From Piscinibacter sp. XHJ-5 (GTDB lineage: Bacteria > Pseudomonadota > Gammaproteobacteria > Burkholderiales > Burkholderiaceae_C): DNA of 64,000 nt. Made by a program: the position numbers and the translations under genes. Shown here piece by piece: positions 1 through 64,000 of this stretch (position 1 is the stretch's first letter; every line of letters begins with the position of its first letter). The notes below the pieces were generated by a model. It searched no databases. It saw only the letters and a program-made list of their open reading frames with translations, and was not told the origin of the DNA. The DNA is taken from positions 2,852,001 to 2,916,000 of the forward strand of contig NZ_CP123228.1 in the NCBI RefSeq assembly GCF_029855045.1. The letters are read 5' to 3'.

Positions 1-2277
<2,277 letters not shown>

Positions 2278-2401
2278 TGGCCTGTAACCGACAGGCCACT
2301 GGTGTCGAGGGTCCCCACCGGCCGACGTACGGCGCCCCGATACCTGCAGTCCGCGGCCGGTGCGAGCCGGGCGTCCCTGCGCGGACGTGCAAGGGTAAAC
2401 A

Positions 2402-2444
2402 CGGTAAGGCCAATTGTGAGTAAGTCGGTAAAGTGGCCTTACCA
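2402..2444. promoter_or_regulatory. Two inverted GntR-type operator-like sites before the sugar-acid operon
   Basis: GGTAAGGCC at 2403-2411 and its exact complement GGCCTTACC at 2435-2443 form an inverted repeat with 9-base arms. Read outward, each arm gives a TTGGCCTTACC-like word (AATTGGCCTTACCG on the minus strand at 2402-2415; TGGCCTTACCA at 2434-2444). These differ by one base from the TTGGCCTGACCA sites found before three other operons in this window. The second arm ends 21 bases before the first permease start. The likely role is repressor binding by a FadR-family regulator. The regulator assignment is inference. Confidence 0.6.
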
Positions 2445-2465
2445 AGTTTGGCGCTGGTCAGGGAC

Positions 2466-3149
2466 ATGAAATACGACTTCGACTTCAGCGCGCCTCTGGC
2501 CTACTGGCCGGACTTCGTGGCTGCCGCGGGAACGACGCTTGGCCTGTCGCTGGCTTCGACGGTGTTCGGCTTCCTGCTTGGCGTGCTGTGCGCGCTCGCC
2601 AGCACCGGCCGCTCGGCATGGCTCGCGCGGTTGTCCTCGGTGTACGTGGAGACGATCCGGAACACGCCGCTGCTCGTTCAGATCTTCATCGTCTACTTCG
2701 GACTCGCCTCCATCGGGTTGAAGGTCGATGCGTTTGCGGCCGCGACGGCGGCGCTGGTGATCAACGTCGGGGCCTACACCTCCGAGATCGTGCGGGCGGG
2801 CATCGAATCGATTCCGAAAGGACAGCTGGAGGCGGCCGAGTGCCTGGGCCTCAGCCGCGCCCAGGTGCTGACCCACGTGGTGCTGCCGCCGGCCATCGAG
2901 CGCGTCTACCCGGCGCTCACGAGCCAGTACGTGCTGCTGATGCTGGCCTCGTCGATCACGTCGCAGATCTCGGCCGAAGAGCTGACAGCGGTCGCCAACC
3001 GCATCCAGTCGGACACTTTCCGGTCCGTCGAGACCTATCTGATCGTGGCCGCCGCCTACCTGGTGCTGTCGCTGGTGATGCGCCTGGGATTCTGGTGCGC
3101 AAGCTACATCGCCTTCCCTCGTCGTCGGCGCCTGGGCACGCCGCTGTGA
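2466..3149 (+). CDS. Polar amino acid-type ABC transporter permease (1 of 2)
   Basis: A 227-residue inner-membrane permease of the HisMQ/PAAT family, with several hydrophobic spans and the EAA-loop motif (EAAECLGLSR) that docks on the ATPase. The ATG at 2466 was chosen. A GTG 33 bases upstream would place coding sequence over the palindromic operator and adds an untypical leader. It is the first gene of a tightly packed run with the second permease, the ATPase and three sugar-acid enzymes. No solute-binding protein gene is nearby; it may lie upstream of the sensor kinase or elsewhere. Despite the family name, PAAT permeases can carry other small polar solutes, and the enzymes downstream suggest a sugar acid. 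Confidence 0.9.
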   Translation: MKYDFDFSAPLAYWPDFVAAAGTTLGLSLASTVFGFLLGVLCALASTGRSAWLARLSSVYVETIRNTPLLVQIFIVYFGLASIGLKVDAFAAATAALVINVGAYTSEIVRAGIESIPKGQLEAAECLGLSRAQVLTHVVLPPAIERVYPALTSQYVLLMLASSITSQISAEELTAVANRIQSDTFRSVETYLIVAAAYLVLSLVMRLGFWCASYIAFPRRRRLGTPL

Positions 3150-3160
3150 ACGGCGCGGCC

Positions 3161-3811
3161 ATGACCCCATTGACCGCACCCCAGCTGCAGTTCCTGCTGA
3201 CCGGCTTCGTGTGGACAGTCGTGCTTTCGTCGCTCGCTTTCGCGGGCGGCGGACTGATGGGCTTCGGTGTGGCCATCGCCCGGGTCTACGGGCCGACGGT
3301 CACGCGCCAGCTGGTCATGCTCTACATCAAGCTGATCCAGGGCACGCCACTGCTGGTTCTGCTGTCGCTGGCCTACTTCGGCCTGCCGGCGATGGGGTTC
3401 GACATCAAGCCGCTCACCGCCGCCGGGCTGGGGCTGAGCGTCTACGTGTCCGCCTATCTGGGTGAGATATGGCGCGGCTGCATCGAGTCGGTGCCGCGCA
3501 CGCAGGCGGAAGCCGCCGAATGCCTGGCGCTCAACTGGGGACAGCGTCTGGTCCACGTGATCCTTCCCCAGGCGGCAAGGATCGCCACGCCGCCCACCGT
3601 CGGGTTCATGGTGCAGATCGTCAAGAACACCTCGCTCGCTTCGGCCATCGGATTCGTCGAGCTCGCACGCGCGGGCCAGGTGATCAACAACTCGACCTTC
3701 CAGCCCTTCGTCATCTTCGTGCTCATCGCCGCGCTGTACTTCTCGCTGTGCTATCCCCTGTCGGTGCTCAGCCGGCGCCTCGAAAGGAGGCTCAATGTCG
3801 CCGATCGTTAA
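3161..3811 (+). CDS. Polar amino acid-type ABC transporter permease (2 of 2)
   Basis: A 216-residue permease, the partner of the preceding gene, with the same fold and an EAA loop (AEAAECLALN). An ATG at 3161 is used. A GTG at 3146 in the same frame overlaps the stop of the upstream gene (GTGA) and could be the true, translationally coupled start. The end of this gene overlaps the following ATPase by 17 bases. Two different permeases plus one ATPase is the usual make-up of histidine/glutamine-type importers, where the permeases form a heterodimer. Confidence 0.9.
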   Translation: MTPLTAPQLQFLLTGFVWTVVLSSLAFAGGGLMGFGVAIARVYGPTVTRQLVMLYIKLIQGTPLLVLLSLAYFGLPAMGFDIKPLTAAGLGLSVYVSAYLGEIWRGCIESVPRTQAEAAECLALNWGQRLVHVILPQAARIATPPTVGFMVQIVKNTSLASAIGFVELARAGQVINNSTFQPFVIFVLIAALYFSLCYPLSVLSRRLERRLNVADR

Positions 3812-4523
3812 GGTCGAGTCGATCTCGAAGAGCTTCGGCGCCACCCGGGTGCTCGAAGGCGTGTCCTTCGACGTCGACAAAGGCTCGGTGGTCGCCATCA
3901 TCGGACGCAGCGGGTCCGGCAAGAGCACCGCCTTGCGCTGCATCGACCGGCTCGAAACGGTCAATGAGGGCCGCATCGAGGTCTGCGGCCACGACATCAC
4001 GTCGCCGAAGCTCGACCTGCAGCAGCTGCGGCGCGACGTGGGCATCGTGTTCCAGAGCTACAACCTGTTCCCGCACATGACGGTCGAACAGAACGTCACG
4101 CTTGCACCGCGCCTGGTGCTCAAGCACAAGCCGGCGGAACTGCGCGAACGAGCGCACCACGTGCTGGCCCAGGTGGACCTGTCGGACAAGGCGACGGCCT
4201 ATCCCTCGCAGCTTTCGGGCGGCCAGCAGCAACGTGTGGCGATCGCCCGCTCGCTTGCCATGTCGCCCAAGCTGATGCTGTTCGACGAAGTGACTTCCGC
4301 GCTCGATCCCGAGCTGACCGGCGAGGTGCTTCGTGTGATGGAAAAGCTGGCCGCCGACGGCATGACCATGATCCTCGTGACGCACGAGATGGCGTTCGCG
4401 CGCAGGGTCGCCGACGAGGTGATCTTCATGCATCGCGGCAAGGTGTGGGAGCGCGGCCCCGCGGGCATGCTCGATGCCCCCAAGACCGAGGAACTGCGCC
4501 ATTTCGTCGGCAGCAGCCTTTGA
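3795..4523 (+). CDS. Polar amino acid-type ABC transporter ATP-binding protein
   Basis: A 242-residue ATPase of the GlnQ/HisP type. Walker A is GRSGSGKST (residues 37-45), followed by the Q-loop (FQSYN), the signature LSGGQQQRVAIAR, Walker B (LMLFDEVTSALD) and the switch histidine in LVTHEM, so both nucleotide-binding and hydrolysis residues are intact. A strong ribosome binding site, AAAGGAGG at 3783-3790, sits five bases before the ATG, inside the end of the upstream permease gene. It energises uptake with the two permeases. The enzymes that follow after 51 bases point to sugar-acid rather than amino-acid uptake; that substrate assignment is inference. Confidence 0.93.
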   Translation: MSPIVKVESISKSFGATRVLEGVSFDVDKGSVVAIIGRSGSGKSTALRCIDRLETVNEGRIEVCGHDITSPKLDLQQLRRDVGIVFQSYNLFPHMTVEQNVTLAPRLVLKHKPAELRERAHHVLAQVDLSDKATAYPSQLSGGQQQRVAIARSLAMSPKLMLFDEVTSALDPELTGEVLRVMEKLAADGMTMILVTHEMAFARRVADEVIFMHRGKVWERGPAGMLDAPKTEELRHFVGSSL

Positions 4524-4574
4524 GCCGGCGGCGGCCACGACCGGCTTCACGCATCAGCCCGAAAGAGAAAAGCC

Positions 4575-5585
4575 ATGCTTACCGTGATCTGCGAAAGTCC
4601 CGGCAACCTGCGCGCCGATCAGCGTCCCATGCCGCTGCGCGGCGACGACGAGGTGCTCCTGCGCGTCAAGCGCGTCGGTGTGTGCGGTACCGACCTGCAC
4701 ATCTTCACCGGCAACCAGCCCTACCTCAGCTACCCGCGCGTGATGGGGCACGAGTTGTCGGGAATCGTCGAGCAGGCGCCGGCCGACAGCCCACTCGCGC
4801 GAGGCGACGCCGTGTACGTGATGCCGTACCTGTCCTGCGGCAAGTGCGTCGCGTGCCGGCAGGGCAAGACCAACTGCTGCGTCAACATCCAGGTGCTGGG
4901 TGTCCACCGTGACGGTGCATTCACCGAATACCTCAGCCTTCCGCAGCGCTTCGTGCACAAGGCCGAAGGCGTCTCGCTGGACCAGGCGTCCATGGTCGAG
5001 TTCCTCGCCATCGGCGCCCACGCGGTGGGGCGGGGCAACGTGCGTGCCGGCCAGCGCGTGCTGGCGGTCGGCGCCGGGCCGATCGGGATGGCGGCGATGA
5101 TCTTCTCGAAATTGCGTGGAGCACAGGTCACGGCGCTCGACACCCGGCGAGACCGCCTCGACTTCTGCCTGGCCCGGCTGGGGATGGCCGCCGCCGTGCA
5201 GATCGCCGACGACGACGAGCAGCAGCTCGCCGCGCTCACCGGTGGCGAGTACTTCGACGTCGTGTTCGATGCGACCGGGAATGCGAAGGCGATGGAGCGC
5301 GGCTTCAAGTTCGTCGCCCATGGCGGGACCTATGTCCTGATCTCGGTGGTCGGCGCGACGATCAGCTTCTCCGATCCGGAGTTCCACAAGCGCGAGACCA
5401 CCTTGCTCGGCAGCCGCAACGCGACCATCGAGGATTTCGAGACGGTGCTCGCGGCGATGCGTGCCGGTCAGATCCCCGACGCGGCGCTCAACACCCACCG
5501 CCTCGCGCTGGCCGACGTGCCGTCCGGCTTCAAGGACCTGCTGGATCCCGCGCGAGGCGTGGTCAAGGCCATCGTGGAGTGCTGA
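4575..5585 (+). CDS. Zinc-dependent medium-chain dehydrogenase, L-galactonate 5-dehydrogenase-like
   Basis: A 336-residue zinc MDR. Catalytic zinc ligands are visible as Cys37 (GVCGTD) and His59-Glu60 (GHE). The structural-zinc lobe has Cys88, Cys91, Cys94 and Cys102, and a Rossmann motif (GAGPIG) follows. Several stretches (GNQPYLSYPR, TNCC, GVHRDGAFTEYL, FSDPEFHKRET, GSRNAT) match what I recall of E. coli YjjN/LgoD, which oxidises L-galactonate to D-tagaturonate. The next two genes encode a tagaturonate-reductase-like enzyme and a KDG-kinase-like enzyme, consistent with that pathway. A paralogue of identical length, alignable without gaps and roughly 70 percent identical by eye, lies at 33310-34320 on the other strand. 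Exact substrate uncertain. Confidence 0.88.
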   Translation: MLTVICESPGNLRADQRPMPLRGDDEVLLRVKRVGVCGTDLHIFTGNQPYLSYPRVMGHELSGIVEQAPADSPLARGDAVYVMPYLSCGKCVACRQGKTNCCVNIQVLGVHRDGAFTEYLSLPQRFVHKAEGVSLDQASMVEFLAIGAHAVGRGNVRAGQRVLAVGAGPIGMAAMIFSKLRGAQVTALDTRRDRLDFCLARLGMAAAVQIADDDEQQLAALTGGEYFDVVFDATGNAKAMERGFKFVAHGGTYVLISVVGATISFSDPEFHKRETTLLGSRNATIEDFETVLAAMRAGQIPDAALNTHRLALADVPSGFKDLLDPARGVVKAIVEC

Positions 5586-5589
5586 GGAC

Positions 5590-6735
5590 ATGAGCGAACC
5601 GATCCTCCAGTTCGGCACCAGCCGATTCCTTCAGGCGCATGTCGACCTCTTCGTGTCCCAGGCGCTGGATCGCGGCAAGGCGGGCCAGGCGCTGGGTGGC
5701 GTGACGGTGGTGCAGACCACCCGCAACCCCGCCAGCGCCCAGCGGGTCGCCGCGCTTGCGGCCGGCGGCGGGTACCCGGTCCGCATCCGCGGCCTGCGAC
5801 GCGGCCAGGTCGTCGACGAGACGCTCACCTGCCACGCCGTCCGCCAGGCCTGGCAGGCCGACACCGACTGGCCTGCGCTGCGCGAGGCCATGGCCACCGA
5901 CGTCCGCGTGATCGTGTCGAACACGGCCGACCGCGGCTACCAGCTCGACGAGCGGGACAGCGCGGCGCTGATGCAGGACCCGCTGCAGGTGCCGCACAGC
6001 TTCCCGGCCAAGCTGCTGGTCCTGCTGCACCATCGCTGGCGGGAGCTGCCTGGCGCCGAGCTGTCGATCTTTCCTTGCGAGCTCATCGAGCGCAACGGCG
6101 ATGTGCTGCGCGACCTCGTGCGGGGATTGGCCGCCCAGTGGCAGCTCGAGGCCGAATTCATCGTCTGGCTGGGCCGGCATTGCCTCTGGGCCAACTCGCT
6201 GGTGGACCGCATCGTGTCCGAGGCCTTGCACCCGGTCGGCGCAGTGGCCGAGCCCTATGCCCTGTGGGCCGTCGAACGTCAGCCCGGCCTGGTGCTGCCG
6301 TGCGCCCACGAGGACATCCTGCTGACCAATGACCTCCAGCGCCACGAGCGCCTGAAGCTGTTCCTGCTGAATGGCGGCCACAGCTTTCTGGCTGAACGCT
6401 GGCTGATGGACCGACGCGCTCAGGATGAAACGGTCCGCATGGCAATGAACGACGCCGTCTTGCGCCCGCAGCTCGAATCGCTGTGGGACGAGGAAGTGCT
6501 GCCGGTGTTCGCCGCCCTGGGGCAGCGCAGGCAAGCCGAGGCATACCTGGAACAGGTGCGCGAGCGGCTGCTGAATCCCTTCCTCGAGCATCGCCTCTCG
6601 GACATCGCGCAGAACCATGCGCAGAAGAAGCAGCGCCGCTTCGCGCCCGTGGTGGCGCTGGCCGGGGAACTGCAGTGCGGAGTCGCGCAATCGCGGTTGC
6701 GCAATGCGCTGGCGAACACCGGAGGGTCGACGTGA
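5590..6735 (+). CDS. Mannitol dehydrogenase-family oxidoreductase, tagaturonate/fructuronate reductase-like
   Basis: A 381-residue long-chain polyol dehydrogenase. The N-terminal nucleotide-binding region is recognisable (QFGTSRFLQAH, residues 7-17), with SN..D near residue 110 and NSLVDRIV at 202-209. The catalytic triad of the family appears as Lys256, Asn261 and His264 (KLFLLNGGH), with the same spacing as in mannitol 2-dehydrogenase. It is shorter than mannitol dehydrogenases (about 480-490 residues). UxaB-type enzymes reduce tagaturonate to altronate with NADH; the gene order supports that role but does not prove it. The start five bases after the upstream gene follows a TGAGGA ribosome binding site. 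Confidence 0.82.
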   Translation: MSEPILQFGTSRFLQAHVDLFVSQALDRGKAGQALGGVTVVQTTRNPASAQRVAALAAGGGYPVRIRGLRRGQVVDETLTCHAVRQAWQADTDWPALREAMATDVRVIVSNTADRGYQLDERDSAALMQDPLQVPHSFPAKLLVLLHHRWRELPGAELSIFPCELIERNGDVLRDLVRGLAAQWQLEAEFIVWLGRHCLWANSLVDRIVSEALHPVGAVAEPYALWAVERQPGLVLPCAHEDILLTNDLQRHERLKLFLLNGGHSFLAERWLMDRRAQDETVRMAMNDAVLRPQLESLWDEEVLPVFAALGQRRQAEAYLEQVRERLLNPFLEHRLSDIAQNHAQKKQRRFAPVVALAGELQCGVAQSRLRNALANTGGST

Positions 6736-6737
6736 CC

Positions 6738-7736
6738 ATGACGACCGCGCTGGACGTCGTGACCGTGGGAGAGGCCATGGTCTTGTTCAGCGCCACGCAA
6801 CCTGGCGCCTTGTCGGAGGTTCAGCACTTCCGGCGGGCAACGGCCGGCGCCGAGCTCAATGTGGCGGTGGGATTGAGTCGTCTCGGCTTCAAGGTGGGAT
6901 ACGTCAGCAAGGTCGGGAAGGACAGCTTCGGCGACCACCTGCTGTCCTTTCTGGCATCGGAGGGGATCGATCGATCGCAGGTTGGCATCGACGACCATCA
7001 CGCCACAGGCTTCATGCTCAAGTCGCTCGAGACCGACGGCGTCGATCCGCGCATCGAGTACTTCCGGCGTGGCTCGGCAGCGAGCCGCCTGAGTTGCATG
7101 GACAACCCCGTCGCCTACTGCACCGGATCGCGACACCTGCACCTCACCGGCATATGTCCGGCCCTCGGCCCCGCCGTGCGGGAACTCGTGTTCGACATGG
7201 CGCAGCAAGCGCGCGCCGGTGGTCGCAGCGTTTCCTTCGACCCGAACCTGCGTCCGGCCCTGTGGCCCTCGCAGCACGCCATGGTGGAGTGCCTGAACGC
7301 GCTGGCCTCCCATGCCGATGTGGTGATGCCCGGCCTGTCCGAGGGGCGGCTGCTCACGGGGCGCGATGGCGAGGAGGGCATCGCGGACTTCTACCTCGAG
7401 CGCGGCGCGAGCCGTGTCCTGATCAAGCTGGGCGCACGCGGTGCCTTCCATGCGGATGCGGGCGGCCGGGGCATGGTGCCGGGATGGCGTGTCCCGAAGG
7501 TGGTCGACACCGTCGGCGCCGGCGACGGTTTCGCGGTGGGCGTGATCAGTGCACTTCTGCAGGGGTTGTCGACCGAGCAGGCGGCCCGCCGCGGCAACGC
7601 CATCGGCGCGCGCGTGGTTCAGTTTCCGGGCGATTGCGACGGGCTGCCGACCTGGAGGCAACTGTCGGAGGCGATGGACCGCGCCGGTGCGCAGCCCTCG
7701 CCGGAAAGTTCACTCGAATGGCACGCGTCTTCCTGA
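6738..7736 (+). CDS. kdgK: PfkB-family sugar kinase, probable 2-keto-3-deoxygluconate kinase
   Basis: A 332-residue ribokinase/PfkB-fold kinase. The N-terminal GEAM motif, the substrate-region words AGAELNVAVGLSRLG and YFRRGSAASRLS, and the C-terminal DTVGAGDGF motif with the catalytic aspartate are typical of KDG kinases, which make 2-keto-3-deoxy-6-phosphogluconate for the Entner-Doudoroff aldolase. GGAGGG at 6721-6726 can serve either a GTG at 6732, which overlaps the previous stop, or the ATG at 6738 chosen here. It is the last gene of the operon and converges with the LacI-type regulator. A pathway from altronate would need a dehydratase that is not in the window. Another PfkB substrate remains possible. 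Confidence 0.85.
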   Translation: MTTALDVVTVGEAMVLFSATQPGALSEVQHFRRATAGAELNVAVGLSRLGFKVGYVSKVGKDSFGDHLLSFLASEGIDRSQVGIDDHHATGFMLKSLETDGVDPRIEYFRRGSAASRLSCMDNPVAYCTGSRHLHLTGICPALGPAVRELVFDMAQQARAGGRSVSFDPNLRPALWPSQHAMVECLNALASHADVVMPGLSEGRLLTGRDGEEGIADFYLERGASRVLIKLGARGAFHADAGGRGMVPGWRVPKVVDTVGAGDGFAVGVISALLQGLSTEQAARRGNAIGARVVQFPGDCDGLPTWRQLSEAMDRAGAQPSPESSLEWHASS

Positions 7737-7755
7737 GCATCGGGCCGCGCTTCGG

Positions 7756-8790
7756 TCAGGGCATGTTGTCGCGCAGGAAGATGTCCAGGCGGATGCGTTC
7801 CTGGTCGGGCAGAACGCGTTCGCCGGACAGCGCGGCCAGCGCGAGGCGGCACGCCGAGCGCACTTCGTGGCCGGCGTCCTGGTTGATGACGGCGTCGGCC
7901 ACGCCGGAGAGCAGGGCCTTGCGCGCGTGGGGCGTGAGCTCATGGCATATCCAGACGATGCGTGACGCGCGGCCGCTGCGCTCGAGCGCGGCCTGGATGC
8001 CGCGGTTGCCGGCGCCGATGCTGTACAGCCCCACGAGTTCGGCTTCGCGTTGCAGCAGCTTGTTCACCAGCGGCTCTGTGCGCTCCGACGAATCGTGGCC
8101 TTCGATGGCGGGCAGCACGCGCAGGTGGCCGTACTCGGCGGCCATGACGCGCTCGAACCCGAAGAGCCGTTCGGCGTGGTCGCGCAAGGCCCGGCTTCCC
8201 ATGACGATGGCGACGCTGCCGGGTCTCGGCCCGACGAAGCGGCCGAGCAGGGAGGCGGCGGTGCGGCCGGCGGTGACGTTGTCGATGCCGACGAAGCGGC
8301 TGCGCTGCGAGCCGGGCACGTCGGAGACCAGCGTGACGACGACGACGCCGTGAGCGACGAGCTCATCGATCGCCGCCCGCACCAGCGGATGGTCCAGACC
8401 CATCACCACCACCGCGTCGCAGCGACCGCGCAGGCCGCCGAGATGAAGCGCAAGCGCCTCGGGCGAAAAGACATCCGCACGCTGGATCGACGCAGCGGCG
8501 CGCTGCTCGGCCAGCCAGGGCGTCAGCGCGTGCACCTGACTGTCGATCATGTCGACGAAGGTATTCGTGCCCGATGGAAGAACGAACACCAGCCGGGCGC
8601 GGCTCTTGCGCGCAAGGCGCGCGGCGGCCGGATCGGGCCGGTAGCCCAGGCGCTCCACCACGGCCTGTACGTGTTCCACGGTGCGTGCTCGAACGCCTGC
8701 TCGGCCATGCAGCACACGATCCACGGTGGCGAGGCTCACGCCGGCGGCGCGCGCGACGTCATGCAAGCTGGTACGAACGGGATCAGGCAT
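7756..8790 (-). CDS. LacI-family transcriptional regulator
   Basis: A 344-residue repressor. The N-terminal helix-turn-helix (residues about 6-26, SLHDVARAAGVSLATVDRVL) and hinge region are followed by a periplasmic-binding-protein-like effector domain. The ATG at 8790 is used; ATGs at 8799 and 8802 are in frame, and GGGAGG at 8793-8797 is too close to favour 8790 decisively. An 18-base palindrome with the central CG typical of LacI operators lies at 8808-8825, just before the gene, and four more copies stand before sugar operons in this window. It is therefore the best candidate for their common regulator. The effector is unknown; a pentose or its derivative is plausible because xylBA carries the clearest site. 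Confidence 0.92.
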   Translation of the reverse strand: MPDPVRTSLHDVARAAGVSLATVDRVLHGRAGVRARTVEHVQAVVERLGYRPDPAAARLARKSRARLVFVLPSGTNTFVDMIDSQVHALTPWLAEQRAAASIQRADVFSPEALALHLGGLRGRCDAVVVMGLDHPLVRAAIDELVAHGVVVVTLVSDVPGSQRSRFVGIDNVTAGRTAASLLGRFVGPRPGSVAIVMGSRALRDHAERLFGFERVMAAEYGHLRVLPAIEGHDSSERTEPLVNKLLQREAELVGLYSIGAGNRGIQAALERSGRASRIVWICHELTPHARKALLSGVADAVINQDAGHEVRSACRLALAALSGERVLPDQERIRLDIFLRDNMP

Positions 8791-8807
8791 GCCTCCCATC
8801 ATACCCA

Positions 8808-8825
8808 ATGAGGTGCGGTCCTCAT
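8808..8825. promoter_or_regulatory. LacI-type operator 1 (regulator promoter)
   Basis: ATGAGGTGCGGTCCTCAT, a near-perfect palindrome around a central CG, 18 bases before the LacI-type regulator start. Binding here would give autoregulation. It is one of five copies of the pattern in the window, all in non-coding sequence upstream of regulator, transport or catabolic genes. Confidence 0.72.
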
Positions 8826-8935
8826 GCCTCGACCGGGTGGCGACCGACGGCGACGCTGCCCTCGTGTTGCGAGGACGACGACGGTTGTCCTTCCCTCGGG
8901 CAAACACGACCCTCGGGGAAACCCCCAGCGCCACG

Positions 8936-8953
8936 ATGAGGTGCGAACCTCAC
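8936..8953. promoter_or_regulatory. LacI-type operator 2 (before CUT2 system B)
   Basis: ATGAGGTGCGAACCTCAC, the second member of the palindrome family, 128 bases from the first (centre to centre). Paired sites at such a distance are compatible with looping by a tetrameric or paired repressor; that is inference from spacing alone. Confidence 0.7.
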
Positions 8954-9150
8954 AATGCCTCGGCGCGATGAGGTGGTGGCCACGCTGCCGTTTCATCGAC
9001 GTCCGGCCGCGGCGAGAAAGAAGGCAAGTCGCCGAGCCGACATGGGTCGAAGCCCCGCGACAGCCATTGAGGGTCGCGGCAGAGCAGTTCAGCAGTCGAC
9101 GGCAACCATAGGCAAGGCGCACTGGCGCGACGACGAACAGGAGCATCGAT

Positions 9151-10143
9151 ATGAACAAGGCAATGCTGAAGATGGCGGGTGTGGCACTGGCTGCGCTTCT
9201 CGCTGCAAGCCCGGTCTGGGCACAGAAGAAGACGCTGGCGGTGGTGGTCAAGGGCCTGGACAACCCGTTCTTCACGGTCCTCGGCGACGGCTGTGCGCGC
9301 TGGAACAAGGAGAACCCCCAGTCCGAGTACACCTGCCTCTACACCGGCCCGGCCTCGAGCGCCGACGAGGCGGGCGAGGTGCAGATCGTCGAGGATCTCA
9401 TCAACAAGGGCGTGGCAGGCATCGCGATCTCGCCGTCCAATGCGCCGGCCATGGCCAACATGCTGAAGGCCAAGCAGCCGAAGATGCCGATCATGACGAT
9501 CGACGCGGACCTGGCTGCGGCCGACCGCTCGCTGCGCAAGACCTACCTCGGCACCAACAACTACGACATGGGCGTGCTGATGGCCAAGCACCTGAAGGAG
9601 CTCAAGCCGAAGGGCGGCAGCGTATGCCTGCAGCTGGGCAACGTCGCGGCCGACAACATCAACGCGCGTGCCGCGGGCTTTCGCGACACCATCGGCGGCA
9701 AGAAGGGCGTCGACAAGCTGAAGGGCGATGGCGGCTGGACCGAAGTGGCGGGCTGCCCGCTGTTCACGAACGACCAGATCGACCTGGCCAACCAGCAGAT
9801 GGCCGACGTGTTCACCAAGAACCCGAAGCTCGATGCGTTCATCCTGGTGGGCGGCTGGGCGCAGTTCGGGCCGCAGGCCTACGCCCAGGTCACCGACCAG
9901 GTGATGGCCAAGCTCAAGTCCAAGGACCTGATCATCATCGCCGGCGACACGCTGCCGCCGCAGCTCGATGCACTGAAGGCGGGACGCAGCCATGCCCAGA
10001 TCGGCCAGCGGCCGTTCGAGATGGGACACCGCGCACCGGCCGTGCTGATCGACCTCATCAGCGGCAAGAACGTGCCGGATCCGCTGTACACGGGACTGGA
10101 CGAGTGCACGCCGGCCAACCTGGGCAAGTGCCCGGCGAAGTGA
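9151..10143 (+). CDS. CUT2 sugar ABC transporter substrate-binding protein (system B)
   Basis: A 330-residue periplasmic binding protein of the ribose/galactose type (Peripla_BP_4). A Sec signal peptide is visible (positive N-terminus, hydrophobic core, cleavage likely after Ala24 in PVWA). The mature start KKTLAVVVKGLDNPFF is the usual first strand and ligand-contact loop. Cysteines in the mature part (GDGCARW, YTCLY, SVCLQL, GCPLF, ECTP, KCPAK) are more numerous than usual and could form disulfides. It leads the SBP-ATPase-permease operon 9151-12042, whose single-domain ATPase recalls the fructose Frc system. Substrate not determined. Confidence 0.92.
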   Translation: MNKAMLKMAGVALAALLAASPVWAQKKTLAVVVKGLDNPFFTVLGDGCARWNKENPQSEYTCLYTGPASSADEAGEVQIVEDLINKGVAGIAISPSNAPAMANMLKAKQPKMPIMTIDADLAAADRSLRKTYLGTNNYDMGVLMAKHLKELKPKGGSVCLQLGNVAADNINARAAGFRDTIGGKKGVDKLKGDGGWTEVAGCPLFTNDQIDLANQQMADVFTKNPKLDAFILVGGWAQFGPQAYAQVTDQVMAKLKSKDLIIIAGDTLPPQLDALKAGRSHAQIGQRPFEMGHRAPAVLIDLISGKNVPDPLYTGLDECTPANLGKCPAK

Positions 10144-10180
10144 TACCGACCGGCCTGATCTGATACGGGCGGGGAGGCTC

Positions 10181-10209
10181 GCCCAGGGCGCCGCTCGCCG
10201 CCCCTGGGC
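10181..10209 (+). other. Intra-operon hairpin after the binding-protein gene (system B)
   Basis: GCCCAGGG at 10181-10188 pairs with CCCTGGGC at 10202-10209, with further partial pairing inside. It lies between the binding-protein stop and the ATPase start and lacks a T-tract, so it is more likely an mRNA-stabilising or processing hairpin than a terminator. Similar structures follow two other binding-protein genes here. Confidence 0.55.
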
Positions 10210-10236
10210 GCAATTGAACGAGGAATCCGGCGCAGC

Positions 10237-10977
10237 ATGGCGATCCTGGAACTTTCGAGCGTCTCGAAGCACTTCGGCGCGATCCGAGCGCTGACCGACG
10301 TCTCGCTGACCCTTCGGGCCGGCGAGGTCGTCGGGTTGATGGGGGACAACGGCGCGGGCAAGTCCACGCTGGTCAAGATCATTGCGGGCAATTTCCCGCC
10401 CAGCGCCGGCACCATGACGATGCTGGGCCGGCCCGTCCACTTCCACAAGCCGTCGGACGCGCGCGGCCAGGGGGTCGAGATCGTCTACCAGGATCTCGCG
10501 CTATGCGACAACCTCAGCGCGGCGGAGAACGTGTTCCTCGGCCGCGAGCTCATGCGCGGATTCGGACCGCTGCGCTGGCTCGACTACCGCACGATGTTCC
10601 AGCGCGCCGGCGAGCTGTTCGCCGAGCTCAAGTCGGAGACGCGGCCCCGCGACCTGGTGCGCCGCATGTCGGGCGGCCAGCGCCAGGCCGTCGCGATCGC
10701 GCGCACGCGGCTGTCGGATCCGAAGATCGTCCTGATGGACGAGCCGACCGCAGCGATCAGCGTGCGCCAGGTCGCCGAAGTGCTGAGCCTCATCCGTCGC
10801 CTGCGCGACCACCAGATCGCGGTGGTGCTGATCAGCCACCGCATGCCCGATGTCTTCTCGGTGGCCGACCGCGTGGTCGTGCTGCGGCGCGGCGAGAAGG
10901 TGGCCGACAAGCCCGTCGCCGAGAGCTCGCCCGAGGAGGTGACAGGCCTCATCACCGGTGCGATCGCGACCGCCTGA
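10237..10977 (+). CDS. Sugar ABC transporter ATP-binding protein, single-domain FrcA-like (system B)
   Basis: A 246-residue ATPase with Walker A GDNGAGKST, Q-loop (YQDL), signature MSGGQRQAVAIAR, Walker B (VLMDEPTAA) and switch His (LISHRM). Most CUT2 ATPases, including the other five here, carry two fused ATPase domains of about 500 residues. This one is a half-size protein like FrcA of rhizobial fructose importers and must act as a homodimer. It is followed 21 bases later by the permease gene. Functional motifs all look intact. Confidence 0.93.
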   Translation: MAILELSSVSKHFGAIRALTDVSLTLRAGEVVGLMGDNGAGKSTLVKIIAGNFPPSAGTMTMLGRPVHFHKPSDARGQGVEIVYQDLALCDNLSAAENVFLGRELMRGFGPLRWLDYRTMFQRAGELFAELKSETRPRDLVRRMSGGQRQAVAIARTRLSDPKIVLMDEPTAAISVRQVAEVLSLIRRLRDHQIAVVLISHRMPDVFSVADRVVVLRRGEKVADKPVAESSPEEVTGLITGAIATA

Positions 10978-10998
10978 CCGACACTCTTCGTGCGTGCC

Positions 10999-12042
10999 AT
11001 GACCAAATCCCTCCCCATGGAAGTCAGTCTCGAACAGGCGATCGGCAAGCGGACCCATCACCACTGGTTTTCATGGATGGTCGGCCAGCAGACCTTCTGG
11101 GTCTCCATGGCCGCCGTGATCGCCTTTGTCGCGCTGACGCTCGCCAGCGATGTGTTCGCCACGCAGCAGAACCTGTTCAACGTCGCGCGCAACTTTGCGT
11201 TCGTCGCGATCATCGCGATCGGCATGACCGCTGTCATCGTCACCGGCGGCATCGACCTGTCCGTCGGCGCGGTGCTGGTGCTGTCCGGCATGGTGATCGG
11301 CATGACGATGAATGCCGGCATGTCGATCTGGCTGGCCGTGCCGCTTGCTCTGGGAGCCTCGCTTGCGGTCGGCGCCTTCAACGGCGTGCTGATCGCCTAT
11401 GTCGGCGTCCCGCCCTTCGTCGTCACGCTCGGCATGCTGTCGATCGCACGCAGCCTCGCGATGGTGCTGTCGGACAACCGCATGGTCTACTCGTTCGGCC
11501 CGGACCAGCCGGCGCTGCTGGCGCTGGGCGGCGGCTTCGTGGAGCTCGCCCTCCCGTTCGTCGACCCCATTCGGATACCCAACCCGCTCATCTTCCTGCT
11601 GGTCCTGCTCGTGTTCGCCAGCCTGGTGTTTCGCTGGACGCGATGGGGACGCTACCTCTTCGCCATCGGCGGCAACGAGCGCGCGGCCGTCGTGAACGGG
11701 GTGCCCGTCAAGGCGATGAAGGTCAGCGTGTACGTGTTCTGCGCGCTGTGCGCCGGGCTGGCAGGCATTCTCGAGGTCGGCTGGCTCGGCACCATCACGA
11801 CCGGCCTGGGGCAGGGCATGGAACTCACCGTCATTGCCGCGTCGGTGATCGGCGGAGCCAACCTTTCCGGCGGCATCGGCACCGCGCTGGGCGGGGTGAT
11901 CGGCGCCGCGCTGATCGAGGTGATCCGCAACAGCCTCACGCTGCTGGGCGTCAGCACGTTCTGGCAGGGCACCTTCGTGGGCAGCTTCATCGTCATCGCG
12001 GTCCTGTTCGACCGCCTGCGCTCGCGCAGCGCCAACGAGTGA
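10999..12042 (+). CDS. CUT2 sugar ABC transporter permease (system B)
   Basis: A 347-residue membrane protein of the RbsC/FrcC type (BPD_transp_2), with about ten hydrophobic segments and the family signature [15 protein letters not shown] after the third span. ATG 10999 is used; an in-frame GTG at 10990 would add three residues. It is the last gene of the operon, which ends in a clear intrinsic terminator at 12174-12204. It works as a homodimer with the ATPase encoded just upstream; the transported sugar is unknown. Confidence 0.92.
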   Translation: MTKSLPMEVSLEQAIGKRTHHHWFSWMVGQQTFWVSMAAVIAFVALTLASDVFATQQNLFNVARNFAFVAIIAIGMTAVIVTGGIDLSVGAVLVLSGMVIGMTMNAGMSIWLAVPLALGASLAVGAFNGVLIAYVGVPPFVVTLGMLSIARSLAMVLSDNRMVYSFGPDQPALLALGGGFVELALPFVDPIRIPNPLIFLLVLLVFASLVFRWTRWGRYLFAIGGNERAAVVNGVPVKAMKVSVYVFCALCAGLAGILEVGWLGTITTGLGQGMELTVIAASVIGGANLSGGIGTALGGVIGAALIEVIRNSLTLLGVSTFWQGTFVGSFIVIAVLFDRLRSRSANE

Positions 12043-12173
12043 CCCCCGCCGCACGCACGCGACACGTGCAGCGGGATCTCGTGGATACCGGCCATCCCCG
12101 TCCATTGGAGCGACTGGCGGCTCGCCTCGAGCGGCGGGGCGTGGGGTAGGGAAGGCCCGGCCGGTGTCTTTCA

Positions 12174-12204
12174 AAGGCCCGCCCTGTGGCGGGCCTTCTT
12201 TTTT
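12174..12204 (+). terminator. Rho-independent terminator after CUT2 system B
   Basis: AAGGCCCGCC (12174-12183), loop CTGT, then GGCGGGCCTT (12188-12197) give a perfect ten-base-pair stem followed by CTTTTTT. This is a textbook intrinsic terminator on the plus strand. Confidence 0.93.
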
Positions 12205-12308
12205 CTGCCGGCATTCGAGGGTAACCAGGCGAGTAGCGGACCTCAGGGGAGGGCATCGGCTTTCCCATGGGTTCTCGCGGATGGCTGGGGAAAACCATCA
12301 GATCCGGA

Positions 12309-12326
12309 ATGAGGTACGTACCTCAT
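12309..12326. promoter_or_regulatory. LacI-type operator 3 (xylB promoter), perfect palindrome
   Basis: ATGAGGTACGTACCTCAT is a perfect 18-base palindrome 50 bases before the xylB start. It is the best-conserved member of the five-site family and places xylose catabolism under the same control as the neighbouring importers. Confidence 0.78.
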
Positions 12327-12376
12327 CATCTCGTCCGGGCCGCCATCACACCCGGCGGCCGCATCGCGCACACCAC

Positions 12377-13909
12377 ATGTCTTCCACGACCCCTCCGAGT
12401 GCCGGGCATTCCGCGCACACCGGTCCGACGCTGGGCATCGACGTCGGCACCTCCGCGGTGAAGGCGTTGCTGCTCGACGGCGATCGTGTGCTGGGCACCG
12501 CGCACGCGCCCCTGGCGGTGAGCCGCCCGCAGCCCGGCTGGTCCGAGCAGGCACCCGAGGACTGGTGGACCGCGACATGCGCCTGCCTCGATGCGCTGGC
12601 GGCCGAGCGCCCGGCGACCTTGAGCGCGGTGCGCGCCATCGGGCTCGCGGGCCACATGCACGGCGCCACGCTGCTCGATGAAGAGGGCGAGGTGCTGCGT
12701 CCCTGCATCCTCTGGGACGACGGTCGCAGCGCGCCACAATGCGCCGAGCTCGAGGCCGCAGTGCCAGCCTTGCGCGCGATCACCGGCAACGCCGCGATGC
12801 CGGGCTTCACCGCGCCGAAGCTGCTGTGGGTCCGTCGGCACGAGCCGGAGGTGTTTGCGCGCACGCGCCTCGTGCTGCTGCCCAAGGCATGGCTGCGCTG
12901 GCGGCTGTGCGGCGAGGCGATCGAGGACATGTCCGATGCGTCGGGCACCCTGTGGCTCGACGTGGCGGCGCGGCGCTGGTCCGCCGACATGCTGGCGGCG
13001 TGCGGCCTCGACGAGTCGCAGATGCCGCGCCTGGTCGAAGGCACGATGCGGGCCGGAGAGTTGCGCGCGCCCTGGGTCAAGCGCTGGGGCTTCGCGCAAC
13101 CGCCCATCATCGCCGGCGGCGCCGGCGACAACGCGGCCGGCGCGGTGGCGCTGGGGGCCGTGAATCCGGGTGATGCCTTCCTCTCGCTCGGCACGTCAGG
13201 CGTGTTGTGGGTGACCACCGCGCACCATGCCCCGGCGCCCGACCGCGGCGTGCATGCCTTCTGCCACTCGGTGCCCCGGACCTGGCACCAGATGGGCGTG
13301 CTGCTCAGCGCCGCGGCCTCGCTCAGCTGGTGGGCCGCGTGCACGGGCAGCGACGAGCACCGACTCCTCGCCGAGCTGCCCGCGCAGGTGGACGCGCCTG
13401 CGCCGTGCCGGTTCCTCCCGTATCTGAGCGGCGAGCGCACGCCGCACAACGACGCCACGGTCCGCGGCGCCTTCCTGAATCTCGCCGCCGGGACGTCCCG
13501 CCAGCAGATGACGCAGGCCGTGCTCGAGGGCGTTGCCCATGCCTTTCGCGATGCGCGCGACGCGCTCGCCGGCGCCGGCACGCACATCGAGATCGCGGAC
13601 GTGATCGGCGGCGGTGCACGCTCGAACCTGTGGTGCGATCTGCTGGCGAGCATGCTCAACATCCCGCTGCGCCGCATCGACGACGCATCGCACGGCCCCG
13701 CGCTGGGCGCCGCGCGGCTCGCGCAGGCGGCGCTCACCGGCCGCAGCGACTTTCCGCGGCAGCCCGCCAGCCGCGTCTTCGAGCCCCGGCCTGCGCTCGT
13801 TCAGCGCTATGACGAATCGAGCGCGGGGTGGTCACAGCTCTATGCCCTCGCGCGCCGGGTTCCCGGCTCTTCTTCACCTGCCTTCACAGCTTCGGACTCC
13901 GTGCCATGA
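12377..13909 (+). CDS. xylB: Xylulokinase
   Basis: A 510-residue FGGY-family kinase that phosphorylates D-xylulose to xylulose 5-phosphate. Family marks include the N-terminal phosphate-binding [15 protein letters not shown] (about residues 20-34), the XylB-typical [10 protein letters not shown] and [17 protein letters not shown], and the C-terminal GGGARS ATP-binding motif. The ATG at 12377 follows the LacI-type operator by 50 bases. The stop overlaps the xylA start (ATGA), so the two are translationally coupled. The order xylB-xylA is inverted relative to E. coli. Confidence 0.95.
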
Positions 13910-15267
13910 CTGCGACATCCTCTGCTCTGCACACCGGACCCCACGGTCCCTATTTCTCTTTCTCGAAGGCGCTGCGCTTCCGCGGCGACGGCTTCACGTC
14001 GAGCGATGACGAGCCCTTCGCCTACCGCTGGTACGACAAGGACCGGATGGTGCTCGGCCGCCGCATGGAGGACCAGCTGCGCTTCGCGGCCTGCTACTGG
14101 CACAGCTTCGTCGGCACCGGCACCGACCCGTTCGGCGACGCCACGTTCGCGCGGCCATGGCACGCCGGCGGAAGCCCGATGGAGCAGGCGCTGCACAAGG
14201 CCGACGTCGCCTTCGAGCTCTTTCAGGTGCTGGACGTGCCGTTCTTCACCTTCCACGACCGCGACATCGCCCCCGAGGGCCGCACGCTGGCCGAGTCGAA
14301 CGACAACGTGCGCCGCGTCGCCGATGTCTTCGAGCGCAAGATGGCCGACACCGGCGTCAAGCTGCTGTGGGGCACGGCCAACCTGTTCTCGCATCCGCGC
14401 TACATGGCGGGCGCCGCCACGAATCCCGATCCCGAAGTCTTCGCGTACGCCGCAGCCCAGGTGCGCAACGTGCTCGAGGTGACGCATCGACTGGGCGGCG
14501 CGAACTACGTGCTCTGGGGCGGCCGCGAAGGCTACGAGACCCTGCTCAACACCGACCTGAAGCGGGAGCTCGCGCAGATGGGGCGCTTCCTGTCGATGGT
14601 CGTGGACCACAAGCATCGGATCGGCTTCAAGGGCCAGATCCTCATCGAGCCCAAGCCGGCGGAGCCGACCAAGCACCAGTACGACTTCGACGTTGCCGCG
14701 GTGCACGGCTTCCTGCGCACCTACGGCCTCGAGCACGAGGTGAAGGTGAACATCGAGCAGAACCACGCGCTGCTCGCAGGTCACACCTACGAGCACGAGA
14801 TCGTGCTGGCCCAGGCGCTCGGCATCTTCGGTTCGCTGGACATGAACCGCGGCGACGAGATGCTCGGCTGGGACACCGACCAGTTCCCGCACAACGTGCA
14901 GCAGGTCGCGCTCGCGCTGTACCACGTGCTGCGTGGAGGCGGCATCGGCGCCGGCGGGCTGAACTTCGACGCCAAGCTGCGTCGCCAGTCGATCGAACCC
15001 GACGATCTCGTGTGGGCACACGCCGGCGCGATGGACGTCTGCGCGCGCGCGCTGCTGATCGCCGAGAAGATGGTCATCGACGGCGCGCTGCAGCGGCACA
15101 TCGACGCGCGCTACGCCGGCTGGGACGGCGAGCGCGGGAGAGCGATCCTCGACGGCGGCGTGTCCCTCGAGGAGCTGGCGCGCGACGTCGAGCGCCGCGG
15201 CATCGAGCCGCAGCCGCGTTCGTCGCGGCAGGAGCGGCTGGAGCATCTGGTCGCGAGCTACCTCTGA
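13906..15267 (+). CDS. xylA: Xylose isomerase
   Basis: A 453-residue enzyme converting D-xylose to D-xylulose. Characteristic blocks are [12 protein letters not shown] (catalytic His and Asp), [31 protein letters not shown] (metal-binding glutamate), [17 protein letters not shown] and the metal aspartates in [18 protein letters not shown]. Length and motif order match the proteobacterial (class II) XylA. It acts as a metal-dependent tetramer in the cytoplasm. It starts inside the xylB stop codon. Together with XylB it feeds xylose to the pentose phosphate pathway. Confidence 0.97.
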
Positions 15268-15304
15268 CCCCCGCCTCCAACCAGGCACCACGAAGGAGAA
15301 CCTC

Positions 15305-16369
15305 ATGGCCAGCAACCTCAAGGGACCGGGCATCTACCTCGCCCAGTTCGCGGGCGATGACGCACCGTTCAGCTCCTGGGACGCGATCACGCGCTGGGCG
15401 GGCCAGCTCGGCTTCCGGGGCGTGCAGATCCCGTCATGGGACGCGCGGCTGTTCGACCTGCAGCGCGCCGCGGAGTCGCGAACCTACTGCGACGAGATCA
15501 AGGGCATCGCGAAGGCGAACGGCGTCGAGGTCACCGAGCTGGGGACGCACCTGCAGGGCCAGCTGGTGGCGGTGCATCCCGCCTACGACGAAGCCTTCGA
15601 CGCATTCGCGCCGGCCGCCGTGCGCGGCAATGCCGCCGAACGCCAGCGCTGGGCCGTGCAGCAGATGCTGCTGTCGGCGAAGGCCAGCCGCCATCTCGGC
15701 CTGACGAGCAACGTGAGCTTCCCGGGCGCGCTCGCGTGGCCCTACCTCTACCCCTGGCCGCAGCGGCCCGCCGGGCTCGTCGACGCCGCATTCGACGAGC
15801 TCGCGAAGCGCTGGCGGCCGATCTTCGACGCGTTCGAGGATGCCGGCTGCCATGTCTGCTTCGAGCTCCATCCCGGCGAGGACCTGTTCGACGGCGCGAC
15901 CTTCGAGATGTTCCTCGAGCGCGTCGGCCAGCATCCGCGCTGCTGCCTCAACTACGACCCGTCGCACTTCCTGCTGCAGCAGCTCGACTACCTCGAGTTC
16001 ATCGACATCTATCACGAGCGCATCAAGGCGTTTCACGTCAAGGACGCCGAGTTCCGGCCGACCGGACGGCAAGGCGTGTACTCGGGCTACCAGCCGTGGG
16101 TGCAACGCGCCGGCCGCTTCCGTTCTCTCGGCGACGGTCAGGTCGACTTCGGCGCCATCTTCTCGAAGATGGCGCAGTACGGCTACGACGGCTGGGCCGT
16201 GCTCGAGTGGGAGTGCGCGCTGAAGCATCCCGAGGCGGGCGCCGCCGAGGGCGCCGAGTTCATCAAGCGCCACATGATTCGCGTCACCGAGAAGTCGTTC
16301 GACGACTTCGCCGGCGGCCACACCGACCGCGCGCAGATCGATCGCATGCTCGGCCTGGCCGGGCGCTGA
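15305..16369 (+). CDS. Sugar phosphate isomerase/epimerase-like TIM-barrel protein
   Basis: A 354-residue protein of the AP-endonuclease-2/xylose-isomerase-like barrel superfamily (IolE/IolH type). Metal-site motifs of this fold are visible: CFELHPGEDLFDG (Glu), LNYDPSHFLLQ (Asp, His), IKAFHVKDAEF (His) and VLEWECALKHPE (Glu). A good ribosome binding site (GAAGGAG) precedes the ATG. It stands between xylA and a Gfo/Idh/MocA oxidoreductase, a pairing common in catabolism of inositols and 3-keto sugars, so it may handle a second substrate imported by the same operon. The precise reaction is unknown. Confidence 0.88.
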   Translation: MASNLKGPGIYLAQFAGDDAPFSSWDAITRWAGQLGFRGVQIPSWDARLFDLQRAAESRTYCDEIKGIAKANGVEVTELGTHLQGQLVAVHPAYDEAFDAFAPAAVRGNAAERQRWAVQQMLLSAKASRHLGLTSNVSFPGALAWPYLYPWPQRPAGLVDAAFDELAKRWRPIFDAFEDAGCHVCFELHPGEDLFDGATFEMFLERVGQHPRCCLNYDPSHFLLQQLDYLEFIDIYHERIKAFHVKDAEFRPTGRQGVYSGYQPWVQRAGRFRSLGDGQVDFGAIFSKMAQYGYDGWAVLEWECALKHPEAGAAEGAEFIKRHMIRVTEKSFDDFAGGHTDRAQIDRMLGLAGR

Positions 16370-16381
16370 GGAGAGCCGGCC

Positions 16382-17551
16382 ATGGCGATCGAAGCATCGC
16401 GCGACGAATCGGGTGCCGGCCGGCGGATCCGCCTGGGCATGGTCGGCGGGGGCGAGGGCGCGTTCATCGGCGCGGTGCACCGCATCGCTGCGCGGCTGGA
16501 CGACCAGTACGAGCTCGTCGCCGGCGCGCTGTCGTCGGAGCCCGGCAAGGCACTGCGCTCGGCCCAGGCCATCGGCCTGGCGCGCGCCTATCCCGACTTC
16601 CACACGATGGCGCGCGAGGAGGCCGCGCGTCCCGACGGCATCGAGGTGGTGGCCATCGTGACGCCGAACGACCAGCACGCGCCCGCGGCCGAGGCGTTCC
16701 TGCGCGCGGGCATCCATGTCATCTGCGACAAACCCGTGACGACGACGCTCGCCGACGCGCAGCGCCTGGATGCTCTCGTGCAGGAGACGGGCAGGCTGTT
16801 CGCGGTGACGCACAACTACACCGGCTACCCCATGGTGCGGCATGCGCGCCAGCTGGTGCGCGACGGTGCGCTGGGCGATGTCCGCGTGGTCCAGGTCGAG
16901 TACGCGCAGGACTGGCTGACGGAGCGGCTGGAGGCCACCGGTCAGAAGCAGGCGGCCTGGCGCACCGACCCGAAGCGCTCCGGCGCCGGCGGCTGCATCG
17001 GCGACATCGGCACCCACGCGTTCAACCTGCTGAACTATGTGACCGGGCTGAAGACCGTCGAGCTCGCAGCCGAGCTCAGCACCTTCGTCGACGGCCGGGC
17101 GCTCGACGACAACGTGCAGGTGATGCTGCGACTGGCCAACGGCGCCCGCGGCGCCCTGTGGGCCAGCCAGGTGGCGCCCGGCAACGAGAACGCGCTGCGG
17201 CTGCGCGTGTACGGCAGCCGCGGCGGCCTCGAGTGGGCGCAGGAGCACCCGAACCAGCTGCGGTACTCGCCGTTCGGAGAGCCGGTGCGCACGGTGGCCC
17301 GCGGCACGTCGGCAACGTTGTCCGACGGGCAGCGGGTCACCCGCCTGCCGTCGGGCCATCCGGAGGGCTACCTCGAAGCCTTCGCAACGATCTATTCCGA
17401 GATCGCCCAGGCGATCCGCGCCGTGCGCTCCGGCCAGCCGGTCCCCGCGGGGGTCGACTTCCCGACGATGGCCGACGGCATCGACGGCCTGGCATTCATC
17501 GAGGCTGCGCTGCGCTCCTCGGCCGAAGGCGGCCGCTGGGTGCGGCTGTAG
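16382..17551 (+). CDS. Gfo/Idh/MocA-family NAD(P)-dependent oxidoreductase
   Basis: A 389-residue oxidoreductase. The N-terminal Rossmann domain (GMVGGGEGAFIGAVHRIA) is followed by ICDKPVTTTLADA, which carries the family EKP-like lysine, and the C-terminal substrate domain has GGCIGDIGTHAFNLLNYV with the conserved D..TH pair. Such enzymes oxidise or reduce sugars and cyclitols. The gene lies 12 bases after the isomerase-like gene and before the CUT2 ATPase, so its substrate is probably the sugar taken up by system C. Specific activity is not predictable from sequence. Confidence 0.92.
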   Translation: MAIEASRDESGAGRRIRLGMVGGGEGAFIGAVHRIAARLDDQYELVAGALSSEPGKALRSAQAIGLARAYPDFHTMAREEAARPDGIEVVAIVTPNDQHAPAAEAFLRAGIHVICDKPVTTTLADAQRLDALVQETGRLFAVTHNYTGYPMVRHARQLVRDGALGDVRVVQVEYAQDWLTERLEATGQKQAAWRTDPKRSGAGGCIGDIGTHAFNLLNYVTGLKTVELAAELSTFVDGRALDDNVQVMLRLANGARGALWASQVAPGNENALRLRVYGSRGGLEWAQEHPNQLRYSPFGEPVRTVARGTSATLSDGQRVTRLPSGHPEGYLEAFATIYSEIAQAIRAVRSGQPVPAGVDFPTMADGIDGLAFIEAALRSSAEGGRWVRL

Positions 17552-17570
17552 TGCCGGCAAGGCTCGCGCC

Positions 17571-19055
17571 GTGGCACTCCAGGTCAGCTTCCGCGGGATC
17601 GTGAAGGCCTTCGGGCCCGTGCGCGTGCTGCATGGCGTGAGCTTCGACCTCGAGCCTGGCCGGGTCGTCGGCCTGCTGGGCGAGAACGGTGCGGGCAAAT
17701 CGACGCTGATGAAGATCCTCGCCGGCTACGAGACCATGAGCGGCGGCGACTTGCTGATCGACGGACAGCCTCGGCACTTCGCGGATTCGCGCGCGGCCGA
17801 GGCGGCCGGCATCGTGATGATCCACCAGGAGTTCAACCTGGCCGACGATCTGACCGTCGCGCAGAACATGTTCCTCGGCCAGGAGCGAGTGCGCGGCTGG
17901 CGCCTCGACAACGCCGCGATGCGCCGCGAGGCCGCGCAGGCGTTGCAGCAGATCGGGCTGGCCCTCGACCCCGACACCCGCACGCGCGACCTGATCGTCG
18001 CCGAGAAGCAGTTGGTGGAGATCGCGAAGGCGGTGTCGCGACGCGCGCGGCTGCTGGTGATGGACGAGCCGACCGCGACGCTGACGCCGACCGAGACCGA
18101 GCGCCTGTTCGCACTCATCCGGCGCCTGCGCGCGCAAGGCGTGGCCATCGTCTACATCTCGCACAAGCTCGACGAGGTCGAGCGCATCACCGACGAGGTC
18201 GTCGTGATGCGCGACGGCCGCTTCGTCGCGCGCGCGCCGACGTCGAGCGTCTCGCGCCATCAGATGGCCAACCTCATGGTCGGCCGCGAGCTGTCGGACA
18301 TGTTCCCGCCCAAGGCCCCGGCGCCGGACGGCCCGCCATTGCTGGAGGTGCAGGGGCTGTCGGTGCCCGGCTGGGCCCACGACGTGAGCTTCGACCTGCG
18401 CCCGGGCGAGATCCTCGGCTTCGCCGGGCTGGTCGGCGCAGGCCGCACCGAGCTGTTCGAGGGGCTGTTCGGGCTGCGGCCCAGCCGCGGCGGGGAGGTG
18501 CGGCTGGCCGGCGTGCCGGTGCGCTTTGCCACGCCGAAGCAGGCGGCGCAGCACGGCCTGACCTATCTCAGCGAGGACCGCAAGGGCCGCGGGCTGCACG
18601 TGCGGCTGCCGCTGCTGGACAACGTCACGCTGATGGACCTGGACCGTCACGCCCGCCCGTGGCTCGACCATGGCTCCGAGCAGCGCGCGCTGCAGCAGGC
18701 GGTGGCCGACTTCGGCATCCGCTGCAACGACCTCGATGCGCCGGCGTCGTCCCTGTCGGGCGGCAACCAGCAGAAGCTGGCGATCGCCAAGGTGCTGCAG
18801 CCGGGTCCGCGCGTCGTCGTGCTCGACGAGCCGACGCGCGGGGTCGACGTCGGTGCCAAGCGCGACATCTACTTTCTGATCCGCCGCCTCGCGGACGAAG
18901 GCCGCGGCATCGTCGTCGTCTCGTCCGAGCTGGTCGAGCTGATCGGCTTGTGCCACCGCGTGATCGTGATGCGGGCCGGGCGCGTGCAAGCGACGCTGAG
19001 CGCCGCGCAATTGACCGAAGAGGAGCTCATCGCGCATGTCACAGGCACCCATTGA
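17571..19055 (+). CDS. CUT2 sugar ABC transporter ATP-binding protein, two-domain (system C)
   Basis: A 494-residue protein with two fused ATPase domains. Domain 1 has Walker [10 protein letters not shown] and Walker [10 protein letters not shown]. Domain 2 has the usual CUT2 variant of Walker A (GLVGAGRTE), a canonical signature [12 protein letters not shown] and Walker [14 protein letters not shown]. The C-loop of domain 1 ([13 protein letters not shown]) is degenerate, as is typical of RbsA/XylG relatives. The start is a GTG at 17571. The 3' end overlaps the permease gene by 20 bases. Located in the xyl operon, it could serve xylose uptake, but this is not certain. Confidence 0.93.
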
Positions 19056-20082
19056 CACCGTCGTCGCCTCGCCGCTCGAGCCTGACGTCGATGCCGGCGC
19101 CGCGGTCAGGCGGCCGCTCGCTCGCCGGTTCGGGCGCCAGCTGGTCGGCGCGCGGCCGCTGATCGGCCTCGTGCTCGTCTGCATCGCCGGCCAGCTGCTC
19201 AATTCGGATTTCGGCGCCTGGGACAACGTGATGAACGTGCTCACCCGCACGGCGTTCATCGGCATCATCGCAGTGGGCATGTGTTTCGTGATCATCGGCG
19301 GCGGCATCGACCTGTCGGTCGGCTCGATGGCGGCGCTGATCGCCGGTGCGGAAATCCTGCTGATGAATGCGCTCGCGCCGCACCTCGGCTCGCCGGTGAC
19401 CGTGGTGCTGACCGGCCTGGCGGCCGCCGTCGCGATGGGCGTGCTCTTCGGCCTGGCGCACGGCCTGCTGATCACCAAGGGCAGCATCGAGCCCTTCATC
19501 GTCACGCTCGGCACCCTGGGCATCTTCCGCGCGGTGCTGACCTGGCTGGCCGACGGCGGGGCGATCACCCTCGATGGCACGCTCGCCGACACCTACGCAC
19601 CGGTCTACTACGGCAGCCTGCTCGGCTTGCCGGTGCCGATCTATGTCTTCGCGTTCGTCGCCTTCGCCGGAGGCTTCCTGCTCAACGGCACGCGCTACGG
19701 TCGCTACGTGCAGGCGATCGGCAGCAACGAGCAGGTCGCGCGGTACGCGGCGGTGTCGGTCGACCGCGTGAAGATCGTCTCGTACGTTCTGCTCGGCGCC
19801 TGCGTCGGCGTGGCCACCGTGCTTTACGTGCCGCGGCTCGGGTCGGCATCGCCGACCACGGGCCTCCTGTGGGAGCTGGAGGCGATCGCCGCGGTGATCG
19901 TCGGCGGCACCGTGCTCAAGGGCGGCAGCGGCAGCGTGTTCGGCACCGTCGTGGGCGCCGTGCTGCTGTCCGTCATCAGCAACATCCTGAACCTGACCAG
20001 CATCATCAGCGTGTACCTGAACGCGGCGGTGCAGGGGGTGGTGATCATCATCGTGGCCTTCCTCCAGCGAGGGCGGCGCTGA
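19036..20082 (+). CDS. CUT2 sugar ABC transporter permease (system C)
   Basis: A 348-residue permease of the RbsC/XylH class with about ten hydrophobic spans and the signature [17 protein letters not shown]. The ATG lies inside the 3' end of the ATPase gene (20-base overlap), so expression of the two is coupled. The cytoplasmic N-terminal tail (about 35 residues) precedes the first span. It is followed by the binding-protein gene, an order (ATPase, permease, SBP) that is the reverse of the usual SBP-first arrangement. Confidence 0.92.
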
Positions 20083-20153
20083 TGCGGCCGGGGAGCGCGG
20101 CGCGATTCGCGGCCCCGAAGAAGTTCCTGTCCAACTGAAGATCCGGAGACAAC

Positions 20154-21116
20154 ATGCATCGCAGACTCTTTACAGGTGCCGCGCTGGCACTGACCGCCAT
20201 GGTTTCGTTGACCGCCCAGCCGGCGTGGGCCCAGAAGAAGGTCGTCATGGGCGTGTCCATCCCGGCCGCGACGCACGGATGGACCGGCGGCGTCGTGTAC
20301 TGGGCCAAGCGGGCCGGGGCCGAGCTCGAAAAGGAAATCCCGGGCCTGAAGGTGATGGTGAAGACCGCCGGCTCCGCTTCGGAGCAGGCCAACCAGGTGC
20401 AGGATCTGGCCACCGTGAACCAGATCGACACGCTCGTGATCCTGCCTTTCGAGTCGGCGCCGCTGACGCAGCCGGTGGCGCAGGTGAAGAACAAGGGCGT
20501 GTTCGTGACCGTGGTGGACCGCGGCCTGACCGACCCCAATGCGCAGAACGCCTACGTCGCGGGCGACAACCCCGGCTTCGGCAAGGTGTCGGGGGAATAC
20601 CTCGCGAAGGCGATCGGCGGCAAGGGCAACGTCGTCGTCCTGCGCGGCATCCCGACGGTCATCGACAACGAGCGGGTCGACGCCTTCAATGCCGTGATGA
20701 AGGAGCACCCCGGCATCAAGGTTCTCGACGCGAAGCACGGCAACTGGAACCGCGACGACGCGTTCAAGGTGATGCAGGACTACCTGACGCGCTTCAAGCA
20801 GATCGACGCGGTCTGGGCCTCGGACGACGACATGGCCGTCGGCGTGCAGAAGGCGATTGCGCAGGCCAAGCGCAGCGACGTCAAGCTCGTGCTCGGCGGC
20901 GCAGGCTCCAAGGAGTACATCAAGAAGGTGATGGACGGCGACAAGCTCGTCACCGCCGACGTGACCTACTCGCCGAGCATGATCGCCGATGCGATGAAGC
21001 TCACGGCCCGCGCGCGCGCCAAGGGCGATCCGCTGCCCGAGAAGACGATCATCCCGTCCGTCCTGATCACCAAGGACAATGCAAAGAAGTACTACTTCCC
21101 GGACTCGCCGTTCTGA
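20154..21116 (+). CDS. CUT2 sugar ABC transporter substrate-binding protein (system C)
   Basis: A 320-residue periplasmic protein with a Sec signal (cleavage likely after Ala26, PAWA). The mature domain has the ribose-binding-protein fold ([14 protein letters not shown] at the first strand, [34 protein letters not shown]). CCGGAGAC before the ATG is the ribosome binding site. It is the last gene of the xyl operon and ends four bases before a strong hairpin. Its tail [10 protein letters not shown] is typical of this binding-protein subgroup. Ligand unknown; xylose or the substrate of the neighbouring oxidoreductase are the main options. Confidence 0.92.
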
Positions 21117-21119
21117 GTT

Positions 21120-21152
21120 GGGAGACTGCGCGGCTTGGCCGCGCAGTCTCCC
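21120..21152. terminator. Strong hairpin ending the xyl operon (no T-tract)
   Basis: GGGAGACTGCGCGGC (21120-21134), loop TTG, and the exact complement at 21138-21152 make a 15-base-pair stem four bases after the binding-protein stop. There is no T-run on either side. It could protect the mRNA 3' end, pause polymerase, or act with Rho. It lies between convergent genes. Confidence 0.6.
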
Positions 21153-21171
21153 GGCTGCGCTGTCCGCACTG

Positions 21172-21206
21172 CTCCCCAGCCCCCTCGCGGAGAGGGCTTG
21201 GGGGAG
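21172..21206. repeat. REP-like imperfect hairpin between convergent genes
   Basis: CTCCCCAGCCC (21172-21182) faces GGGCTTGGGGGAG (21194-21206) around CCTCGCGGAGA. The GCGG-AGAGGG core resembles the repeated hairpins at 38165-38292, and such extragenic palindromes are common in high-GC proteobacteria. Function unknown. Confidence 0.4.
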
Positions 21207-21253
21207 TCGTGCATAGGCCCGGCCCGGGCCGAGGAGCTTGCCGCGCAAGCTTC

Positions 21254-22252
21254 TCAGCCCGGATACCAGATGCGGCGGGGATCGTCGGGCGCCCGCTCGT
21301 ACGCCCACGCCGCATCGACCAGGCGCTCCAGGTCGTACTGCGGCCGCCAGCGCAGCAGGAAGCGCGCCTTGCTGTTGTCGAGCCAGGTCGAGTGGTAGCG
21401 CTCGCGGATCGGCACCAGCGGGCAGCCGCGGGTGCGCGCCAGGTAGTCGCCCAGGCGCAGGTAGTCGACCGGCTCGTCCATGCACACGTTCATCAGCTGG
21501 TGGCGCGCTCGCGGCTCGTCGATCGCGGCGAGGATCGCGCCGACGAGGTCGTCGACATGCACGAAGTTGCGCAGCAGGCCCGCGCCCGCCGGGTCGAGCA
21601 GCACCGGAATCGAGCCGCGTCGGGCGTGCTCGGCCGCGGCCTCGGCCCCGACCAGGTCGCACCAGCGCGGCGCACCGAACACGTCGGGGCCGAAGCTCAG
21701 GTGAAAGCGCAGGTCGTCCTTCTCCAGGATCCAGGGCGCGCGCAGGCAGCAGCCGTTCAGCCCGTACTGAACGTAGTACTGCTGCAGCATGGTCTCCTCG
21801 AGCACCTTCGACAGCGCATAGCAGCCGGGGTAGGCGCTGTGCGGCTGGGTCTCCACGACCGGTACCGGATGCGGGTAGTGGAAGTGCCCGACCGCCGCAT
21901 CGCCGCCGATCAGGATGAACTGCCGGAAGGTCGGGCTCGCGCGGCAGGCCTCGAGCAGCCAGAACAGGCCCTTGACCGACACGTCCATCACGTCATCGGG
22001 CGTCTCCTTGCTGGTCGCCAGGTGGAGCACGTGGGTGACGCCCGCCACGGCCTGCAGAACGGCCGCGCGGTCCTGGATGGCGCCGAACACCGACTCGATC
22101 CGCTCGTGGGCGGGCAGCGGCCTCTGGTGGCACAGCGCGCGCACCCGCCAGTGGGCGAAGGCCTGTTCGCCGAGCAGGCGGGCGATGAAGGCGCGACCGA
22201 CCTTGCCGGCGGCGCCGGTGACGAGGATGAGAGGGGAGGGTGTCGGTGTCAT
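21254..22252 (-). CDS. NAD-dependent epimerase/dehydratase (extended SDR)
   Basis: A 332-residue extended short-chain dehydrogenase. The N-terminal cofactor motif is TGAAGKVG (residues 12-19), followed by LHLATSK, and the active-site YxxxK appears as CYALSK. The C-terminal FVHVDDLVGAI is typical of sugar-nucleotide or uronate-processing SDRs. It is read from the strand opposite to both neighbours and shares the 207-base upstream region with CUT2 system D. That region holds LacI- and GntR-type operators, so divergent co-regulation is likely. Uronate dehydrogenase-like or epimerase activity is possible; the substrate cannot be read from the sequence. Confidence 0.88.
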   Translation of the reverse strand: MTPTPSPLILVTGAAGKVGRAFIARLLGEQAFAHWRVRALCHQRPLPAHERIESVFGAIQDRAAVLQAVAGVTHVLHLATSKETPDDVMDVSVKGLFWLLEACRASPTFRQFILIGGDAAVGHFHYPHPVPVVETQPHSAYPGCYALSKVLEETMLQQYYVQYGLNGCCLRAPWILEKDDLRFHLSFGPDVFGAPRWCDLVGAEAAAEHARRGSIPVLLDPAGAGLLRNFVHVDDLVGAILAAIDEPRARHQLMNVCMDEPVDYLRLGDYLARTRGCPLVPIRERYHSTWLDNSKARFLLRWRPQYDLERLVDAAWAYERAPDDPRRIWYPG

Positions 22253-22342
22253 GAGAACAGGTGCCGACGCGGTTATCGGTCAGGCCGAACCCGTACGTCG
22301 ATTGGGCCTGACCCAGGCAGCCGTGCGCACTCGGGAGATTCC

Positions 22343-22360
22343 CTGAGGTGCGCACCTCAT
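22343..22360. promoter_or_regulatory. LacI-type operator 4 (between SDR and system D)
   Basis: CTGAGGTGCGCACCTCAT contains a perfect 16-base palindrome with central CG. It lies 91 bases upstream of the divergent SDR start and 100 bases before the binding-protein start, so it can serve both directions. It shares its left flank (ATTCCCTGAGGT) with operator 5 at 31742. Confidence 0.75.
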
Positions 22361-22362
22361 TT

Positions 22363-22405
22363 GTCGGGCCAAATGGCCCTCCGGTGTGAAACTGGTCTGA
22401 CCAGT
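22363..22405. promoter_or_regulatory. GntR/FadR-type operators before CUT2 system D
   Basis: ACTGGTCTGACCAGT (22391-22405) is a perfect 15-base palindrome around a central T and closely resembles FadR-family sites. A second related word, ATTTGGCCCGAC, is read on the minus strand at 22363-22374. They stand directly beside the LacI-type operator, so this promoter seems to integrate two regulators. Confidence 0.7.
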
Positions 22406-22459
22406 CCGACATCCCCGCAGGCGGGTTGCCTGCAGTAACAGGAACGAGGAGATGGCCCC

Positions 22460-23431
22460 ATGAAACTCGCTTGGAAAGCGATTCTGAGCCGCAGGACAAC
22501 GATCGTCGCCCTGGCCGTCGGGTTGTGCGCTGCGGGTGTCTCGACGGCTCAGAGCAAGAAGAACCTGGTCTTCGTGGTGAACGGCGCGTCCGACTTCTGG
22601 AAGATTGCCGAGGCCGGCGTGAAGAAGGCGCAGGGCGAGCTGCCGAAGTACGGCCTGCAGTTCAAGTACCCGGAACAGGCCTCCGCCGCAGCGCAGCAGC
22701 GGCTGATGGAGGACCTGGTGGCCGCGGGCGCCGCCGGCATCATGGTGAGCGCGGTCGACCCGAAGAACCAGGTCGACGGCCTCAACAAGCTCGCCGGACA
22801 GACGCTGATCTTCACCACCGACTCCGACGCGGCGCAGTCCAAGCGCGTGGCCTACATCGGCTCGTCGAACGTCGACCTCGGCAAGGACGCGGGCAAGCTG
22901 ATGCTCAAGGCGCTGCCGCAAGGCGGCAAGTGCATCGGCTTCGTCGGCCTGCTCGGCGCCGACAACGCGCGCGAGCGCATCCAGGGCGTGAAGGAAACGA
23001 TCAAGGGCTCCAAGGTCGAGATGATCGACGTGCGCGGCGACGAGATCGACCAGGGCCGCGCCAAGCGCAATGTCGAGGACGCGCTGGCGGCGAACCCCGA
23101 CATCGCCTGCCTCGTGGGCTTCTATTCGTACAACACGCCGCGCATCTACGAGGTGCTGAAGGAGACCGGCAAGCTCGGCAAGATCAAGGTGATCGGCTTC
23201 GACGAAGACCCCATCACCCTGGGTGGCGTGAAGGAAGGCAGCATCGTCGGCACGGTCGTGCAGCAGCCGTTCGAGTGGGGCTACCAGGGCATGAAGCTGA
23301 TGGCCGCCTATCTCGAGGGCAACAAGTCCGGCATCCCGAAGGACGGGATCATCATCGTGCCGGGCAAAGTGATCGACAAGTCGAACGTCGACGCCTTCAC
23401 CGCGAACCTGAAGCAGATGATGGGCAAGTAG
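22460..23431 (+). CDS. CUT2 sugar ABC transporter substrate-binding protein (system D)
   Basis: A 323-residue periplasmic binding protein. The signal peptide has a basic N-region (MKLAWKAILSRR) and likely cleavage after Ala30 (STA). The mature part follows the Peripla_BP_4 pattern (LVFVVNGASDFWKIAEAG, DNARERIQGVKE, IGFDEDPITLGGVKEG, VQQPFEWGYQ). GAACGAGGAG precedes the start. It is the first gene of operon 22460-26125 and is followed by a very stable hairpin. The ligand is not known. Confidence 0.92.
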   Translation: MKLAWKAILSRRTTIVALAVGLCAAGVSTAQSKKNLVFVVNGASDFWKIAEAGVKKAQGELPKYGLQFKYPEQASAAAQQRLMEDLVAAGAAGIMVSAVDPKNQVDGLNKLAGQTLIFTTDSDAAQSKRVAYIGSSNVDLGKDAGKLMLKALPQGGKCIGFVGLLGADNARERIQGVKETIKGSKVEMIDVRGDEIDQGRAKRNVEDALAANPDIACLVGFYSYNTPRIYEVLKETGKLGKIKVIGFDEDPITLGGVKEGSIVGTVVQQPFEWGYQGMKLMAAYLEGNKSGIPKDGIIIVPGKVIDKSNVDAFTANLKQMMGK

Positions 23432-23441
23432 GCCGGCAGGG

Positions 23442-23487
23442 TGCGGAACCGCGCGCGCCGGCGCTGCCGGCGCGCCGCGGTTCCGCA
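23442..23487 (+). other. Long intra-operon hairpin after the binding-protein gene (system D)
   Basis: TGCGGAACCGCG (23442-23453) pairs with CGCGGTTCCGCA (23476-23487), and inside it CGCGCCGGC (23454-23462) pairs with GCCGGCGCG (23466-23474). The result is a 21-base-pair stem with one bulged base and a three-base loop. It has no T-tract. Position and strength suggest 3'-end protection of the binding-protein mRNA, giving excess SBP over membrane parts, as known for malE-malF. Confidence 0.75.
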
Positions 23488-23517
23488 GGCCTGCACGGCA
23501 CGGCGATCGACATCGAG

Positions 23518-25029
<1,512 letters not shown>

Positions 25030-25057
25030 AGCCGGGACCGACATCCGAGGAGCCAAC

Positions 25058-26125
25058 GTGATCTTCAAGAAGGACATCGGACTGTTCGTGCTGATCCTCG
25101 TGGTCGGCACGGTCGTCGCCATCATCAATCCGCGCTTCCTGCTCGCCGGGAACATCTCGAACACGGCGAACCAGGTCGGTCTGTTCGGCATCCTCGCGGT
25201 CGCCCAGGCCTTCGTGATCCTCACCGGCGGCATCGAGTTGTCGGTCGGTGCGATCGTCGCGCTGCTGGGCGTGCTGTTCATCGACCTGATCGTCAACATG
25301 AACGTGCACTGGGCGGTCGCGGTGGTGATCGTGATCGGCGCGGGCATGCTGATGGGTCTGGTCCATGGCGTGCTGGTCGCCAAGGTCGGCATGCAGCCTT
25401 TCGTGGTGACACTGTGCGCGCTGCTGATCTACCGCGGCACGGCGCGCTACTACACCGAGGACGCGACGGTCGGCTTCGGGTTCGGCGCCAGCTTTCCCAC
25501 GCTGGAGTGGCTGACGGCCGGCCGGTCGGAGGTCTTCGCGCCGCTCGCGCGGCTGTTCGGGCACGAGGGACCGACGATCGCGGTGCCGCACACGCTGATC
25601 GCGCTGGCGGTGGTCACGCTGCTCGCCGGCGTGGTGCTGCACCGGTCGGTGCTCGGCCGCTACCTGTTCGCGATCGGCAAGAACGAGGAGGCGGCCCGCT
25701 ATTCGGGGATCGCCACCGGCCGCATCACCATCGCTGCCTATGTGATCTGCTGTGGGCTCTCGGCGCTCGCCGCGATCGTGCTGGCGATGTACACGCGTTC
25801 GATCGCCCCGGCCGTGCACGGCAACTTCTACGAGCTCTACGCGATCGCGGCAGCGGTCCTCGGCGGCTTCTCGCTGCGCGGCGGGGAAGGGTCCATCCTC
25901 GGCGTCGTGCTCGGCACCATCCTGCTGCAGGTGCTGCAGAACCTGGTCAACCTGCTGGGCATTCCGAGTTCGCTGAACTTCGCGGTGATGGGCTCGGTGA
26001 TCCTGATCGGGGTGCTGGCCGATCAGCAGTTCACGCGCTACCGCAACCGGTCCGTGGCCCAGGCAGCGCACGCCCGCCCCGCGCCTGCACGCGGCGGGAC
26101 GGCCGACAGCAGCGCGAGCGTGTGA
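25058..26125 (+). CDS. CUT2 sugar ABC transporter permease (system D)
   Basis: A 355-residue RbsC-type permease. The protein starts with GTG at 25058, preceded by GAGGAG. Hydrophobic spans begin at residue 6, and the family motif is present as GGIELSVGAIVALLG, with Glu replacing the usual Asp. The C-terminal tail (about 30 residues, rich in Ala, Arg and Pro) is cytoplasmic. It is the last gene of system D; the next gene is the convergent GntR-type regulator 75 bases away. Confidence 0.92.
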   Translation: MIFKKDIGLFVLILVVGTVVAIINPRFLLAGNISNTANQVGLFGILAVAQAFVILTGGIELSVGAIVALLGVLFIDLIVNMNVHWAVAVVIVIGAGMLMGLVHGVLVAKVGMQPFVVTLCALLIYRGTARYYTEDATVGFGFGASFPTLEWLTAGRSEVFAPLARLFGHEGPTIAVPHTLIALAVVTLLAGVVLHRSVLGRYLFAIGKNEEAARYSGIATGRITIAAYVICCGLSALAAIVLAMYTRSIAPAVHGNFYELYAIAAAVLGGFSLRGGEGSILGVVLGTILLQVLQNLVNLLGIPSSLNFAVMGSVILIGVLADQQFTRYRNRSVAQAAHARPAPARGGTADSSASV

Positions 26126-26200
26126 GCGCAGGGACGGCAGCGATGCGGTGTTCGTGGTCGGTGATGCCCGCAACGAGGATGCCGCCGTCGGCCGCATCCG

Positions 26201-26893
26201 TCAGCCGCCGACCCACCGCTCCTCGGACATCTTCAGATGCGAACGCATCGCCGATTCGGCGGCCAGCGGATCGCGTGCCTCCAGTGCTCGAAGCACCGCC
26301 TCGTGCTCTTTCACGGCCATGTTCCAGGTGCGCGTGTTCTCGTAGCGCGAGCGCAGCTTGGTGGAGATCGGACTGTGGCGCTCGTCGAACAGGTCGCCCA
26401 CCAGGCGCACCAGGACCGAATTGCCGGTCATCTCCGCCACCGTGAGGTGGAACAGCCGGTCCGGTTCGATCGGTGCCCGCCGACGGGTGACCTCGGCACG
26501 CATGTCGTTCACGATGCCGCGCAGGCGCTCGAGCGCTTGCGGGGTGACGCGTGCGCAGGCCAGCACGACGACCGAGCCCTCCAGCGCGGCACGCGCCTGC
26601 ATGAGCTCGCTCGGACTCTCGCCCAGCGCTACCGGCTCGCGCGCCGGCCGCTCGGGCGGCGTGCACACGTACACCCCCGAGCCGCTGCGGATCTCGACGC
26701 TGCCTTCGACGTCCAGCGCAATCAGGGCCTCGCGCAGCGACGGCCGCGACACGCCCAGCTGCTGTGCCAGATCGCGCTCGGGAGGCAAACGGGTGCCGAC
26801 GTCGAAGCCGCCCTGCTGAATCAGCTCGCGGATCTGGTCCGCGATCTGCTGATAGAGGCGGCGAGGTTCGACTTGCTTGAACTGAACTGACAT
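26201..26893 (-). CDS. GntR-family (FadR/FCD subfamily) transcriptional regulator 1
   Basis: A 230-residue regulator. The winged helix-turn-helix (residues about 10-70) has the family words LPPERDLAQQLGVSRPSLREAL. The C-terminal FCD domain shows the metal-site pattern (FHLTVAEMTGN, KEHEAVLRAL, RSHLKMSEE). A TTGGCCTGACCA site lies 18-31 bases before its start, suggesting autoregulation, and the same word precedes other sugar operons here. FCD regulators usually respond to organic or sugar acids. This gene follows CUT2 system E on the same strand but has its own upstream region. Confidence 0.92.
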   Translation of the reverse strand: MSVQFKQVEPRRLYQQIADQIRELIQQGGFDVGTRLPPERDLAQQLGVSRPSLREALIALDVEGSVEIRSGSGVYVCTPPERPAREPVALGESPSELMQARAALEGSVVVLACARVTPQALERLRGIVNDMRAEVTRRRAPIEPDRLFHLTVAEMTGNSVLVRLVGDLFDERHSPISTKLRSRYENTRTWNMAVKEHEAVLRALEARDPLAAESAMRSHLKMSEERWVGG

Positions 26894-26910
26894 GGCAATG
26901 GGCGCCCCGA

Positions 26911-26924
26911 ATTGGCCTGACCAT
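26911..26924. promoter_or_regulatory. GntR-type operator at the regulator-1 promoter
   Basis: ATTGGCCTGACCAT, 18 bases upstream of the GntR regulator 1 start. It is identical over TTGGCCTGACC to sites at 31699-31713 and 38096-38109. The position fits autoregulation. Confidence 0.68.
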
Positions 26925-27017
26925 GATAGCGACAGCCGCGGGACGGGTGCTTCGCCGGACGGATCGCCGCGGACCTTGCCGGCCGCGCCCGCGGCAGGCA
27001 GAGGAAGGGGTTCGGCG

Positions 27018-27980
27018 TCACGAGCGCAGGCGTCCCAGGCCGAGCGCGGTCGCGATGATCACACCCTTGGCGATGAGCTGAAGGTCTATCGGAACGTCGA
27101 GGATGTTCATCGCGTTGTTGAGTGCGCCGAGGAAGAGCACCCCGAGCACCGTGCGCGCCACCGATCCGCGCCCGCCGCTGAGCTGGGTGCCGCCCAGCAC
27201 CACCGCGGCGATGACGTCGAGCTCGGTGCCGAACTCGCCGTAGGTCGCCGAGCCGGTGTGCACCTGGGACGCCAGGATCACGCCGGCAAGGGCGGCGCAC
27301 AAGCCACTCAGGCCGTACAGCGACATCGTCGTCTGCCGCGTGCGATGGCCGCTGAGCCACGCGACGCGTTCGTTGTCGCCGATGGCGGTGACCCTCAGGC
27401 CGAGCGCGCTGCGGCGCTGCACGAAGACCAGCGTGGCCGCCACGGCGCCGAACAGCCACACCGAGAATGGCAGGCCGGCGATGCTGCCGGTGCCGATGAA
27501 GCTGAAGGCCGGCTGCCCGCGCACCGCGTGCAAGTCCGGCCCACCCAGGAGCAGCGCCGAGCCGCGCACGATGCTCAGCATGGCCAGCGTGACGATGATC
27601 GGCGGCAGTCCGCCCAGCGCAATGAGCCCGCCGCTGCACAGGCCGATCGCCAGGCCCAGGCCCAGCGACAGCGCGAGCGCGATCGGCAGCCCGAGCCCCG
27701 CGTCGAGCGACAGCACGGCGACCAGTCCCGACAGGGCCAGCACGGGCCCGATCGACAGGTCGATGCCGCCGGTCATGATCACGAAGGTCATCGCCGACGC
27801 CATGATCCCGACGATCGCCACCTGACGCAGGATGCCGACGAGGTTGTCGGCGCCGAGAAATGCCGGCTGGATCCATGCGAACAGCGCGACTGCCGCCGCC
27901 GCGGCGAGCGGCAAGGCCGACGCGGCCAGCCGCCGGCGCCAGACCGGATCACGCATGCCGGGCATGGCGATGGCGCTCAT
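27018..27980 (-). CDS. CUT2 sugar ABC transporter permease (system E, second permease)
   Basis: A 320-residue permease of the RbsC type with the motif GGIDLSIGPVLALSGLV. Its ATG overlaps the ATPase stop (ATGA at 27977-27980), so it is translationally coupled. It is the last gene of a four-gene unit (SBP, permease, ATPase, permease). Having two different permeases suggests a heterodimeric channel, unlike the single-permease systems B, C, D and F. Confidence 0.92.
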   Translation of the reverse strand: MSAIAMPGMRDPVWRRRLAASALPLAAAAAVALFAWIQPAFLGADNLVGILRQVAIVGIMASAMTFVIMTGGIDLSIGPVLALSGLVAVLSLDAGLGLPIALALSLGLGLAIGLCSGGLIALGGLPPIIVTLAMLSIVRGSALLLGGPDLHAVRGQPAFSFIGTGSIAGLPFSVWLFGAVAATLVFVQRRSALGLRVTAIGDNERVAWLSGHRTRQTTMSLYGLSGLCAALAGVILASQVHTGSATYGEFGTELDVIAAVVLGGTQLSGGRGSVARTVLGVLFLGALNNAMNILDVPIDLQLIAKGVIIATALGLGRLRS

Positions 27981-29491
27981 GCCGGCGCCGCTCCGAAATC
28001 GGCCACCAGTTCGGCAATGCTCGTGTGTCGTGCATCGCGGGTTCGCACGATGCGGCCCTCGGCCATCACGACGATGCGATCGGCGATCGCCATCACTTCC
28101 TCGAGGTCCGAGGAGACGACGAGGATCGCGGTGCCGCGCGTGCGCTCGGCGCGCAGCGTGGCGTAGATCTCCGCCTTCGCCCCCACGTCCACACCGACCG
28201 TGGGCTCGTCGAGGATGAGCACCCGCGGCTGCAGCTCCAGCCACTTTCCGAGCAGCACCTTCTGCTGGTTGCCGCCGGACAGCGATCGCACCAGGCGGCT
28301 CGGCGCCGGCGGCTGCACGTTCAATGCGGCGATCCACCGCTGGGCCGTCTCGCGCACGCGCGCCGCGACGAGCAGGCCGCTGCGGCTGCAGCGGTTGACC
28401 GTCGCGAGCACCAGGTTTTCGGCCACCGACAGGTTCAGCAGCAGGCCCTCGCGATGGCGATCCTCGGGGACGAATCCGATCCCGTGCGCGATGGCCTCGC
28501 GCGGGGAGTGGAGGACGACCGGGCGGCCGTCGAGCTCGAGCGTGCCGGCATCCAGACGATCGGCGCCGAAGATCGCGCGCATCAGCTCGGTCCGCTTCGA
28601 GCCGACCAGACCGGTGACGCATACGATCTCTCCGCCGTGCACGTCGAGGTCGATGTCGCGGAACAGGGCCCGGCGGGACATGCCGGCGCAGCGCAGCCGC
28701 GGCGGGCCTGTCCGCTGGGCCGGCGCGGGCCAGGCGCTGCCGCTGCGGCTGTCGCGTGCGAGAACGTCGCCCACCATGTGGCGCACCAGGCCCGCCCGGT
28801 CCATCGTCCCGATCGGCGCATCGGCGACCACGCGGCCGTCACGCATCACCGTGACCGTGTCGCACACGGAGAACACCTCGTCGAGCATGTGGCTCGTGTA
28901 GACGATGGCGACTCCCCGCGAGCGCAGGTGGCGAATCGTCGCGTGCAGTCGCGCGACGTCGGCCACCGACAGCCAGCCGGTCGGCTCGTCCATCAACAGC
29001 ACGCGTGCCTCCAGGGCGAGCGCCTTGAGGATCTCGACTTCCTTCTGCTTCACGGTCGGCAGTTCCGCGACCGGCACGTCGAGGTCGAGATCGATGTGGT
29101 GGCGCGCCAGCAGCGCGCGCGCATCGTCGCGCAGCCGCCGGCGGTCGAGGAGCCCGAGTCGGCGGGTGGGGACGCGGCCGAGGTACAGGTTGTCGAGCAC
29201 CGACATCTGCGGCACGAGGTTCGAGTGCTGATAGATGCACGCGACGCCGCGCCGCAGCATCTCCGTCGGCCTGCCCAGGGGCGCGGCTTCGCCGCAGATC
29301 TCCACCTGCCCGCCGCTGGGCGCGATGGCGCCGGCCAGGATCTTCAGCAGCGTCGACTTGCCCGCGCCGTTCGAGCCGACCAGCGCGCGCACCTCGCCCG
29401 CGGCGACCGTGAAGTCGGTCGGCTGCAGCACCGTCTGCGTGCCGTAGGTCTTGGTGACGGCACGGGCGCGGATCGGCGATGCGGCATCCAT
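27977..29491 (-). CDS. CUT2 sugar ABC transporter ATP-binding protein, two-domain (system E)
   Basis: A 504-residue double ATPase. Domain 1: Walker A GSNGAGKST, Q-loop YQHSN, degenerate C-loop (PTVKQKEVEILKAL), Walker B LLMDEPTGW. Domain 2: degenerate Walker A (GLVGSKRTE), intact signature [13 protein letters not shown] and Walker B LILDEPTVGVDVG. The frame is open further upstream, but similarity begins at ATG 29491. It lies between the two permease genes of the operon. The Lys-Arg in the second Walker A is a small deviation from the common GAGRTE. Confidence 0.92.
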   Translation of the reverse strand: MDAASPIRARAVTKTYGTQTVLQPTDFTVAAGEVRALVGSNGAGKSTLLKILAGAIAPSGGQVEICGEAAPLGRPTEMLRRGVACIYQHSNLVPQMSVLDNLYLGRVPTRRLGLLDRRRLRDDARALLARHHIDLDLDVPVAELPTVKQKEVEILKALALEARVLLMDEPTGWLSVADVARLHATIRHLRSRGVAIVYTSHMLDEVFSVCDTVTVMRDGRVVADAPIGTMDRAGLVRHMVGDVLARDSRSGSAWPAPAQRTGPPRLRCAGMSRRALFRDIDLDVHGGEIVCVTGLVGSKRTELMRAIFGADRLDAGTLELDGRPVVLHSPREAIAHGIGFVPEDRHREGLLLNLSVAENLVLATVNRCSRSGLLVAARVRETAQRWIAALNVQPPAPSRLVRSLSGGNQQKVLLGKWLELQPRVLILDEPTVGVDVGAKAEIYATLRAERTRGTAILVVSSDLEEVMAIADRIVVMAEGRIVRTRDARHTSIAELVADFGAAPA

Positions 29492-29544
29492 GTCAGTCCC
29501 GCAGCAGGGAGCGGCGAACGACCTGAGCGAGCCCGCGTTCCATG

Positions 29545-30567
29545 CTAGGTGGCGTGGTCCGCGGCATGCCGTCGCACGAGCCAGCGGGCGTGCGCCACCG
29601 CCGCGAGCAGGACCGCGCCGGTGAGGATCTGCTGCACGAACTGCGAGATGCCGTACAGCGTGAGCCCCAGCAGCACCACACCGAGCAGGAAGGTGCCGAG
29701 CACGGGTCCCCACAGCGAGCCGCTGCCGCCGCGCACGCTGACCCCTCCGATCACCGCGCCGGCGATCGCCGTCAGTTCGAGGCCGTTGCCCAGCGACTCC
29801 GTCGCGGTGGTCAGGCGAGCCAGCAGCAGCAGCGCCGCGATGCCCGCGCACAACCCGCTCAGGGTGTAGGCCAGCACGACGCCACGCGCGACCGGGATGC
29901 CCGCCAGCCGCGCCGCCTCGGGGTTGCCGCCGATCGCGAGCAGCTCATGACCGAAGCGCGACCGCGACAGCAGGGTCTGGAACAGCACGAGCAGCACCAG
30001 CATCACGACGAACGACATCGGAATCGCCGGCAGCGAGAGCGCGCCCGGCAGGTCCAGCGCGCTGCCGAGGTCGAAGAAGGTCTCCAGCCCGATGATCCAG
30101 GGGTCGGTGATCGGCGTGGTCGACAGCTCGGGCATCAGCTGGCGACCCGAGATCGCGAACACGAGGCCGCGGTAGGCCGCGAGCGTGGCCAGCGTCGCGA
30201 TGAAGGGCTGCAGGCCCAGGCCGGCGACGAGCAGGCCGTTGACCGCGCCGGCCAGCGTGGCGACCGTGACCGCCAGGAGCAGCACCGCCCAGCCGGGCAG
30301 CTGCAGCAGCAGCGACGCATCCAGCGCCACCATGGCCGCCAGCGCGACGATCGCCCCGACCGAAAGGTCGATTCCGCGCACGATGATCGCAAACGCCTGG
30401 CCCATCGCGACGATGGCGATGAACGCGTAGCCGGCCATCAGGTTCTCGAGGTTGCTCGCCGATGCGAAACGCGGTGCGACCGCGCAGAAGAACGCGAACG
30501 TCACTGCAAAGAAGATCGGCAACGCGCTGGACCCGGCAGGGGCGAACCTCCTCGGTCGATGGGCCAT
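29545..30567 (-). CDS. CUT2 sugar ABC transporter permease (system E, first permease)
   Basis: A 340-residue RbsC-type permease with the motif VRGIDLSVGAIVALAAMV and about ten hydrophobic stretches. The start lies 13 bases after the SBP stop, and the stop 53 bases before the ATPase start. It is paralogous to the other system E permease but clearly diverged, consistent with two non-identical subunits. Confidence 0.92.
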   Translation of the reverse strand: MAHRPRRFAPAGSSALPIFFAVTFAFFCAVAPRFASASNLENLMAGYAFIAIVAMGQAFAIIVRGIDLSVGAIVALAAMVALDASLLLQLPGWAVLLLAVTVATLAGAVNGLLVAGLGLQPFIATLATLAAYRGLVFAISGRQLMPELSTTPITDPWIIGLETFFDLGSALDLPGALSLPAIPMSFVVMLVLLVLFQTLLSRSRFGHELLAIGGNPEAARLAGIPVARGVVLAYTLSGLCAGIAALLLLARLTTATESLGNGLELTAIAGAVIGGVSVRGGSGSLWGPVLGTFLLGVVLLGLTLYGISQFVQQILTGAVLLAAVAHARWLVRRHAADHAT

Positions 30568-30580
30568 GGCGTCGGGCGTC

Positions 30581-31624
30581 TCACCAGCGCTGGCTGGGCT
30601 GGATCTGCCGCACGTTGTCGCGCGTGGCGATCAGGTAGGGCATGAGCAGCCGCGCCTTCGCCTTCACGGCGGTCGCGGGCACGTTGCCGGCGGCCAGCAT
30701 CGTCGCCGCCGCAGCGGCGAAGCGGCCCTGCTGGTAGACGTCGGTGTACTGCGTGCCGGTGAGTTCCCCGTTTTCGATCGACTCGAGCGCGTCCTTCTCG
30801 CCGTCGTTGCCGAAGACGACCAGCTTGCCGAGCAGGCCCTTCTCCTTCGCGACGTCGATCGCGCCGAGGGCCATCGAGTCGTTGACGCCGTAGACGCCGC
30901 CCAGGCCCGGCCGCGCGGCGAGGATGGTCGCGAGCACGTCCTGAGCCTTCTTGCGTGACCAGTCGGCCACCTGGTCGGCGACGATCCGGATGGCGGGGTG
31001 GTGCTTCTTCATGCCCTCGACGAAGCCCTTCGTGCGCTGGTCACGGATGACGATGCCGGGCGGCGCGTTGAGGATCGCGACGTCGCCCTTGCCGCCCATC
31101 TTGTCGCCCATGACCCGCGCGATGTCCATCGCGCCGTAGTAGTGGCTCATCTCGACGTGCGCGGCATGCTGCGAGCTTGCATCGATGTTCAGCGTGATCA
31201 CCGAGATGCCGGCGCGCTTGGCCTTGTTGATCGACGGTGCGAGCGCAACGCTGTCGATCGGCTGCAGGAAGATGACCGAGGTCGCCTCGTTGATCAGGGT
31301 GTCCATCAGGCTCACCTGGACCTCGACCTTGTTCTGGCCGTCCAGCAGCCTGTACTCGAATCCCGGCTGATTCTTGAGCACCTCCTCGATGCCCTTGGAC
31401 CATGCGGCCGGCACGGTGTGCGGCTGCCATTGGATGAAGGCGGTCTTCAGCGTGGAGGGTGCAGCCGCCGCGGCGCCGCCCATGCCGAGCCGGCCCGATT
31501 GCGGATCGGCGCCGCCGAGCAGCGCGCCCGCGCCGGCGCCCAGCGTGGCGGAGGCCACCACGGCCTGTTTGATGAAGCCTCGGCGCGGCGTCTTGCGCGA
31601 TGGTCCTGACAGATGGTCGGTCAT
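30581..31624 (-). CDS. CUT2 sugar ABC transporter substrate-binding protein with Tat-type signal (system E)
   Basis: A 347-residue binding protein. The N-terminus has a twin-arginine motif (TPRRGFIKQ, arginines 14-15) followed by a modest hydrophobic segment, which fits Tat export; the other five SBPs here have Sec signals. The mature part has the Peripla_BP_4 layout (LKTAFIQWQPHTVPAAWSKG, IFLQPIDSVALAPSI, YGVNDSMALGAIDVA). CCAGGAGA precedes the ATG. It is the first gene of system E, under a promoter with both GntR- and LacI-type operators. Confidence 0.9.
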   Translation of the reverse strand: MTDHLSGPSRKTPRRGFIKQAVVASATLGAGAGALLGGADPQSGRLGMGGAAAAAPSTLKTAFIQWQPHTVPAAWSKGIEEVLKNQPGFEYRLLDGQNKVEVQVSLMDTLINEATSVIFLQPIDSVALAPSINKAKRAGISVITLNIDASSQHAAHVEMSHYYGAMDIARVMGDKMGGKGDVAILNAPPGIVIRDQRTKGFVEGMKKHHPAIRIVADQVADWSRKKAQDVLATILAARPGLGGVYGVNDSMALGAIDVAKEKGLLGKLVVFGNDGEKDALESIENGELTGTQYTDVYQQGRFAAAAATMLAAGNVPATAVKAKARLLMPYLIATRDNVRQIQPSQRW

Positions 31625-31698
31625 GGCGGTCTCCTGGGTTCGGGCCCGGCGGTGGCCTGCGTCAGGCGTTGCGGTCAGGCCAGTCATGTAACGTTGTG

Positions 31699-31713
31699 AT
31701 TTGGCCTGACCAG
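31699..31713. promoter_or_regulatory. GntR-type operator before CUT2 system E
   Basis: ATTTGGCCTGACCAG, 75 bases upstream of the system E start on the minus strand. It matches the site in front of GntR regulator 1 over TTGGCCTGACCA. Confidence 0.68.
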
Positions 31714-31741
31714 CGCGGTCGAAGGCAACTCGGTAAATTCC

Positions 31742-31759
31742 CTGAGGTACGTTCCTCAG
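31742..31759. promoter_or_regulatory. LacI-type operator 5 (before CUT2 system E)
   Basis: CTGAGGTACGTTCCTCAG is a near-perfect palindrome 117 bases before the system E start. With the GntR-type site at 31699-31713 it makes the second promoter carrying both operator types. Confidence 0.73.
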
Positions 31760-31773
31760 AAGCTTCCGCAGGC

Positions 31774-31802
31774 AAAAAAAAGGTCCGCGCGCAGCGCGGA
31801 CC
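31774..31802 (-). terminator. Rho-independent terminator after the porin gene
   Basis: On the minus strand GGTCCGCGC, loop TGC, GCGCGGACC form a perfect nine-base-pair stem followed by eight T. It lies 87 bases after the porin stop and ends that transcript just before the system E promoter. Confidence 0.93.
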
Positions 31803-31889
31803 GAAGGGTCGTCGACCGTCGGGTCCCCGCTTGCCGCTCTCTTCAACCAGCGGGGTTGGCCGGGACCACGGGAGATTCTTCGCGGCGGT

Positions 31890-33080
31890 TCAGAACCAGA
31901 TTTCCACCTGCGCCCCGTAGCTGGTGCCGCGGGTCTTGCCGTCGCCGATGCCGGTGAGGCCGCCGGGGCCGGCCGCGGCGTTGGCGGCGTCGTTCCACTT
32001 GGCCGTCGTCACGTACAGGCGCAGCTCGGGGCGGTTCCAGAAGCCCGGGCCGGTGCTGAGCGTGGGCGCGAAGGTGAACTTCGCGAGCTTCTGCGTCGCG
32101 CCGTTGTCGGGCTTCTTCTGCGAATAGCCCAGCTCCCCGACCAGCTTGAAGTTCTTGCTGAGCGCGTACGAGGCCCGCCCGCCGATCGTGCCCGAGCTGG
32201 TCTTCACGCCGCTGGCGCCGTCCTTGTCCTGCTGCACCATCGCTTGCGCCTGGCCGCCCAGCGCGCCGAGCTGCCAGGTCAGGCTTTCCACCAGGCGGAT
32301 CGCCCGCGTGCCGGAGGCGGCGGCGAGGTTGCCGAAGTTGCCGTCCAGCCCGGCCGAGCCGTTGGCGAACTGCAGCCACAGGGTGTTGCCGCCGCCCCAG
32401 CTGGACATCTCCTGGTTGTGCTGCAGGCTCAAGCCCGCGCCGCTCTTGCCGCCGCTGAAGTCGCCGTGGGTGAAGGTGCCGGTCAGGCGCAGCTTGCCGC
32501 CCGGGTTGAGCTCGATGTCGTGTGCGTCCAGGTTCAGTCGCGAGCCCGGATGCACGGCGTCGCCGTCGGTGCGGAAGTAGGCGAAGTTGAGCTTGCCGGT
32601 GCCGAGGTCGACGACGTTGTCGGCTCCGGCGCCCACGCCCGACATGTTGACGTAGAAGGTGTCGACGATGTGCACGTCGGCGCGGCCGTAGAAGCGCTTG
32701 CCGATCCAGAAGGTGGCCTTCGGGGCGATGTCGTAGCCCTTGCCCTCGACATACATCTGGTTGATGCCGACCTTGGAGTCGCCGGTGTCGGTGCCGGGGT
32801 TGTGCAGGTTGGTCATCAGCGCGGCCTTGTAGTCCACGCCGTCCTTCTGGAATTCCTGGCTGAGCATGAATTCGCCGTAGATGTCGCACTCGTTGCCCAG
32901 CCGGTACTTCAGGCCCGGGCCGTTCAGGCCGTAGCAGGCGCGCGCGGCATCCTTCTTGGTCGCGCCCGGTCCCGCGCGGAAATATCCGCCCCAGTCGACG
33001 GCCGAGGCCGGCGTGCAGGTGGCAGCCGCAGCGGCGACCGCCAGCATGGCAAGGGGAACTCTGTGGTGCTTGGTCGTCAT
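31890..33080 (-). CDS. Maltoporin-type carbohydrate porin (LamB family)
   Basis: A 396-residue outer-membrane beta-barrel. A Sec signal (cleavage after ASA, about residue 27) is followed by the LamB hallmark: VDWGGYFRAGPG, an early cysteine (ACYGLNG), KYRLGNECDIYGEF, FWIGKRFYGRADVH and a terminal phenylalanine (VEIWF). It provides outer-membrane entry for sugars that the periplasmic systems then take up. ATG 33080 follows ACGGAGACAGAG; an in-frame upstream start is less likely. It lies 229 bases after the zinc dehydrogenase gene, is the last gene before a strong terminator, and may belong to the system F transcript or have its own promoter. Confidence 0.9.
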   Translation of the reverse strand: MTTKHHRVPLAMLAVAAAAATCTPASAVDWGGYFRAGPGATKKDAARACYGLNGPGLKYRLGNECDIYGEFMLSQEFQKDGVDYKAALMTNLHNPGTDTGDSKVGINQMYVEGKGYDIAPKATFWIGKRFYGRADVHIVDTFYVNMSGVGAGADNVVDLGTGKLNFAYFRTDGDAVHPGSRLNLDAHDIELNPGGKLRLTGTFTHGDFSGGKSGAGLSLQHNQEMSSWGGGNTLWLQFANGSAGLDGNFGNLAAASGTRAIRLVESLTWQLGALGGQAQAMVQQDKDGASGVKTSSGTIGGRASYALSKNFKLVGELGYSQKKPDNGATQKLAKFTFAPTLSTGPGFWNRPELRLYVTTAKWNDAANAAAGPGGLTGIGDGKTRGTSYGAQVEIWF

Positions 33081-33309
33081 GACTCTGTCTCCGTGGTCGT
33101 TTGCAGATGCGCCGGGCAAAGCAATGCCGAGCGCGGTGTTTCCCGTGCTGTTTTGTGTCTGAGAGGAGAGACGTGCAGCGGCTCAGCCGCTGTCGTTGAA
33201 GCTCGCCATGGCGGAGCCCTTCCGTGGCCTCGACATTGCGGCGCGCAGGCCGCCCTGGGGACGGGCCGCGCCGCGTTCGTTGCGCAAGGCCAGCAGCGTG
33301 CCGATCACA

Positions 33310-34320
33310 TCAGCACTCCACGATGGCCTTGATCACGCCTTGCGCGGGATCGAGCAGCCGCGCGAACTCCGCCGGCACGCGCGCCAGCGGAAGACGGTGC
33401 GTGTTGAGCACGCCATCGGGGATCTGCCCTCGGCGCATCGCCTGCAGCACGGTCTCGAAGTCCTCCATCGTGGCGTTGCGGCTGCCCAGCAGGGTCGTCT
33501 CGCGCTTGTGGAACTCGGGGTCCGAGAAGGTGATGTCGTCGCGCACCACCGAGATCAGCACGTACGTACCTGCGTGGGCGACGAAGCGGAAGCCGCGCTC
33601 CATCGCTCGCGCATTGCCGGTGGCGTCGAACACCACGTCGAAGAAGTCCCCGCCGCTGAGCGCCGACAGCTGCGCCTCGTCGTCGGGGCCGATGACGACG
33701 CCGGCGTGCGCACCGAGATGCCGGACGCAGAACTCGACACGCTCCGGCCGGGTGTCGAGCGCGACGACCGTCGCATCATGCAGGCGCGAGAAGAGCAGGG
33801 CCGCGATCCCGATCGGCCCGTTGCCCACCACCAGCACCCGCTGGCCTTCGCGCACCTGCGCGCGGCGCACCGCGTGGGCGCCGATCGACAGGAACTCGAC
33901 CATCGCGGCCTGGTCGAGCGTGATGCCCTCGGCCTTGTGCACGAAGGGCTCCGGCACGCACAGGTACTCGGTGAACGCGCCGTCGCGATGCACGCCCAGC
34001 ACCTGCAGCTTGACGCAGCAATTGGTCCGCCCGGCGCGGCAGGCGATGCACTGCCCGCACGACAGGTACGGCATGACGAACACCGGATCGCCCGGCTTCA
34101 GCGCGCTGCCTGCGGGTGCCTGCTCGACGACGCCCGACAGCTCGTGCCCCATCACGCGCGGGTATTCGAGGTAGGGCTGGCTGCCGCCGAAGATGTGAAG
34201 ATCGGTGCCGCACACACCCACGCGCTTCACGCGCAGCATCACCTCCCGCTCGCCGCGCGCAGGCATCGGCCGCTCGTGTGCGCTCAAGGTGCCCGGGCTC
34301 TCGCAGATCACGGTCAGCAT
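33310..34320 (-). CDS. Zinc-dependent medium-chain dehydrogenase, L-galactonate 5-dehydrogenase-like (second copy)
   Basis: A 336-residue paralogue of the enzyme at 4575-5585, aligning end to end without gaps. Catalytic ligands (Cys in GVCGTD, GHE), the four structural cysteines (CGQCIACRAGRTNCC) and the Rossmann motif GNGPIG are all present, as are FSDPEFHKRET and GSRNAT. It follows the system F binding-protein gene after a hairpin-containing 88-base spacer, so system F may import the polyol or sugar acid it oxidises. The duplication may allow similar chemistry in two regulons. Exact substrate uncertain. Confidence 0.88.
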   Translation of the reverse strand: MLTVICESPGTLSAHERPMPARGEREVMLRVKRVGVCGTDLHIFGGSQPYLEYPRVMGHELSGVVEQAPAGSALKPGDPVFVMPYLSCGQCIACRAGRTNCCVKLQVLGVHRDGAFTEYLCVPEPFVHKAEGITLDQAAMVEFLSIGAHAVRRAQVREGQRVLVVGNGPIGIAALLFSRLHDATVVALDTRPERVEFCVRHLGAHAGVVIGPDDEAQLSALSGGDFFDVVFDATGNARAMERGFRFVAHAGTYVLISVVRDDITFSDPEFHKRETTLLGSRNATMEDFETVLQAMRRGQIPDGVLNTHRLPLARVPAEFARLLDPAQGVIKAIVEC

Positions 34321-34362
34321 GGCTGTCCTTGGAGATTCTTCTTCAGGGTCGAAGGACGACAT

Positions 34363-34396
34363 CGAACGCGCGCTGCACTGCTGCCGCGCGCGTTCG
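34363..34396 (-). other. Intra-operon hairpin after the binding-protein gene (system F)
   Basis: CGAACGCGCGC (34363-34373) and GCGCGCGTTCG (34386-34396) make an 11-base-pair stem with a 12-base loop between the SBP and dehydrogenase genes. No T-tract follows. It parallels the hairpins after the SBP genes of systems B and D. Confidence 0.6.
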
Positions 34397-34408
34397 TGCG
34401 AGGCCTGC

Positions 34409-35365
34409 TCAGTACAGGACGTTCTTCGCTTCCGCCGAATCGATGTTCTTCTTGGTCACCATCACGACGCCGGTGTCGCGGAACTTCGGCACCTTCTTGC
34501 CCGTCAGCACTTCGACGGCGGTCTGTACGCCCAGGCTGCCCATCTGGTAGGCGCTCTGCACCGCGATGGCTTCGATCGTGCCGTCCTTGACGAAGCCTTG
34601 CAGGTCGCCATTGCCGTCGAATCCGATGGCGGCCACCTTGCCGGCCTTGCCGCTTTGCACCAGTGCGCGGCCCATGCCGATGGCCGTCGGCTCGTTGGCG
34701 CCGAAGATCCCTTTCAGGTCGGGATTGGCCGCCAGCACGTCGGTGGTCTGGTTGAGCGCGGTGCCCATCTGCGAGTTGGAATAGAAGGGCCCGAGGATCT
34801 GCAGCTTCGAGTGCGTCTCGATGTACTTCCTGAAGCCGCCCACGCGCCCGATCTCCGAGCCCGATCCGGCGGTGTAGGACATGATCGCGATCTTGCCGGT
34901 GGTGCCGATCTTGTCGATCAGCGCCTTCGCGCACAGCTCGCCCGCCTGCTGGTTGTCGGTCGCCAGGAACGACTGGTAGTAGTTCTTGCCCGCCTCGGAC
35001 GCGGCCGAGTCGATGAGGATCACCGGGATCTTCGCCTCCCACGCCTTCTTCATCGCCGGGATCAGCGCGTCGGGGTCCGACGGTGCGAGCACGATCGCGG
35101 CGACCTTGCGATTCACCGCGTTTTCCACCAGCGCCACCTGGCCGGCCAGGTCGGTGTCGGATGCCGCGCCCTGGAAGCTCGCGGTGTAGCCCTTGAGCTG
35201 GGCGACGCCGTCGTTGGCGCCCTTCTTCACGTTCTGCCAGAAGTCGGAGTTGGCGGTCTTCACGATGACCGCGATCTCCTTGTCGGCGGCCCTGGCCGGC
35301 AAGGCAATCGCGGCGCCGGCAAGCGCCAGCGTCGAGGCGATCAGGGTGGTCAGCAGCTTCTTCAT
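34409..35365 (-). CDS. CUT2 sugar ABC transporter substrate-binding protein (system F)
   Basis: A 318-residue periplasmic binding protein with a classic Sec signal (MKKLLTTLIA, cleavage after ARA, about residue 26). The mature protein begins DKEIAVIVKTANSDFWQNV and has SDPDALIPAMKKA, TAGSGSEIGRVGGF and GANEPTAIGMGRALV, all fitting the ribose/allose-type fold. It lies after the system F permease gene. The order ATPase, permease, SBP, dehydrogenase resembles system C, where the SBP also comes last among the transport genes. Ligand unknown. Confidence 0.92.
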   Translation of the reverse strand: MKKLLTTLIASTLALAGAAIALPARAADKEIAVIVKTANSDFWQNVKKGANDGVAQLKGYTASFQGAASDTDLAGQVALVENAVNRKVAAIVLAPSDPDALIPAMKKAWEAKIPVILIDSAASEAGKNYYQSFLATDNQQAGELCAKALIDKIGTTGKIAIMSYTAGSGSEIGRVGGFRKYIETHSKLQILGPFYSNSQMGTALNQTTDVLAANPDLKGIFGANEPTAIGMGRALVQSGKAGKVAAIGFDGNGDLQGFVKDGTIEAIAVQSAYQMGSLGVQTAVEVLTGKKVPKFRDTGVVMVTKKNIDSAEAKNVLY

Positions 35366-35430
35366 GTCTCAGTCCTCTTGGTGAAGAGAGTGTTCTCTCT
35401 GTCGATCCCGGTCGAGCCCGCCGGAGGGTC

Positions 35431-36414
35431 TCATCGGCGATGACGCATCTGGTCGATCCATACCGTGAGCAGGATGACCAGGCCGATGATGATTTGCTGT
35501 GTGAAGGCGGACACGCCGCCCATGTTCAAGCCGTTGCGCAGGATTCCGATGACGAAGGCGCCGATCAGCGTGCCGGAGATCGTGCCGATGCCGCCGGACA
35601 GCGACGTGCCGCCGATGACCGCTGCCGCGATGGCGTCGAGCTCGTACATGAGACCTTCGCTCGGCTGCGCGGTGACCAGACGCGACATCAGGACGCAGCC
35701 CGCCATGCCGGCCAGCGTGCCCGAGAGCACGTAGGCGAACAGCGTCACGCCTCGCACGTTCACGCCGGACAGGCGCGCCGCCTCGCCGTTGGAGCCGACG
35801 GCGTAGATGTGGCGACCCAGCCGCGTGCGGGTGAGCAGCACGGCCACTGCGATGGCCAGGGCCACCATCAGCAGCACCGGGTACGGAATGCCCGGGAAGA
35901 CGACATCGGGAAACCCGTCGCTGCCGAGCTTGACGACGCGCCACAGCGAGCCGTTGCCGAGTTCGGCGAAGCTGTCGCCGAGTCCGCCGATCGCCTTGGC
36001 GTCGGTGATCTGCAAGGCGACGCCGCGGGCCACGAGCATCATGCCCAGCGTCGCGATGAACGGCGGCAGCCTGAGCAGCGTGACGCACAGGCCGTTGATG
36101 GCACCGCACAGGGCGCCGACAGCCAGGCCGGCCAGCATGCCCAGCGGCACGGCGGCGCCGCCCTTGACCGCGAGCGCGGCGACCACGCCCGCCAGCGCCA
36201 GGATGGCGCCGACCGACAGGTCGATGCCGCCGGTGATGATCACGCAGGTCGCGCCGATGCCCAGGTAGGCGATGGACGTGACCTGCAACGCGACCGTCAT
36301 GCCGTTGCCGACCGACAGGAACGCCGGACTCACGAACGAGAACACGACGCTCAGGCCCAGCAGGCTGGCGAGCGCGGCGAATTTCTGGAACAGGTCTTTT
36401 TGCTTGTCGTTCAT
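35431..36414 (-). CDS. CUT2 sugar ABC transporter permease (system F)
   Basis: A 327-residue RbsC-type permease with [17 protein letters not shown] and about ten spans. The start at ATG 36414 (MNDKQKDL) lies four bases after the ATPase stop. An upstream ATG at 36429 would overlap the ATPase gene and cannot be excluded. It is the only permease of the system, so a homodimeric channel is expected. Confidence 0.92.
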   Translation of the reverse strand: MNDKQKDLFQKFAALASLLGLSVVFSFVSPAFLSVGNGMTVALQVTSIAYLGIGATCVIITGGIDLSVGAILALAGVVAALAVKGGAAVPLGMLAGLAVGALCGAINGLCVTLLRLPPFIATLGMMLVARGVALQITDAKAIGGLGDSFAELGNGSLWRVVKLGSDGFPDVVFPGIPYPVLLMVALAIAVAVLLTRTRLGRHIYAVGSNGEAARLSGVNVRGVTLFAYVLSGTLAGMAGCVLMSRLVTAQPSEGLMYELDAIAAAVIGGTSLSGGIGTISGTLIGAFVIGILRNGLNMGGVSAFTQQIIIGLVILLTVWIDQMRHRR

Positions 36415-36418
36415 GGCG

Positions 36419-37930
36419 TCAATGGACATGCCCGCGCCCGGAGGCGTATCGCATGATTTCTTCCTCGCAGGTGGCGCGCGTGTCCAGCACGCCGGCGATG
36501 CGGCCGGCATGGAACACCGCCACGCGGTCCGTCATGCCGAGGATCTCCGGCAGCTCGGAGCTGATCAGCACCACGCCGATGCCCTGTGCCGCCAGCGCGT
36601 CGAGCAGCGTGTAGATCGCGTACTTCGCGCCGACGTCGATGCCGCGGGTGGGCTCGTCGAAGAACAGCACGCGTGAATCGCGGAACAGCCACTTGGCGAT
36701 CACCACCTTCTGCTGGTTGCCGCCGGACAGCAGGCGCACGGGCTGCCGCGTGGTCGGCGTGCGAATCGCCAGCGACTGCACATAGCGCTGCGCCGCGGCC
36801 TCCTCCTCGTCGAAGCGGATGAAGCCGAGCCGGCCGCAGACGGCTCGCATGTTCGCCAGGCTCACGTTGTGCGCCACCGTCATGCCCAGCGCGAGCCCCT
36901 CGCCCTTGCGGTCTTCGGACAGATAGGCGATGCCGTGGCGGATGGCATCGCGCGGTGAGCGGATCTGCAGCGGCACGCCGCCCAGGCGCACGCTGCCCGC
37001 GTCGACGGGGTCGGCGCCGAACACCGCGCGCGCCACCTCGGTGCGGCCGGCACCGATCAGCCCGGCGAAGCCCAGGATCTCGCCGCGGCGAAGCTCGAAA
37101 CTGATGTCGCTGAACACGCCGGTGCGCTGCAGGCCATCGATCGTCAGCAGCACTTCGGTCGTCGGCACCGAGGTTCGCGGCGGGAACTTGTCCTCGATCG
37201 CGCGGCCCACCATGCGGGCGACGATCTCGTCCACGGTGGTGTCGGCAAAAGCCTCGGTGCACACGTGGCGCCCGTCGCGCAGCACCGTCACGCGGTCGAC
37301 GATGTGCGCCATCTCCTCGAGGCGGTGCGAGATGTACACCAGCGCGACGCCCGCGCGCTTGAGCTCGTGGATGACCTTGAACAGCTGCGCTGTCTCGGAG
37401 TCGGTGAGCGACGAGGTGGGCTCGTCCATGATCAGCACCTCGGCCTCGAGCGACAGCGCCTTGGCGATCTCCACCATCTGGCGCTGCGCCACCGACAGCG
37501 TGCGCACGATGGCCTTGGGATCGATGTCGACGCCGAGCCGATCGAGGCAGCGGCGCGCGTCCGCATGCAGTCGAGGCCGGTCGACGAACCAGCCGGCGAC
37601 CGGCTCGCGGGCGAGGAAGATGTTCTCCGCCACCGACAGGTCCGGCACCAGGTTCAGCTCCTGGTGGATCATCGCGATGCCTGCCGCCTCGGCCGCGCGG
37701 CTCGACGCGAACCGGACCGGCTGCCCCTTGTACGTGATGTGTCCGCTGTCGGGCTGCAGCTGGCCGCTGATGATCTTCATCAGCGTCGACTTGCCGGCGC
37801 CGTTCTCGCCGCACACCGCGTGCACTTCGCCGCCGCGAACGTCGAAGGAGACGTCCTGCAGGGCGGTGACGGTCAGGAAGGTCTTGCCGATGCCGGCCAG
37901 CGCCAGCACCGGCATGCCCTGCAGCGCCAT
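36419..37930 (-). CDS. CUT2 sugar ABC transporter ATP-binding protein, two-domain (system F)
   Basis: A 503-residue double ATPase. Domain 1: Walker [26 protein letters not shown], Walker B LIMDEPTSS, switch ISHRLEE. Domain 2: GLIGAGRTE, signature [13 protein letters not shown], Walker B LFFDEPTRGIDVG. The start was set at ATG 37930. An upstream TTG at 37975 has a better-placed AGAAGGGG ribosome binding site and would add 15 residues, so the true start is open. It is the first gene of a unit that runs to the dehydrogenase and perhaps the porin. Confidence 0.9.
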   Translation of the reverse strand: MALQGMPVLALAGIGKTFLTVTALQDVSFDVRGGEVHAVCGENGAGKSTLMKIISGQLQPDSGHITYKGQPVRFASSRAAEAAGIAMIHQELNLVPDLSVAENIFLAREPVAGWFVDRPRLHADARRCLDRLGVDIDPKAIVRTLSVAQRQMVEIAKALSLEAEVLIMDEPTSSLTDSETAQLFKVIHELKRAGVALVYISHRLEEMAHIVDRVTVLRDGRHVCTEAFADTTVDEIVARMVGRAIEDKFPPRTSVPTTEVLLTIDGLQRTGVFSDISFELRRGEILGFAGLIGAGRTEVARAVFGADPVDAGSVRLGGVPLQIRSPRDAIRHGIAYLSEDRKGEGLALGMTVAHNVSLANMRAVCGRLGFIRFDEEEAAAQRYVQSLAIRTPTTRQPVRLLSGGNQQKVVIAKWLFRDSRVLFFDEPTRGIDVGAKYAIYTLLDALAAQGIGVVLISSELPEILGMTDRVAVFHAGRIAGVLDTRATCEEEIMRYASGRGHVH

Positions 37931-38066
37931 GTCGGCCTGGGCATGCCCGACGGTCGATGCGAAACGCCTCTCCAAAAGCCCACCCCTTCTGCGATCGTTT
38001 GCGGCGGTGGGATACGGCGGCGCGACGATCGGTGGACCCGAACGGTCAAGCCAATCGCTGCGCTAC

Positions 38067-38079
38067 GTGGTATTACCAC
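38067..38079. promoter_or_regulatory. FCD-GntR operator, TGGTATTACCA type (system F promoter)
   Basis: GTGGTATTACCAC is a perfect palindrome around T and fits the TNGTNNNACNA pattern known for FCD regulators such as DgoR. A related word, TGGTATGACC, is read on the minus strand just before the DgoR-like regulator at 44824-44837, linking that regulator with system F. Confidence 0.65.
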
Positions 38080-38095
38080 CTTACCATTGATGTGT

Positions 38096-38109
38096 ATTTG
38101 GCCTGACCG
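38096..38109. promoter_or_regulatory. GntR-type operator, TTGGCCTGACC type (system F promoter)
   Basis: ATTTGGCCTGACCG, only 16 bases from the TGGTATTACCA palindrome. It matches the sites at 26911 and 31699 apart from the last base. Confidence 0.62.
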
Positions 38110-38164
38110 TTTCGCCGCGGCATCATGGGACATTCCCTGATTCGCGCGTTCCACGAACAGGGCG

Positions 38165-38292
38165 CTCTCGCGCCTGCGGGAGAGATTGATGTGGTGCGCG
38201 CGTCACCGACTTGTTGCCCCGCAACCGGATGCTCTCCCTCTCCCGCTCGCGGGAGAGGGGCAGGCGCCGATCTCGCGCTTGCGGGAGAGGGG
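38165..38292. repeat. Three related GC-rich extragenic hairpins (REP-like)
   Basis: CTCTCGCGCCTGCGGGAGAG (38165-38184), CCCTCTCCCGC-TC-GCGGGAGAGGG (38236-38259) and a TCTCGCGCTTGCGGGAGAGG word (38271-38290) share the GCGGGAGAG core and can each fold back. They lie downstream of the SMP-30 gene. They resemble dispersed extragenic palindromes and may aid transcript ending; function unproven. Confidence 0.55.
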
Positions 38293-38322
38293 CAGCAGTG
38301 AGGGCAGGCTGTCGGCGAGCGC

Positions 38323-39246
38323 TCAGCCGATCCGACTGCCGCGCGTGTTCAGGTAGACCGCGTACAGCGAGCTCGTCGCGCAGATGAACAGGCGATTTCT
38401 CTTCGCCCCGCCGAAGCAGAGGTTGGCGACGGTCTCCGGCACGCGCACCTTGCCGAGCAGCGTGCCGTCGGGCGCGTGGCAATGCACACCGTCTCCGGCG
38501 CTCAGCCACAGGTTGCCGTGGACGTCCACGCGCAACCCGTCGTACAGGCCCACGGGGCACTGCGCGAACACTTCGCCACCGGCCAGGTCGCCGTGCGGCC
38601 CGACGTGAAAGCGCCGCACGTGTCGCGGCCCGTCGGCCTGGTGCGTCGCGCCGGTGTCGGCGATGTAGAGCAGCGATTCGTCCGGCGAGAACGCGAGCCC
38701 GTTGGGCTGCACGAAGTCGCCGGCCACGACCGTGATCGATCCGGTGCTCCCGTCGATGCGGTACACGCGCCGCGCGCCGATCTCGCTGGGCGACGCATCG
38801 CCTTCGTAGTCCGAGTCGATGCCGTAGCTGGGATCGGTGAACCAGATGCTGCCGTCCGACATCGTCACCACGTCGTTGGGCGAGTTGAAGCGCTTTCCCT
38901 GGTAGTGCGAGGCCAGCACGGTGCGCGTGCCGTCGGGCTCCGTGCGCGAGACGCAGCGGCCGCGGTGCTCGCACGTGACGAGCCGGCCCTGGCTGTCGAC
39001 GGTGTTGCCGTTGCTGTTCATCGAGGGCTGCCGGAACACCGACACCGATGCGTCGGTCTCGTCCCAGCGCATCATCCGGTCGTTCGGAATGTCGGACCAG
39101 ACCAGATAGCGACCTGCCGCAAACCACGCCGGGCCTTCCGCCCAGCGGCAGCCGGTGGCCAGGCGCTCGAGGTGCACGTTGGCAAAGACGAGTGCGCGAA
39201 AGCGCGGGTCGACCACTTCGAAGCTGGAGGTGAGTTCGATGGCCAT
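38323..39246 (-). CDS. SMP-30/gluconolactonase/LRE-family sugar lactonase
   Basis: A 307-residue six-bladed beta-propeller. Family metal and active-site words are visible: WAEGPAWF (Glu), GKRFNSPNDVV (Asn), FTDPSYG, VQPNGLAFSPDESLLYIADT (Asn, Asp) and YDGLRVDVHGNLW (Asp). Such enzymes hydrolyse aldonolactones to aldonates, which links system G to an oxidative sugar route. A GCAAGGAGA ribosome binding site lies before the ATG, 16 bases after the second permease gene, so it is the last gene of operon G. No signal peptide, so a cytoplasmic enzyme is expected. Confidence 0.9.
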   Translation of the reverse strand: MAIELTSSFEVVDPRFRALVFANVHLERLATGCRWAEGPAWFAAGRYLVWSDIPNDRMMRWDETDASVSVFRQPSMNSNGNTVDSQGRLVTCEHRGRCVSRTEPDGTRTVLASHYQGKRFNSPNDVVTMSDGSIWFTDPSYGIDSDYEGDASPSEIGARRVYRIDGSTGSITVVAGDFVQPNGLAFSPDESLLYIADTGATHQADGPRHVRRFHVGPHGDLAGGEVFAQCPVGLYDGLRVDVHGNLWLSAGDGVHCHAPDGTLLGKVRVPETVANLCFGGAKRNRLFICATSSLYAVYLNTRGSRIG

Positions 39247-39262
39247 GCCGGTCTCCTTGCGA

Positions 39263-40252
39263 TCATTCCGAATGCCGGCGTCCGCGGCCGTAGACCAGCA
39301 GCATCGCGACGATGACGACGCCGTAGATCACATGCCGGCCGTATTCCTCGATCTGCATCACCGACAGGATCGACTGCAGCAAGGTGACGAGGATCACGCC
39401 GGCGACGGTGCCGAGATAGTTGCCGCGCCCGCCGAGGATCGACGTGCCGCCGAGCACCACGGCAGCGATGGCGGGCAGCAGGTAGGCGTCGCCCATGGCC
39501 TGCGCTGCCTTGCTCGCATAACCTGCCAGCAGCACGCCGCCGAATGCGGCCAGTCCTCCGGCAATGGCGAACGCGAGGATCACGACGAGATGGGTGCGAG
39601 CGCCGGACAGGTAGGCCGCGCGCTCCCGATTGCCGATCGCGTAGACGGTGCGTCCGAAGGTGGTGCGGCTCAGCAGGAAGATCGTGGCCGCGCCGACGAC
39701 GAACCACACGATCAATGCGTTCGGGATCCCGAACAGCGTGTGGCCGGTGGCGATCGCGCGCATCGCAGGCGACGACGCGTCCTGCGGCGAGAAGCCGCCG
39801 GTGTGAACCACCATCAGGCCTTGGGCCACCGCATTGACTGCCAGCGTCGCGATCATCGAGGGGATGCGCAGCAGCGCCACCGCGCAGCCGCTCACCAGAC
39901 CGAACAACACGCCGCAGCCGATGCCGACCGGGATGGCCATTGCCGCGCCGAGCGGTCCCCATCCCGTCGCGGCAGTGGCCATCATTCCGCCGACCGCCAC
40001 CACCCAGGGAACGGACAGGTCGATGTGGCCGAGGAGGATCACGATCATCGTGCCCGACGCGATGACTCCGAGGAACGAGGCGACCTTGAGCTGCTGCAGC
40101 AAGTACTCCGGCGACAGGAAGCTGCCGGAATACAGGCTTCCCACCAGCAGCAGGAGCGCGATGCAGCCGAAGGCGGCGGCAACGGCCGGGTCGGCTCGCC
40201 GCCACATGGTCGCGATTGCCGTGCTGCGCATGCGCATCTCAACCATAGACAT
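39263..40252 (-). CDS. CUT2 sugar ABC transporter permease (system G, second permease)
   Basis: A 329-residue RbsC-type permease. The signature is changed to LGHIDLSVPWVVAVGG (Pro instead of Gly after LSV), a variant in the otherwise invariant loop. ATG 40252 overlaps the preceding permease by 14 bases. In-frame ATGs at 40246 and 40237 are alternatives, the last leaving a gap instead of an overlap. It is paired with another permease in the same operon, probably forming a heterodimer. Confidence 0.9.
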   Translation of the reverse strand: MSMVEMRMRSTAIATMWRRADPAVAAAFGCIALLLLVGSLYSGSFLSPEYLLQQLKVASFLGVIASGTMIVILLGHIDLSVPWVVAVGGMMATAATGWGPLGAAMAIPVGIGCGVLFGLVSGCAVALLRIPSMIATLAVNAVAQGLMVVHTGGFSPQDASSPAMRAIATGHTLFGIPNALIVWFVVGAATIFLLSRTTFGRTVYAIGNRERAAYLSGARTHLVVILAFAIAGGLAAFGGVLLAGYASKAAQAMGDAYLLPAIAAVVLGGTSILGGRGNYLGTVAGVILVTLLQSILSVMQIEEYGRHVIYGVVIVAMLLVYGRGRRHSE

Positions 40253-41222
40253 CCAGCCGATTCTTCACGCGCAGCAGCCGCGCCGAGCCCAGGCACACGG
40301 CGACCGCAAGCACGATGCCCTGAAACAGCGGCTGCCACAGCGGTTCGAGGTTGAACACGAAGAGCAGGTCGCCGATGGTGCGGAACATCAGGGCGCCGAA
40401 GATGGCCCCGACGGCGCTGCCTGAACCGCCGAACAGCGAGACCCCGCCGAGCACCACGGCGGCGATCGAGAACAGCGTGTAGGTGCTGCCGTTTGCCGCG
40501 GATGCCTCGCCCGAGTAGGTGACGAAGGTGACGAAGAGTCCGGCCACGGCCGCGAGCAGGCCGGACATGGTGTACGCCAGCAGCTTGGCTCGCTGGATGG
40601 GAACGCCCGACATGTAGGCCGCCACCTCGGACGACCCCACCGCGTACAGGGCCCGGCCGAGCGTGCTGCGGCGCAGCGGCGTCCAGACCAGCAGCACCAG
40701 CGCGAGCAGCAGCGCGAGGCTCGCCGGCACGCCGCCGGGCAGTTGACCGGTCAGGAGATCGGCCAGCGACGCATTGACGTCGCCGCCCGGCACGCGCCGC
40801 AGCGCCAGGGCGATGCCGTAGTACACCGACCCCGTGGCGATGGTGGTGACGATGGGCTGCAGCCTGCCCACGATGACGATCAGTCCGTTGACCGCACCGC
40901 ACGCCGCGCCTGCCGCCAACACGCCGACCACGCCCAGTGCGGTGTTCAGCGGCGTGCCCACGACGATGGTCGATGCGAGGCAATTGGCCAGCACCATCAC
41001 CATGCCGACCGACAGGTCGATGCCGGACGTGAGCACGACAAGCGTTTGCGCCATGGCGAGGATCGCGAGCAAGGTGCCCTTGTTGGCCGCCGTCGTCGCG
41101 ACGTTGGCGTTGAAGCCCGCGGAATGATTGGCCGCGTAGATGGCGAACATCGCGACGAAGCCGAGCAACGCGAGCAGCGTGCCGCGATGCCGGCGAAAGT
41201 GGTAGGGCCAGTCGCTGTTCAT
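40239..41222 (-). CDS. CUT2 sugar ABC transporter permease (system G, first permease)
   Basis: A 327-residue RbsC-type permease with the motif TSGIDLSVGMVMVLANC. Its ATG overlaps the ATPase stop (ATGA at 41219-41222). The operon order SBP, ATPase, permease, permease, lactonase differs from system E, where the ATPase lies between the permeases. Confidence 0.92.
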   Translation of the reverse strand: MNSDWPYHFRRHRGTLLALLGFVAMFAIYAANHSAGFNANVATTAANKGTLLAILAMAQTLVVLTSGIDLSVGMVMVLANCLASTIVVGTPLNTALGVVGVLAAGAACGAVNGLIVIVGRLQPIVTTIATGSVYYGIALALRRVPGGDVNASLADLLTGQLPGGVPASLALLLALVLLVWTPLRRSTLGRALYAVGSSEVAAYMSGVPIQRAKLLAYTMSGLLAAVAGLFVTFVTYSGEASAANGSTYTLFSIAAVVLGGVSLFGGSGSAVGAIFGALMFRTIGDLLFVFNLEPLWQPLFQGIVLAVAVCLGSARLLRVKNRLDVYG

Positions 41223-42757
41223 GCCCGGGCCGCCTCGGGTTCGCTCTCTCGAGCGTCGAGGCCGAGATTCAGCGCGCTGCCCACGAGCGCACGCTCGGTG
41301 ATGTCGGCGCCCACCAGCTCGCGCTTGACGGCGCCTTCGACCATGACGAGCACCCGGTCGCAACAGCCGATGAGCTCGTCGTAGTCGGTCGAGTAGAAGA
41401 GGATGGCCGCGCCTTCGGCGGCCAGCCGCCGCAGCAGCTCGTAGACCTCGTGCTTGGTGCCCACGTCGATGCCGCGGGTCGGGTCGTTGAGCAGGATGAT
41501 CCGGGGCGCCACCATCAGCCACTTTCCGATGACCAGCTTCTGCTGGTTGCCGCCGGACAGCGACCCGGCCGGCACGTCGACGCCGTCGCTGCGCACCGAC
41601 AGCAGCCGCACCATGCGCTGCACCGCCTCGCTCTCGGCCCCGGCGTCGATGACGCACCAGCGCGACAGGCGGTCGAGCCCGGCAAACGAGAGGTTGTGGC
41701 ATACCGACATCGGCAGCATCAGCCCTTCGGTCTTCCTGTCCTCGGGGATCAGCGCCATGCCGATGTCCGGGCCCTTGGCCGCGCGAGGCCCCGTGATGGC
41801 GGCGGGCTTGCCGTCGACCAGCACTTCGCCCGACGTGCCGCGCAGGACGCCGAACAGCGCCAGCAGCAATTCACGCTGTCCTTGCCCGTCCAGGCCGCCC
41901 AGGCCGACCACTTCGCCGGCGTGCAGTCGCAGCGAGATGTCGACGAGACGGTCCGTCCATCCGAGGCGGCGCACTTCGAGGCGCGGCGTCGACTCGCGAT
42001 CGACAACCGGGCTGCGGGCCGGGAAGACGCCGTCGTACTTGCGGCCGATCATCAACTCGACCACCTCGTTGTCCGTCTTGGTCCCGGCGGCGTAGTGGGC
42101 CACGGACCGGCCGTTGCAGAACACGGTGCACTCGTCGGCCAGCGCCGAGATCTCGTGCATGCGGTGCGAGATGTAGACCAGCGCCAATCCTTCGGCGCGC
42201 AGCCGCTTCAGAACGGCATAGACCTTCGTCACGTCCGCGGCCGTCAATGCCGACGTGGCTTCGTCGAGGATCAGCAGGCGAGGCTTGCGAGCGAGAGCCT
42301 TCGCGATCTCGACCATCTGCCGCCGCGACAACGGCAGGTCCTTGACCAAGGCCAGCGGATGGATGTCCTCGGCACCGGCGCGCGCAAGCGCCTCTTCGGC
42401 CATGCGGCGCTGCGCGCGGCGATCGATGAGTCCGAAGCGCCGCGGCGGGTTGCTGATGGCGATGTTGTCGGCGACACAGAGATCCGGGATCAGCGACAGC
42501 TCCTGGAAGACGCAGACGATGCCGGCCGCGTTGGCCGCTGCGGGCGAACGCAACGAGACCGGCGCTGCATCGAGCAGGATCGTGCCTTCGTCGGGCGGGA
42601 CCACGCCGGCCATGATCTTGATCAGCGTCGATTTCCCGGCGCCGTTCTCGCCCAGCACCGCATGGATGCGGCCGGCCTCCACGGCCAGGTTGGCGTCGCG
42701 CAGCGCGTGCACGCCGCCGTAGCGCTTGCACACGCCTTGCACGTTCAGCAGGCTCAT
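41219..42757 (-). CDS. CUT2 sugar ABC transporter ATP-binding protein, two-domain (system G)
   Basis: A 512-residue double ATPase. Domain 1 is intact: Walker [26 protein letters not shown], Walker B LLILDEATSAL, ISHRMHE. Domain 2 has GLDGQGQRE in the Walker A position and a normal signature [13 protein letters not shown]. Its Walker B reads IILLNDPTRGIDVG, so the usual Asp-Glu pair is Asn-Asp. This suggests that domain 2 is catalytically weak and that hydrolysis relies on one composite site. The start at ATG 42757 is supported by the onset of similarity (LNVQGVCKRYGGV). Confidence 0.92.
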   Translation of the reverse strand: MSLLNVQGVCKRYGGVHALRDANLAVEAGRIHAVLGENGAGKSTLIKIMAGVVPPDEGTILLDAAPVSLRSPAAANAAGIVCVFQELSLIPDLCVADNIAISNPPRRFGLIDRRAQRRMAEEALARAGAEDIHPLALVKDLPLSRRQMVEIAKALARKPRLLILDEATSALTAADVTKVYAVLKRLRAEGLALVYISHRMHEISALADECTVFCNGRSVAHYAAGTKTDNEVVELMIGRKYDGVFPARSPVVDRESTPRLEVRRLGWTDRLVDISLRLHAGEVVGLGGLDGQGQRELLLALFGVLRGTSGEVLVDGKPAAITGPRAAKGPDIGMALIPEDRKTEGLMLPMSVCHNLSFAGLDRLSRWCVIDAGAESEAVQRMVRLLSVRSDGVDVPAGSLSGGNQQKLVIGKWLMVAPRIILLNDPTRGIDVGTKHEVYELLRRLAAEGAAILFYSTDYDELIGCCDRVLVMVEGAVKRELVGADITERALVGSALNLGLDARESEPEAARA

Positions 42758-42789
42758 GCGGGCCGCCTCTCGCTTCGTTGCGGCCGGGG

Positions 42790-43932
42790 CTACTTGTTCG
42801 CCTCGGTCTGCCCCATGATTTCCTGCGCGGTGAAGTTGATGCCGCAGGTCGGGAAGGCGTTGCCCACGAAGAAGTTGTCCGAGAGCGCCGCGTAGTAGTC
42901 GGTGCCTTCTTTCAGGTTGGGAAACTCGACACGCGCCAGCGGCAGCTTCACCGACTGGGGAACGACCTTGCCTTCCAACGCGGCGATGGCGGTCTTCAGC
43001 GCCACGGCCACCTGTGCCGGGCCCGTCCCGCCGGAGGCGCATTTCAATCCTTCCCCGGCGAACTTCGCGCAGAACTTGCGAAAGCCGTTCTCGGTCTCGC
43101 CGCCGAAGGGGACGAACGGGTGCTTGGCGTCGATCAGTGCCTGCACGACGCCCGTGTCGCCGCCTTGCGCGGTGATGGCGTCGAAGCGCTTGTGCACGGC
43201 GAGCGCATCGGCCGTCACCTTCTGCGCCGTCGGATCGTCCCACTTGCCGATGACTTCGACGACGTCCCACTTCTTGCCGGATGCCTTCAGCACTTCCTGG
43301 ATGCCCTCGTGCCGGTCGCGGTCGACCGAGGTTCCCGAAACGCCGCGCACCTCGAGCACCCGCCCGCCGCCGGGCACGTTCTTCACCAGCCATTCGGCCC
43401 AGTACTTGCCCAGGCCCTTCTGATCGACGTTGACGTTGATGGCATCTTCGGTGTCGAGCGTGTTGTCGAACGCCACCAGCACCACGCCGGCGTCGTTGGC
43501 ACGCTTGATCACGGGCTTGAACGCGGCCGGGTTCTGCGCATTGACCACGATCGCGTCGTAGCCGGAGTCGATGAAGTTGTTGACGGCCGCGATCTGTGCG
43601 GCCACGTCCTCGCCGGTCGAGACGACCTTGAATTCCTTGAGCTTGGCGGCGACGTCCGGCTGCGCGGCATAGGCCTTGGCCGTCTTGATCATCTGGATGC
43701 GCCAGGTGTTGGCGATGTAGCCATTGGCAAGCGCCACGCGGTAGGGCCCCTTCTTCGCCGGGTACTGGAACAACTTCGTGTTCGCGGTCCACGGCGCGAA
43801 GCACTGCGGATCCGAGTTCGGCGCGGTCACCACCTTCGGTGGCGCAGCGAGAGCCGCGGTGCTCGAACACGCGGCGATGACGGCAATTGCGAGGAACGAA
43901 ATGCGTTGGGGCGATGCGAACTTCGATGCCAT
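42790..43932 (-). CDS. CUT2 sugar ABC transporter substrate-binding protein (system G)
   Basis: A 380-residue binding protein, about 50 residues longer than the other SBPs here. The signal region allows Sec cleavage after ALA (about residue 29); IAAC at 19-22 could also be read as a lipobox. The mature part has an extra N-terminal segment (PNSDPQCFAPWTAN) before the first strand GPYRVALANGYIANTWR, then VRGVSGTSVDRDRHEG and TAQGGDTGVVQAL. It opens operon G, 112 bases after the DgoR-like regulator on the same strand, so both may be co-transcribed. Ligand probably a sugar or aldonate-related compound. Confidence 0.9.
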   Translation of the reverse strand: MASKFASPQRISFLAIAVIAACSSTAALAAPPKVVTAPNSDPQCFAPWTANTKLFQYPAKKGPYRVALANGYIANTWRIQMIKTAKAYAAQPDVAAKLKEFKVVSTGEDVAAQIAAVNNFIDSGYDAIVVNAQNPAAFKPVIKRANDAGVVLVAFDNTLDTEDAINVNVDQKGLGKYWAEWLVKNVPGGGRVLEVRGVSGTSVDRDRHEGIQEVLKASGKKWDVVEVIGKWDDPTAQKVTADALAVHKRFDAITAQGGDTGVVQALIDAKHPFVPFGGETENGFRKFCAKFAGEGLKCASGGTGPAQVAVALKTAIAALEGKVVPQSVKLPLARVEFPNLKEGTDYYAALSDNFFVGNAFPTCGINFTAQEIMGQTEANK

Positions 43933-44044
43933 GACTTTGTCTCCGTCAGTGATTCGTTGGCTTTATGGACGACCCGAAGGGTGGCTGGTGAGTGTCTTCA
44001 GTGGCATTCCCTCCTTTCGGCGCGGCAGGTCGGCTCCAGGGCGG

Positions 44045-44812
44045 TCAGCGCACGATGGCAGCCCGCCGGCGGCCCTTGATGTGCTCGGCCGGCATGGCCA
44101 GCGAGGGCAGCCTGCGGCGCGAGGCCAGCACCTGCTCGATGTCCTTGCTCGCACCGTCGATCAGCACCAGGATGGCTTTCTCGGCCTTCGACGGCGAACG
44201 TGCGATCACGGCATCCAGGACGGCGCGATGCAATGGCAGCGACTGCAATGCGCGATCCGGGCGGGCGGTGGAGATCACGAACGACGTGCGCAGCAGGGCG
44301 CCGAGCGCCTTGCTCATCTGCACCAGCATGCGGTTGTGGCAGGCGCGCAGCAGACCTTGGTGGAACCGCAGATCGTGGTGCACATAGTCGCCGCCGTTCT
44401 CGACGGCCTCCTTCATGCCCGCATAGGCCTGCTCCAGCTCCGCGATGTCCTGCTCGGTGGCCCGCTCGGCCGCCAAGCGGACGCCCGCGGGCTCGATCAC
44501 CCGCCGAAGCTCCTGCAACTCGAGCAGGAATTCGCGTGTCAGGCCTGTTCTGGAATGCCATAGCACCACGTCTGCGTCGAACCAGTTCCATTGTTCGGAG
44601 TTCCGCACGCGCGTACCCAGCTTCGGGCCGGTGACGATCAGGCCCTTGGCCGACAGCGACTTGACCACCTCGCGGATCACCGTGCGGCTCACTCCCATTT
44701 CCTCGCACAACGCCGCCTCGGGCGGGATCGACGCGCCGGGGGGGTATCGCCCTGCGACGATCTGCTCGCCGAGCAGATCGAGTGTCGTGCCGTGGACGTT
44801 CTTGACGACCAT
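44045..44812 (-). CDS. GntR-family (FCD) transcriptional regulator 2, DgoR-like
   Basis: A 255-residue regulator with winged helix (residues about 8-70; IPPEAALCEEMGVSRTVIREVVKSL) and FCD domain (ELRRVIEPAGVRLAAERAT, DLRFHQGLLRACHN, PLHRAVLDAV). The linker EQWNWFDADVVLW resembles the NQWNYLDTDV linker of the E. coli galactonate repressor DgoR as I recall it. An operator-like word lies 12-25 bases before the start. The frame extends 61 codons upstream but without family similarity. It likely controls itself and system G, and possibly system F. The effector may be an aldonate. Confidence 0.9.
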   Translation of the reverse strand: MVVKNVHGTTLDLLGEQIVAGRYPPGASIPPEAALCEEMGVSRTVIREVVKSLSAKGLIVTGPKLGTRVRNSEQWNWFDADVVLWHSRTGLTREFLLELQELRRVIEPAGVRLAAERATEQDIAELEQAYAGMKEAVENGGDYVHHDLRFHQGLLRACHNRMLVQMSKALGALLRTSFVISTARPDRALQSLPLHRAVLDAVIARSPSKAEKAILVLIDGASKDIEQVLASRRRLPSLAMPAEHIKGRRRAAIVR

Positions 44813-44823
44813 GTTTACCGCCG

Positions 44824-44837
44824 TAAGGTCATACCAT
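44824..44837. promoter_or_regulatory. FCD-GntR operator-like site at the regulator-2 promoter
   Basis: On the minus strand ATGGTATGACCTTA, which shares TGGTATNACC with the palindrome at 38067-38079. Located just before the DgoR-like regulator, it fits autoregulation. Confidence 0.55.
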
Positions 44838-45043
44838 ACTACGACTGTTTGACGTTCGAGGGAAGCACCGCCCCCGCTCCCAGCCAGCCGTCGCACGGCC
44901 TTGCTCGGTGTCGCCTGAAGGCCGATACCCGGCTGACACGCTGCGTTTACCGAACGTTTCGCTCCGACGTCCGCCGTTGGCAGGCCGTTTTCCACCGGCT
45001 TCTAGATTCATCTCATGCCTGTCACGAATCCAGGAGACATGCG

Positions 45044-45250
45044 ATGAACACCCACCAACCATCCGGCTACGAGCTCCGCTTCCAGTCGCTGTTCGACGAA
45101 GGGCGCGGCTATGCCTTCCCCTGCGACGCCCAAGGACACGTGGACATCGACTCGCTGAGCGAGCGTGCGCGCCTGAACTACCTGTACGCCCGCACCGTCA
45201 TCGGCCGCGAGTTCGCCATGCCGGCGGTGCGAGGCGCAAGCCTCCACTGA
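45044..45250 (+). CDS. Small conserved protein (68 aa), copy 1
   Basis: A 68-residue soluble protein without signal or membrane span. It is clearly related to the 71-residue protein at 63152-63367: both contain YELRF..LFD.GRGYAFPCDA.G.VD.D.L..R.R..YL.AR.V.G.E. The conserved Cys, Gly-rich turn and acidic residues suggest a small folded domain, but I do not recognise a function. CAGGAGACATGCG precedes the ATG. The stop overlaps the start of the next gene (quinone-reductase-like). Its position at the head of the microaerobic block hints at a role in respiration or stress; that is inference. Confidence 0.8.
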   Translation: MNTHQPSGYELRFQSLFDEGRGYAFPCDAQGHVDIDSLSERARLNYLYARTVIGREFAMPAVRGASLH

Positions 45251-45843
45251 TGCCGATGACCCGGCGCATCCTCGTCCTCCAGGCACATCCGGATTCCTCG
45301 CAGCCGCACTTCTGCCACGCGCTGGCCCGGGCCTACGCCGACGCAGCGCGCGCTGCGGGGCACGAAGTGCGTTGCATCGAGGTGGCGTCGATCGACTTTC
45401 CGCTGCTGCGAAGCAAGGCGCAGTGGGACAACGATCCGGTGCCGCCGGCGCTCGAAGCGGTGCAGGCCGACATCCGCTGGTGCGACCACCTCGTCTTCTT
45501 CTTCCCGCTGTGGCTGGGCGGCATGCCGGCCCTGCTCAAGGGCTTCCTGGAGCAGGTCGCACGGCCCGGGTTCGCGATCGCGCCCTTTAGCGAAGGACAC
45601 CTCCCGAAGAAGCTGCTCGCCGGCCGCTCCGGCCGCGTGGTGGTCACCATGGGCATGCCGGCGCTGGTGTATCGCTGGATCTTCCGCGCCCACAGCCTGA
45701 AGGCGCTGGAACGCAACATCCTCGGGTTCGTCGGCATCGCGCCGGTCCACGAGACGCTGATCGGCTCGGTCGAAGGACTCACGCCCGCGCAGCGCGAGGG
45801 GTGGCTGCGCAAGCTGGCGGCGCTCGGCAAGGCGGCGAGATAG
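45250..45843 (+). CDS. NAD(P)H dehydrogenase (quinone)-like flavoprotein
   Basis: A 197-residue flavodoxin-fold protein (Flavodoxin_2; MdaB/KefF/NQO type). The FMN/FAD phosphate loop is LVLQAHPDSSQPHFCHAL, and the WCDHLVFFFPLWLGGMPALLKGFLEQV segment is the family active-site region. It probably reduces quinones by two-electron transfer in the cytoplasm. The ATG overlaps the stop of the preceding small gene; a second ATG six bases on is possible. It is followed by the FNR-controlled usp-cco genes. Confidence 0.9.
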   Translation: MPMTRRILVLQAHPDSSQPHFCHALARAYADAARAAGHEVRCIEVASIDFPLLRSKAQWDNDPVPPALEAVQADIRWCDHLVFFFPLWLGGMPALLKGFLEQVARPGFAIAPFSEGHLPKKLLAGRSGRVVVTMGMPALVYRWIFRAHSLKALERNILGFVGIAPVHETLIGSVEGLTPAQREGWLRKLAALGKAAR

Positions 45844-45862
45844 AGCGAAACCGTCTGCCGCC

Positions 45863-45876
45863 TTGACCGGGATCAA
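45863..45876. promoter_or_regulatory. FNR/Anr box before usp-ccoI-ccoS
   Basis: TTGACCGGGATCAA matches the consensus TTGAT-N4-ATCAA at nine of ten positions. Its centre lies 66.5 bases before the usp start, and a weak -10-like CACCAT (45899-45904) stands at the spacing expected for class II activation. Confidence 0.8.
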
Positions 45877-45935
45877 CCGTCGTCGATCGAGGCCACCGCA
45901 CCATTGCCTCATTCCTCTTTCCTCTCGGAGATGTC

Positions 45936-46358
45936 ATGAAGATCCTGCTGCCGGTGGACGGAAGCGACTACACCAAGCGCATGCTTGCCTACATCGCGGC
46001 CCACGACGAGCTGCTCGGCCCCGGTCACGAGTACACGGTGTTCACCGCCGTCGCACCGGTCCCGGGGCATGCGGCGCGCTACCTCGATCGCGGCACGCTG
46101 GACCAGTTCTACAGCGATCAGGCGCAAGAGGTGATGCGGACGGTGACGCGGTTCGCCGACCAGCAGGGCTGGAAAGTTCGTGTCGCTCATGCCGTGGGCC
46201 ATGCGCCGGAGGCCATCGCGGCCTTCGCCGAAGTCGAGAAGCCCGACCTGATCGTGATGGGCACGCACGGTCACACCGCGCTGGGTAACGTGCTTCTCGG
46301 CTCCGTCGCCAGCGGCGTGCTGGCGCGCTGCAAGGCGCCGGTGCTGCTGGTCCGTTGA
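45936..46358 (+). CDS. Universal stress protein (UspA family)
   Basis: A 140-residue protein with the Usp fold: N-terminal KILLPVDGSDYTKRML and the C-terminal ATP-binding motif VMGTHGHTALGNVLLGSVASGV (G-x2-G-x9-G-S type). This binds ATP in many relatives. It is induced by oxygen limitation in related organisms; here an FNR box lies upstream. The ccoI gene follows after ten bases, so both share a transcript. Confidence 0.94.
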   Translation: MKILLPVDGSDYTKRMLAYIAAHDELLGPGHEYTVFTAVAPVPGHAARYLDRGTLDQFYSDQAQEVMRTVTRFADQQGWKVRVAHAVGHAPEAIAAFAEVEKPDLIVMGTHGHTALGNVLLGSVASGVLARCKAPVLLVR

Positions 46359-46368
46359 GCGAAGGGCC

Positions 46369-48621
46369 ATGAGCGAGGTGGCTTGCGCGGCCGCCGACGG
46401 AGCGCGTGTGTCCGTGCTCGACGATCCGGTCGAGCTCGACACGTTCACCCGCTGGCAGGCCGGCCCCCCAGGCACGCGCGTCGCGGAGTCGTCGCTGCGC
46501 GTCGGCGGCATGCATTGCGCGGCCTGCGCCGCCACCATCGAGCAGGTGCTGCGCGGCTTGCCCGGCGTGCTCGATGCGCGCGTGAGCGCCGCCTCGCAGT
46601 GCGCGAGCGTGCGCTGGGACACGGGCCGCACGCGCGCTTCGGCCCTGGTGCAGACCATCGAGGCGGCGGGCTACAGCGCAGTGCCGGACACCGCGGCGGC
46701 TGCACGTCGGCAGCGCCGCAGGGAAGCGCGGTCCGCGCTCTGGCGCCTGTTCGTCGCCGCCTTCTGCGCCATGCAGATCATGATGCTCGCCACGCCGGCC
46801 TACGTGAGTGCGCCCGGCGAGCTGCCGCGCGATCACAAGCAGCTGCTCGACTGGGGAAGCTGGCTGCTGACGCTGCCGGTGCTGTGGTTCTCCGCGGCGC
46901 CGTTCTTCGCCGGCGCCTGGCGCTCGTTGCAGCGGCGGCGCGTGGGCATGGATGTGCCGGTCGCGATCGGCATCGCGGTCGCCTTCGTGGCGAGCAGCGG
47001 CGCCGCCTTCGACCCGGGCGGCGCCTTCGGCAACGAGGTGTGGTTCGATTCCCTCACGATGTTCGTCAGCTTCCTGCTTGCGGGACGCTACCTGGAGATG
47101 CGCGCCCGGCACCGCGCCGAAGCCTCCCTCGAGGAGGCGACCGGCCGCCTGCCGCAAAGCGTGATGCGGCTGCTGCCGGAAGGCGGCCTGGAGATGGTCA
47201 GCGCCAGGCGGCTGCGTGCGGGAGACCTCGTGCGTGTGCCGGTGGGCCAGGCGTTCGCCGCCGACGGCGTGCTTACCGAAGGCTCGACGCAGGCCGACGA
47301 ATCGCTGCTGACCGGCGAGTCCCGAGCGGTCGCGCGGCGCCCCGGGGATGCGGTGGTCGCGGGCAGCCTGAACCTCGAAGCCCCGGTGGTGATGCGCGTC
47401 GAGCGAGCCGGTGCCGACACGCGCTACGAGGCCATCGTGGCGCTGATGCGCGCCGCGCGCGCACAACGTCCCGCCATGCTGGCAACGGCCGACCGGTGGG
47501 CCGGCCCCTTCCTGTGGGGCGTGCTGCTGCTCGCCGCGGCGGCCGGTGCCGCCTGGAGCGTCATCGATCCCACGCGCGCCCTGTGGGTGGTCGTGTCGGT
47601 GCTGATCGTCACCTGTCCGTGCGCGCTCTCGCTGGCCGCGCCGTCCGCGCTTCTGGCGGCGGCCGGCGCGATGGGGCGGCGCGGGTTGCTGCTGCGCGAC
47701 CTCGATGCCGTGCAGCGGCTGGCTCGCATGCAGACCCTGTTCGTCGACAAGACCGGCACCCTGACCGAAGGACAGCTGCGCTGCGTCGAGGTGAGGCGTC
47801 TCGACGACGCCACGCAGGCGGAGGGCATCGCCGCGTCGCTGGCCGCATGGTCGAGCCACCCGCTGTCCGTCGCGCTGCGCGAGTCGTTCGCCGCCGTCCC
47901 TCGGCAATGGAAGGATGTCCGGGAGACTGCCGGCCAGGGGCTGGAGGCGGTCGATGAAGCGGGATGCCGCTGGCGGCTGGGATCGCCGGCCTTCGCGGGA
48001 TGGGGCGGGGCGAACGTGTCCACCGGATCGGTGGACACGGGCGCCGACACCTGGCTCGGCCGCGACGGCCGTCCGCTCGCGCGCTTCATCTTCGACGAGC
48101 GCCTGCGCGACGACGCGGCCGCCGCCGTCGGCGCGCTCCAGGACGAAGGCGTGCGCATTCGCCTGCTGTCCGGAGACGACCCGCACCGCGCGCAACGCAT
48201 CGCCGCACTGCTGGATCTCGACGCCGCGTCCGGGGCGATGTCGCCCGACGACAAGCTTGCCGCCGTGCGGGCAGCACAGGCGCGCGGCGAGCTGGTGGCG
48301 ATGCTCGGCGACGGCATCAACGACGCGCCGGTGCTCGCGCAGGCCGACGTCTCGTTCGCGATGGGGGAGGGCGCGCTCGTCGCTCGCACCCAGGCCGACG
48401 GCGTGCTTGTCTCCAGCCGGCTGGGCGACCTCGTGCGTGCGCGCGTGCTGGCGCAGCGGACCTTGCGCGTCATCCGGCAGAACTTCATCTGGGCCGCCGC
48501 CTACAACGCCGCCTGCGTGCCGCTGGCGCTCGTCGGCTGGCTGCCGCCGTGGGCGGCCGGACTCGGCATGGCGGCCAGCTCGCTGATCGTCGTGCTGAAC
48601 TCGCTGCGCCTCTCGCGGTAA
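46369..48621 (+). CDS. ccoI: Copper-translocating P1B-type ATPase for cbb3 oxidase assembly
   Basis: A 750-residue P-type ATPase. It has an N-terminal heavy-metal-associated domain (GGMHCAACA, Cys50 and Cys53) and eight predicted spans. The copper-site CPC motif is in span 6 (TCPCALS, Cys416 and Cys418), with the phosphorylation motif DKTGT (Asp460) and the hinge GDGINDAP. Adjacent ccoS and the ccoNOQP operon identify it as CcoI/FixI, which moves copper outward for the cbb3 active site. The start at 46369 lies ten bases after usp. Confidence 0.95.
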   Translation: MSEVACAAADGARVSVLDDPVELDTFTRWQAGPPGTRVAESSLRVGGMHCAACAATIEQVLRGLPGVLDARVSAASQCASVRWDTGRTRASALVQTIEAAGYSAVPDTAAAARRQRRREARSALWRLFVAAFCAMQIMMLATPAYVSAPGELPRDHKQLLDWGSWLLTLPVLWFSAAPFFAGAWRSLQRRRVGMDVPVAIGIAVAFVASSGAAFDPGGAFGNEVWFDSLTMFVSFLLAGRYLEMRARHRAEASLEEATGRLPQSVMRLLPEGGLEMVSARRLRAGDLVRVPVGQAFAADGVLTEGSTQADESLLTGESRAVARRPGDAVVAGSLNLEAPVVMRVERAGADTRYEAIVALMRAARAQRPAMLATADRWAGPFLWGVLLLAAAAGAAWSVIDPTRALWVVVSVLIVTCPCALSLAAPSALLAAAGAMGRRGLLLRDLDAVQRLARMQTLFVDKTGTLTEGQLRCVEVRRLDDATQAEGIAASLAAWSSHPLSVALRESFAAVPRQWKDVRETAGQGLEAVDEAGCRWRLGSPAFAGWGGANVSTGSVDTGADTWLGRDGRPLARFIFDERLRDDAAAAVGALQDEGVRIRLLSGDDPHRAQRIAALLDLDAASGAMSPDDKLAAVRAAQARGELVAMLGDGINDAPVLAQADVSFAMGEGALVARTQADGVLVSSRLGDLVRARVLAQRTLRVIRQNFIWAAAYNAACVPLALVGWLPPWAAGLGMAASSLIVVLNSLRLSR

Positions 48622-48630
48622 GACGGCGGC

Positions 48631-48798
48631 GTGGACATCCTCTATCTCCTGATCCCGCTCTCGGCCGTGCTGGTGCTGGGCATCCTCGGCGTGTTCGCCT
48701 GGGCGCTGCACGGCGGCCAGTTCGATGACCTGGAGGAGCAGGGCGCACAGATTCTCGACAGCGACGCAGACGCCTTTGATCGGCATCAAGGCCCATAG
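48631..48798 (+). CDS. ccoS: cbb3 oxidase maturation protein CcoS
   Basis: A 55-residue small membrane protein: GTG start, one hydrophobic span (DILYLLIPLSAVLVLGIL), then FAWALHGGQFDDLEEQG, the CcoS signature with the acidic stretch. It follows ccoI by nine bases. CcoS is needed to insert heme and copper into subunit CcoN. Its last codons contain the perfect FNR box that serves the ccoN promoter. Confidence 0.93.
   Translation: MDILYLLIPLSAVLVLGILGVFAWALHGGQFDDLEEQGAQILDSDADAFDRHQGP
48776..48789. promoter_or_regulatory. FNR/Anr box before ccoNOQP (inside the ccoS 3' end)
   Basis: TTGATCGGCATCAA is a perfect FNR/Anr consensus. Its centre is 73.5 bases before the ccoN start. A class II promoter would start near 48824, and AAAAAT at 48812-48817 fits the -10 position. 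Confidence 0.9.
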
Positions 48799-48855
48799 GC
48801 CCGCCGCATCGAAAAATTCGACCGTCGTCCCTTGATGCGAAGAACGGAGGTCCCG

Positions 48856-50295
48856 ATGGTTGCGAACGCGCAAGCTGCTGCGCCGGTGAGCTACACCGAT
48901 GAACCCGTGCGCGGCTTTGCGCTGGCCGCCGTCCTGTGGGGCGTGGTGGGCATGCTGGTCGGCGTGGTCATCGCCGCGCAGCTCGCCTTCCCCGACCTGT
49001 TCTACGGCATCCCCTGGCTCAGCTACGGCCGGCTGCGCCCGCTGCACACCAACGCGGTGATCTTCGCCTTCGGCGGCTGCGCGCTGTTCGCCACCAGCTA
49101 CCACGTGGTGCAGCGCACCTGTCAGGTCCCGCTGTTCCTGCCGCGCCTGGCGCAGTTCACCTTCTGGGGCTGGCAGGCGGTGATCCTGCTGGCCGCCGTC
49201 ACCCTGCCCATGGGCTACACCAGCGGCAAGGAGTACGCCGAGCTCGAGTGGCCGATCGACCTGCTGATCGCGGTGGTGTGGGTCGCCTACGCCATCGTCT
49301 TCTTCGGCACCGTCGGCAAGCGCCGCGTGCGCCACATCTACGTGGCCAACTGGTTCTTCGGGGCCTTCATCATCACCGTCGCGGTGCTGCACATCGTCAA
49401 CAGCGCAGCCATGCCCGCGAGCTTCTGGAAGAGCTACTCCGCCTATGCCGGCGTGCAGGACGCGATGGTCCAGTGGTGGTACGGGCACAACGCCGTCGGC
49501 TTCTTCCTCACGGCCGGCTTCCTGGGAATGATGTACTACTACATCCCGAAGCAGGCCGAGCGCCCGGTGTACAGCTACCGGCTGTCGATCGTGCACTTCT
49601 GGGCGCTCATCTTCACCTACATGTGGGCGGGCCCGCACCACCTGCACTACACCGCGCTGCCCGATTGGGCGCAGTCGATCGGCATGCTGTTCTCGCTGGT
49701 GCTGCTGGCGCCGAGCTGGGGCGGGATGATCAACGGCGTGATGACGCTGTCGGGCGCCTGGCACAAGCTGCGCGACGACCCCATCCTCAAGTTCCTCATC
49801 GTCGCGCTCAGCTTCTACGGCATGGCGACCTTCGAGGGGCCGATGATGTCGGTGAAGACGGTCAACGCGCTGTCGCACTACACCGACTGGACGGTCGGGC
49901 ACGTGCACGCCGGCGCGCTCGGCTGGGTGGGCCTGATTTCCATGGGCTCGCTGTACTACCTGATCCCGCGCATGTACGGCCGCACGGCGATGTACAGCGT
50001 GCCGGCGATCAACCTGCACTTCTGGATCTCGACGCTCGGCATCGTGCTCTACATCGCCGCGATGTGGATCGCCGGCGTGATGCAGGGCCTGATGTGGCGC
50101 GCGCTCAACCCCGACGGCACGCTGGTCTACACCTTCGTCGAGAGCGTCAAGGCGACCTGGCCGTTCTACATGGTGCGTCTCGTGGGCGGCCTGCTGTACC
50201 TGGGCGGCATGGGCGTGATGGTGTGGAACGTCGTGATGACGATGCGCGCCGGGCGGGCGGTGGCGGCGCCGATCCCGAGGCTGGCGGCCGCTTGA
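48856..50295 (+). CDS. ccoN: Cytochrome cbb3 oxidase subunit I
   Basis: A 479-residue catalytic subunit of the high-affinity C-family heme-copper oxidase, with about 12 spans. Heme and copper ligands lie in conserved words such as [12 protein letters not shown] (His64), [24 protein letters not shown] and [17 protein letters not shown]. An ACGGAGG ribosome binding site five bases before ATG 48856 decides the start over an upstream ATG at 48835. It is the first gene of ccoNOQP-ccoG and reduces oxygen in the inner membrane. Confidence 0.97.
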
Positions 50296-50329
50296 GCGAT
50301 CGAATCGATATGAACTCCGGGAAGTCGAG

Positions 50330-50953
50330 ATGACGATGGACAACGCAAAACCCACCGGTCACGAGCGCATCGAGACCAGCAATTTCCTGATGATCGTGCT
50401 GATCCTCGTGGTCATCGCGGTCGGCGGGCTGGTCGAGATCGTGCCGCTGTTCTTCCAGCGCTCCACCACGCAGCCGGTGGCCGGGCTCAAGCCCTACGAA
50501 CCGCTGCAGCTCGTCGGCCGCGACGTGTACCTGCGCGAAGGTTGCTACAACTGCCACTCGCAGATGATCCGCCCGCTGCACGCCGAGACGCTGCGCTACG
50601 GCCACTACTCGGTGGCCGGCGAGTTCGTCTACGACCATCCTTTCCAGTGGGGCAGCAAGCGCACCGGCCCCGACCTGCACCGCGTCGGCGGCAAGTACAG
50701 CGACGAGTGGCATCGGCTGCACTTGGCGGGTCCGCGCGACCTGGTGCCCGAGTCGAACATGCCCGCCTATCCGTGGCTGGAGAGCAATGCGATCGATCCC
50801 GACAGCGTGCCGCCGCGCCTCGCCGCGCTGAGGCGCCTGGGCGTGCCCTACAGCGAGGCCGACATCGCGAGGAGCGCCGAGTCGGTCAAGGGCAAGACGG
50901 AGATGGACGCCATCGTGGCGTATCTCCAGGCGCTCGGAACCCACGTCAAGTGA
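50330..50953 (+). CDS. ccoO: Cytochrome cbb3 oxidase subunit II (monoheme cytochrome c)
   Basis: A 207-residue membrane-anchored cytochrome c. One N-terminal span ([20 protein letters not shown]) leads to the heme site CYNCHS (Cys72-His76), with a distal Met ligand expected in the [11 protein letters not shown] loop. It passes electrons from CcoP to CcoN. It starts 34 bases after ccoN; an ATG six bases downstream is an alternative. Confidence 0.96.
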
Positions 50954-50966
50954 GGAGGGCGCTTCC

Positions 50967-51134
50967 ATGGACCTGAACGACCTGCGCAGTGCGGTCACCC
51001 TGCTCGGCCTTTGGCTGTTCATCGGCCTGGTGGCCTGGACCTGGCGGCCGGCCCGCCGGCGTGCGCACGACGCGGCAGCCCGCCTGCCCTTCGACGGCGA
51101 CGCCCCCGACAGCGACAACGGAGCCCACTCATGA
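50967..51134 (+). CDS. ccoQ: Cytochrome cbb3 oxidase subunit CcoQ
   Basis: A 55-residue single-span protein (VTLLGLWLFIGLVAWTW) with a basic RPARRR stretch after the span and an acidic tail (FDGDAPDSDN). CcoQ stabilises the oxidase complex. The stop overlaps the ccoP start (ATGA). GAGGAGG is the ribosome binding site. Confidence 0.93.
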   Translation: MDLNDLRSAVTLLGLWLFIGLVAWTWRPARRRAHDAAARLPFDGDAPDSDNGAHS

Positions 51135-52039
51135 GCGACTTCTTCAACAACGGCTGGTCGATCTACATCGCGGTCGCGACCGTCGTCGGCCTGGTGGCCT
51201 GCCTGGCGCTGCTCATCATCGCCGCACGCCGCCGCGTGATGGCCACCGACAACACCACCGGCCACGTGTGGGACGAAGACCTGCGCGAGCTCAACAACCC
51301 GCTGCCGCGCTGGTGGATGTGGCTGTTCGTGCTGACGGTGGTGTTCTCGGCCGCCTACCTGGCGCTCTATCCGGGACTGGGCAGCATGCCCGGGCGTTTC
51401 GGCTGGACCAGCGTCGCGCAGCATCAGAACGAGCAGGACCAGGCGCGTGAGGCTGCGGCGCCGCTGTTCGTGCGCTACGCCGCCATGCCGGCGGCGCAGC
51501 TTGCGCGCGATGCCCAGGCGATGGCCATCGGCGAGCGGCTGTTCGCGAACAACTGCGCCACCTGCCACGGCGCCGACGCACGCGGCAGCAAGGGCTTCCC
51601 GAACCTGACCGACCGCGACTGGCTGTGGGGCGGCACGCCGGAGCGGATCGCCGAGACCATCGCCAACGGCCGCCAGGGAAGCATGCCGCCGATGGCGGCG
51701 GCGGTGGGCAACGGGGATGACGTGCGCAACGTGGCCAACTACGTGCTGAGCCTGTCGGGCGGAACGGACAGCATTTCGGCGCAGCTCGGCCGCTCCAAGT
51801 TCACCGCCTGCGCGGCCTGCCACGGCAAGGACGGCAAGGGCAACCAGGCGCTGGGCGCGCCCGATCTCACCGACAACGTGTGGCTGCACGGCTGGGGCGA
51901 GGCCGCCGTCGTCGCGATGATCAACAAGGGCCGGACCAACGTGATGCCCGCGCACCGCACGCGCCTCACGCCCGAGCAGATCCACGTGCTGTCCGCCTAC
52001 GTGTGGGGCTTGTCCAACCCGCCGACGACGTCGCCGTGA
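51131..52039 (+). CDS. ccoP: Cytochrome cbb3 oxidase subunit III (diheme cytochrome c)
   Basis: A 302-residue membrane-anchored diheme cytochrome. Two N-terminal hydrophobic segments are followed by two c-type heme sites, CATCH (142-146) and CAACH (227-231), with Met ligands likely in GSMPPM and VMPAH. The WDEDLRELNNPLPRWW segment between the spans is typical of CcoP. It accepts electrons from soluble cytochromes. It overlaps ccoQ by four bases. Confidence 0.96.
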   Translation: MSDFFNNGWSIYIAVATVVGLVACLALLIIAARRRVMATDNTTGHVWDEDLRELNNPLPRWWMWLFVLTVVFSAAYLALYPGLGSMPGRFGWTSVAQHQNEQDQAREAAAPLFVRYAAMPAAQLARDAQAMAIGERLFANNCATCHGADARGSKGFPNLTDRDWLWGGTPERIAETIANGRQGSMPPMAAAVGNGDDVRNVANYVLSLSGGTDSISAQLGRSKFTACAACHGKDGKGNQALGAPDLTDNVWLHGWGEAAVVAMINKGRTNVMPAHRTRLTPEQIHVLSAYVWGLSNPPTTSP

Positions 52040-52049
52040 AGCGGTCGAG

Positions 52050-53507
<1,458 letters not shown>

Positions 53508-53521
53508 ACAAGGAGACGCTC

Positions 53522-53743
53522 ATGAATCAGGACCTGACCCTGCCCGCGCTGCCGTGGTGGCGAGCGCCTGCCGCGTGGCTGGTGGTGGGCGGCCCCGCGA
53601 TCGTGGTGGTGGCCAGCGTCGCGACCCTGGCGATCGCGGTGCGCGGCGGCGACGTGCCGCTGCGCACGGCGCCCGAAGTGGCGGCGCCTTCGATGACCCC
53701 GGCCACGCAGGCACGCAACCATGCGGCCGCACCTCGTCGCTGA
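53522..53743 (+). CDS. Small FixH/CcoH-like membrane protein
   Basis: A 73-residue protein with one span (AAWLVVGGPAIVVVASVATLAIAV) after the LPWWRAP start. The WW-R-x-P start and the VGGPA span resemble the N-terminal part of FixH/CcoH, which is normally about 150 residues, so this is a shortened version. It follows ccoG by 14 bases with AAGGAG as ribosome binding site. CcoH stabilises early cbb3 assembly forms; whether this short form does is unknown. Confidence 0.75.
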   Translation: MNQDLTLPALPWWRAPAAWLVVGGPAIVVVASVATLAIAVRGGDVPLRTAPEVAAPSMTPATQARNHAAAPRR

Positions 53744-54008
53744 CGGCGCGCTGCAAGGCGCCGGCGCCTCGCAGCGGCGTCCGTTCCGCGAGCGCGCCCT
53801 GCTGATCCTGTGGCCGTCGTTCCTGATGGCCGGCGTGCTCGAGATGCTGGTCTTCGCTGTCGTGGACCCGGGCACCATGCACTGGTTCGGCGCAGACCCG
53901 ATCGATTGGTCGCCCAGCGCGGTCTACTCGGTGACCTTCTTCATCTTCTGGGGAGCAGTCGCGACGTCGGGGGCGATCACGGCACTGCTGGAGGCGCCGG
54001 TCGACTGA
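53721..54008 (+). CDS. Two-span membrane protein of the cco cluster, unknown function
   Basis: A 95-residue protein overlapping the previous gene by 23 bases. It has two hydrophobic segments (about 29-46 and 68-88) separated by a loop (DPGTMHWFGADPIDWSPS). I do not recognise a named family, though such proteins accompany cco genes in Burkholderiales as I recall. The overlap and the codon pattern support it as real. A role in oxidase assembly is inference from position. Confidence 0.72.
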   Translation: MRPHLVADGALQGAGASQRRPFRERALLILWPSFLMAGVLEMLVFAVVDPGTMHWFGADPIDWSPSAVYSVTFFIFWGAVATSGAITALLEAPVD

Positions 54009-54134
54009 CACAGGCCATTCCGGGGTCGCGTTCCCGGATGCTGGTGCCTGCTGGAACTTGCCCGGCGACCGGAGTAGCCTTGCGCACCGCGCATGCGCAG
54101 GCGCTTCGCCGCATGCCGGCGCCAGGGGGCCTTG

Positions 54135-55988
<1,854 letters not shown>

Positions 55989-55995
55989 GGCTGCC

Positions 55996-56754
55996 ATGGC
56001 CGCGCGCATCCTGGTCGTCGACGACAACCGCGTCAACCGCAAGCTCGCCTGTGACCTGCTCGCGCTGGAAGGTCACGAGGTGCAGGAGTGCGAGGACGCG
56101 GAGCAGGCCAGGGAACTGCTCGAAGCCGGCGGCAGGCCGGATCTCATCCTGATGGACATCGCGCTGCCCGGCATGGATGGCCTCACGTTCACCCGCGAGA
56201 TCAAGGCCGACCCACGCTTCGCCGCCATGCCCGTCGTCGCGATGACGGCCCTGGCGATGAAGGGGGACGAGCAGAAGGCGTTGGCGGCGGGTTGCAGCGG
56301 CTACATCACCAAGCCCATCGACACACGCCGGCTGCCCTTGCAGGTGACGGAGTTCCTCGACGCTGCGCGGCTCGCCCGCTCCCGCCTCAACGTCATGATC
56401 GTCGAGGACCACCGGATCGACCTGAAGCTGGCGGGCGACTGCGTGCTGCTCAGCGGCCATGTCGTGCTGAGCAGCACCACGGCGGAAGAAGCGCTGGGGC
56501 GCCTGCAGGACGGCCATCCCGATGTCGTGCTTCTCGACCTCAACCTGCCGGGCATGGATGGTCTGAGCTTCGTGCGCCTGCTCAAGGCCGATCCGAAGAT
56601 GCAGCGCCTGCCGATCGTGGCCGTCACGGCTTATCCCGATGTGTACCAGCGCGACGAGCTGATCGCCGCCGGCTGTTCCGCCTACCTCGTCAAGCCGGTC
56701 GACCTGCGCATGCTGCTGCAGGAGCTGGAGCGAGTGGCCACCCGGACGGGGTAG
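55996..56754 (+). CDS. Response regulator with two receiver domains and no output domain
   Basis: A 252-residue protein consisting of two CheY-like receivers. The first has VVDDN, the phospho-Asp in LILMDIALPGMDG, MTALAM and TKPID; the second has IVEDH, VVLLDLNLPGMDG, VTAYPD and VKPVD. There is no DNA-binding or enzymatic domain, so it must pass phosphate on or act by protein contact. It follows the PAS kinase directly and converges with fnr three bases away. Confidence 0.93.
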   Translation: MAARILVVDDNRVNRKLACDLLALEGHEVQECEDAEQARELLEAGGRPDLILMDIALPGMDGLTFTREIKADPRFAAMPVVAMTALAMKGDEQKALAAGCSGYITKPIDTRRLPLQVTEFLDAARLARSRLNVMIVEDHRIDLKLAGDCVLLSGHVVLSSTTAEEALGRLQDGHPDVVLLDLNLPGMDGLSFVRLLKADPKMQRLPIVAVTAYPDVYQRDELIAAGCSAYLVKPVDLRMLLQELERVATRTG

Positions 56755-56757
56755 CCC

Positions 56758-57495
56758 TCAGCACGCGGCGGCGTTCACCAGCTTCTGCAAGGCGTCCTGA
56801 TCCAGGATCCGGATCTGCCGCTGCTTCACCTGCAGCAACCCGTCCGCCTGGAAGCGGGAGAAGCACCGGCTCACCGTCTCCAGCTTGAGCCCCAGGTAGG
56901 TCCCGATCTCTTCGCGTGTCATGCGCAGCACCAGCGACGAGGCCGAGAAGCCGCGTGCCTGCAGCCGCTGCGCCAGGTTCAGCAGGAATGCCGCCAGCCG
57001 TTCCTCGGCGCGCATGCTGCCCAGCAGCAGCATCACGCCCTGGTCGCGCACGATCTCCCGGCTCATGATCTTGTGGAACTGCCGCTGCAGGTCGGTGAAC
57101 TCGTGCGACAGGTGCTCGAGCTGGCCGTACGGGATGACGCACACCTGCGAGTCTTCGAGCGCCACCGCATCGCAGCTGTGGCGGTCGTTGCTGATGCCGT
57201 CCAGCCCCAGCAGCTCGCCGGCCATCTGGAAGCCGGTGACCTGGTCGCGGCCGTCTTCCGACGACACCCGAGTCTTGAAGAAGCCGGTGCGCACCGCATA
57301 CACCGCTTCGAAGGGATCTCCGGTGCGAAACAGCACGTCGCCGCGGCGCACGGTGCGGCGCATGGCCACCATCGTGTCAAGCCGCTCGAGCTCGGCTTCG
57401 GAGAAGCCCACCGGCAGGCAAAGCTCGCGCAGGTTGCAACTCGAGCACGCGACCTTCAGTGCAGCGGCCCGCAGCGGTGGGGAGGTGGGAGTCAT
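56758..57495 (-). CDS. fnr: FNR/Anr-type oxygen-sensing transcriptional regulator
   Basis: A 245-residue CRP/FNR regulator. Cys17, Cys20, Cys26 (CSSCNLRELC) and Cys119 (SQVCVIP) match the four ligands of the [4Fe-4S] cluster of FNR. The recognition helix has the E-x-x-SR pattern (LETVSR) that reads TTGAT half-sites. The start is ATG 57495; an in-frame TTG nine bases upstream is less likely. It is the natural regulator of the FNR boxes at 45863, 48776 and 57558. Confidence 0.95.
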   Translation of the reverse strand: MTPTSPPLRAAALKVACSSCNLRELCLPVGFSEAELERLDTMVAMRRTVRRGDVLFRTGDPFEAVYAVRTGFFKTRVSSEDGRDQVTGFQMAGELLGLDGISNDRHSCDAVALEDSQVCVIPYGQLEHLSHEFTDLQRQFHKIMSREIVRDQGVMLLLGSMRAEERLAAFLLNLAQRLQARGFSASSLVLRMTREEIGTYLGLKLETVSRCFSRFQADGLLQVKQRQIRILDQDALQKLVNAAAC

Positions 57496-57529
57496 GGACG
57501 GCAACTCGTGATGCGTGTCGACGTGGGCG

Positions 57530-57571
57530 ATTGTTCTGCCGCGGCCGCGCGCGGGACTTGCGCCACGTCAA
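57530..57571. promoter_or_regulatory. FNR-like box and -10 element between fnr and hemN
   Basis: TTGCGCCACGTCAA (57558-57571) matches the FNR consensus at seven of ten positions. Its centre is 69.5 bases before the fnr start, and the minus-strand -10-like AACAAT at 57530-57535 sits where class II spacing predicts. For hemN the box is too close to the start codon for this geometry. Autoregulation of fnr is therefore the simpler reading. Confidence 0.5.
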
Positions 57572-57597
57572 GGTCGCGGGCAAGGCGCATCGGCACC

Positions 57598-59037
57598 ATG
57601 CCGGGCATGTCCGCCTCGCCTTCCACTGTCGTCACGCCGCGCGCCGATGCGCCCTCCGTGCTCCCGCAGGCGCTGCTGAAGCGCTTCGATGCGCCAGGCC
57701 CGCGGTACACCTCGTACCCCACGGCCGATCGCTTCGTCGAGGCCTTCGGTCCCGTCGACTGCGCCCGCGCGCTGTCGCAGCGGGTTCGCGGCGCGACGGT
57801 GGGCGCGGCTGCGCCGTTGTCGGTGTACGTGCACATCCCGTTCTGCGAATCGGTGTGCTACTACTGCGCCTGCAACAAGGTGATCACGAAGCACCACGAG
57901 CGGGCGAGCGCGTACTTGGAGGCGCTGGACACCGAGATCGACCTCGTGCTGGCCGCGCTGGGCAGCGGCCAGCACGTGTCGCAGCTGCACTTCGGCGGCG
58001 GCTCGCCCACCTTCCTGAGCGATGCGGAGCTCGACCGCGTGATGGCCACGCTGCGAAGGGCGTTCCGCTTCACCGGCGGCTGCGAGCTGTCGATCGAAGT
58101 CGATCCGCGCACCGTGACGCCGGCCCGCCTGGCGCACCTGCGCCAGCTCGGCTTCAATCGCATCAGCTTCGGCGTGCAGGACTTCGACCCGCAGGTGCAG
58201 CAGGCGGTGCACCGCGTGCAGCCCTTCGCGAACGTGCGCGACCTGATGGCCAGCGCCCGCGGACTGGGCTTCGACTCCATCAACGCCGACCTCATCTACG
58301 GCCTGCCTCGGCAGACGCAGGAGAGCTTCGCGCGCACCGTGGACCGGATCGGCGAGCTGCGGCCCGACCGCATTGCCTTGTACGCCTACGCGCACCTGCC
58401 GCAGCGCTTCAAGCCGCAGCGACGCATCGTGGCCGACGAGCTGCCCCAGCCCGCGCAGCGCCTGGCGATGCTGGGCGGCGCCATCGCAGGCTTTCTCGCT
58501 CGCGGCTACAGCTACATCGGGATGGACCATTTCGCGCTCGCCGACGATGCGCTCGCCGTCGCCAAGCGGCAGGGCCGGCTGCACCGCAACTTCCAGGGCT
58601 ACAGCACGCAGCCGGACTGCGACCTGATCGGCCTGGGCGTGTCGGCCATCGGCCGCATCGGTGCGAGCTACTACCAGAACGCCAAGACGCTGCCGGAGTA
58701 CTACGACGCCTTGCGGCAGGGCCAGCTTCCGGTGGTGCGCGGCATCGCCTTGAGCCGCGACGATCTGCTGCGCAGGGCTGTGATCATGGCGCTGATGTGC
58801 CAGGGGCGGGTGGAGTTCGAGTCGATCGAGCTGGCGCACCTGGTGAAGTTCGGCGAGGTCTTCGCCAGCGAGATGGAGCAGCTCGCGCCGCTGGCGCAGG
58901 CCGGGCTGGTCGAGATCGAGCCGCGGGCGATCCAGGTCACCGCCGCGGGCTGGTACGTCGTGCGCGCGGTCGCGATGGTGTTCGACCGCCATCTGCGGAA
59001 CGATCGGCTGCGCGAGCGCTTCTCGCGAATCATCTGA
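57598..59037 (+). CDS. hemN: Oxygen-independent coproporphyrinogen III oxidase
   Basis: A 479-residue radical-SAM enzyme that makes protoporphyrinogen IX without oxygen. The cluster motif is CESVCYYC (Cys83, Cys87, Cys90), preceded by YVHIPF and followed by the SAM-binding LHFGGGSP. Substrate-region words RYTSYPTADRF and GLGVSAIG are typical of HemN proper. ATG 57598 is used, with ATG 57607 as alternative. The neighbour fnr and the cco genes show a coordinated low-oxygen programme. Confidence 0.95.
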   Translation: MPGMSASPSTVVTPRADAPSVLPQALLKRFDAPGPRYTSYPTADRFVEAFGPVDCARALSQRVRGATVGAAAPLSVYVHIPFCESVCYYCACNKVITKHHERASAYLEALDTEIDLVLAALGSGQHVSQLHFGGGSPTFLSDAELDRVMATLRRAFRFTGGCELSIEVDPRTVTPARLAHLRQLGFNRISFGVQDFDPQVQQAVHRVQPFANVRDLMASARGLGFDSINADLIYGLPRQTQESFARTVDRIGELRPDRIALYAYAHLPQRFKPQRRIVADELPQPAQRLAMLGGAIAGFLARGYSYIGMDHFALADDALAVAKRQGRLHRNFQGYSTQPDCDLIGLGVSAIGRIGASYYQNAKTLPEYYDALRQGQLPVVRGIALSRDDLLRRAVIMALMCQGRVEFESIELAHLVKFGEVFASEMEQLAPLAQAGLVEIEPRAIQVTAAGWYVVRAVAMVFDRHLRNDRLRERFSRII

Positions 59038-59717
59038 TGGACATGCCGCTGGTCCTCGCCGGCCTCGCGATGGGCGTCGCCGCGTCGCCGCATTGCGCGG
59101 CGATGTGCGGCGCGCCCTGCGCCGCGCTGACGAGCGGCTGCAAGCGCAACGCGGGCGGCTTTCATCTGGGGCGCGTGCTCGGCTACATGGCGGGTGGCGC
59201 GGTCGCGGCCAGCAGCGTGGCGGCGCTGGGCGCGTGGAGCCAGGCCGCGCCGGCACTGCGGCCGCTGTGGACCCTGCTGCACCTGGCGCTGCTGTCGCTC
59301 GGCCTGTGGTGGCTGGTCACGGGGCGGCAGATGCCCTGGATGAACCGCAGCGGTGCCGTGCCCGTGCGCCTCGTGGCGCAGCGTCGGCGTCCGTGGCGAT
59401 CGGGTGCGGCGGGGCTCGCATGGGTGGCCTGGCCCTGCGCGGCATTGCAGGGCGCCCTGCTGTTGTCGGCGTTGGCCGGCAGTCCGCAGGGCGGCGCGTT
59501 CGTGATGGCGGCGTTCGCGGTCGGGTCGATGCCGGCGCTGGTGGTCGGACCGTGGGCATGGGGACGCTGGCGGGCCATGCGCAGCGGCGGCTCGGCGCCG
59601 GCAGCGATGGGCACGATGGCCTTCCGGCTTGCGGGGATGGGGTTGCTGCTGGGGTCGGGATGGGCCTTGACGCATGGGGTGTGGCAGCGGGTGGCGGCCT
59701 GGTGCGTGGGGGCGTGA
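59037..59717 (+). CDS. TauE/SafE-DsbD-like membrane protein of the cbb3 region
   Basis: A 226-residue membrane protein with about six spans. The start MDMPLVLAGLAMGVAASPHCAAMCG carries the HC..MCG motif found in the UreH/DsbD_2-type proteins often placed beside cco genes and implicated in metal or electron transfer. Its ATG overlaps the hemN stop (TGATG), so it is translationally coupled. Function is unproven; a role in copper supply or oxidase assembly is plausible. Confidence 0.82.
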   Translation: MDMPLVLAGLAMGVAASPHCAAMCGAPCAALTSGCKRNAGGFHLGRVLGYMAGGAVAASSVAALGAWSQAAPALRPLWTLLHLALLSLGLWWLVTGRQMPWMNRSGAVPVRLVAQRRRPWRSGAAGLAWVAWPCAALQGALLLSALAGSPQGGAFVMAAFAVGSMPALVVGPWAWGRWRAMRSGGSAPAAMGTMAFRLAGMGLLLGSGWALTHGVWQRVAAWCVGA

Positions 59718-59783
59718 CCACACCAGAGACTTGTGTGCGCTGGCAGACAGTCAAGCCGAAGCGATGCACGCACAGTCGGCGGC

Positions 59784-60476
59784 ATGGCCTCTGCAGAAAA
59801 TCAACTGATCGCGCTGCTGCCACGGGGCGAGCGCGCATCCTTGCTGGCGGCCTGCGAAACGGTACGGCTCGACCTGGGCACCGTGTTGTGCGAGCCCGGG
59901 GAAGCGACACGCCATGTGTACTTTCCCAACGATGGGTTCATCTCGCTGGTCTCGAAGATCGAAGGCGAGCCGGGCCTCGAGGTCGGCATGGTGGGACGCG
60001 AAGGCATGCTGGGGGCGCAGCTCGCCCTCGGCGTGAGCAGCATCCCGCTGCATGCGCTGGTGCAAGGCGCGGGCACGGCGCGGCGCGTGTCGGCGGCGCG
60101 GTTCGGCGACGAGCTCTCCGCTGGCAAGGCGCTGCAGTCGGCGCTGAACCGCTACGTGTACGTGCTCATGGCGCAGCTCGCGACGTCGGCCGCCTGCACG
60201 CGCTTCCACAAGGTCGAGCCGCGGCTGGCCCGCTGGCTGCTGATGACCCAGGACAGGGCGCACTCGGACAGCTTCCACCTGACCCACGAGTTCTTGGCGA
60301 ACATGCTGGGCGTGCGCCGCGTCGGCATCACCGCTGCCGCCAGCGATCTGCAGCGGCACGGTCTCATACGCTACCGCCGGGGCGACATCACCGTGGTCGA
60401 TCGCGCCGGTCTGGAAGCGGCTGCCTGCAGCTGCTACGAGGCCGATCGGCGCGCCTACGACGCGACGCTGGGGTGA
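59784..60476 (+). CDS. CRP/FNR-family regulator without iron-sulfur cysteines
   Basis: A 230-residue regulator. The cyclic-nucleotide-binding-like beta-barrel (residues about 10-130) is followed by a helical linker and a C-terminal winged helix (LTHEFLANMLGVRRVGITAAASDLQ). It lacks the N-terminal cysteine motif of FNR and the classic Arg-Ser cAMP pocket, so the signal is unknown. It belongs to the common Crp group with VGREGMLG. It is a single gene, convergent with the BON lipoprotein. Confidence 0.9.
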   Translation: MASAENQLIALLPRGERASLLAACETVRLDLGTVLCEPGEATRHVYFPNDGFISLVSKIEGEPGLEVGMVGREGMLGAQLALGVSSIPLHALVQGAGTARRVSAARFGDELSAGKALQSALNRYVYVLMAQLATSAACTRFHKVEPRLARWLLMTQDRAHSDSFHLTHEFLANMLGVRRVGITAAASDLQRHGLIRYRRGDITVVDRAGLEAAACSCYEADRRAYDATLG

Positions 60477-60563
60477 AGCAGCGGCAGCGCCGCCCCTCGC
60501 TCTGCGGCTCGAGGAGTCGTTTGCGAGGGCGTGGGAGTACTGGCTGTGAGGCCTGGAGCTGGA

Positions 60564-60878
60564 TCAGGGGCGCACGGCAATCTGGTTCTTGACCGACTTC
60601 ACGCCGCTGACCTTGGCCGCCACCGTCCCGGCCGTGGCCTTCTCCGTCGCGTTCTTCGCAAAGCCCGACAGCATCACGTTGCCGTTGAGGGTTTCGACGT
60701 GGATGCTGGCGGCGTCGACATCCTTGTTGTCGATGAAGCGGCTCTTGACCGAGGTCGTGATGGTCGCGTCGTCAACGTAGGCGCTCACGGTCTCCTGGCC
60801 ACGGGTGACCGCGCAGCCGGATGCGATCAGCAGCGTCAACGCCGCAAGGATGGTCGTGAAAGAGGTGCGCAGGGGCAT
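60564..60878 (-). CDS. BON-domain lipoprotein
   Basis: A 104-residue lipoprotein. The signal ends in the lipobox IASGC (Cys22), followed by a short linker and one BON domain (DDATITTSVKSRFIDNK to GVKSVKNQIAVR) of the OsmY type. Such proteins bind membranes and are often stress-induced. A -10-like TAGAGT lies upstream on the minus strand near 60952. No operon partner. Confidence 0.92.
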   Translation of the reverse strand: MPLRTSFTTILAALTLLIASGCAVTRGQETVSAYVDDATITTSVKSRFIDNKDVDAASIHVETLNGNVMLSGFAKNATEKATAGTVAAKVSGVKSVKNQIAVRP

Positions 60879-60994
60879 GGTGGTTCTCCAGTGGAAGTGG
60901 TTTCGCTGACCGGGCCGCGGACGCGCCCGGTTCGATCCTTCACTCTAGGCGCATCGCGCGGCGCGGTCTGTGCGGCAGCGCACCACTCGCTCGG

Positions 60995-62758
60995 TCAGAC
61001 GCCGTACGGCGGCAGGGTGGTCAGCCGCGGGTCCTCGACGGCGCCTCCGACCGTGAAGTGATAGAGCGACTGGAACGCCGTGTCGCTGAACCCCATCACC
61101 TCGTGGACCGGGTCGTCGAAGAAGCAGCCGATCCCTGTCGCACGCAGGCCGATCGCCTCCGCTTCGACGTAGAGCAGCTGCCCGATCACCCCGGTCTCCC
61201 AGAAGAGCCTTCGATAAAACCATGGCCCGCGCTGGCGCAACGAGGATTCGAACTCCGCGATCATCCCCAGCGAGAACGCGCCGTCTCCGGCGATTTCCTG
61301 TCCGCAGCTCAGCTGAGCCGCCAGCGCCCGCACATCGGCCTGCTGCAGCAGGAACAGCGGCAGGTCCCTCGGGCAGTCGGGTGGCGCGCTCCAGGAGTAC
61401 TGCCGGTACGTCGCCCTTCGCAGCCAACCGATCTTCGATGCGTCGCGCGCAAGGATGTAGAGGCCGGGCGCAAGGCCATCGACGCGATGCACGAACAGCG
61501 CCAGATGAATCGAGGGCGCCCACGGCAAGGCGTCCCATGGCATCGGCCGTTGACAGACGGCTCGATCAGCCTGCGGCATGACACGCAGCAGCATCGTGAA
61601 GAAGGAGTCCGCCGAGACGGATGTGGTGGCGTCGAACGCGAGCGCGCTGCGCCGCTGACGGATGAGCTGCGCGGCGCGTTGCCCAGGCGGGTGGGAGACA
61701 GCCGATGCCAGGGCGGAGGTGTCGGCCGGCGCCTCGACCCACCGATGGTCGCCATGCAGTGCGACCACATCGAATTCGGCCGTGGTCTTCCACGATGCGG
61801 CTTCCACCTGCCGGATGATGTCCCAGTGCACGGGGTCTGCCCGACTCAGTCGATTGGCCCTGCCGTGCCAGCGGCGGGGCGGCGCCTGCGCAGCATCGGC
61901 ATCGAGGAAGAGCGGCAGCGAGACCGCCTGCGGGGCCGCGAGACTGCTGGATTCGTCGGCCGGCCAGATGACGGCGAGGCAGTCGGGATGCTCGCGTTCC
62001 GCTTTCTCGAAGTCGCCATCTCGATCCACTCCCAGCAGGCGGGCCACCGTGTGATCCGACATGCCGTCCAGCAGCAGCATCCGCCACCCGAGCATCTGGG
62101 CCGCGATGCGCGCGCTGCCAATGGCATGTCCCACGTCATGCTGGCAATAGCGGAATGCTCGCTCTCCGTACTTCCATGATTCGCGCCAGTGCACCGAGGT
62201 GAAGCCGAGGAGGAATGCGCGGCGAGGAAAGGCCCGCAGCAGCGGCTGGAACGATTCCTTCTGCCACTCGGCGCGCAGCTCGAGTGCATGTTCCTTGCTC
62301 GCGTAGTGATAAAGGCCGGGCGCCGATCCGACGCCCTCGACCTCGTCGATGAGCAGATAGGCTTCGGTCGGGTGCAGGTTTCCGCTGGAGGGGTTCGCTC
62401 GAAGGGCCCAGCGGACATCGCCGGCCTGCTTCCACGCCGAGATCGCCAGCGAACACTCGAGAAAGCGTGAAAGGGTGGCGGCGGTGAGCGCGGCGCTCGC
62501 GATCGCGCCATCGCGGTAGAGGTCCTCGTACGGCGGCGAGGCCGGCTCGTCGTCGGGCTTCAGGCGCGGCAAGGCGACCAGCGGCGACCCCGTGTAGCGT
62601 CGAAAGGGATCAGGCTGATTCGCCCAATCCAGCATGCCCGGTGAACGCGCATGGCGCAGGAAGTGATGCTTGGTCTGTTGGTGATAGCGCACGACGGCGG
62701 CCAGCGCTTCGCCCGCCGGCGCGGCCTGCGCAAGGTCGTTCCGGGCGCGGCCGTTCAT
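60995..62758 (-). CDS. SagB/ThcOx-type nitroreductase-family oxidoreductase (two nitroreductase modules)
   Basis: A 587-residue protein with two nitroreductase-fold halves. The first half (about residues 30-290) has RANPSSGNLHPTEAYLLID, the FMN-contact word of SagB-type dehydrogenases, and CQHDVGHAIG. The second half (about 350-587) has IRQRRSALAFD, FFTMLLRVMP and ETGVIGQLLYVEAEAIGLRATGIGCFFDD. SagB enzymes oxidise azolines in peptide natural products, but stand-alone family members of unknown role are common. The start overlaps the stop of a 64-residue gene by four bases. No YcaO cyclodehydratase is in view, so a peptide-modifying role is speculative. Confidence 0.87.
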   Translation of the reverse strand: MNGRARNDLAQAAPAGEALAAVVRYHQQTKHHFLRHARSPGMLDWANQPDPFRRYTGSPLVALPRLKPDDEPASPPYEDLYRDGAIASAALTAATLSRFLECSLAISAWKQAGDVRWALRANPSSGNLHPTEAYLLIDEVEGVGSAPGLYHYASKEHALELRAEWQKESFQPLLRAFPRRAFLLGFTSVHWRESWKYGERAFRYCQHDVGHAIGSARIAAQMLGWRMLLLDGMSDHTVARLLGVDRDGDFEKAEREHPDCLAVIWPADESSSLAAPQAVSLPLFLDADAAQAPPRRWHGRANRLSRADPVHWDIIRQVEAASWKTTAEFDVVALHGDHRWVEAPADTSALASAVSHPPGQRAAQLIRQRRSALAFDATTSVSADSFFTMLLRVMPQADRAVCQRPMPWDALPWAPSIHLALFVHRVDGLAPGLYILARDASKIGWLRRATYRQYSWSAPPDCPRDLPLFLLQQADVRALAAQLSCGQEIAGDGAFSLGMIAEFESSLRQRGPWFYRRLFWETGVIGQLLYVEAEAIGLRATGIGCFFDDPVHEVMGFSDTAFQSLYHFTVGGAVEDPRLTTLPPYGV

Positions 62759-62949
62759 GCGCTGAAGGCAGCCGCTCCGCTGACGGCCTGCCCCACCGCG
62801 GGATCGCCGGAGTCGCCACCGCGGCACGCCGCGAGAAAGAGCAGAAGGGCCGCCATGACCGCGACCCCGATCGCACCGGCGAGCACGGCCCCCGCGGCCC
62901 GTGCCACCAGACGGCGTTGAAAGGAACTCGGTGCGTTGCGGATCTTCAT
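62755..62949 (-). CDS. Small putative lipoprotein or peptide coupled to the SagB-type gene
   Basis: A 64-residue protein. A basic N-region (MKIRNAPSSFQRR) and a long hydrophobic segment end in LAAC, a lipobox-like site at Cys42. The remainder is only 23 residues, rich in Gly, Ala, Ser and Asp. Its stop overlaps the start of the SagB-type gene (ATGA), which argues for a real, co-translated gene. It could be a membrane anchor or lipoprotein partner; a modified-peptide precursor is a more daring reading. No ribosome binding site stands out. Confidence 0.62.
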   Translation of the reverse strand: MKIRNAPSSFQRRLVARAAGAVLAGAIGVAVMAALLLFLAACRGGDSGDPAVGQAVSGAAAFSA

Positions 62950-63151
62950 GGCGTCATGATGGGACCCGCCCGCAGCGCGCGTCTGTGCACTGCCGCTCAC
63001 AGCGCGGGCTCGTTGGAGCGATGGCCACCGTGGGGCCACCCTCCATCCGGCACATGCCGTCGGTACGTTGGCGCACAGACCAGCGGGCGGCCTTGTTGCA
63101 TCTTGGGGACAGGCGCGGATGTGCATTTCCGGCGTCCGAAGGAGATCGGTC

Positions 63152-63367
63152 ATGGACAAGTCAACGGCGGTCGCGGCCTCCCAGATCCGCTATGAGCTCC
63201 GGTTCACCGGTCTGTTCGACCGAGGGCGCGGCTACGCTTTCCCTTGCGATGCGGGGGGAAAGGTCGACGTCGACTGCCTCACGGATCGCGGCCGCACGAG
63301 CTATCTGTTTGCTCGCGCGGTCGTCGGGACTGAGCTGTCCGAGCCCATTGTCTTGCCGGTGCCTTGA
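63152..63367 (+). CDS. Small conserved protein (71 aa), copy 2
   Basis: A 71-residue soluble protein, paralogue of 45044-45250. Both share YELRF, LFD.GRGYAFPCDA, VD.D.L, R.R..YL.AR and V.G.E followed by a proline-valine end. GAAGGAG lies before the ATG. Family and function are not recognised. It overlaps the possible TTG start of the next gene and precedes a KaiC-like ATPase gene, a context different from copy 1. Confidence 0.8.
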   Translation: MDKSTAVAASQIRYELRFTGLFDRGRGYAFPCDAGGKVDVDCLTDRGRTSYLFARAVVGTELSEPIVLPVP

Positions 63368-63432
63368 CCAGCGCCGTGGGGGTGACCACCCCGCCCGTCG
63401 AGCGTGAAGCGAGCGACCCAGCGACTGAATCC

Positions 63433-63861
63433 ATGGAAAGCCAAGAGAGCACTCGGACGGCAGCTCCTCTGGCAAGCCGGGCCGGAAGGGATGCCAATGC
63501 CGTGCAGATTGCCGACGCGATGATCGCGACGTGGCAGGAAATCGACGCCGCCCTCACCCCCATCATCGGACGCAAGGGCGTTGTCGCGCTCTACAAGCGC
63601 AGCCTCTACCTCACGGTTGCGGCCCATCCGTGGCTGGCAGGCGTGCATGAGGGCAGCCAGGCGGAACCCGATCTCGAAGCCTTGAAATCGGTCGTCGCGA
63701 AACAGGGCAGCGCCGAGGCGGCGGCCGGTGCCAACGCCCTGTTGCAGACCTTCAACCAGTTGCTGGGCAGCCTCATCGGACCCTCGCTCACCGGGCGGCT
63801 GCTCCGCTCCGCATGGGCGGACGCCCCGAGCGGCCCGCCCGCGCAGGACACCAATCCATGA
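63433..63861 (+). CDS. Hypothetical protein upstream of the KaiC-like gene
   Basis: A 142-residue soluble protein counted from ATG 63433. The frame is open back to a TTG at 63364 that overlaps the previous stop, so the true start may lie there (165 residues). The C-terminal half is helical (IADAMIATWQEIDAALTPIIG, GVVALYKRSLYL, LLQTFNQLLGSLIG). No known domain recognised. Its stop overlaps the KaiC-like start (ATGA), so both belong to one operon and may act together. Confidence 0.75.
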   Translation: MESQESTRTAAPLASRAGRDANAVQIADAMIATWQEIDAALTPIIGRKGVVALYKRSLYLTVAAHPWLAGVHEGSQAEPDLEALKSVVAKQGSAEAAAGANALLQTFNQLLGSLIGPSLTGRLLRSAWADAPSGPPAQDTNP

Positions 63862-64000
63862 CGACCAAAGTGACGATCAACCGTCTGGCCACCGGCGTGC
63901 CGGGACTGGACGAGGTGCTCGGCGGCGGACTGCCGGAGTTCTCGTTCAACCTCATCGCCGGGCCGCCCGGCTGCGGCAAGACGACGCTCGCGCACCAGAT
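63858..64000 (+). CDS. KaiC-like RecA-fold ATPase (3' end outside window)
   Basis: The first 47 codons are visible: TGVPGLDEVLGGGLPEFSFNLIAG followed by Walker A GPPGCGKTT, the standard start of KaiC/RadA-like ATPases found in circadian-type and signal-transduction operons of non-cyanobacteria. The gene is cut by the window end, so the number of ATPase domains and any fused output cannot be judged. Translation is coupled to the preceding hypothetical gene. Confidence 0.88.
   Translation, partial: MTTKVTINRLATGVPGLDEVLGGGLPEFSFNLIAGPPGCGKTTLAHQ

What the first reader, a model, noticed from the sequence alone, without database searches (positions are those of the whole stretch)
8808..31759. 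Five-site LacI-type regulon TGAGGTNCGNNCCTCA across four sugar operons
Palindromes at 8808-8825, 8936-8953, 12309-12326 (perfect), 22343-22360 and 31742-31759 share one consensus with a central CG. All lie in non-coding DNA upstream of a LacI-type regulator, CUT2 systems B, D and E, and xylBA. The LacI gene next to the first two sites is the obvious binder. This would make a pentose-linked regulon with one regulator over three importers plus xylose catabolism.
Basis: partly seen in the sequence, partly recalled or inferred. Interest (0 to 1): 0.72.

Follow-up and report, generated by a model that had tools for sequence, protein, structure and literature searches.

The report
Xylose-operon repressor and its operators
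One LacI-type repressor very probably switches a block of sugar-import and xylose/3-keto-sugar breakdown genes through five near-identical DNA sites, and the same repressor-site pairing recurs in related beta- and alphaproteobacteria; it is a well-supported regulon of an ordinary kind.

Summary
The five palindromes are real. TGAGGTNCGNACCTCA with at most one mismatch occurs five times in the 6.65 Mb genome, all in this 23 kb. The binder is very probably the LacI protein at 7756-8790. In 200 family genomes, exact sites occur in 4 of 5 with a close orthologue and 0 of 195 without. Of 80 LacI relatives, 38 carry the site (up to 2 mismatches) just upstream, against a mean of 0.43 for scrambled palindromes. 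Operators before CUT2-B and between the epimerase and CUT2-D are kept in relatives. The 12310 operator heads a seven-gene run (xylB-xylA-hydratase-Gfo/Idh-CUT2 C), so system C belongs too. Operator 22344 also faces an epimerase gene. D and E, perhaps F, also carry candidate sites for a GntR regulator. The hydratase matches 2-hydroxy-3-keto-glucal hydratase, so the regulon joins xylose catabolism to part of a 3-keto-sugar pathway. An unexplained GGGGAAACC-like element accompanies 21 of 33 betaproteobacterial operators. Binding, effector and repression are inferred. The E operator has support only in this genome. Verdict: new member of a known kind.

The parts
7756..8790 (-). LacI-family regulator (344 aa; HTH 8-53, Peripla_BP_4 122-324), recognition helix VSLATVDRVL; proposed binder
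   Evidence: Pfam LacI 55 bits and Peripla_BP_4 126 bits; orthologues 77-88% in G066, G199, G133, G091
8809..8824 (.). Operator O1, TGAGGTGCGGTCCTCA, 18 bp upstream of the lacI start: proposed autoregulation
   Evidence: the five orthologues have a site (0-2 mismatches) close upstream
8937..8952 (.). Operator O2, TGAGGTGCGAACCTCA, 198 bp upstream of CUT2-B SBP
   Evidence: conserved in 7 aligned B promoters including this one
8915..8928 (+). GGGGAAACCCCCAG element 22 bp upstream of O2; function unknown
   Evidence: GGAAA invariant in 7 of 7 aligned B promoters
9151..10143 (+). CUT2 system B substrate-binding protein
   Evidence: Peripla_BP_4 162 bits
10237..10977 (+). CUT2 system B ATPase (246 aa, single ABC domain)
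   Evidence: ABC_tran 114 bits
10990..12042 (+). CUT2 system B permease
   Evidence: BPD_transp_2 136 bits
12174..12197 (+). Terminator-like hairpin ending the B operon
   Evidence: 10 pairs plus T run (4 found in the scanned region, 3.1 expected in shuffles)
12230..12245 (.). Weak operator-like site, 80 bp from O3
   Evidence: 2-3 mismatches
12287..12301 (+). GGGGAAAACCATCAG element 23 bp upstream of O3
12310..12325 (.). Operator O3, TGAGGTACGTACCTCA (perfect palindrome), 51 bp upstream of xylB
12377..13909 (+). xylB, xylulokinase
   Evidence: TIGR01312 512 bits, cut-off 380
13828..15267 (+). xylA, xylose isomerase (true start probably inside this ORF)
   Evidence: TIGR02630 645 bits, cut-off 533; only match in the genome
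15305..16369 (+). TIM-barrel protein, 2-hydroxy-3-keto-glucal hydratase relative
   Evidence: PDB 8ro4 552.6 bits over residues 4-351 of 354
16382..17551 (+). Gfo/Idh/MocA oxidoreductase, candidate 3-keto-sugar reductase (inferred)
   Evidence: Pfam; PDB 3v5n 498.6 bits, no function named
17571..21116 (+). CUT2 system C: ATPase 17571-19055, permease 19036-20082, SBP 20154-21116, contiguous with xylBA
   Evidence: same order behind lacI-xylBA in L077 and L085
21254..22252 (-). NAD-dependent epimerase/dehydratase-family gene, divergent from system D
   Evidence: Pfam Epimerase 79 bits; operator kept in L163, L164, L044
22344..22359 (.). Operator O4, TGAGGTGCGCACCTCA (perfect palindrome), between epimerase gene and CUT2-D
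22393..22404 (+). TGGTCTGACCAG, candidate GntR operator in the D promoter
22460..26125 (+). CUT2 system D: SBP 22460-23431, ATPase c.23515-25029, permease 25058-26125
   Evidence: found as D_SBP, D_ATP, D_perm in L045, L163, L164
26201..26893 (-). GntR/FCD regulator, candidate co-regulator of D, E and itself
   Evidence: Pfam GntR 78 bits and FCD 94 bits; candidate site 26913-26924 before its own start
27018..31624 (-). CUT2 system E: permease (27018-c.27990), ATPase (27977-c.29490), permease (29545-30567), SBP (30581-31624)
   Evidence: reading frames; SBP families; the permeases and ATPase read by eye from the translations
31702..31713 (+). TGGCCTGACCAG, candidate GntR operator in the E promoter
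31743..31758 (.). Operator O5, TGAGGTACGTTCCTCA, 118 bp upstream of CUT2-E SBP
   Evidence: separated from lamB by a terminator-like hairpin at 31802-31782

Best explanation
The 7756-8790 gene encodes a LacI-family repressor whose dimer binds the 16-bp palindrome TGAGGTRCGYACCTCA at five operators. It represses itself (O1), the CUT2-B importer (O2), a seven-gene run xylB-xylA-hydratase-Gfo/Idh-CUT2 C (O3), the divergent epimerase and CUT2-D units (O4) and CUT2-E (O5). When an imported sugar, or an intermediate made from it, enters the Peripla_BP_4 pocket, the repressor leaves and import plus catabolism are switched on together. Shown by computation: the sites, their rarity, their tracking of this LacI clade and their position before these genes. 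Inferred: binding, repression rather than activation, and the effector (D-xylose or a related pentose, or a 3-keto sugar). D and E are probably also under the GntR regulator at 26201-26893.
For: Only 5 places in 6.65 Mb at up to 1 mismatch, all here. In 200 family genomes exact sites are in 4 of 5 with a close orthologue and 0 of 195 without (Fisher 8e-8); the fifth, G133, has a 1-mismatch site upstream of its lacI. Of 80 LacI relatives (the best 80 of 161, 43-88% identical), 19 have a site at up to 1 mismatch and 38 at up to 2 within 300 bp upstream plus the first 20 bp; 56 scrambled palindromes give mean 0 and 0.43, the highest being 13 for one scramble close to a natural variant. Of 15 named genomes tested out of those 80, 15 have at least one site at up to 1 mismatch; 3 of 15 have a reversed-control hit. 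Distant LacI paralogues: 0 of 20 loci at up to 2 mismatches. The B promoter operator is kept in 7 of 7 aligned promoters, and the epimerase/D operator in L163 and L164. In G091 a site 1.1 Mb from lacI stands before another Gfo/Idh gene and near CUT2 F. Helix variants go with operator variants: VGIATV with TGATGT in 4 of 4 half-sites, VSLATV mostly TGAGGT (21 of 34).
Against: No binding, expression or effector data. 36 of 80 relatives' loci have no site at up to 1 mismatch and 14 have none at up to 2, so sites in the more distant alphaproteobacterial members are often weak, elsewhere or absent. The lacI site in G066 and four other close relatives is only a 2-mismatch site. At up to 1 mismatch 18 of 195 genomes without a close orthologue also have a place, about the level of the reversed control (25 of 200 by my count of the listing). 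The E operator has no counterpart, since E_SBP was found in 0 of 80 loci at my threshold, and an independent operator directly before xylB was not seen in the relatives examined, where xylBA follows lacI, B or another Gfo/Idh gene. No sigma-70-like promoter was found in the scanned stretches. The 80 loci are related by descent, so they are not independent.
Confidence: 0.87

Rival explanations
1. The palindrome is the site of another regulator in the block (for example the GntR/FCD protein at 26201-26893), and its association with lacI is only through gene clustering.
For: The GntR gene lies between D and E, both of which carry the palindrome; in G091 and G205 a site lies 107-122 bp past the GntR gene's stop.
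Against: The GntR gene was found in 0 of 80 LacI loci (within about 10 kb), yet 44 of 80 carry the site. The GntR protein has a better candidate of its own, TGGYCTGACCAG, before its own gene, D and E. Site variants follow the LacI recognition helix.
Confidence: 0.06
2. LacI binds only its own promoter and the CUT2-B/xylBA region; the D and E palindromes are relics or belong to a paralogue.
For: E has no counterpart in relatives; D and E also have their own candidate GntR sites.
Against: The epimerase/D operator is kept in two other genomes while its flanks diverge; in G199 D lies directly behind xylBA; no paralogue above 34% identity was found in the own genome.
Confidence: 0.08
3. Chance palindromes in GC-rich DNA.
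For: At up to 3 mismatches the motif is no more frequent than in shuffled sequence.
Against: At up to 1 mismatch 5 of 5 genomic places fall in 23 kb, with conservation across genomes.
Confidence: 0.005

Closest known systems
   Same: Autoregulated LacI protein with a palindromic operator centred on CG, controlling ABC importers and catabolic genes; that survey reports autoregulation for 72% of its LacI regulators.
   Different: XylR does not occur in its main text and Comamonadaceae are not named there; whether this group is in its supplement or in RegPrecise could not be checked.
Known xylose regulators XylR (AraC type in E. coli, ROK type in Firmicutes; recalled, with a Firmicutes regulon paper seen only as a listing, PMC2873477)
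   Same: Control of xylA and xylB.
   Different: The candidate here is a LacI-family protein by Pfam, and it appears to cover four CUT2 importers and 3-keto-sugar genes.
Non-hydrolytic 3-keto-glycoside pathway (oxidation, lyase, hydration, reduction; PMC13273386, passages seen)
   Same: The operon holds a relative of 2-hydroxy-3-keto-glucal hydratase (8ro4, 552.6 bits) and a Gfo/Idh oxidoreductase.
   Different: No 3-dehydrogenase or lyase was recognised among the window genes I scanned; two PF13618 proteins (dehydrogenase partner family) lie elsewhere in the genome. A lyase was not searched for.

Membership tests
LacI-family transcription factor | N-terminal LacI helix-turn-helix domain | tested here: met
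   PF00356 55 bits, cut-off 27, residues 8-53
LacI-family transcription factor | C-terminal periplasmic-binding-protein-like effector domain | tested here: met
   PF13407 125.7 bits, residues 122-324
LacI-family transcription factor | Palindromic operator with central CG near its own promoter | tested here: met
   O1 18 bp upstream of lacI; conservation
LacI-family transcription factor | Operator binding relieved by a sugar effector | not testable with these tools
   needs protein
Any NCBIfam-named LacI equivalog | Score above the curated cut-off of a named equivalog | tested here: not met
   best is NF052440 at 65 bits, cut-off 400
Xylose catabolic genes (XylA, XylB) | Equivalog scores above cut-off | tested here: met
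   TIGR02630 645 over 533; TIGR01312 512 over 380
D-xylose CUT2 importer (XylFGH) | SBP above the XylF equivalog cut-off | tested here: not met
   SBPs B, C, D and E score 32, 64, not listed and 59 bits against 390 (TIGR02634); importer substrates unknown
2-hydroxy-3-keto-glucal hydratase | Close full-length similarity to the solved enzyme 8ro4 | tested here: met
   552.6 bits over residues 4-351 of 354; activity not tested
myo-inosose dehydratase IolE | TIGR04379 score above cut-off | tested here: not met
   60 bits against 290
GntR/FCD co-regulator with TGGYCTGACCAG operator | Operator specific to its targets genome-wide | tested here: inconclusive
   exact TTGGYCTGACCA: 3 places in the genome, 2 here (own gene, E); at up to 1 mismatch 28 places, control 20

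The most novel reading that the evidence does not exclude
The regulon is a composite switch: the LacI repressor shares most of its betaproteobacterial promoters with a second, unidentified factor that reads the GGGGAAACC-like element about 20-30 bp from the operator, and its true signal is an intermediate common to xylose and 3-keto-glycoside breakdown rather than xylose itself, so that one repressor ties pentose import to a non-hydrolytic glycoside pathway across beta- and alphaproteobacteria.
Probability: 0.25. Interest if true: 0.55.

Novelty: new member of a known kind. Interest (0 to 1): 0.36.

Why it matters
It gives a named operator and regulator for xylose catabolism in a group of Burkholderiales and a conserved operator code for a LacI clade that reaches into alphaproteobacteria. 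That makes substrates of several unassigned CUT2 importers testable. It also offers a regulatory link between xylose isomerase genes and 3-keto-sugar enzymes, and points to an unexplained second promoter element.

Tried and rejected
Rejected: chance origin. GntR as binder of this palindrome. IolE and levoglucosan dehydrogenase as names for the system-C enzymes: both score well below cut-off. Site 2471157 (TGAGGCTCGTGCCTCA) as a sixth operator: it has 2 mismatches to the symmetric form and none of my window proteins matched its 10 kb; its genes were not annotated further.

Led nowhere: sigma-70 promoter scans (none found). Literature searches for the motif, the regulon and the GGGAAACCC element gave listings without a matching description. 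Searches looked for the hydratase pathway; only PMC13273386 and PMC9007349 were then read in passages. I did not find this regulon in print, but subscription papers, the Ravcheev supplement and RegPrecise were not searched.

Limits: the GGGAAA pattern was chosen after looking at the flanks, and alphaproteobacterial operators were left out of that count. In the window alone GGGRAAACCC is not enriched (5 hits, 3.4 expected), and the stricter pattern fits only the xylB copy exactly (control 2 of the 12-hit scale). In one search the first of two sites was counted for L073. Two of the 80 loci (L064, L069) are the same genomes as G066 and G199 of the family survey. Identity thresholds were my choice, and some loci are cut by contig ends.
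Full report
OBSERVATION. The five palindromes are present at 8809, 8937, 12310, 22344 and 31743 (16-bp cores). Three match TGAGGTNCGNACCTCA exactly and two with one mismatch; two are perfect palindromes. A scan of the whole 6.65 Mb genome at up to one mismatch finds these five and nothing else. At exactly two mismatches there are five further scattered places, against three for the reversed control at up to two. The looser TGAGGNNCGNNCCTCA adds one place at 2471157. A composition model expects 0.92 places per genome and 0.003 per 23 kb at up to one mismatch.

GENES. The neighbours were typed by Pfam and NCBIfam. LacI regulator 7756-8790 (-). CUT2 B 9151-12042 (+), closed by a terminator-like hairpin at 12174-12197. 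xylB 12377-13909 and xylA 13828-15267, both above equivalog cut-offs; no second xylA match in the genome. Behind xylA and in the same direction, with gaps of 37, 12, 19, -20 and 71 bp, come a TIM-barrel protein, a Gfo/Idh oxidoreductase and CUT2 C, so O3 very probably serves seven genes. An epimerase-family gene 21254-22252 (-) is divergent from CUT2 D 22460-26125 (+), with O4 between them. GntR/FCD regulator 26201-26893 (-). CUT2 E (-) ends its promoter side with O5, which is set apart from lamB by a hairpin at 31802-31782. The SBPs do not reach the XylF cut-off, so the importers' sugars stay unknown.

WHO BINDS. In 200 genomes of the family, 21 have a LacI match at E up to 1e-40, of which five (this genome included) are 77-100% identical. 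Exact TGAGGTNCGNACCTCA occurs in four of these five and in none of the other 195 (Fisher 8e-8). At up to one mismatch it is five of five against 18 of 195; the reversed pattern rings in 25 of 200 by my count of the listing, so the 18 look like background. The fifth orthologue genome, G133, has a one-mismatch site upstream of its lacI. The recognition helix is identical in the five orthologues.

FOOTPRINTING. A scan of one genome per species gave 161 relatives, of which the best 80 were kept (43-88% identity). Within 300 bp upstream of lacI plus its first 20 bp, 19 of 80 have a site at up to one mismatch and 38 at up to two; 56 scrambled palindromes gave mean 0 and 0.43 (highest 13, for TGATGGNCGNCCATCA, which is close to the natural TGATGT variant). 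Anywhere in the loci the counts are 44 and 66 of 80. Twenty loci of distant LacI paralogues have none at up to two mismatches. In 15 of the 80 genomes searched whole, 15 have at least one site at up to one mismatch, mostly one or two and at most four; the reversed control rings in three. Half-site letters move with the recognition helix: VGIATV goes with TGATGT (4 of 4 half-sites), VSTATV with TG 5, GT 3, GG 1, CG 1, and VSLATV with GG 21, GT 9, TG 3, CT 1 (26 of 80 loci had a site of the form used; reversed control 0). These loci share ancestry, so this is support, not proof.

CONSERVED TARGETS. The operator before CUT2-B is aligned in seven promoters of seven. The epimerase/D operator is kept in L163 and L164, and G066 keeps it before the epimerase gene alone in the stretch fetched. 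In G199 D follows xylBA in one run, and in G202 xylBA follows B. In Piscinibacter and Schlegelella loci lacI is followed directly by xylB and xylA. In several relatives a second Gfo/Idh gene lies between the two operators divergent from lacI (L062, L045); in the window only 360 bp separate lacI and B, so O1 and O2 look like the two operators left after loss of that gene (inference; a 64% relative lies at 4160001 without a listed site). In Ruegeria two operators 30 bp apart stand before a CUT1 importer, a dihydroxyacetone-kinase-like gene, lacI, the hydratase relative and a Gfo/Idh gene. Over the 80 loci the neighbours are xylA 32, xylB 29, hydratase relative 41, Gfo 33, DAK 23. Thus xylose is not the only theme.

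PATHWAY. The 15305-16369 protein matches the solved 2-hydroxy-3-keto-glucal hydratase 8ro4 along its length (552.6 bits), and the Gfo/Idh neighbour matches 3v5n, which has no named function. A recent paper (PMC13273386, passages) describes the pathway: oxidation at C3, elimination, hydration, reduction to the sugar. Hydration and reduction could be done by this pair; a lyase was not searched, and two PF13618 proteins elsewhere could belong to the oxidation step. Whether the substrate is a xyloside, a glucoside or something else is open.

OTHER REGULATION. TGGYCTGACCAG-like palindromes stand before D (22393), the GntR gene (26913) and E (31702), and a one-mismatch form before F (38098). Genome-wide this motif is not specific at one mismatch (28 places, control 20), but two of its three exact places are here. 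A GGGGAAACC-like element lies 22-23 bp upstream of O2 and O3. GGGAAA, TTTCCC, GGGTTT or AAACCC occurs within 45 bp of 21 of 33 betaproteobacterial operators, against 0.77 at random places and 2.35 in shuffled flanks; the pattern was chosen after seeing the flanks, and some promoters are homologous. Its reader is unknown.

MECHANISM AND VERDICT. Best reading: a LacI repressor, autoregulated, covering B, xylBA-C, epimerase/D and E, induced by an imported sugar or its product. The operators and their owner are well supported; repression, effector and the E target are inferred. It is a new member of a known kind. I found no description in the papers searched; the LacI survey PMC4052901 was seen as abstract and seven passages.

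Noticed in passing
8915-8928 and 12287-12301; flanks in L062, L063, L066, L044, L076 and others: A GGGGAAACC-like element recurs within 45 bp of 21 of 33 betaproteobacterial operators; its binding factor is unknown.
   Followed up: partly
22393-22404, 26913-26924, 31702-31713, 38098-38109: TGGYCTGACCAG-like palindromes before CUT2 D, the GntR/FCD gene, CUT2 E and (one mismatch, other form) CUT2 F suggest a second overlapping regulon.
   Followed up: partly
8790-9151: Relatives have a second Gfo/Idh gene divergent from lacI between the two operators; the window lacks it there, and a 64% relative lies at genome position 4160001.
   Followed up: partly
L117 2053-2098 and other Ruegeria loci: Two operators 30 bp apart precede a CUT1 importer, DAK-like kinase, lacI, hydratase and Gfo/Idh genes, an unassigned alphaproteobacterial sugar pathway.
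   Followed up: partly
12230-12245: A weak operator-like site lies 80 bp (7.6 turns) from O3, and O1-O2 are 128 bp (12.2 turns) apart; looping is possible but untested.
   Followed up: no
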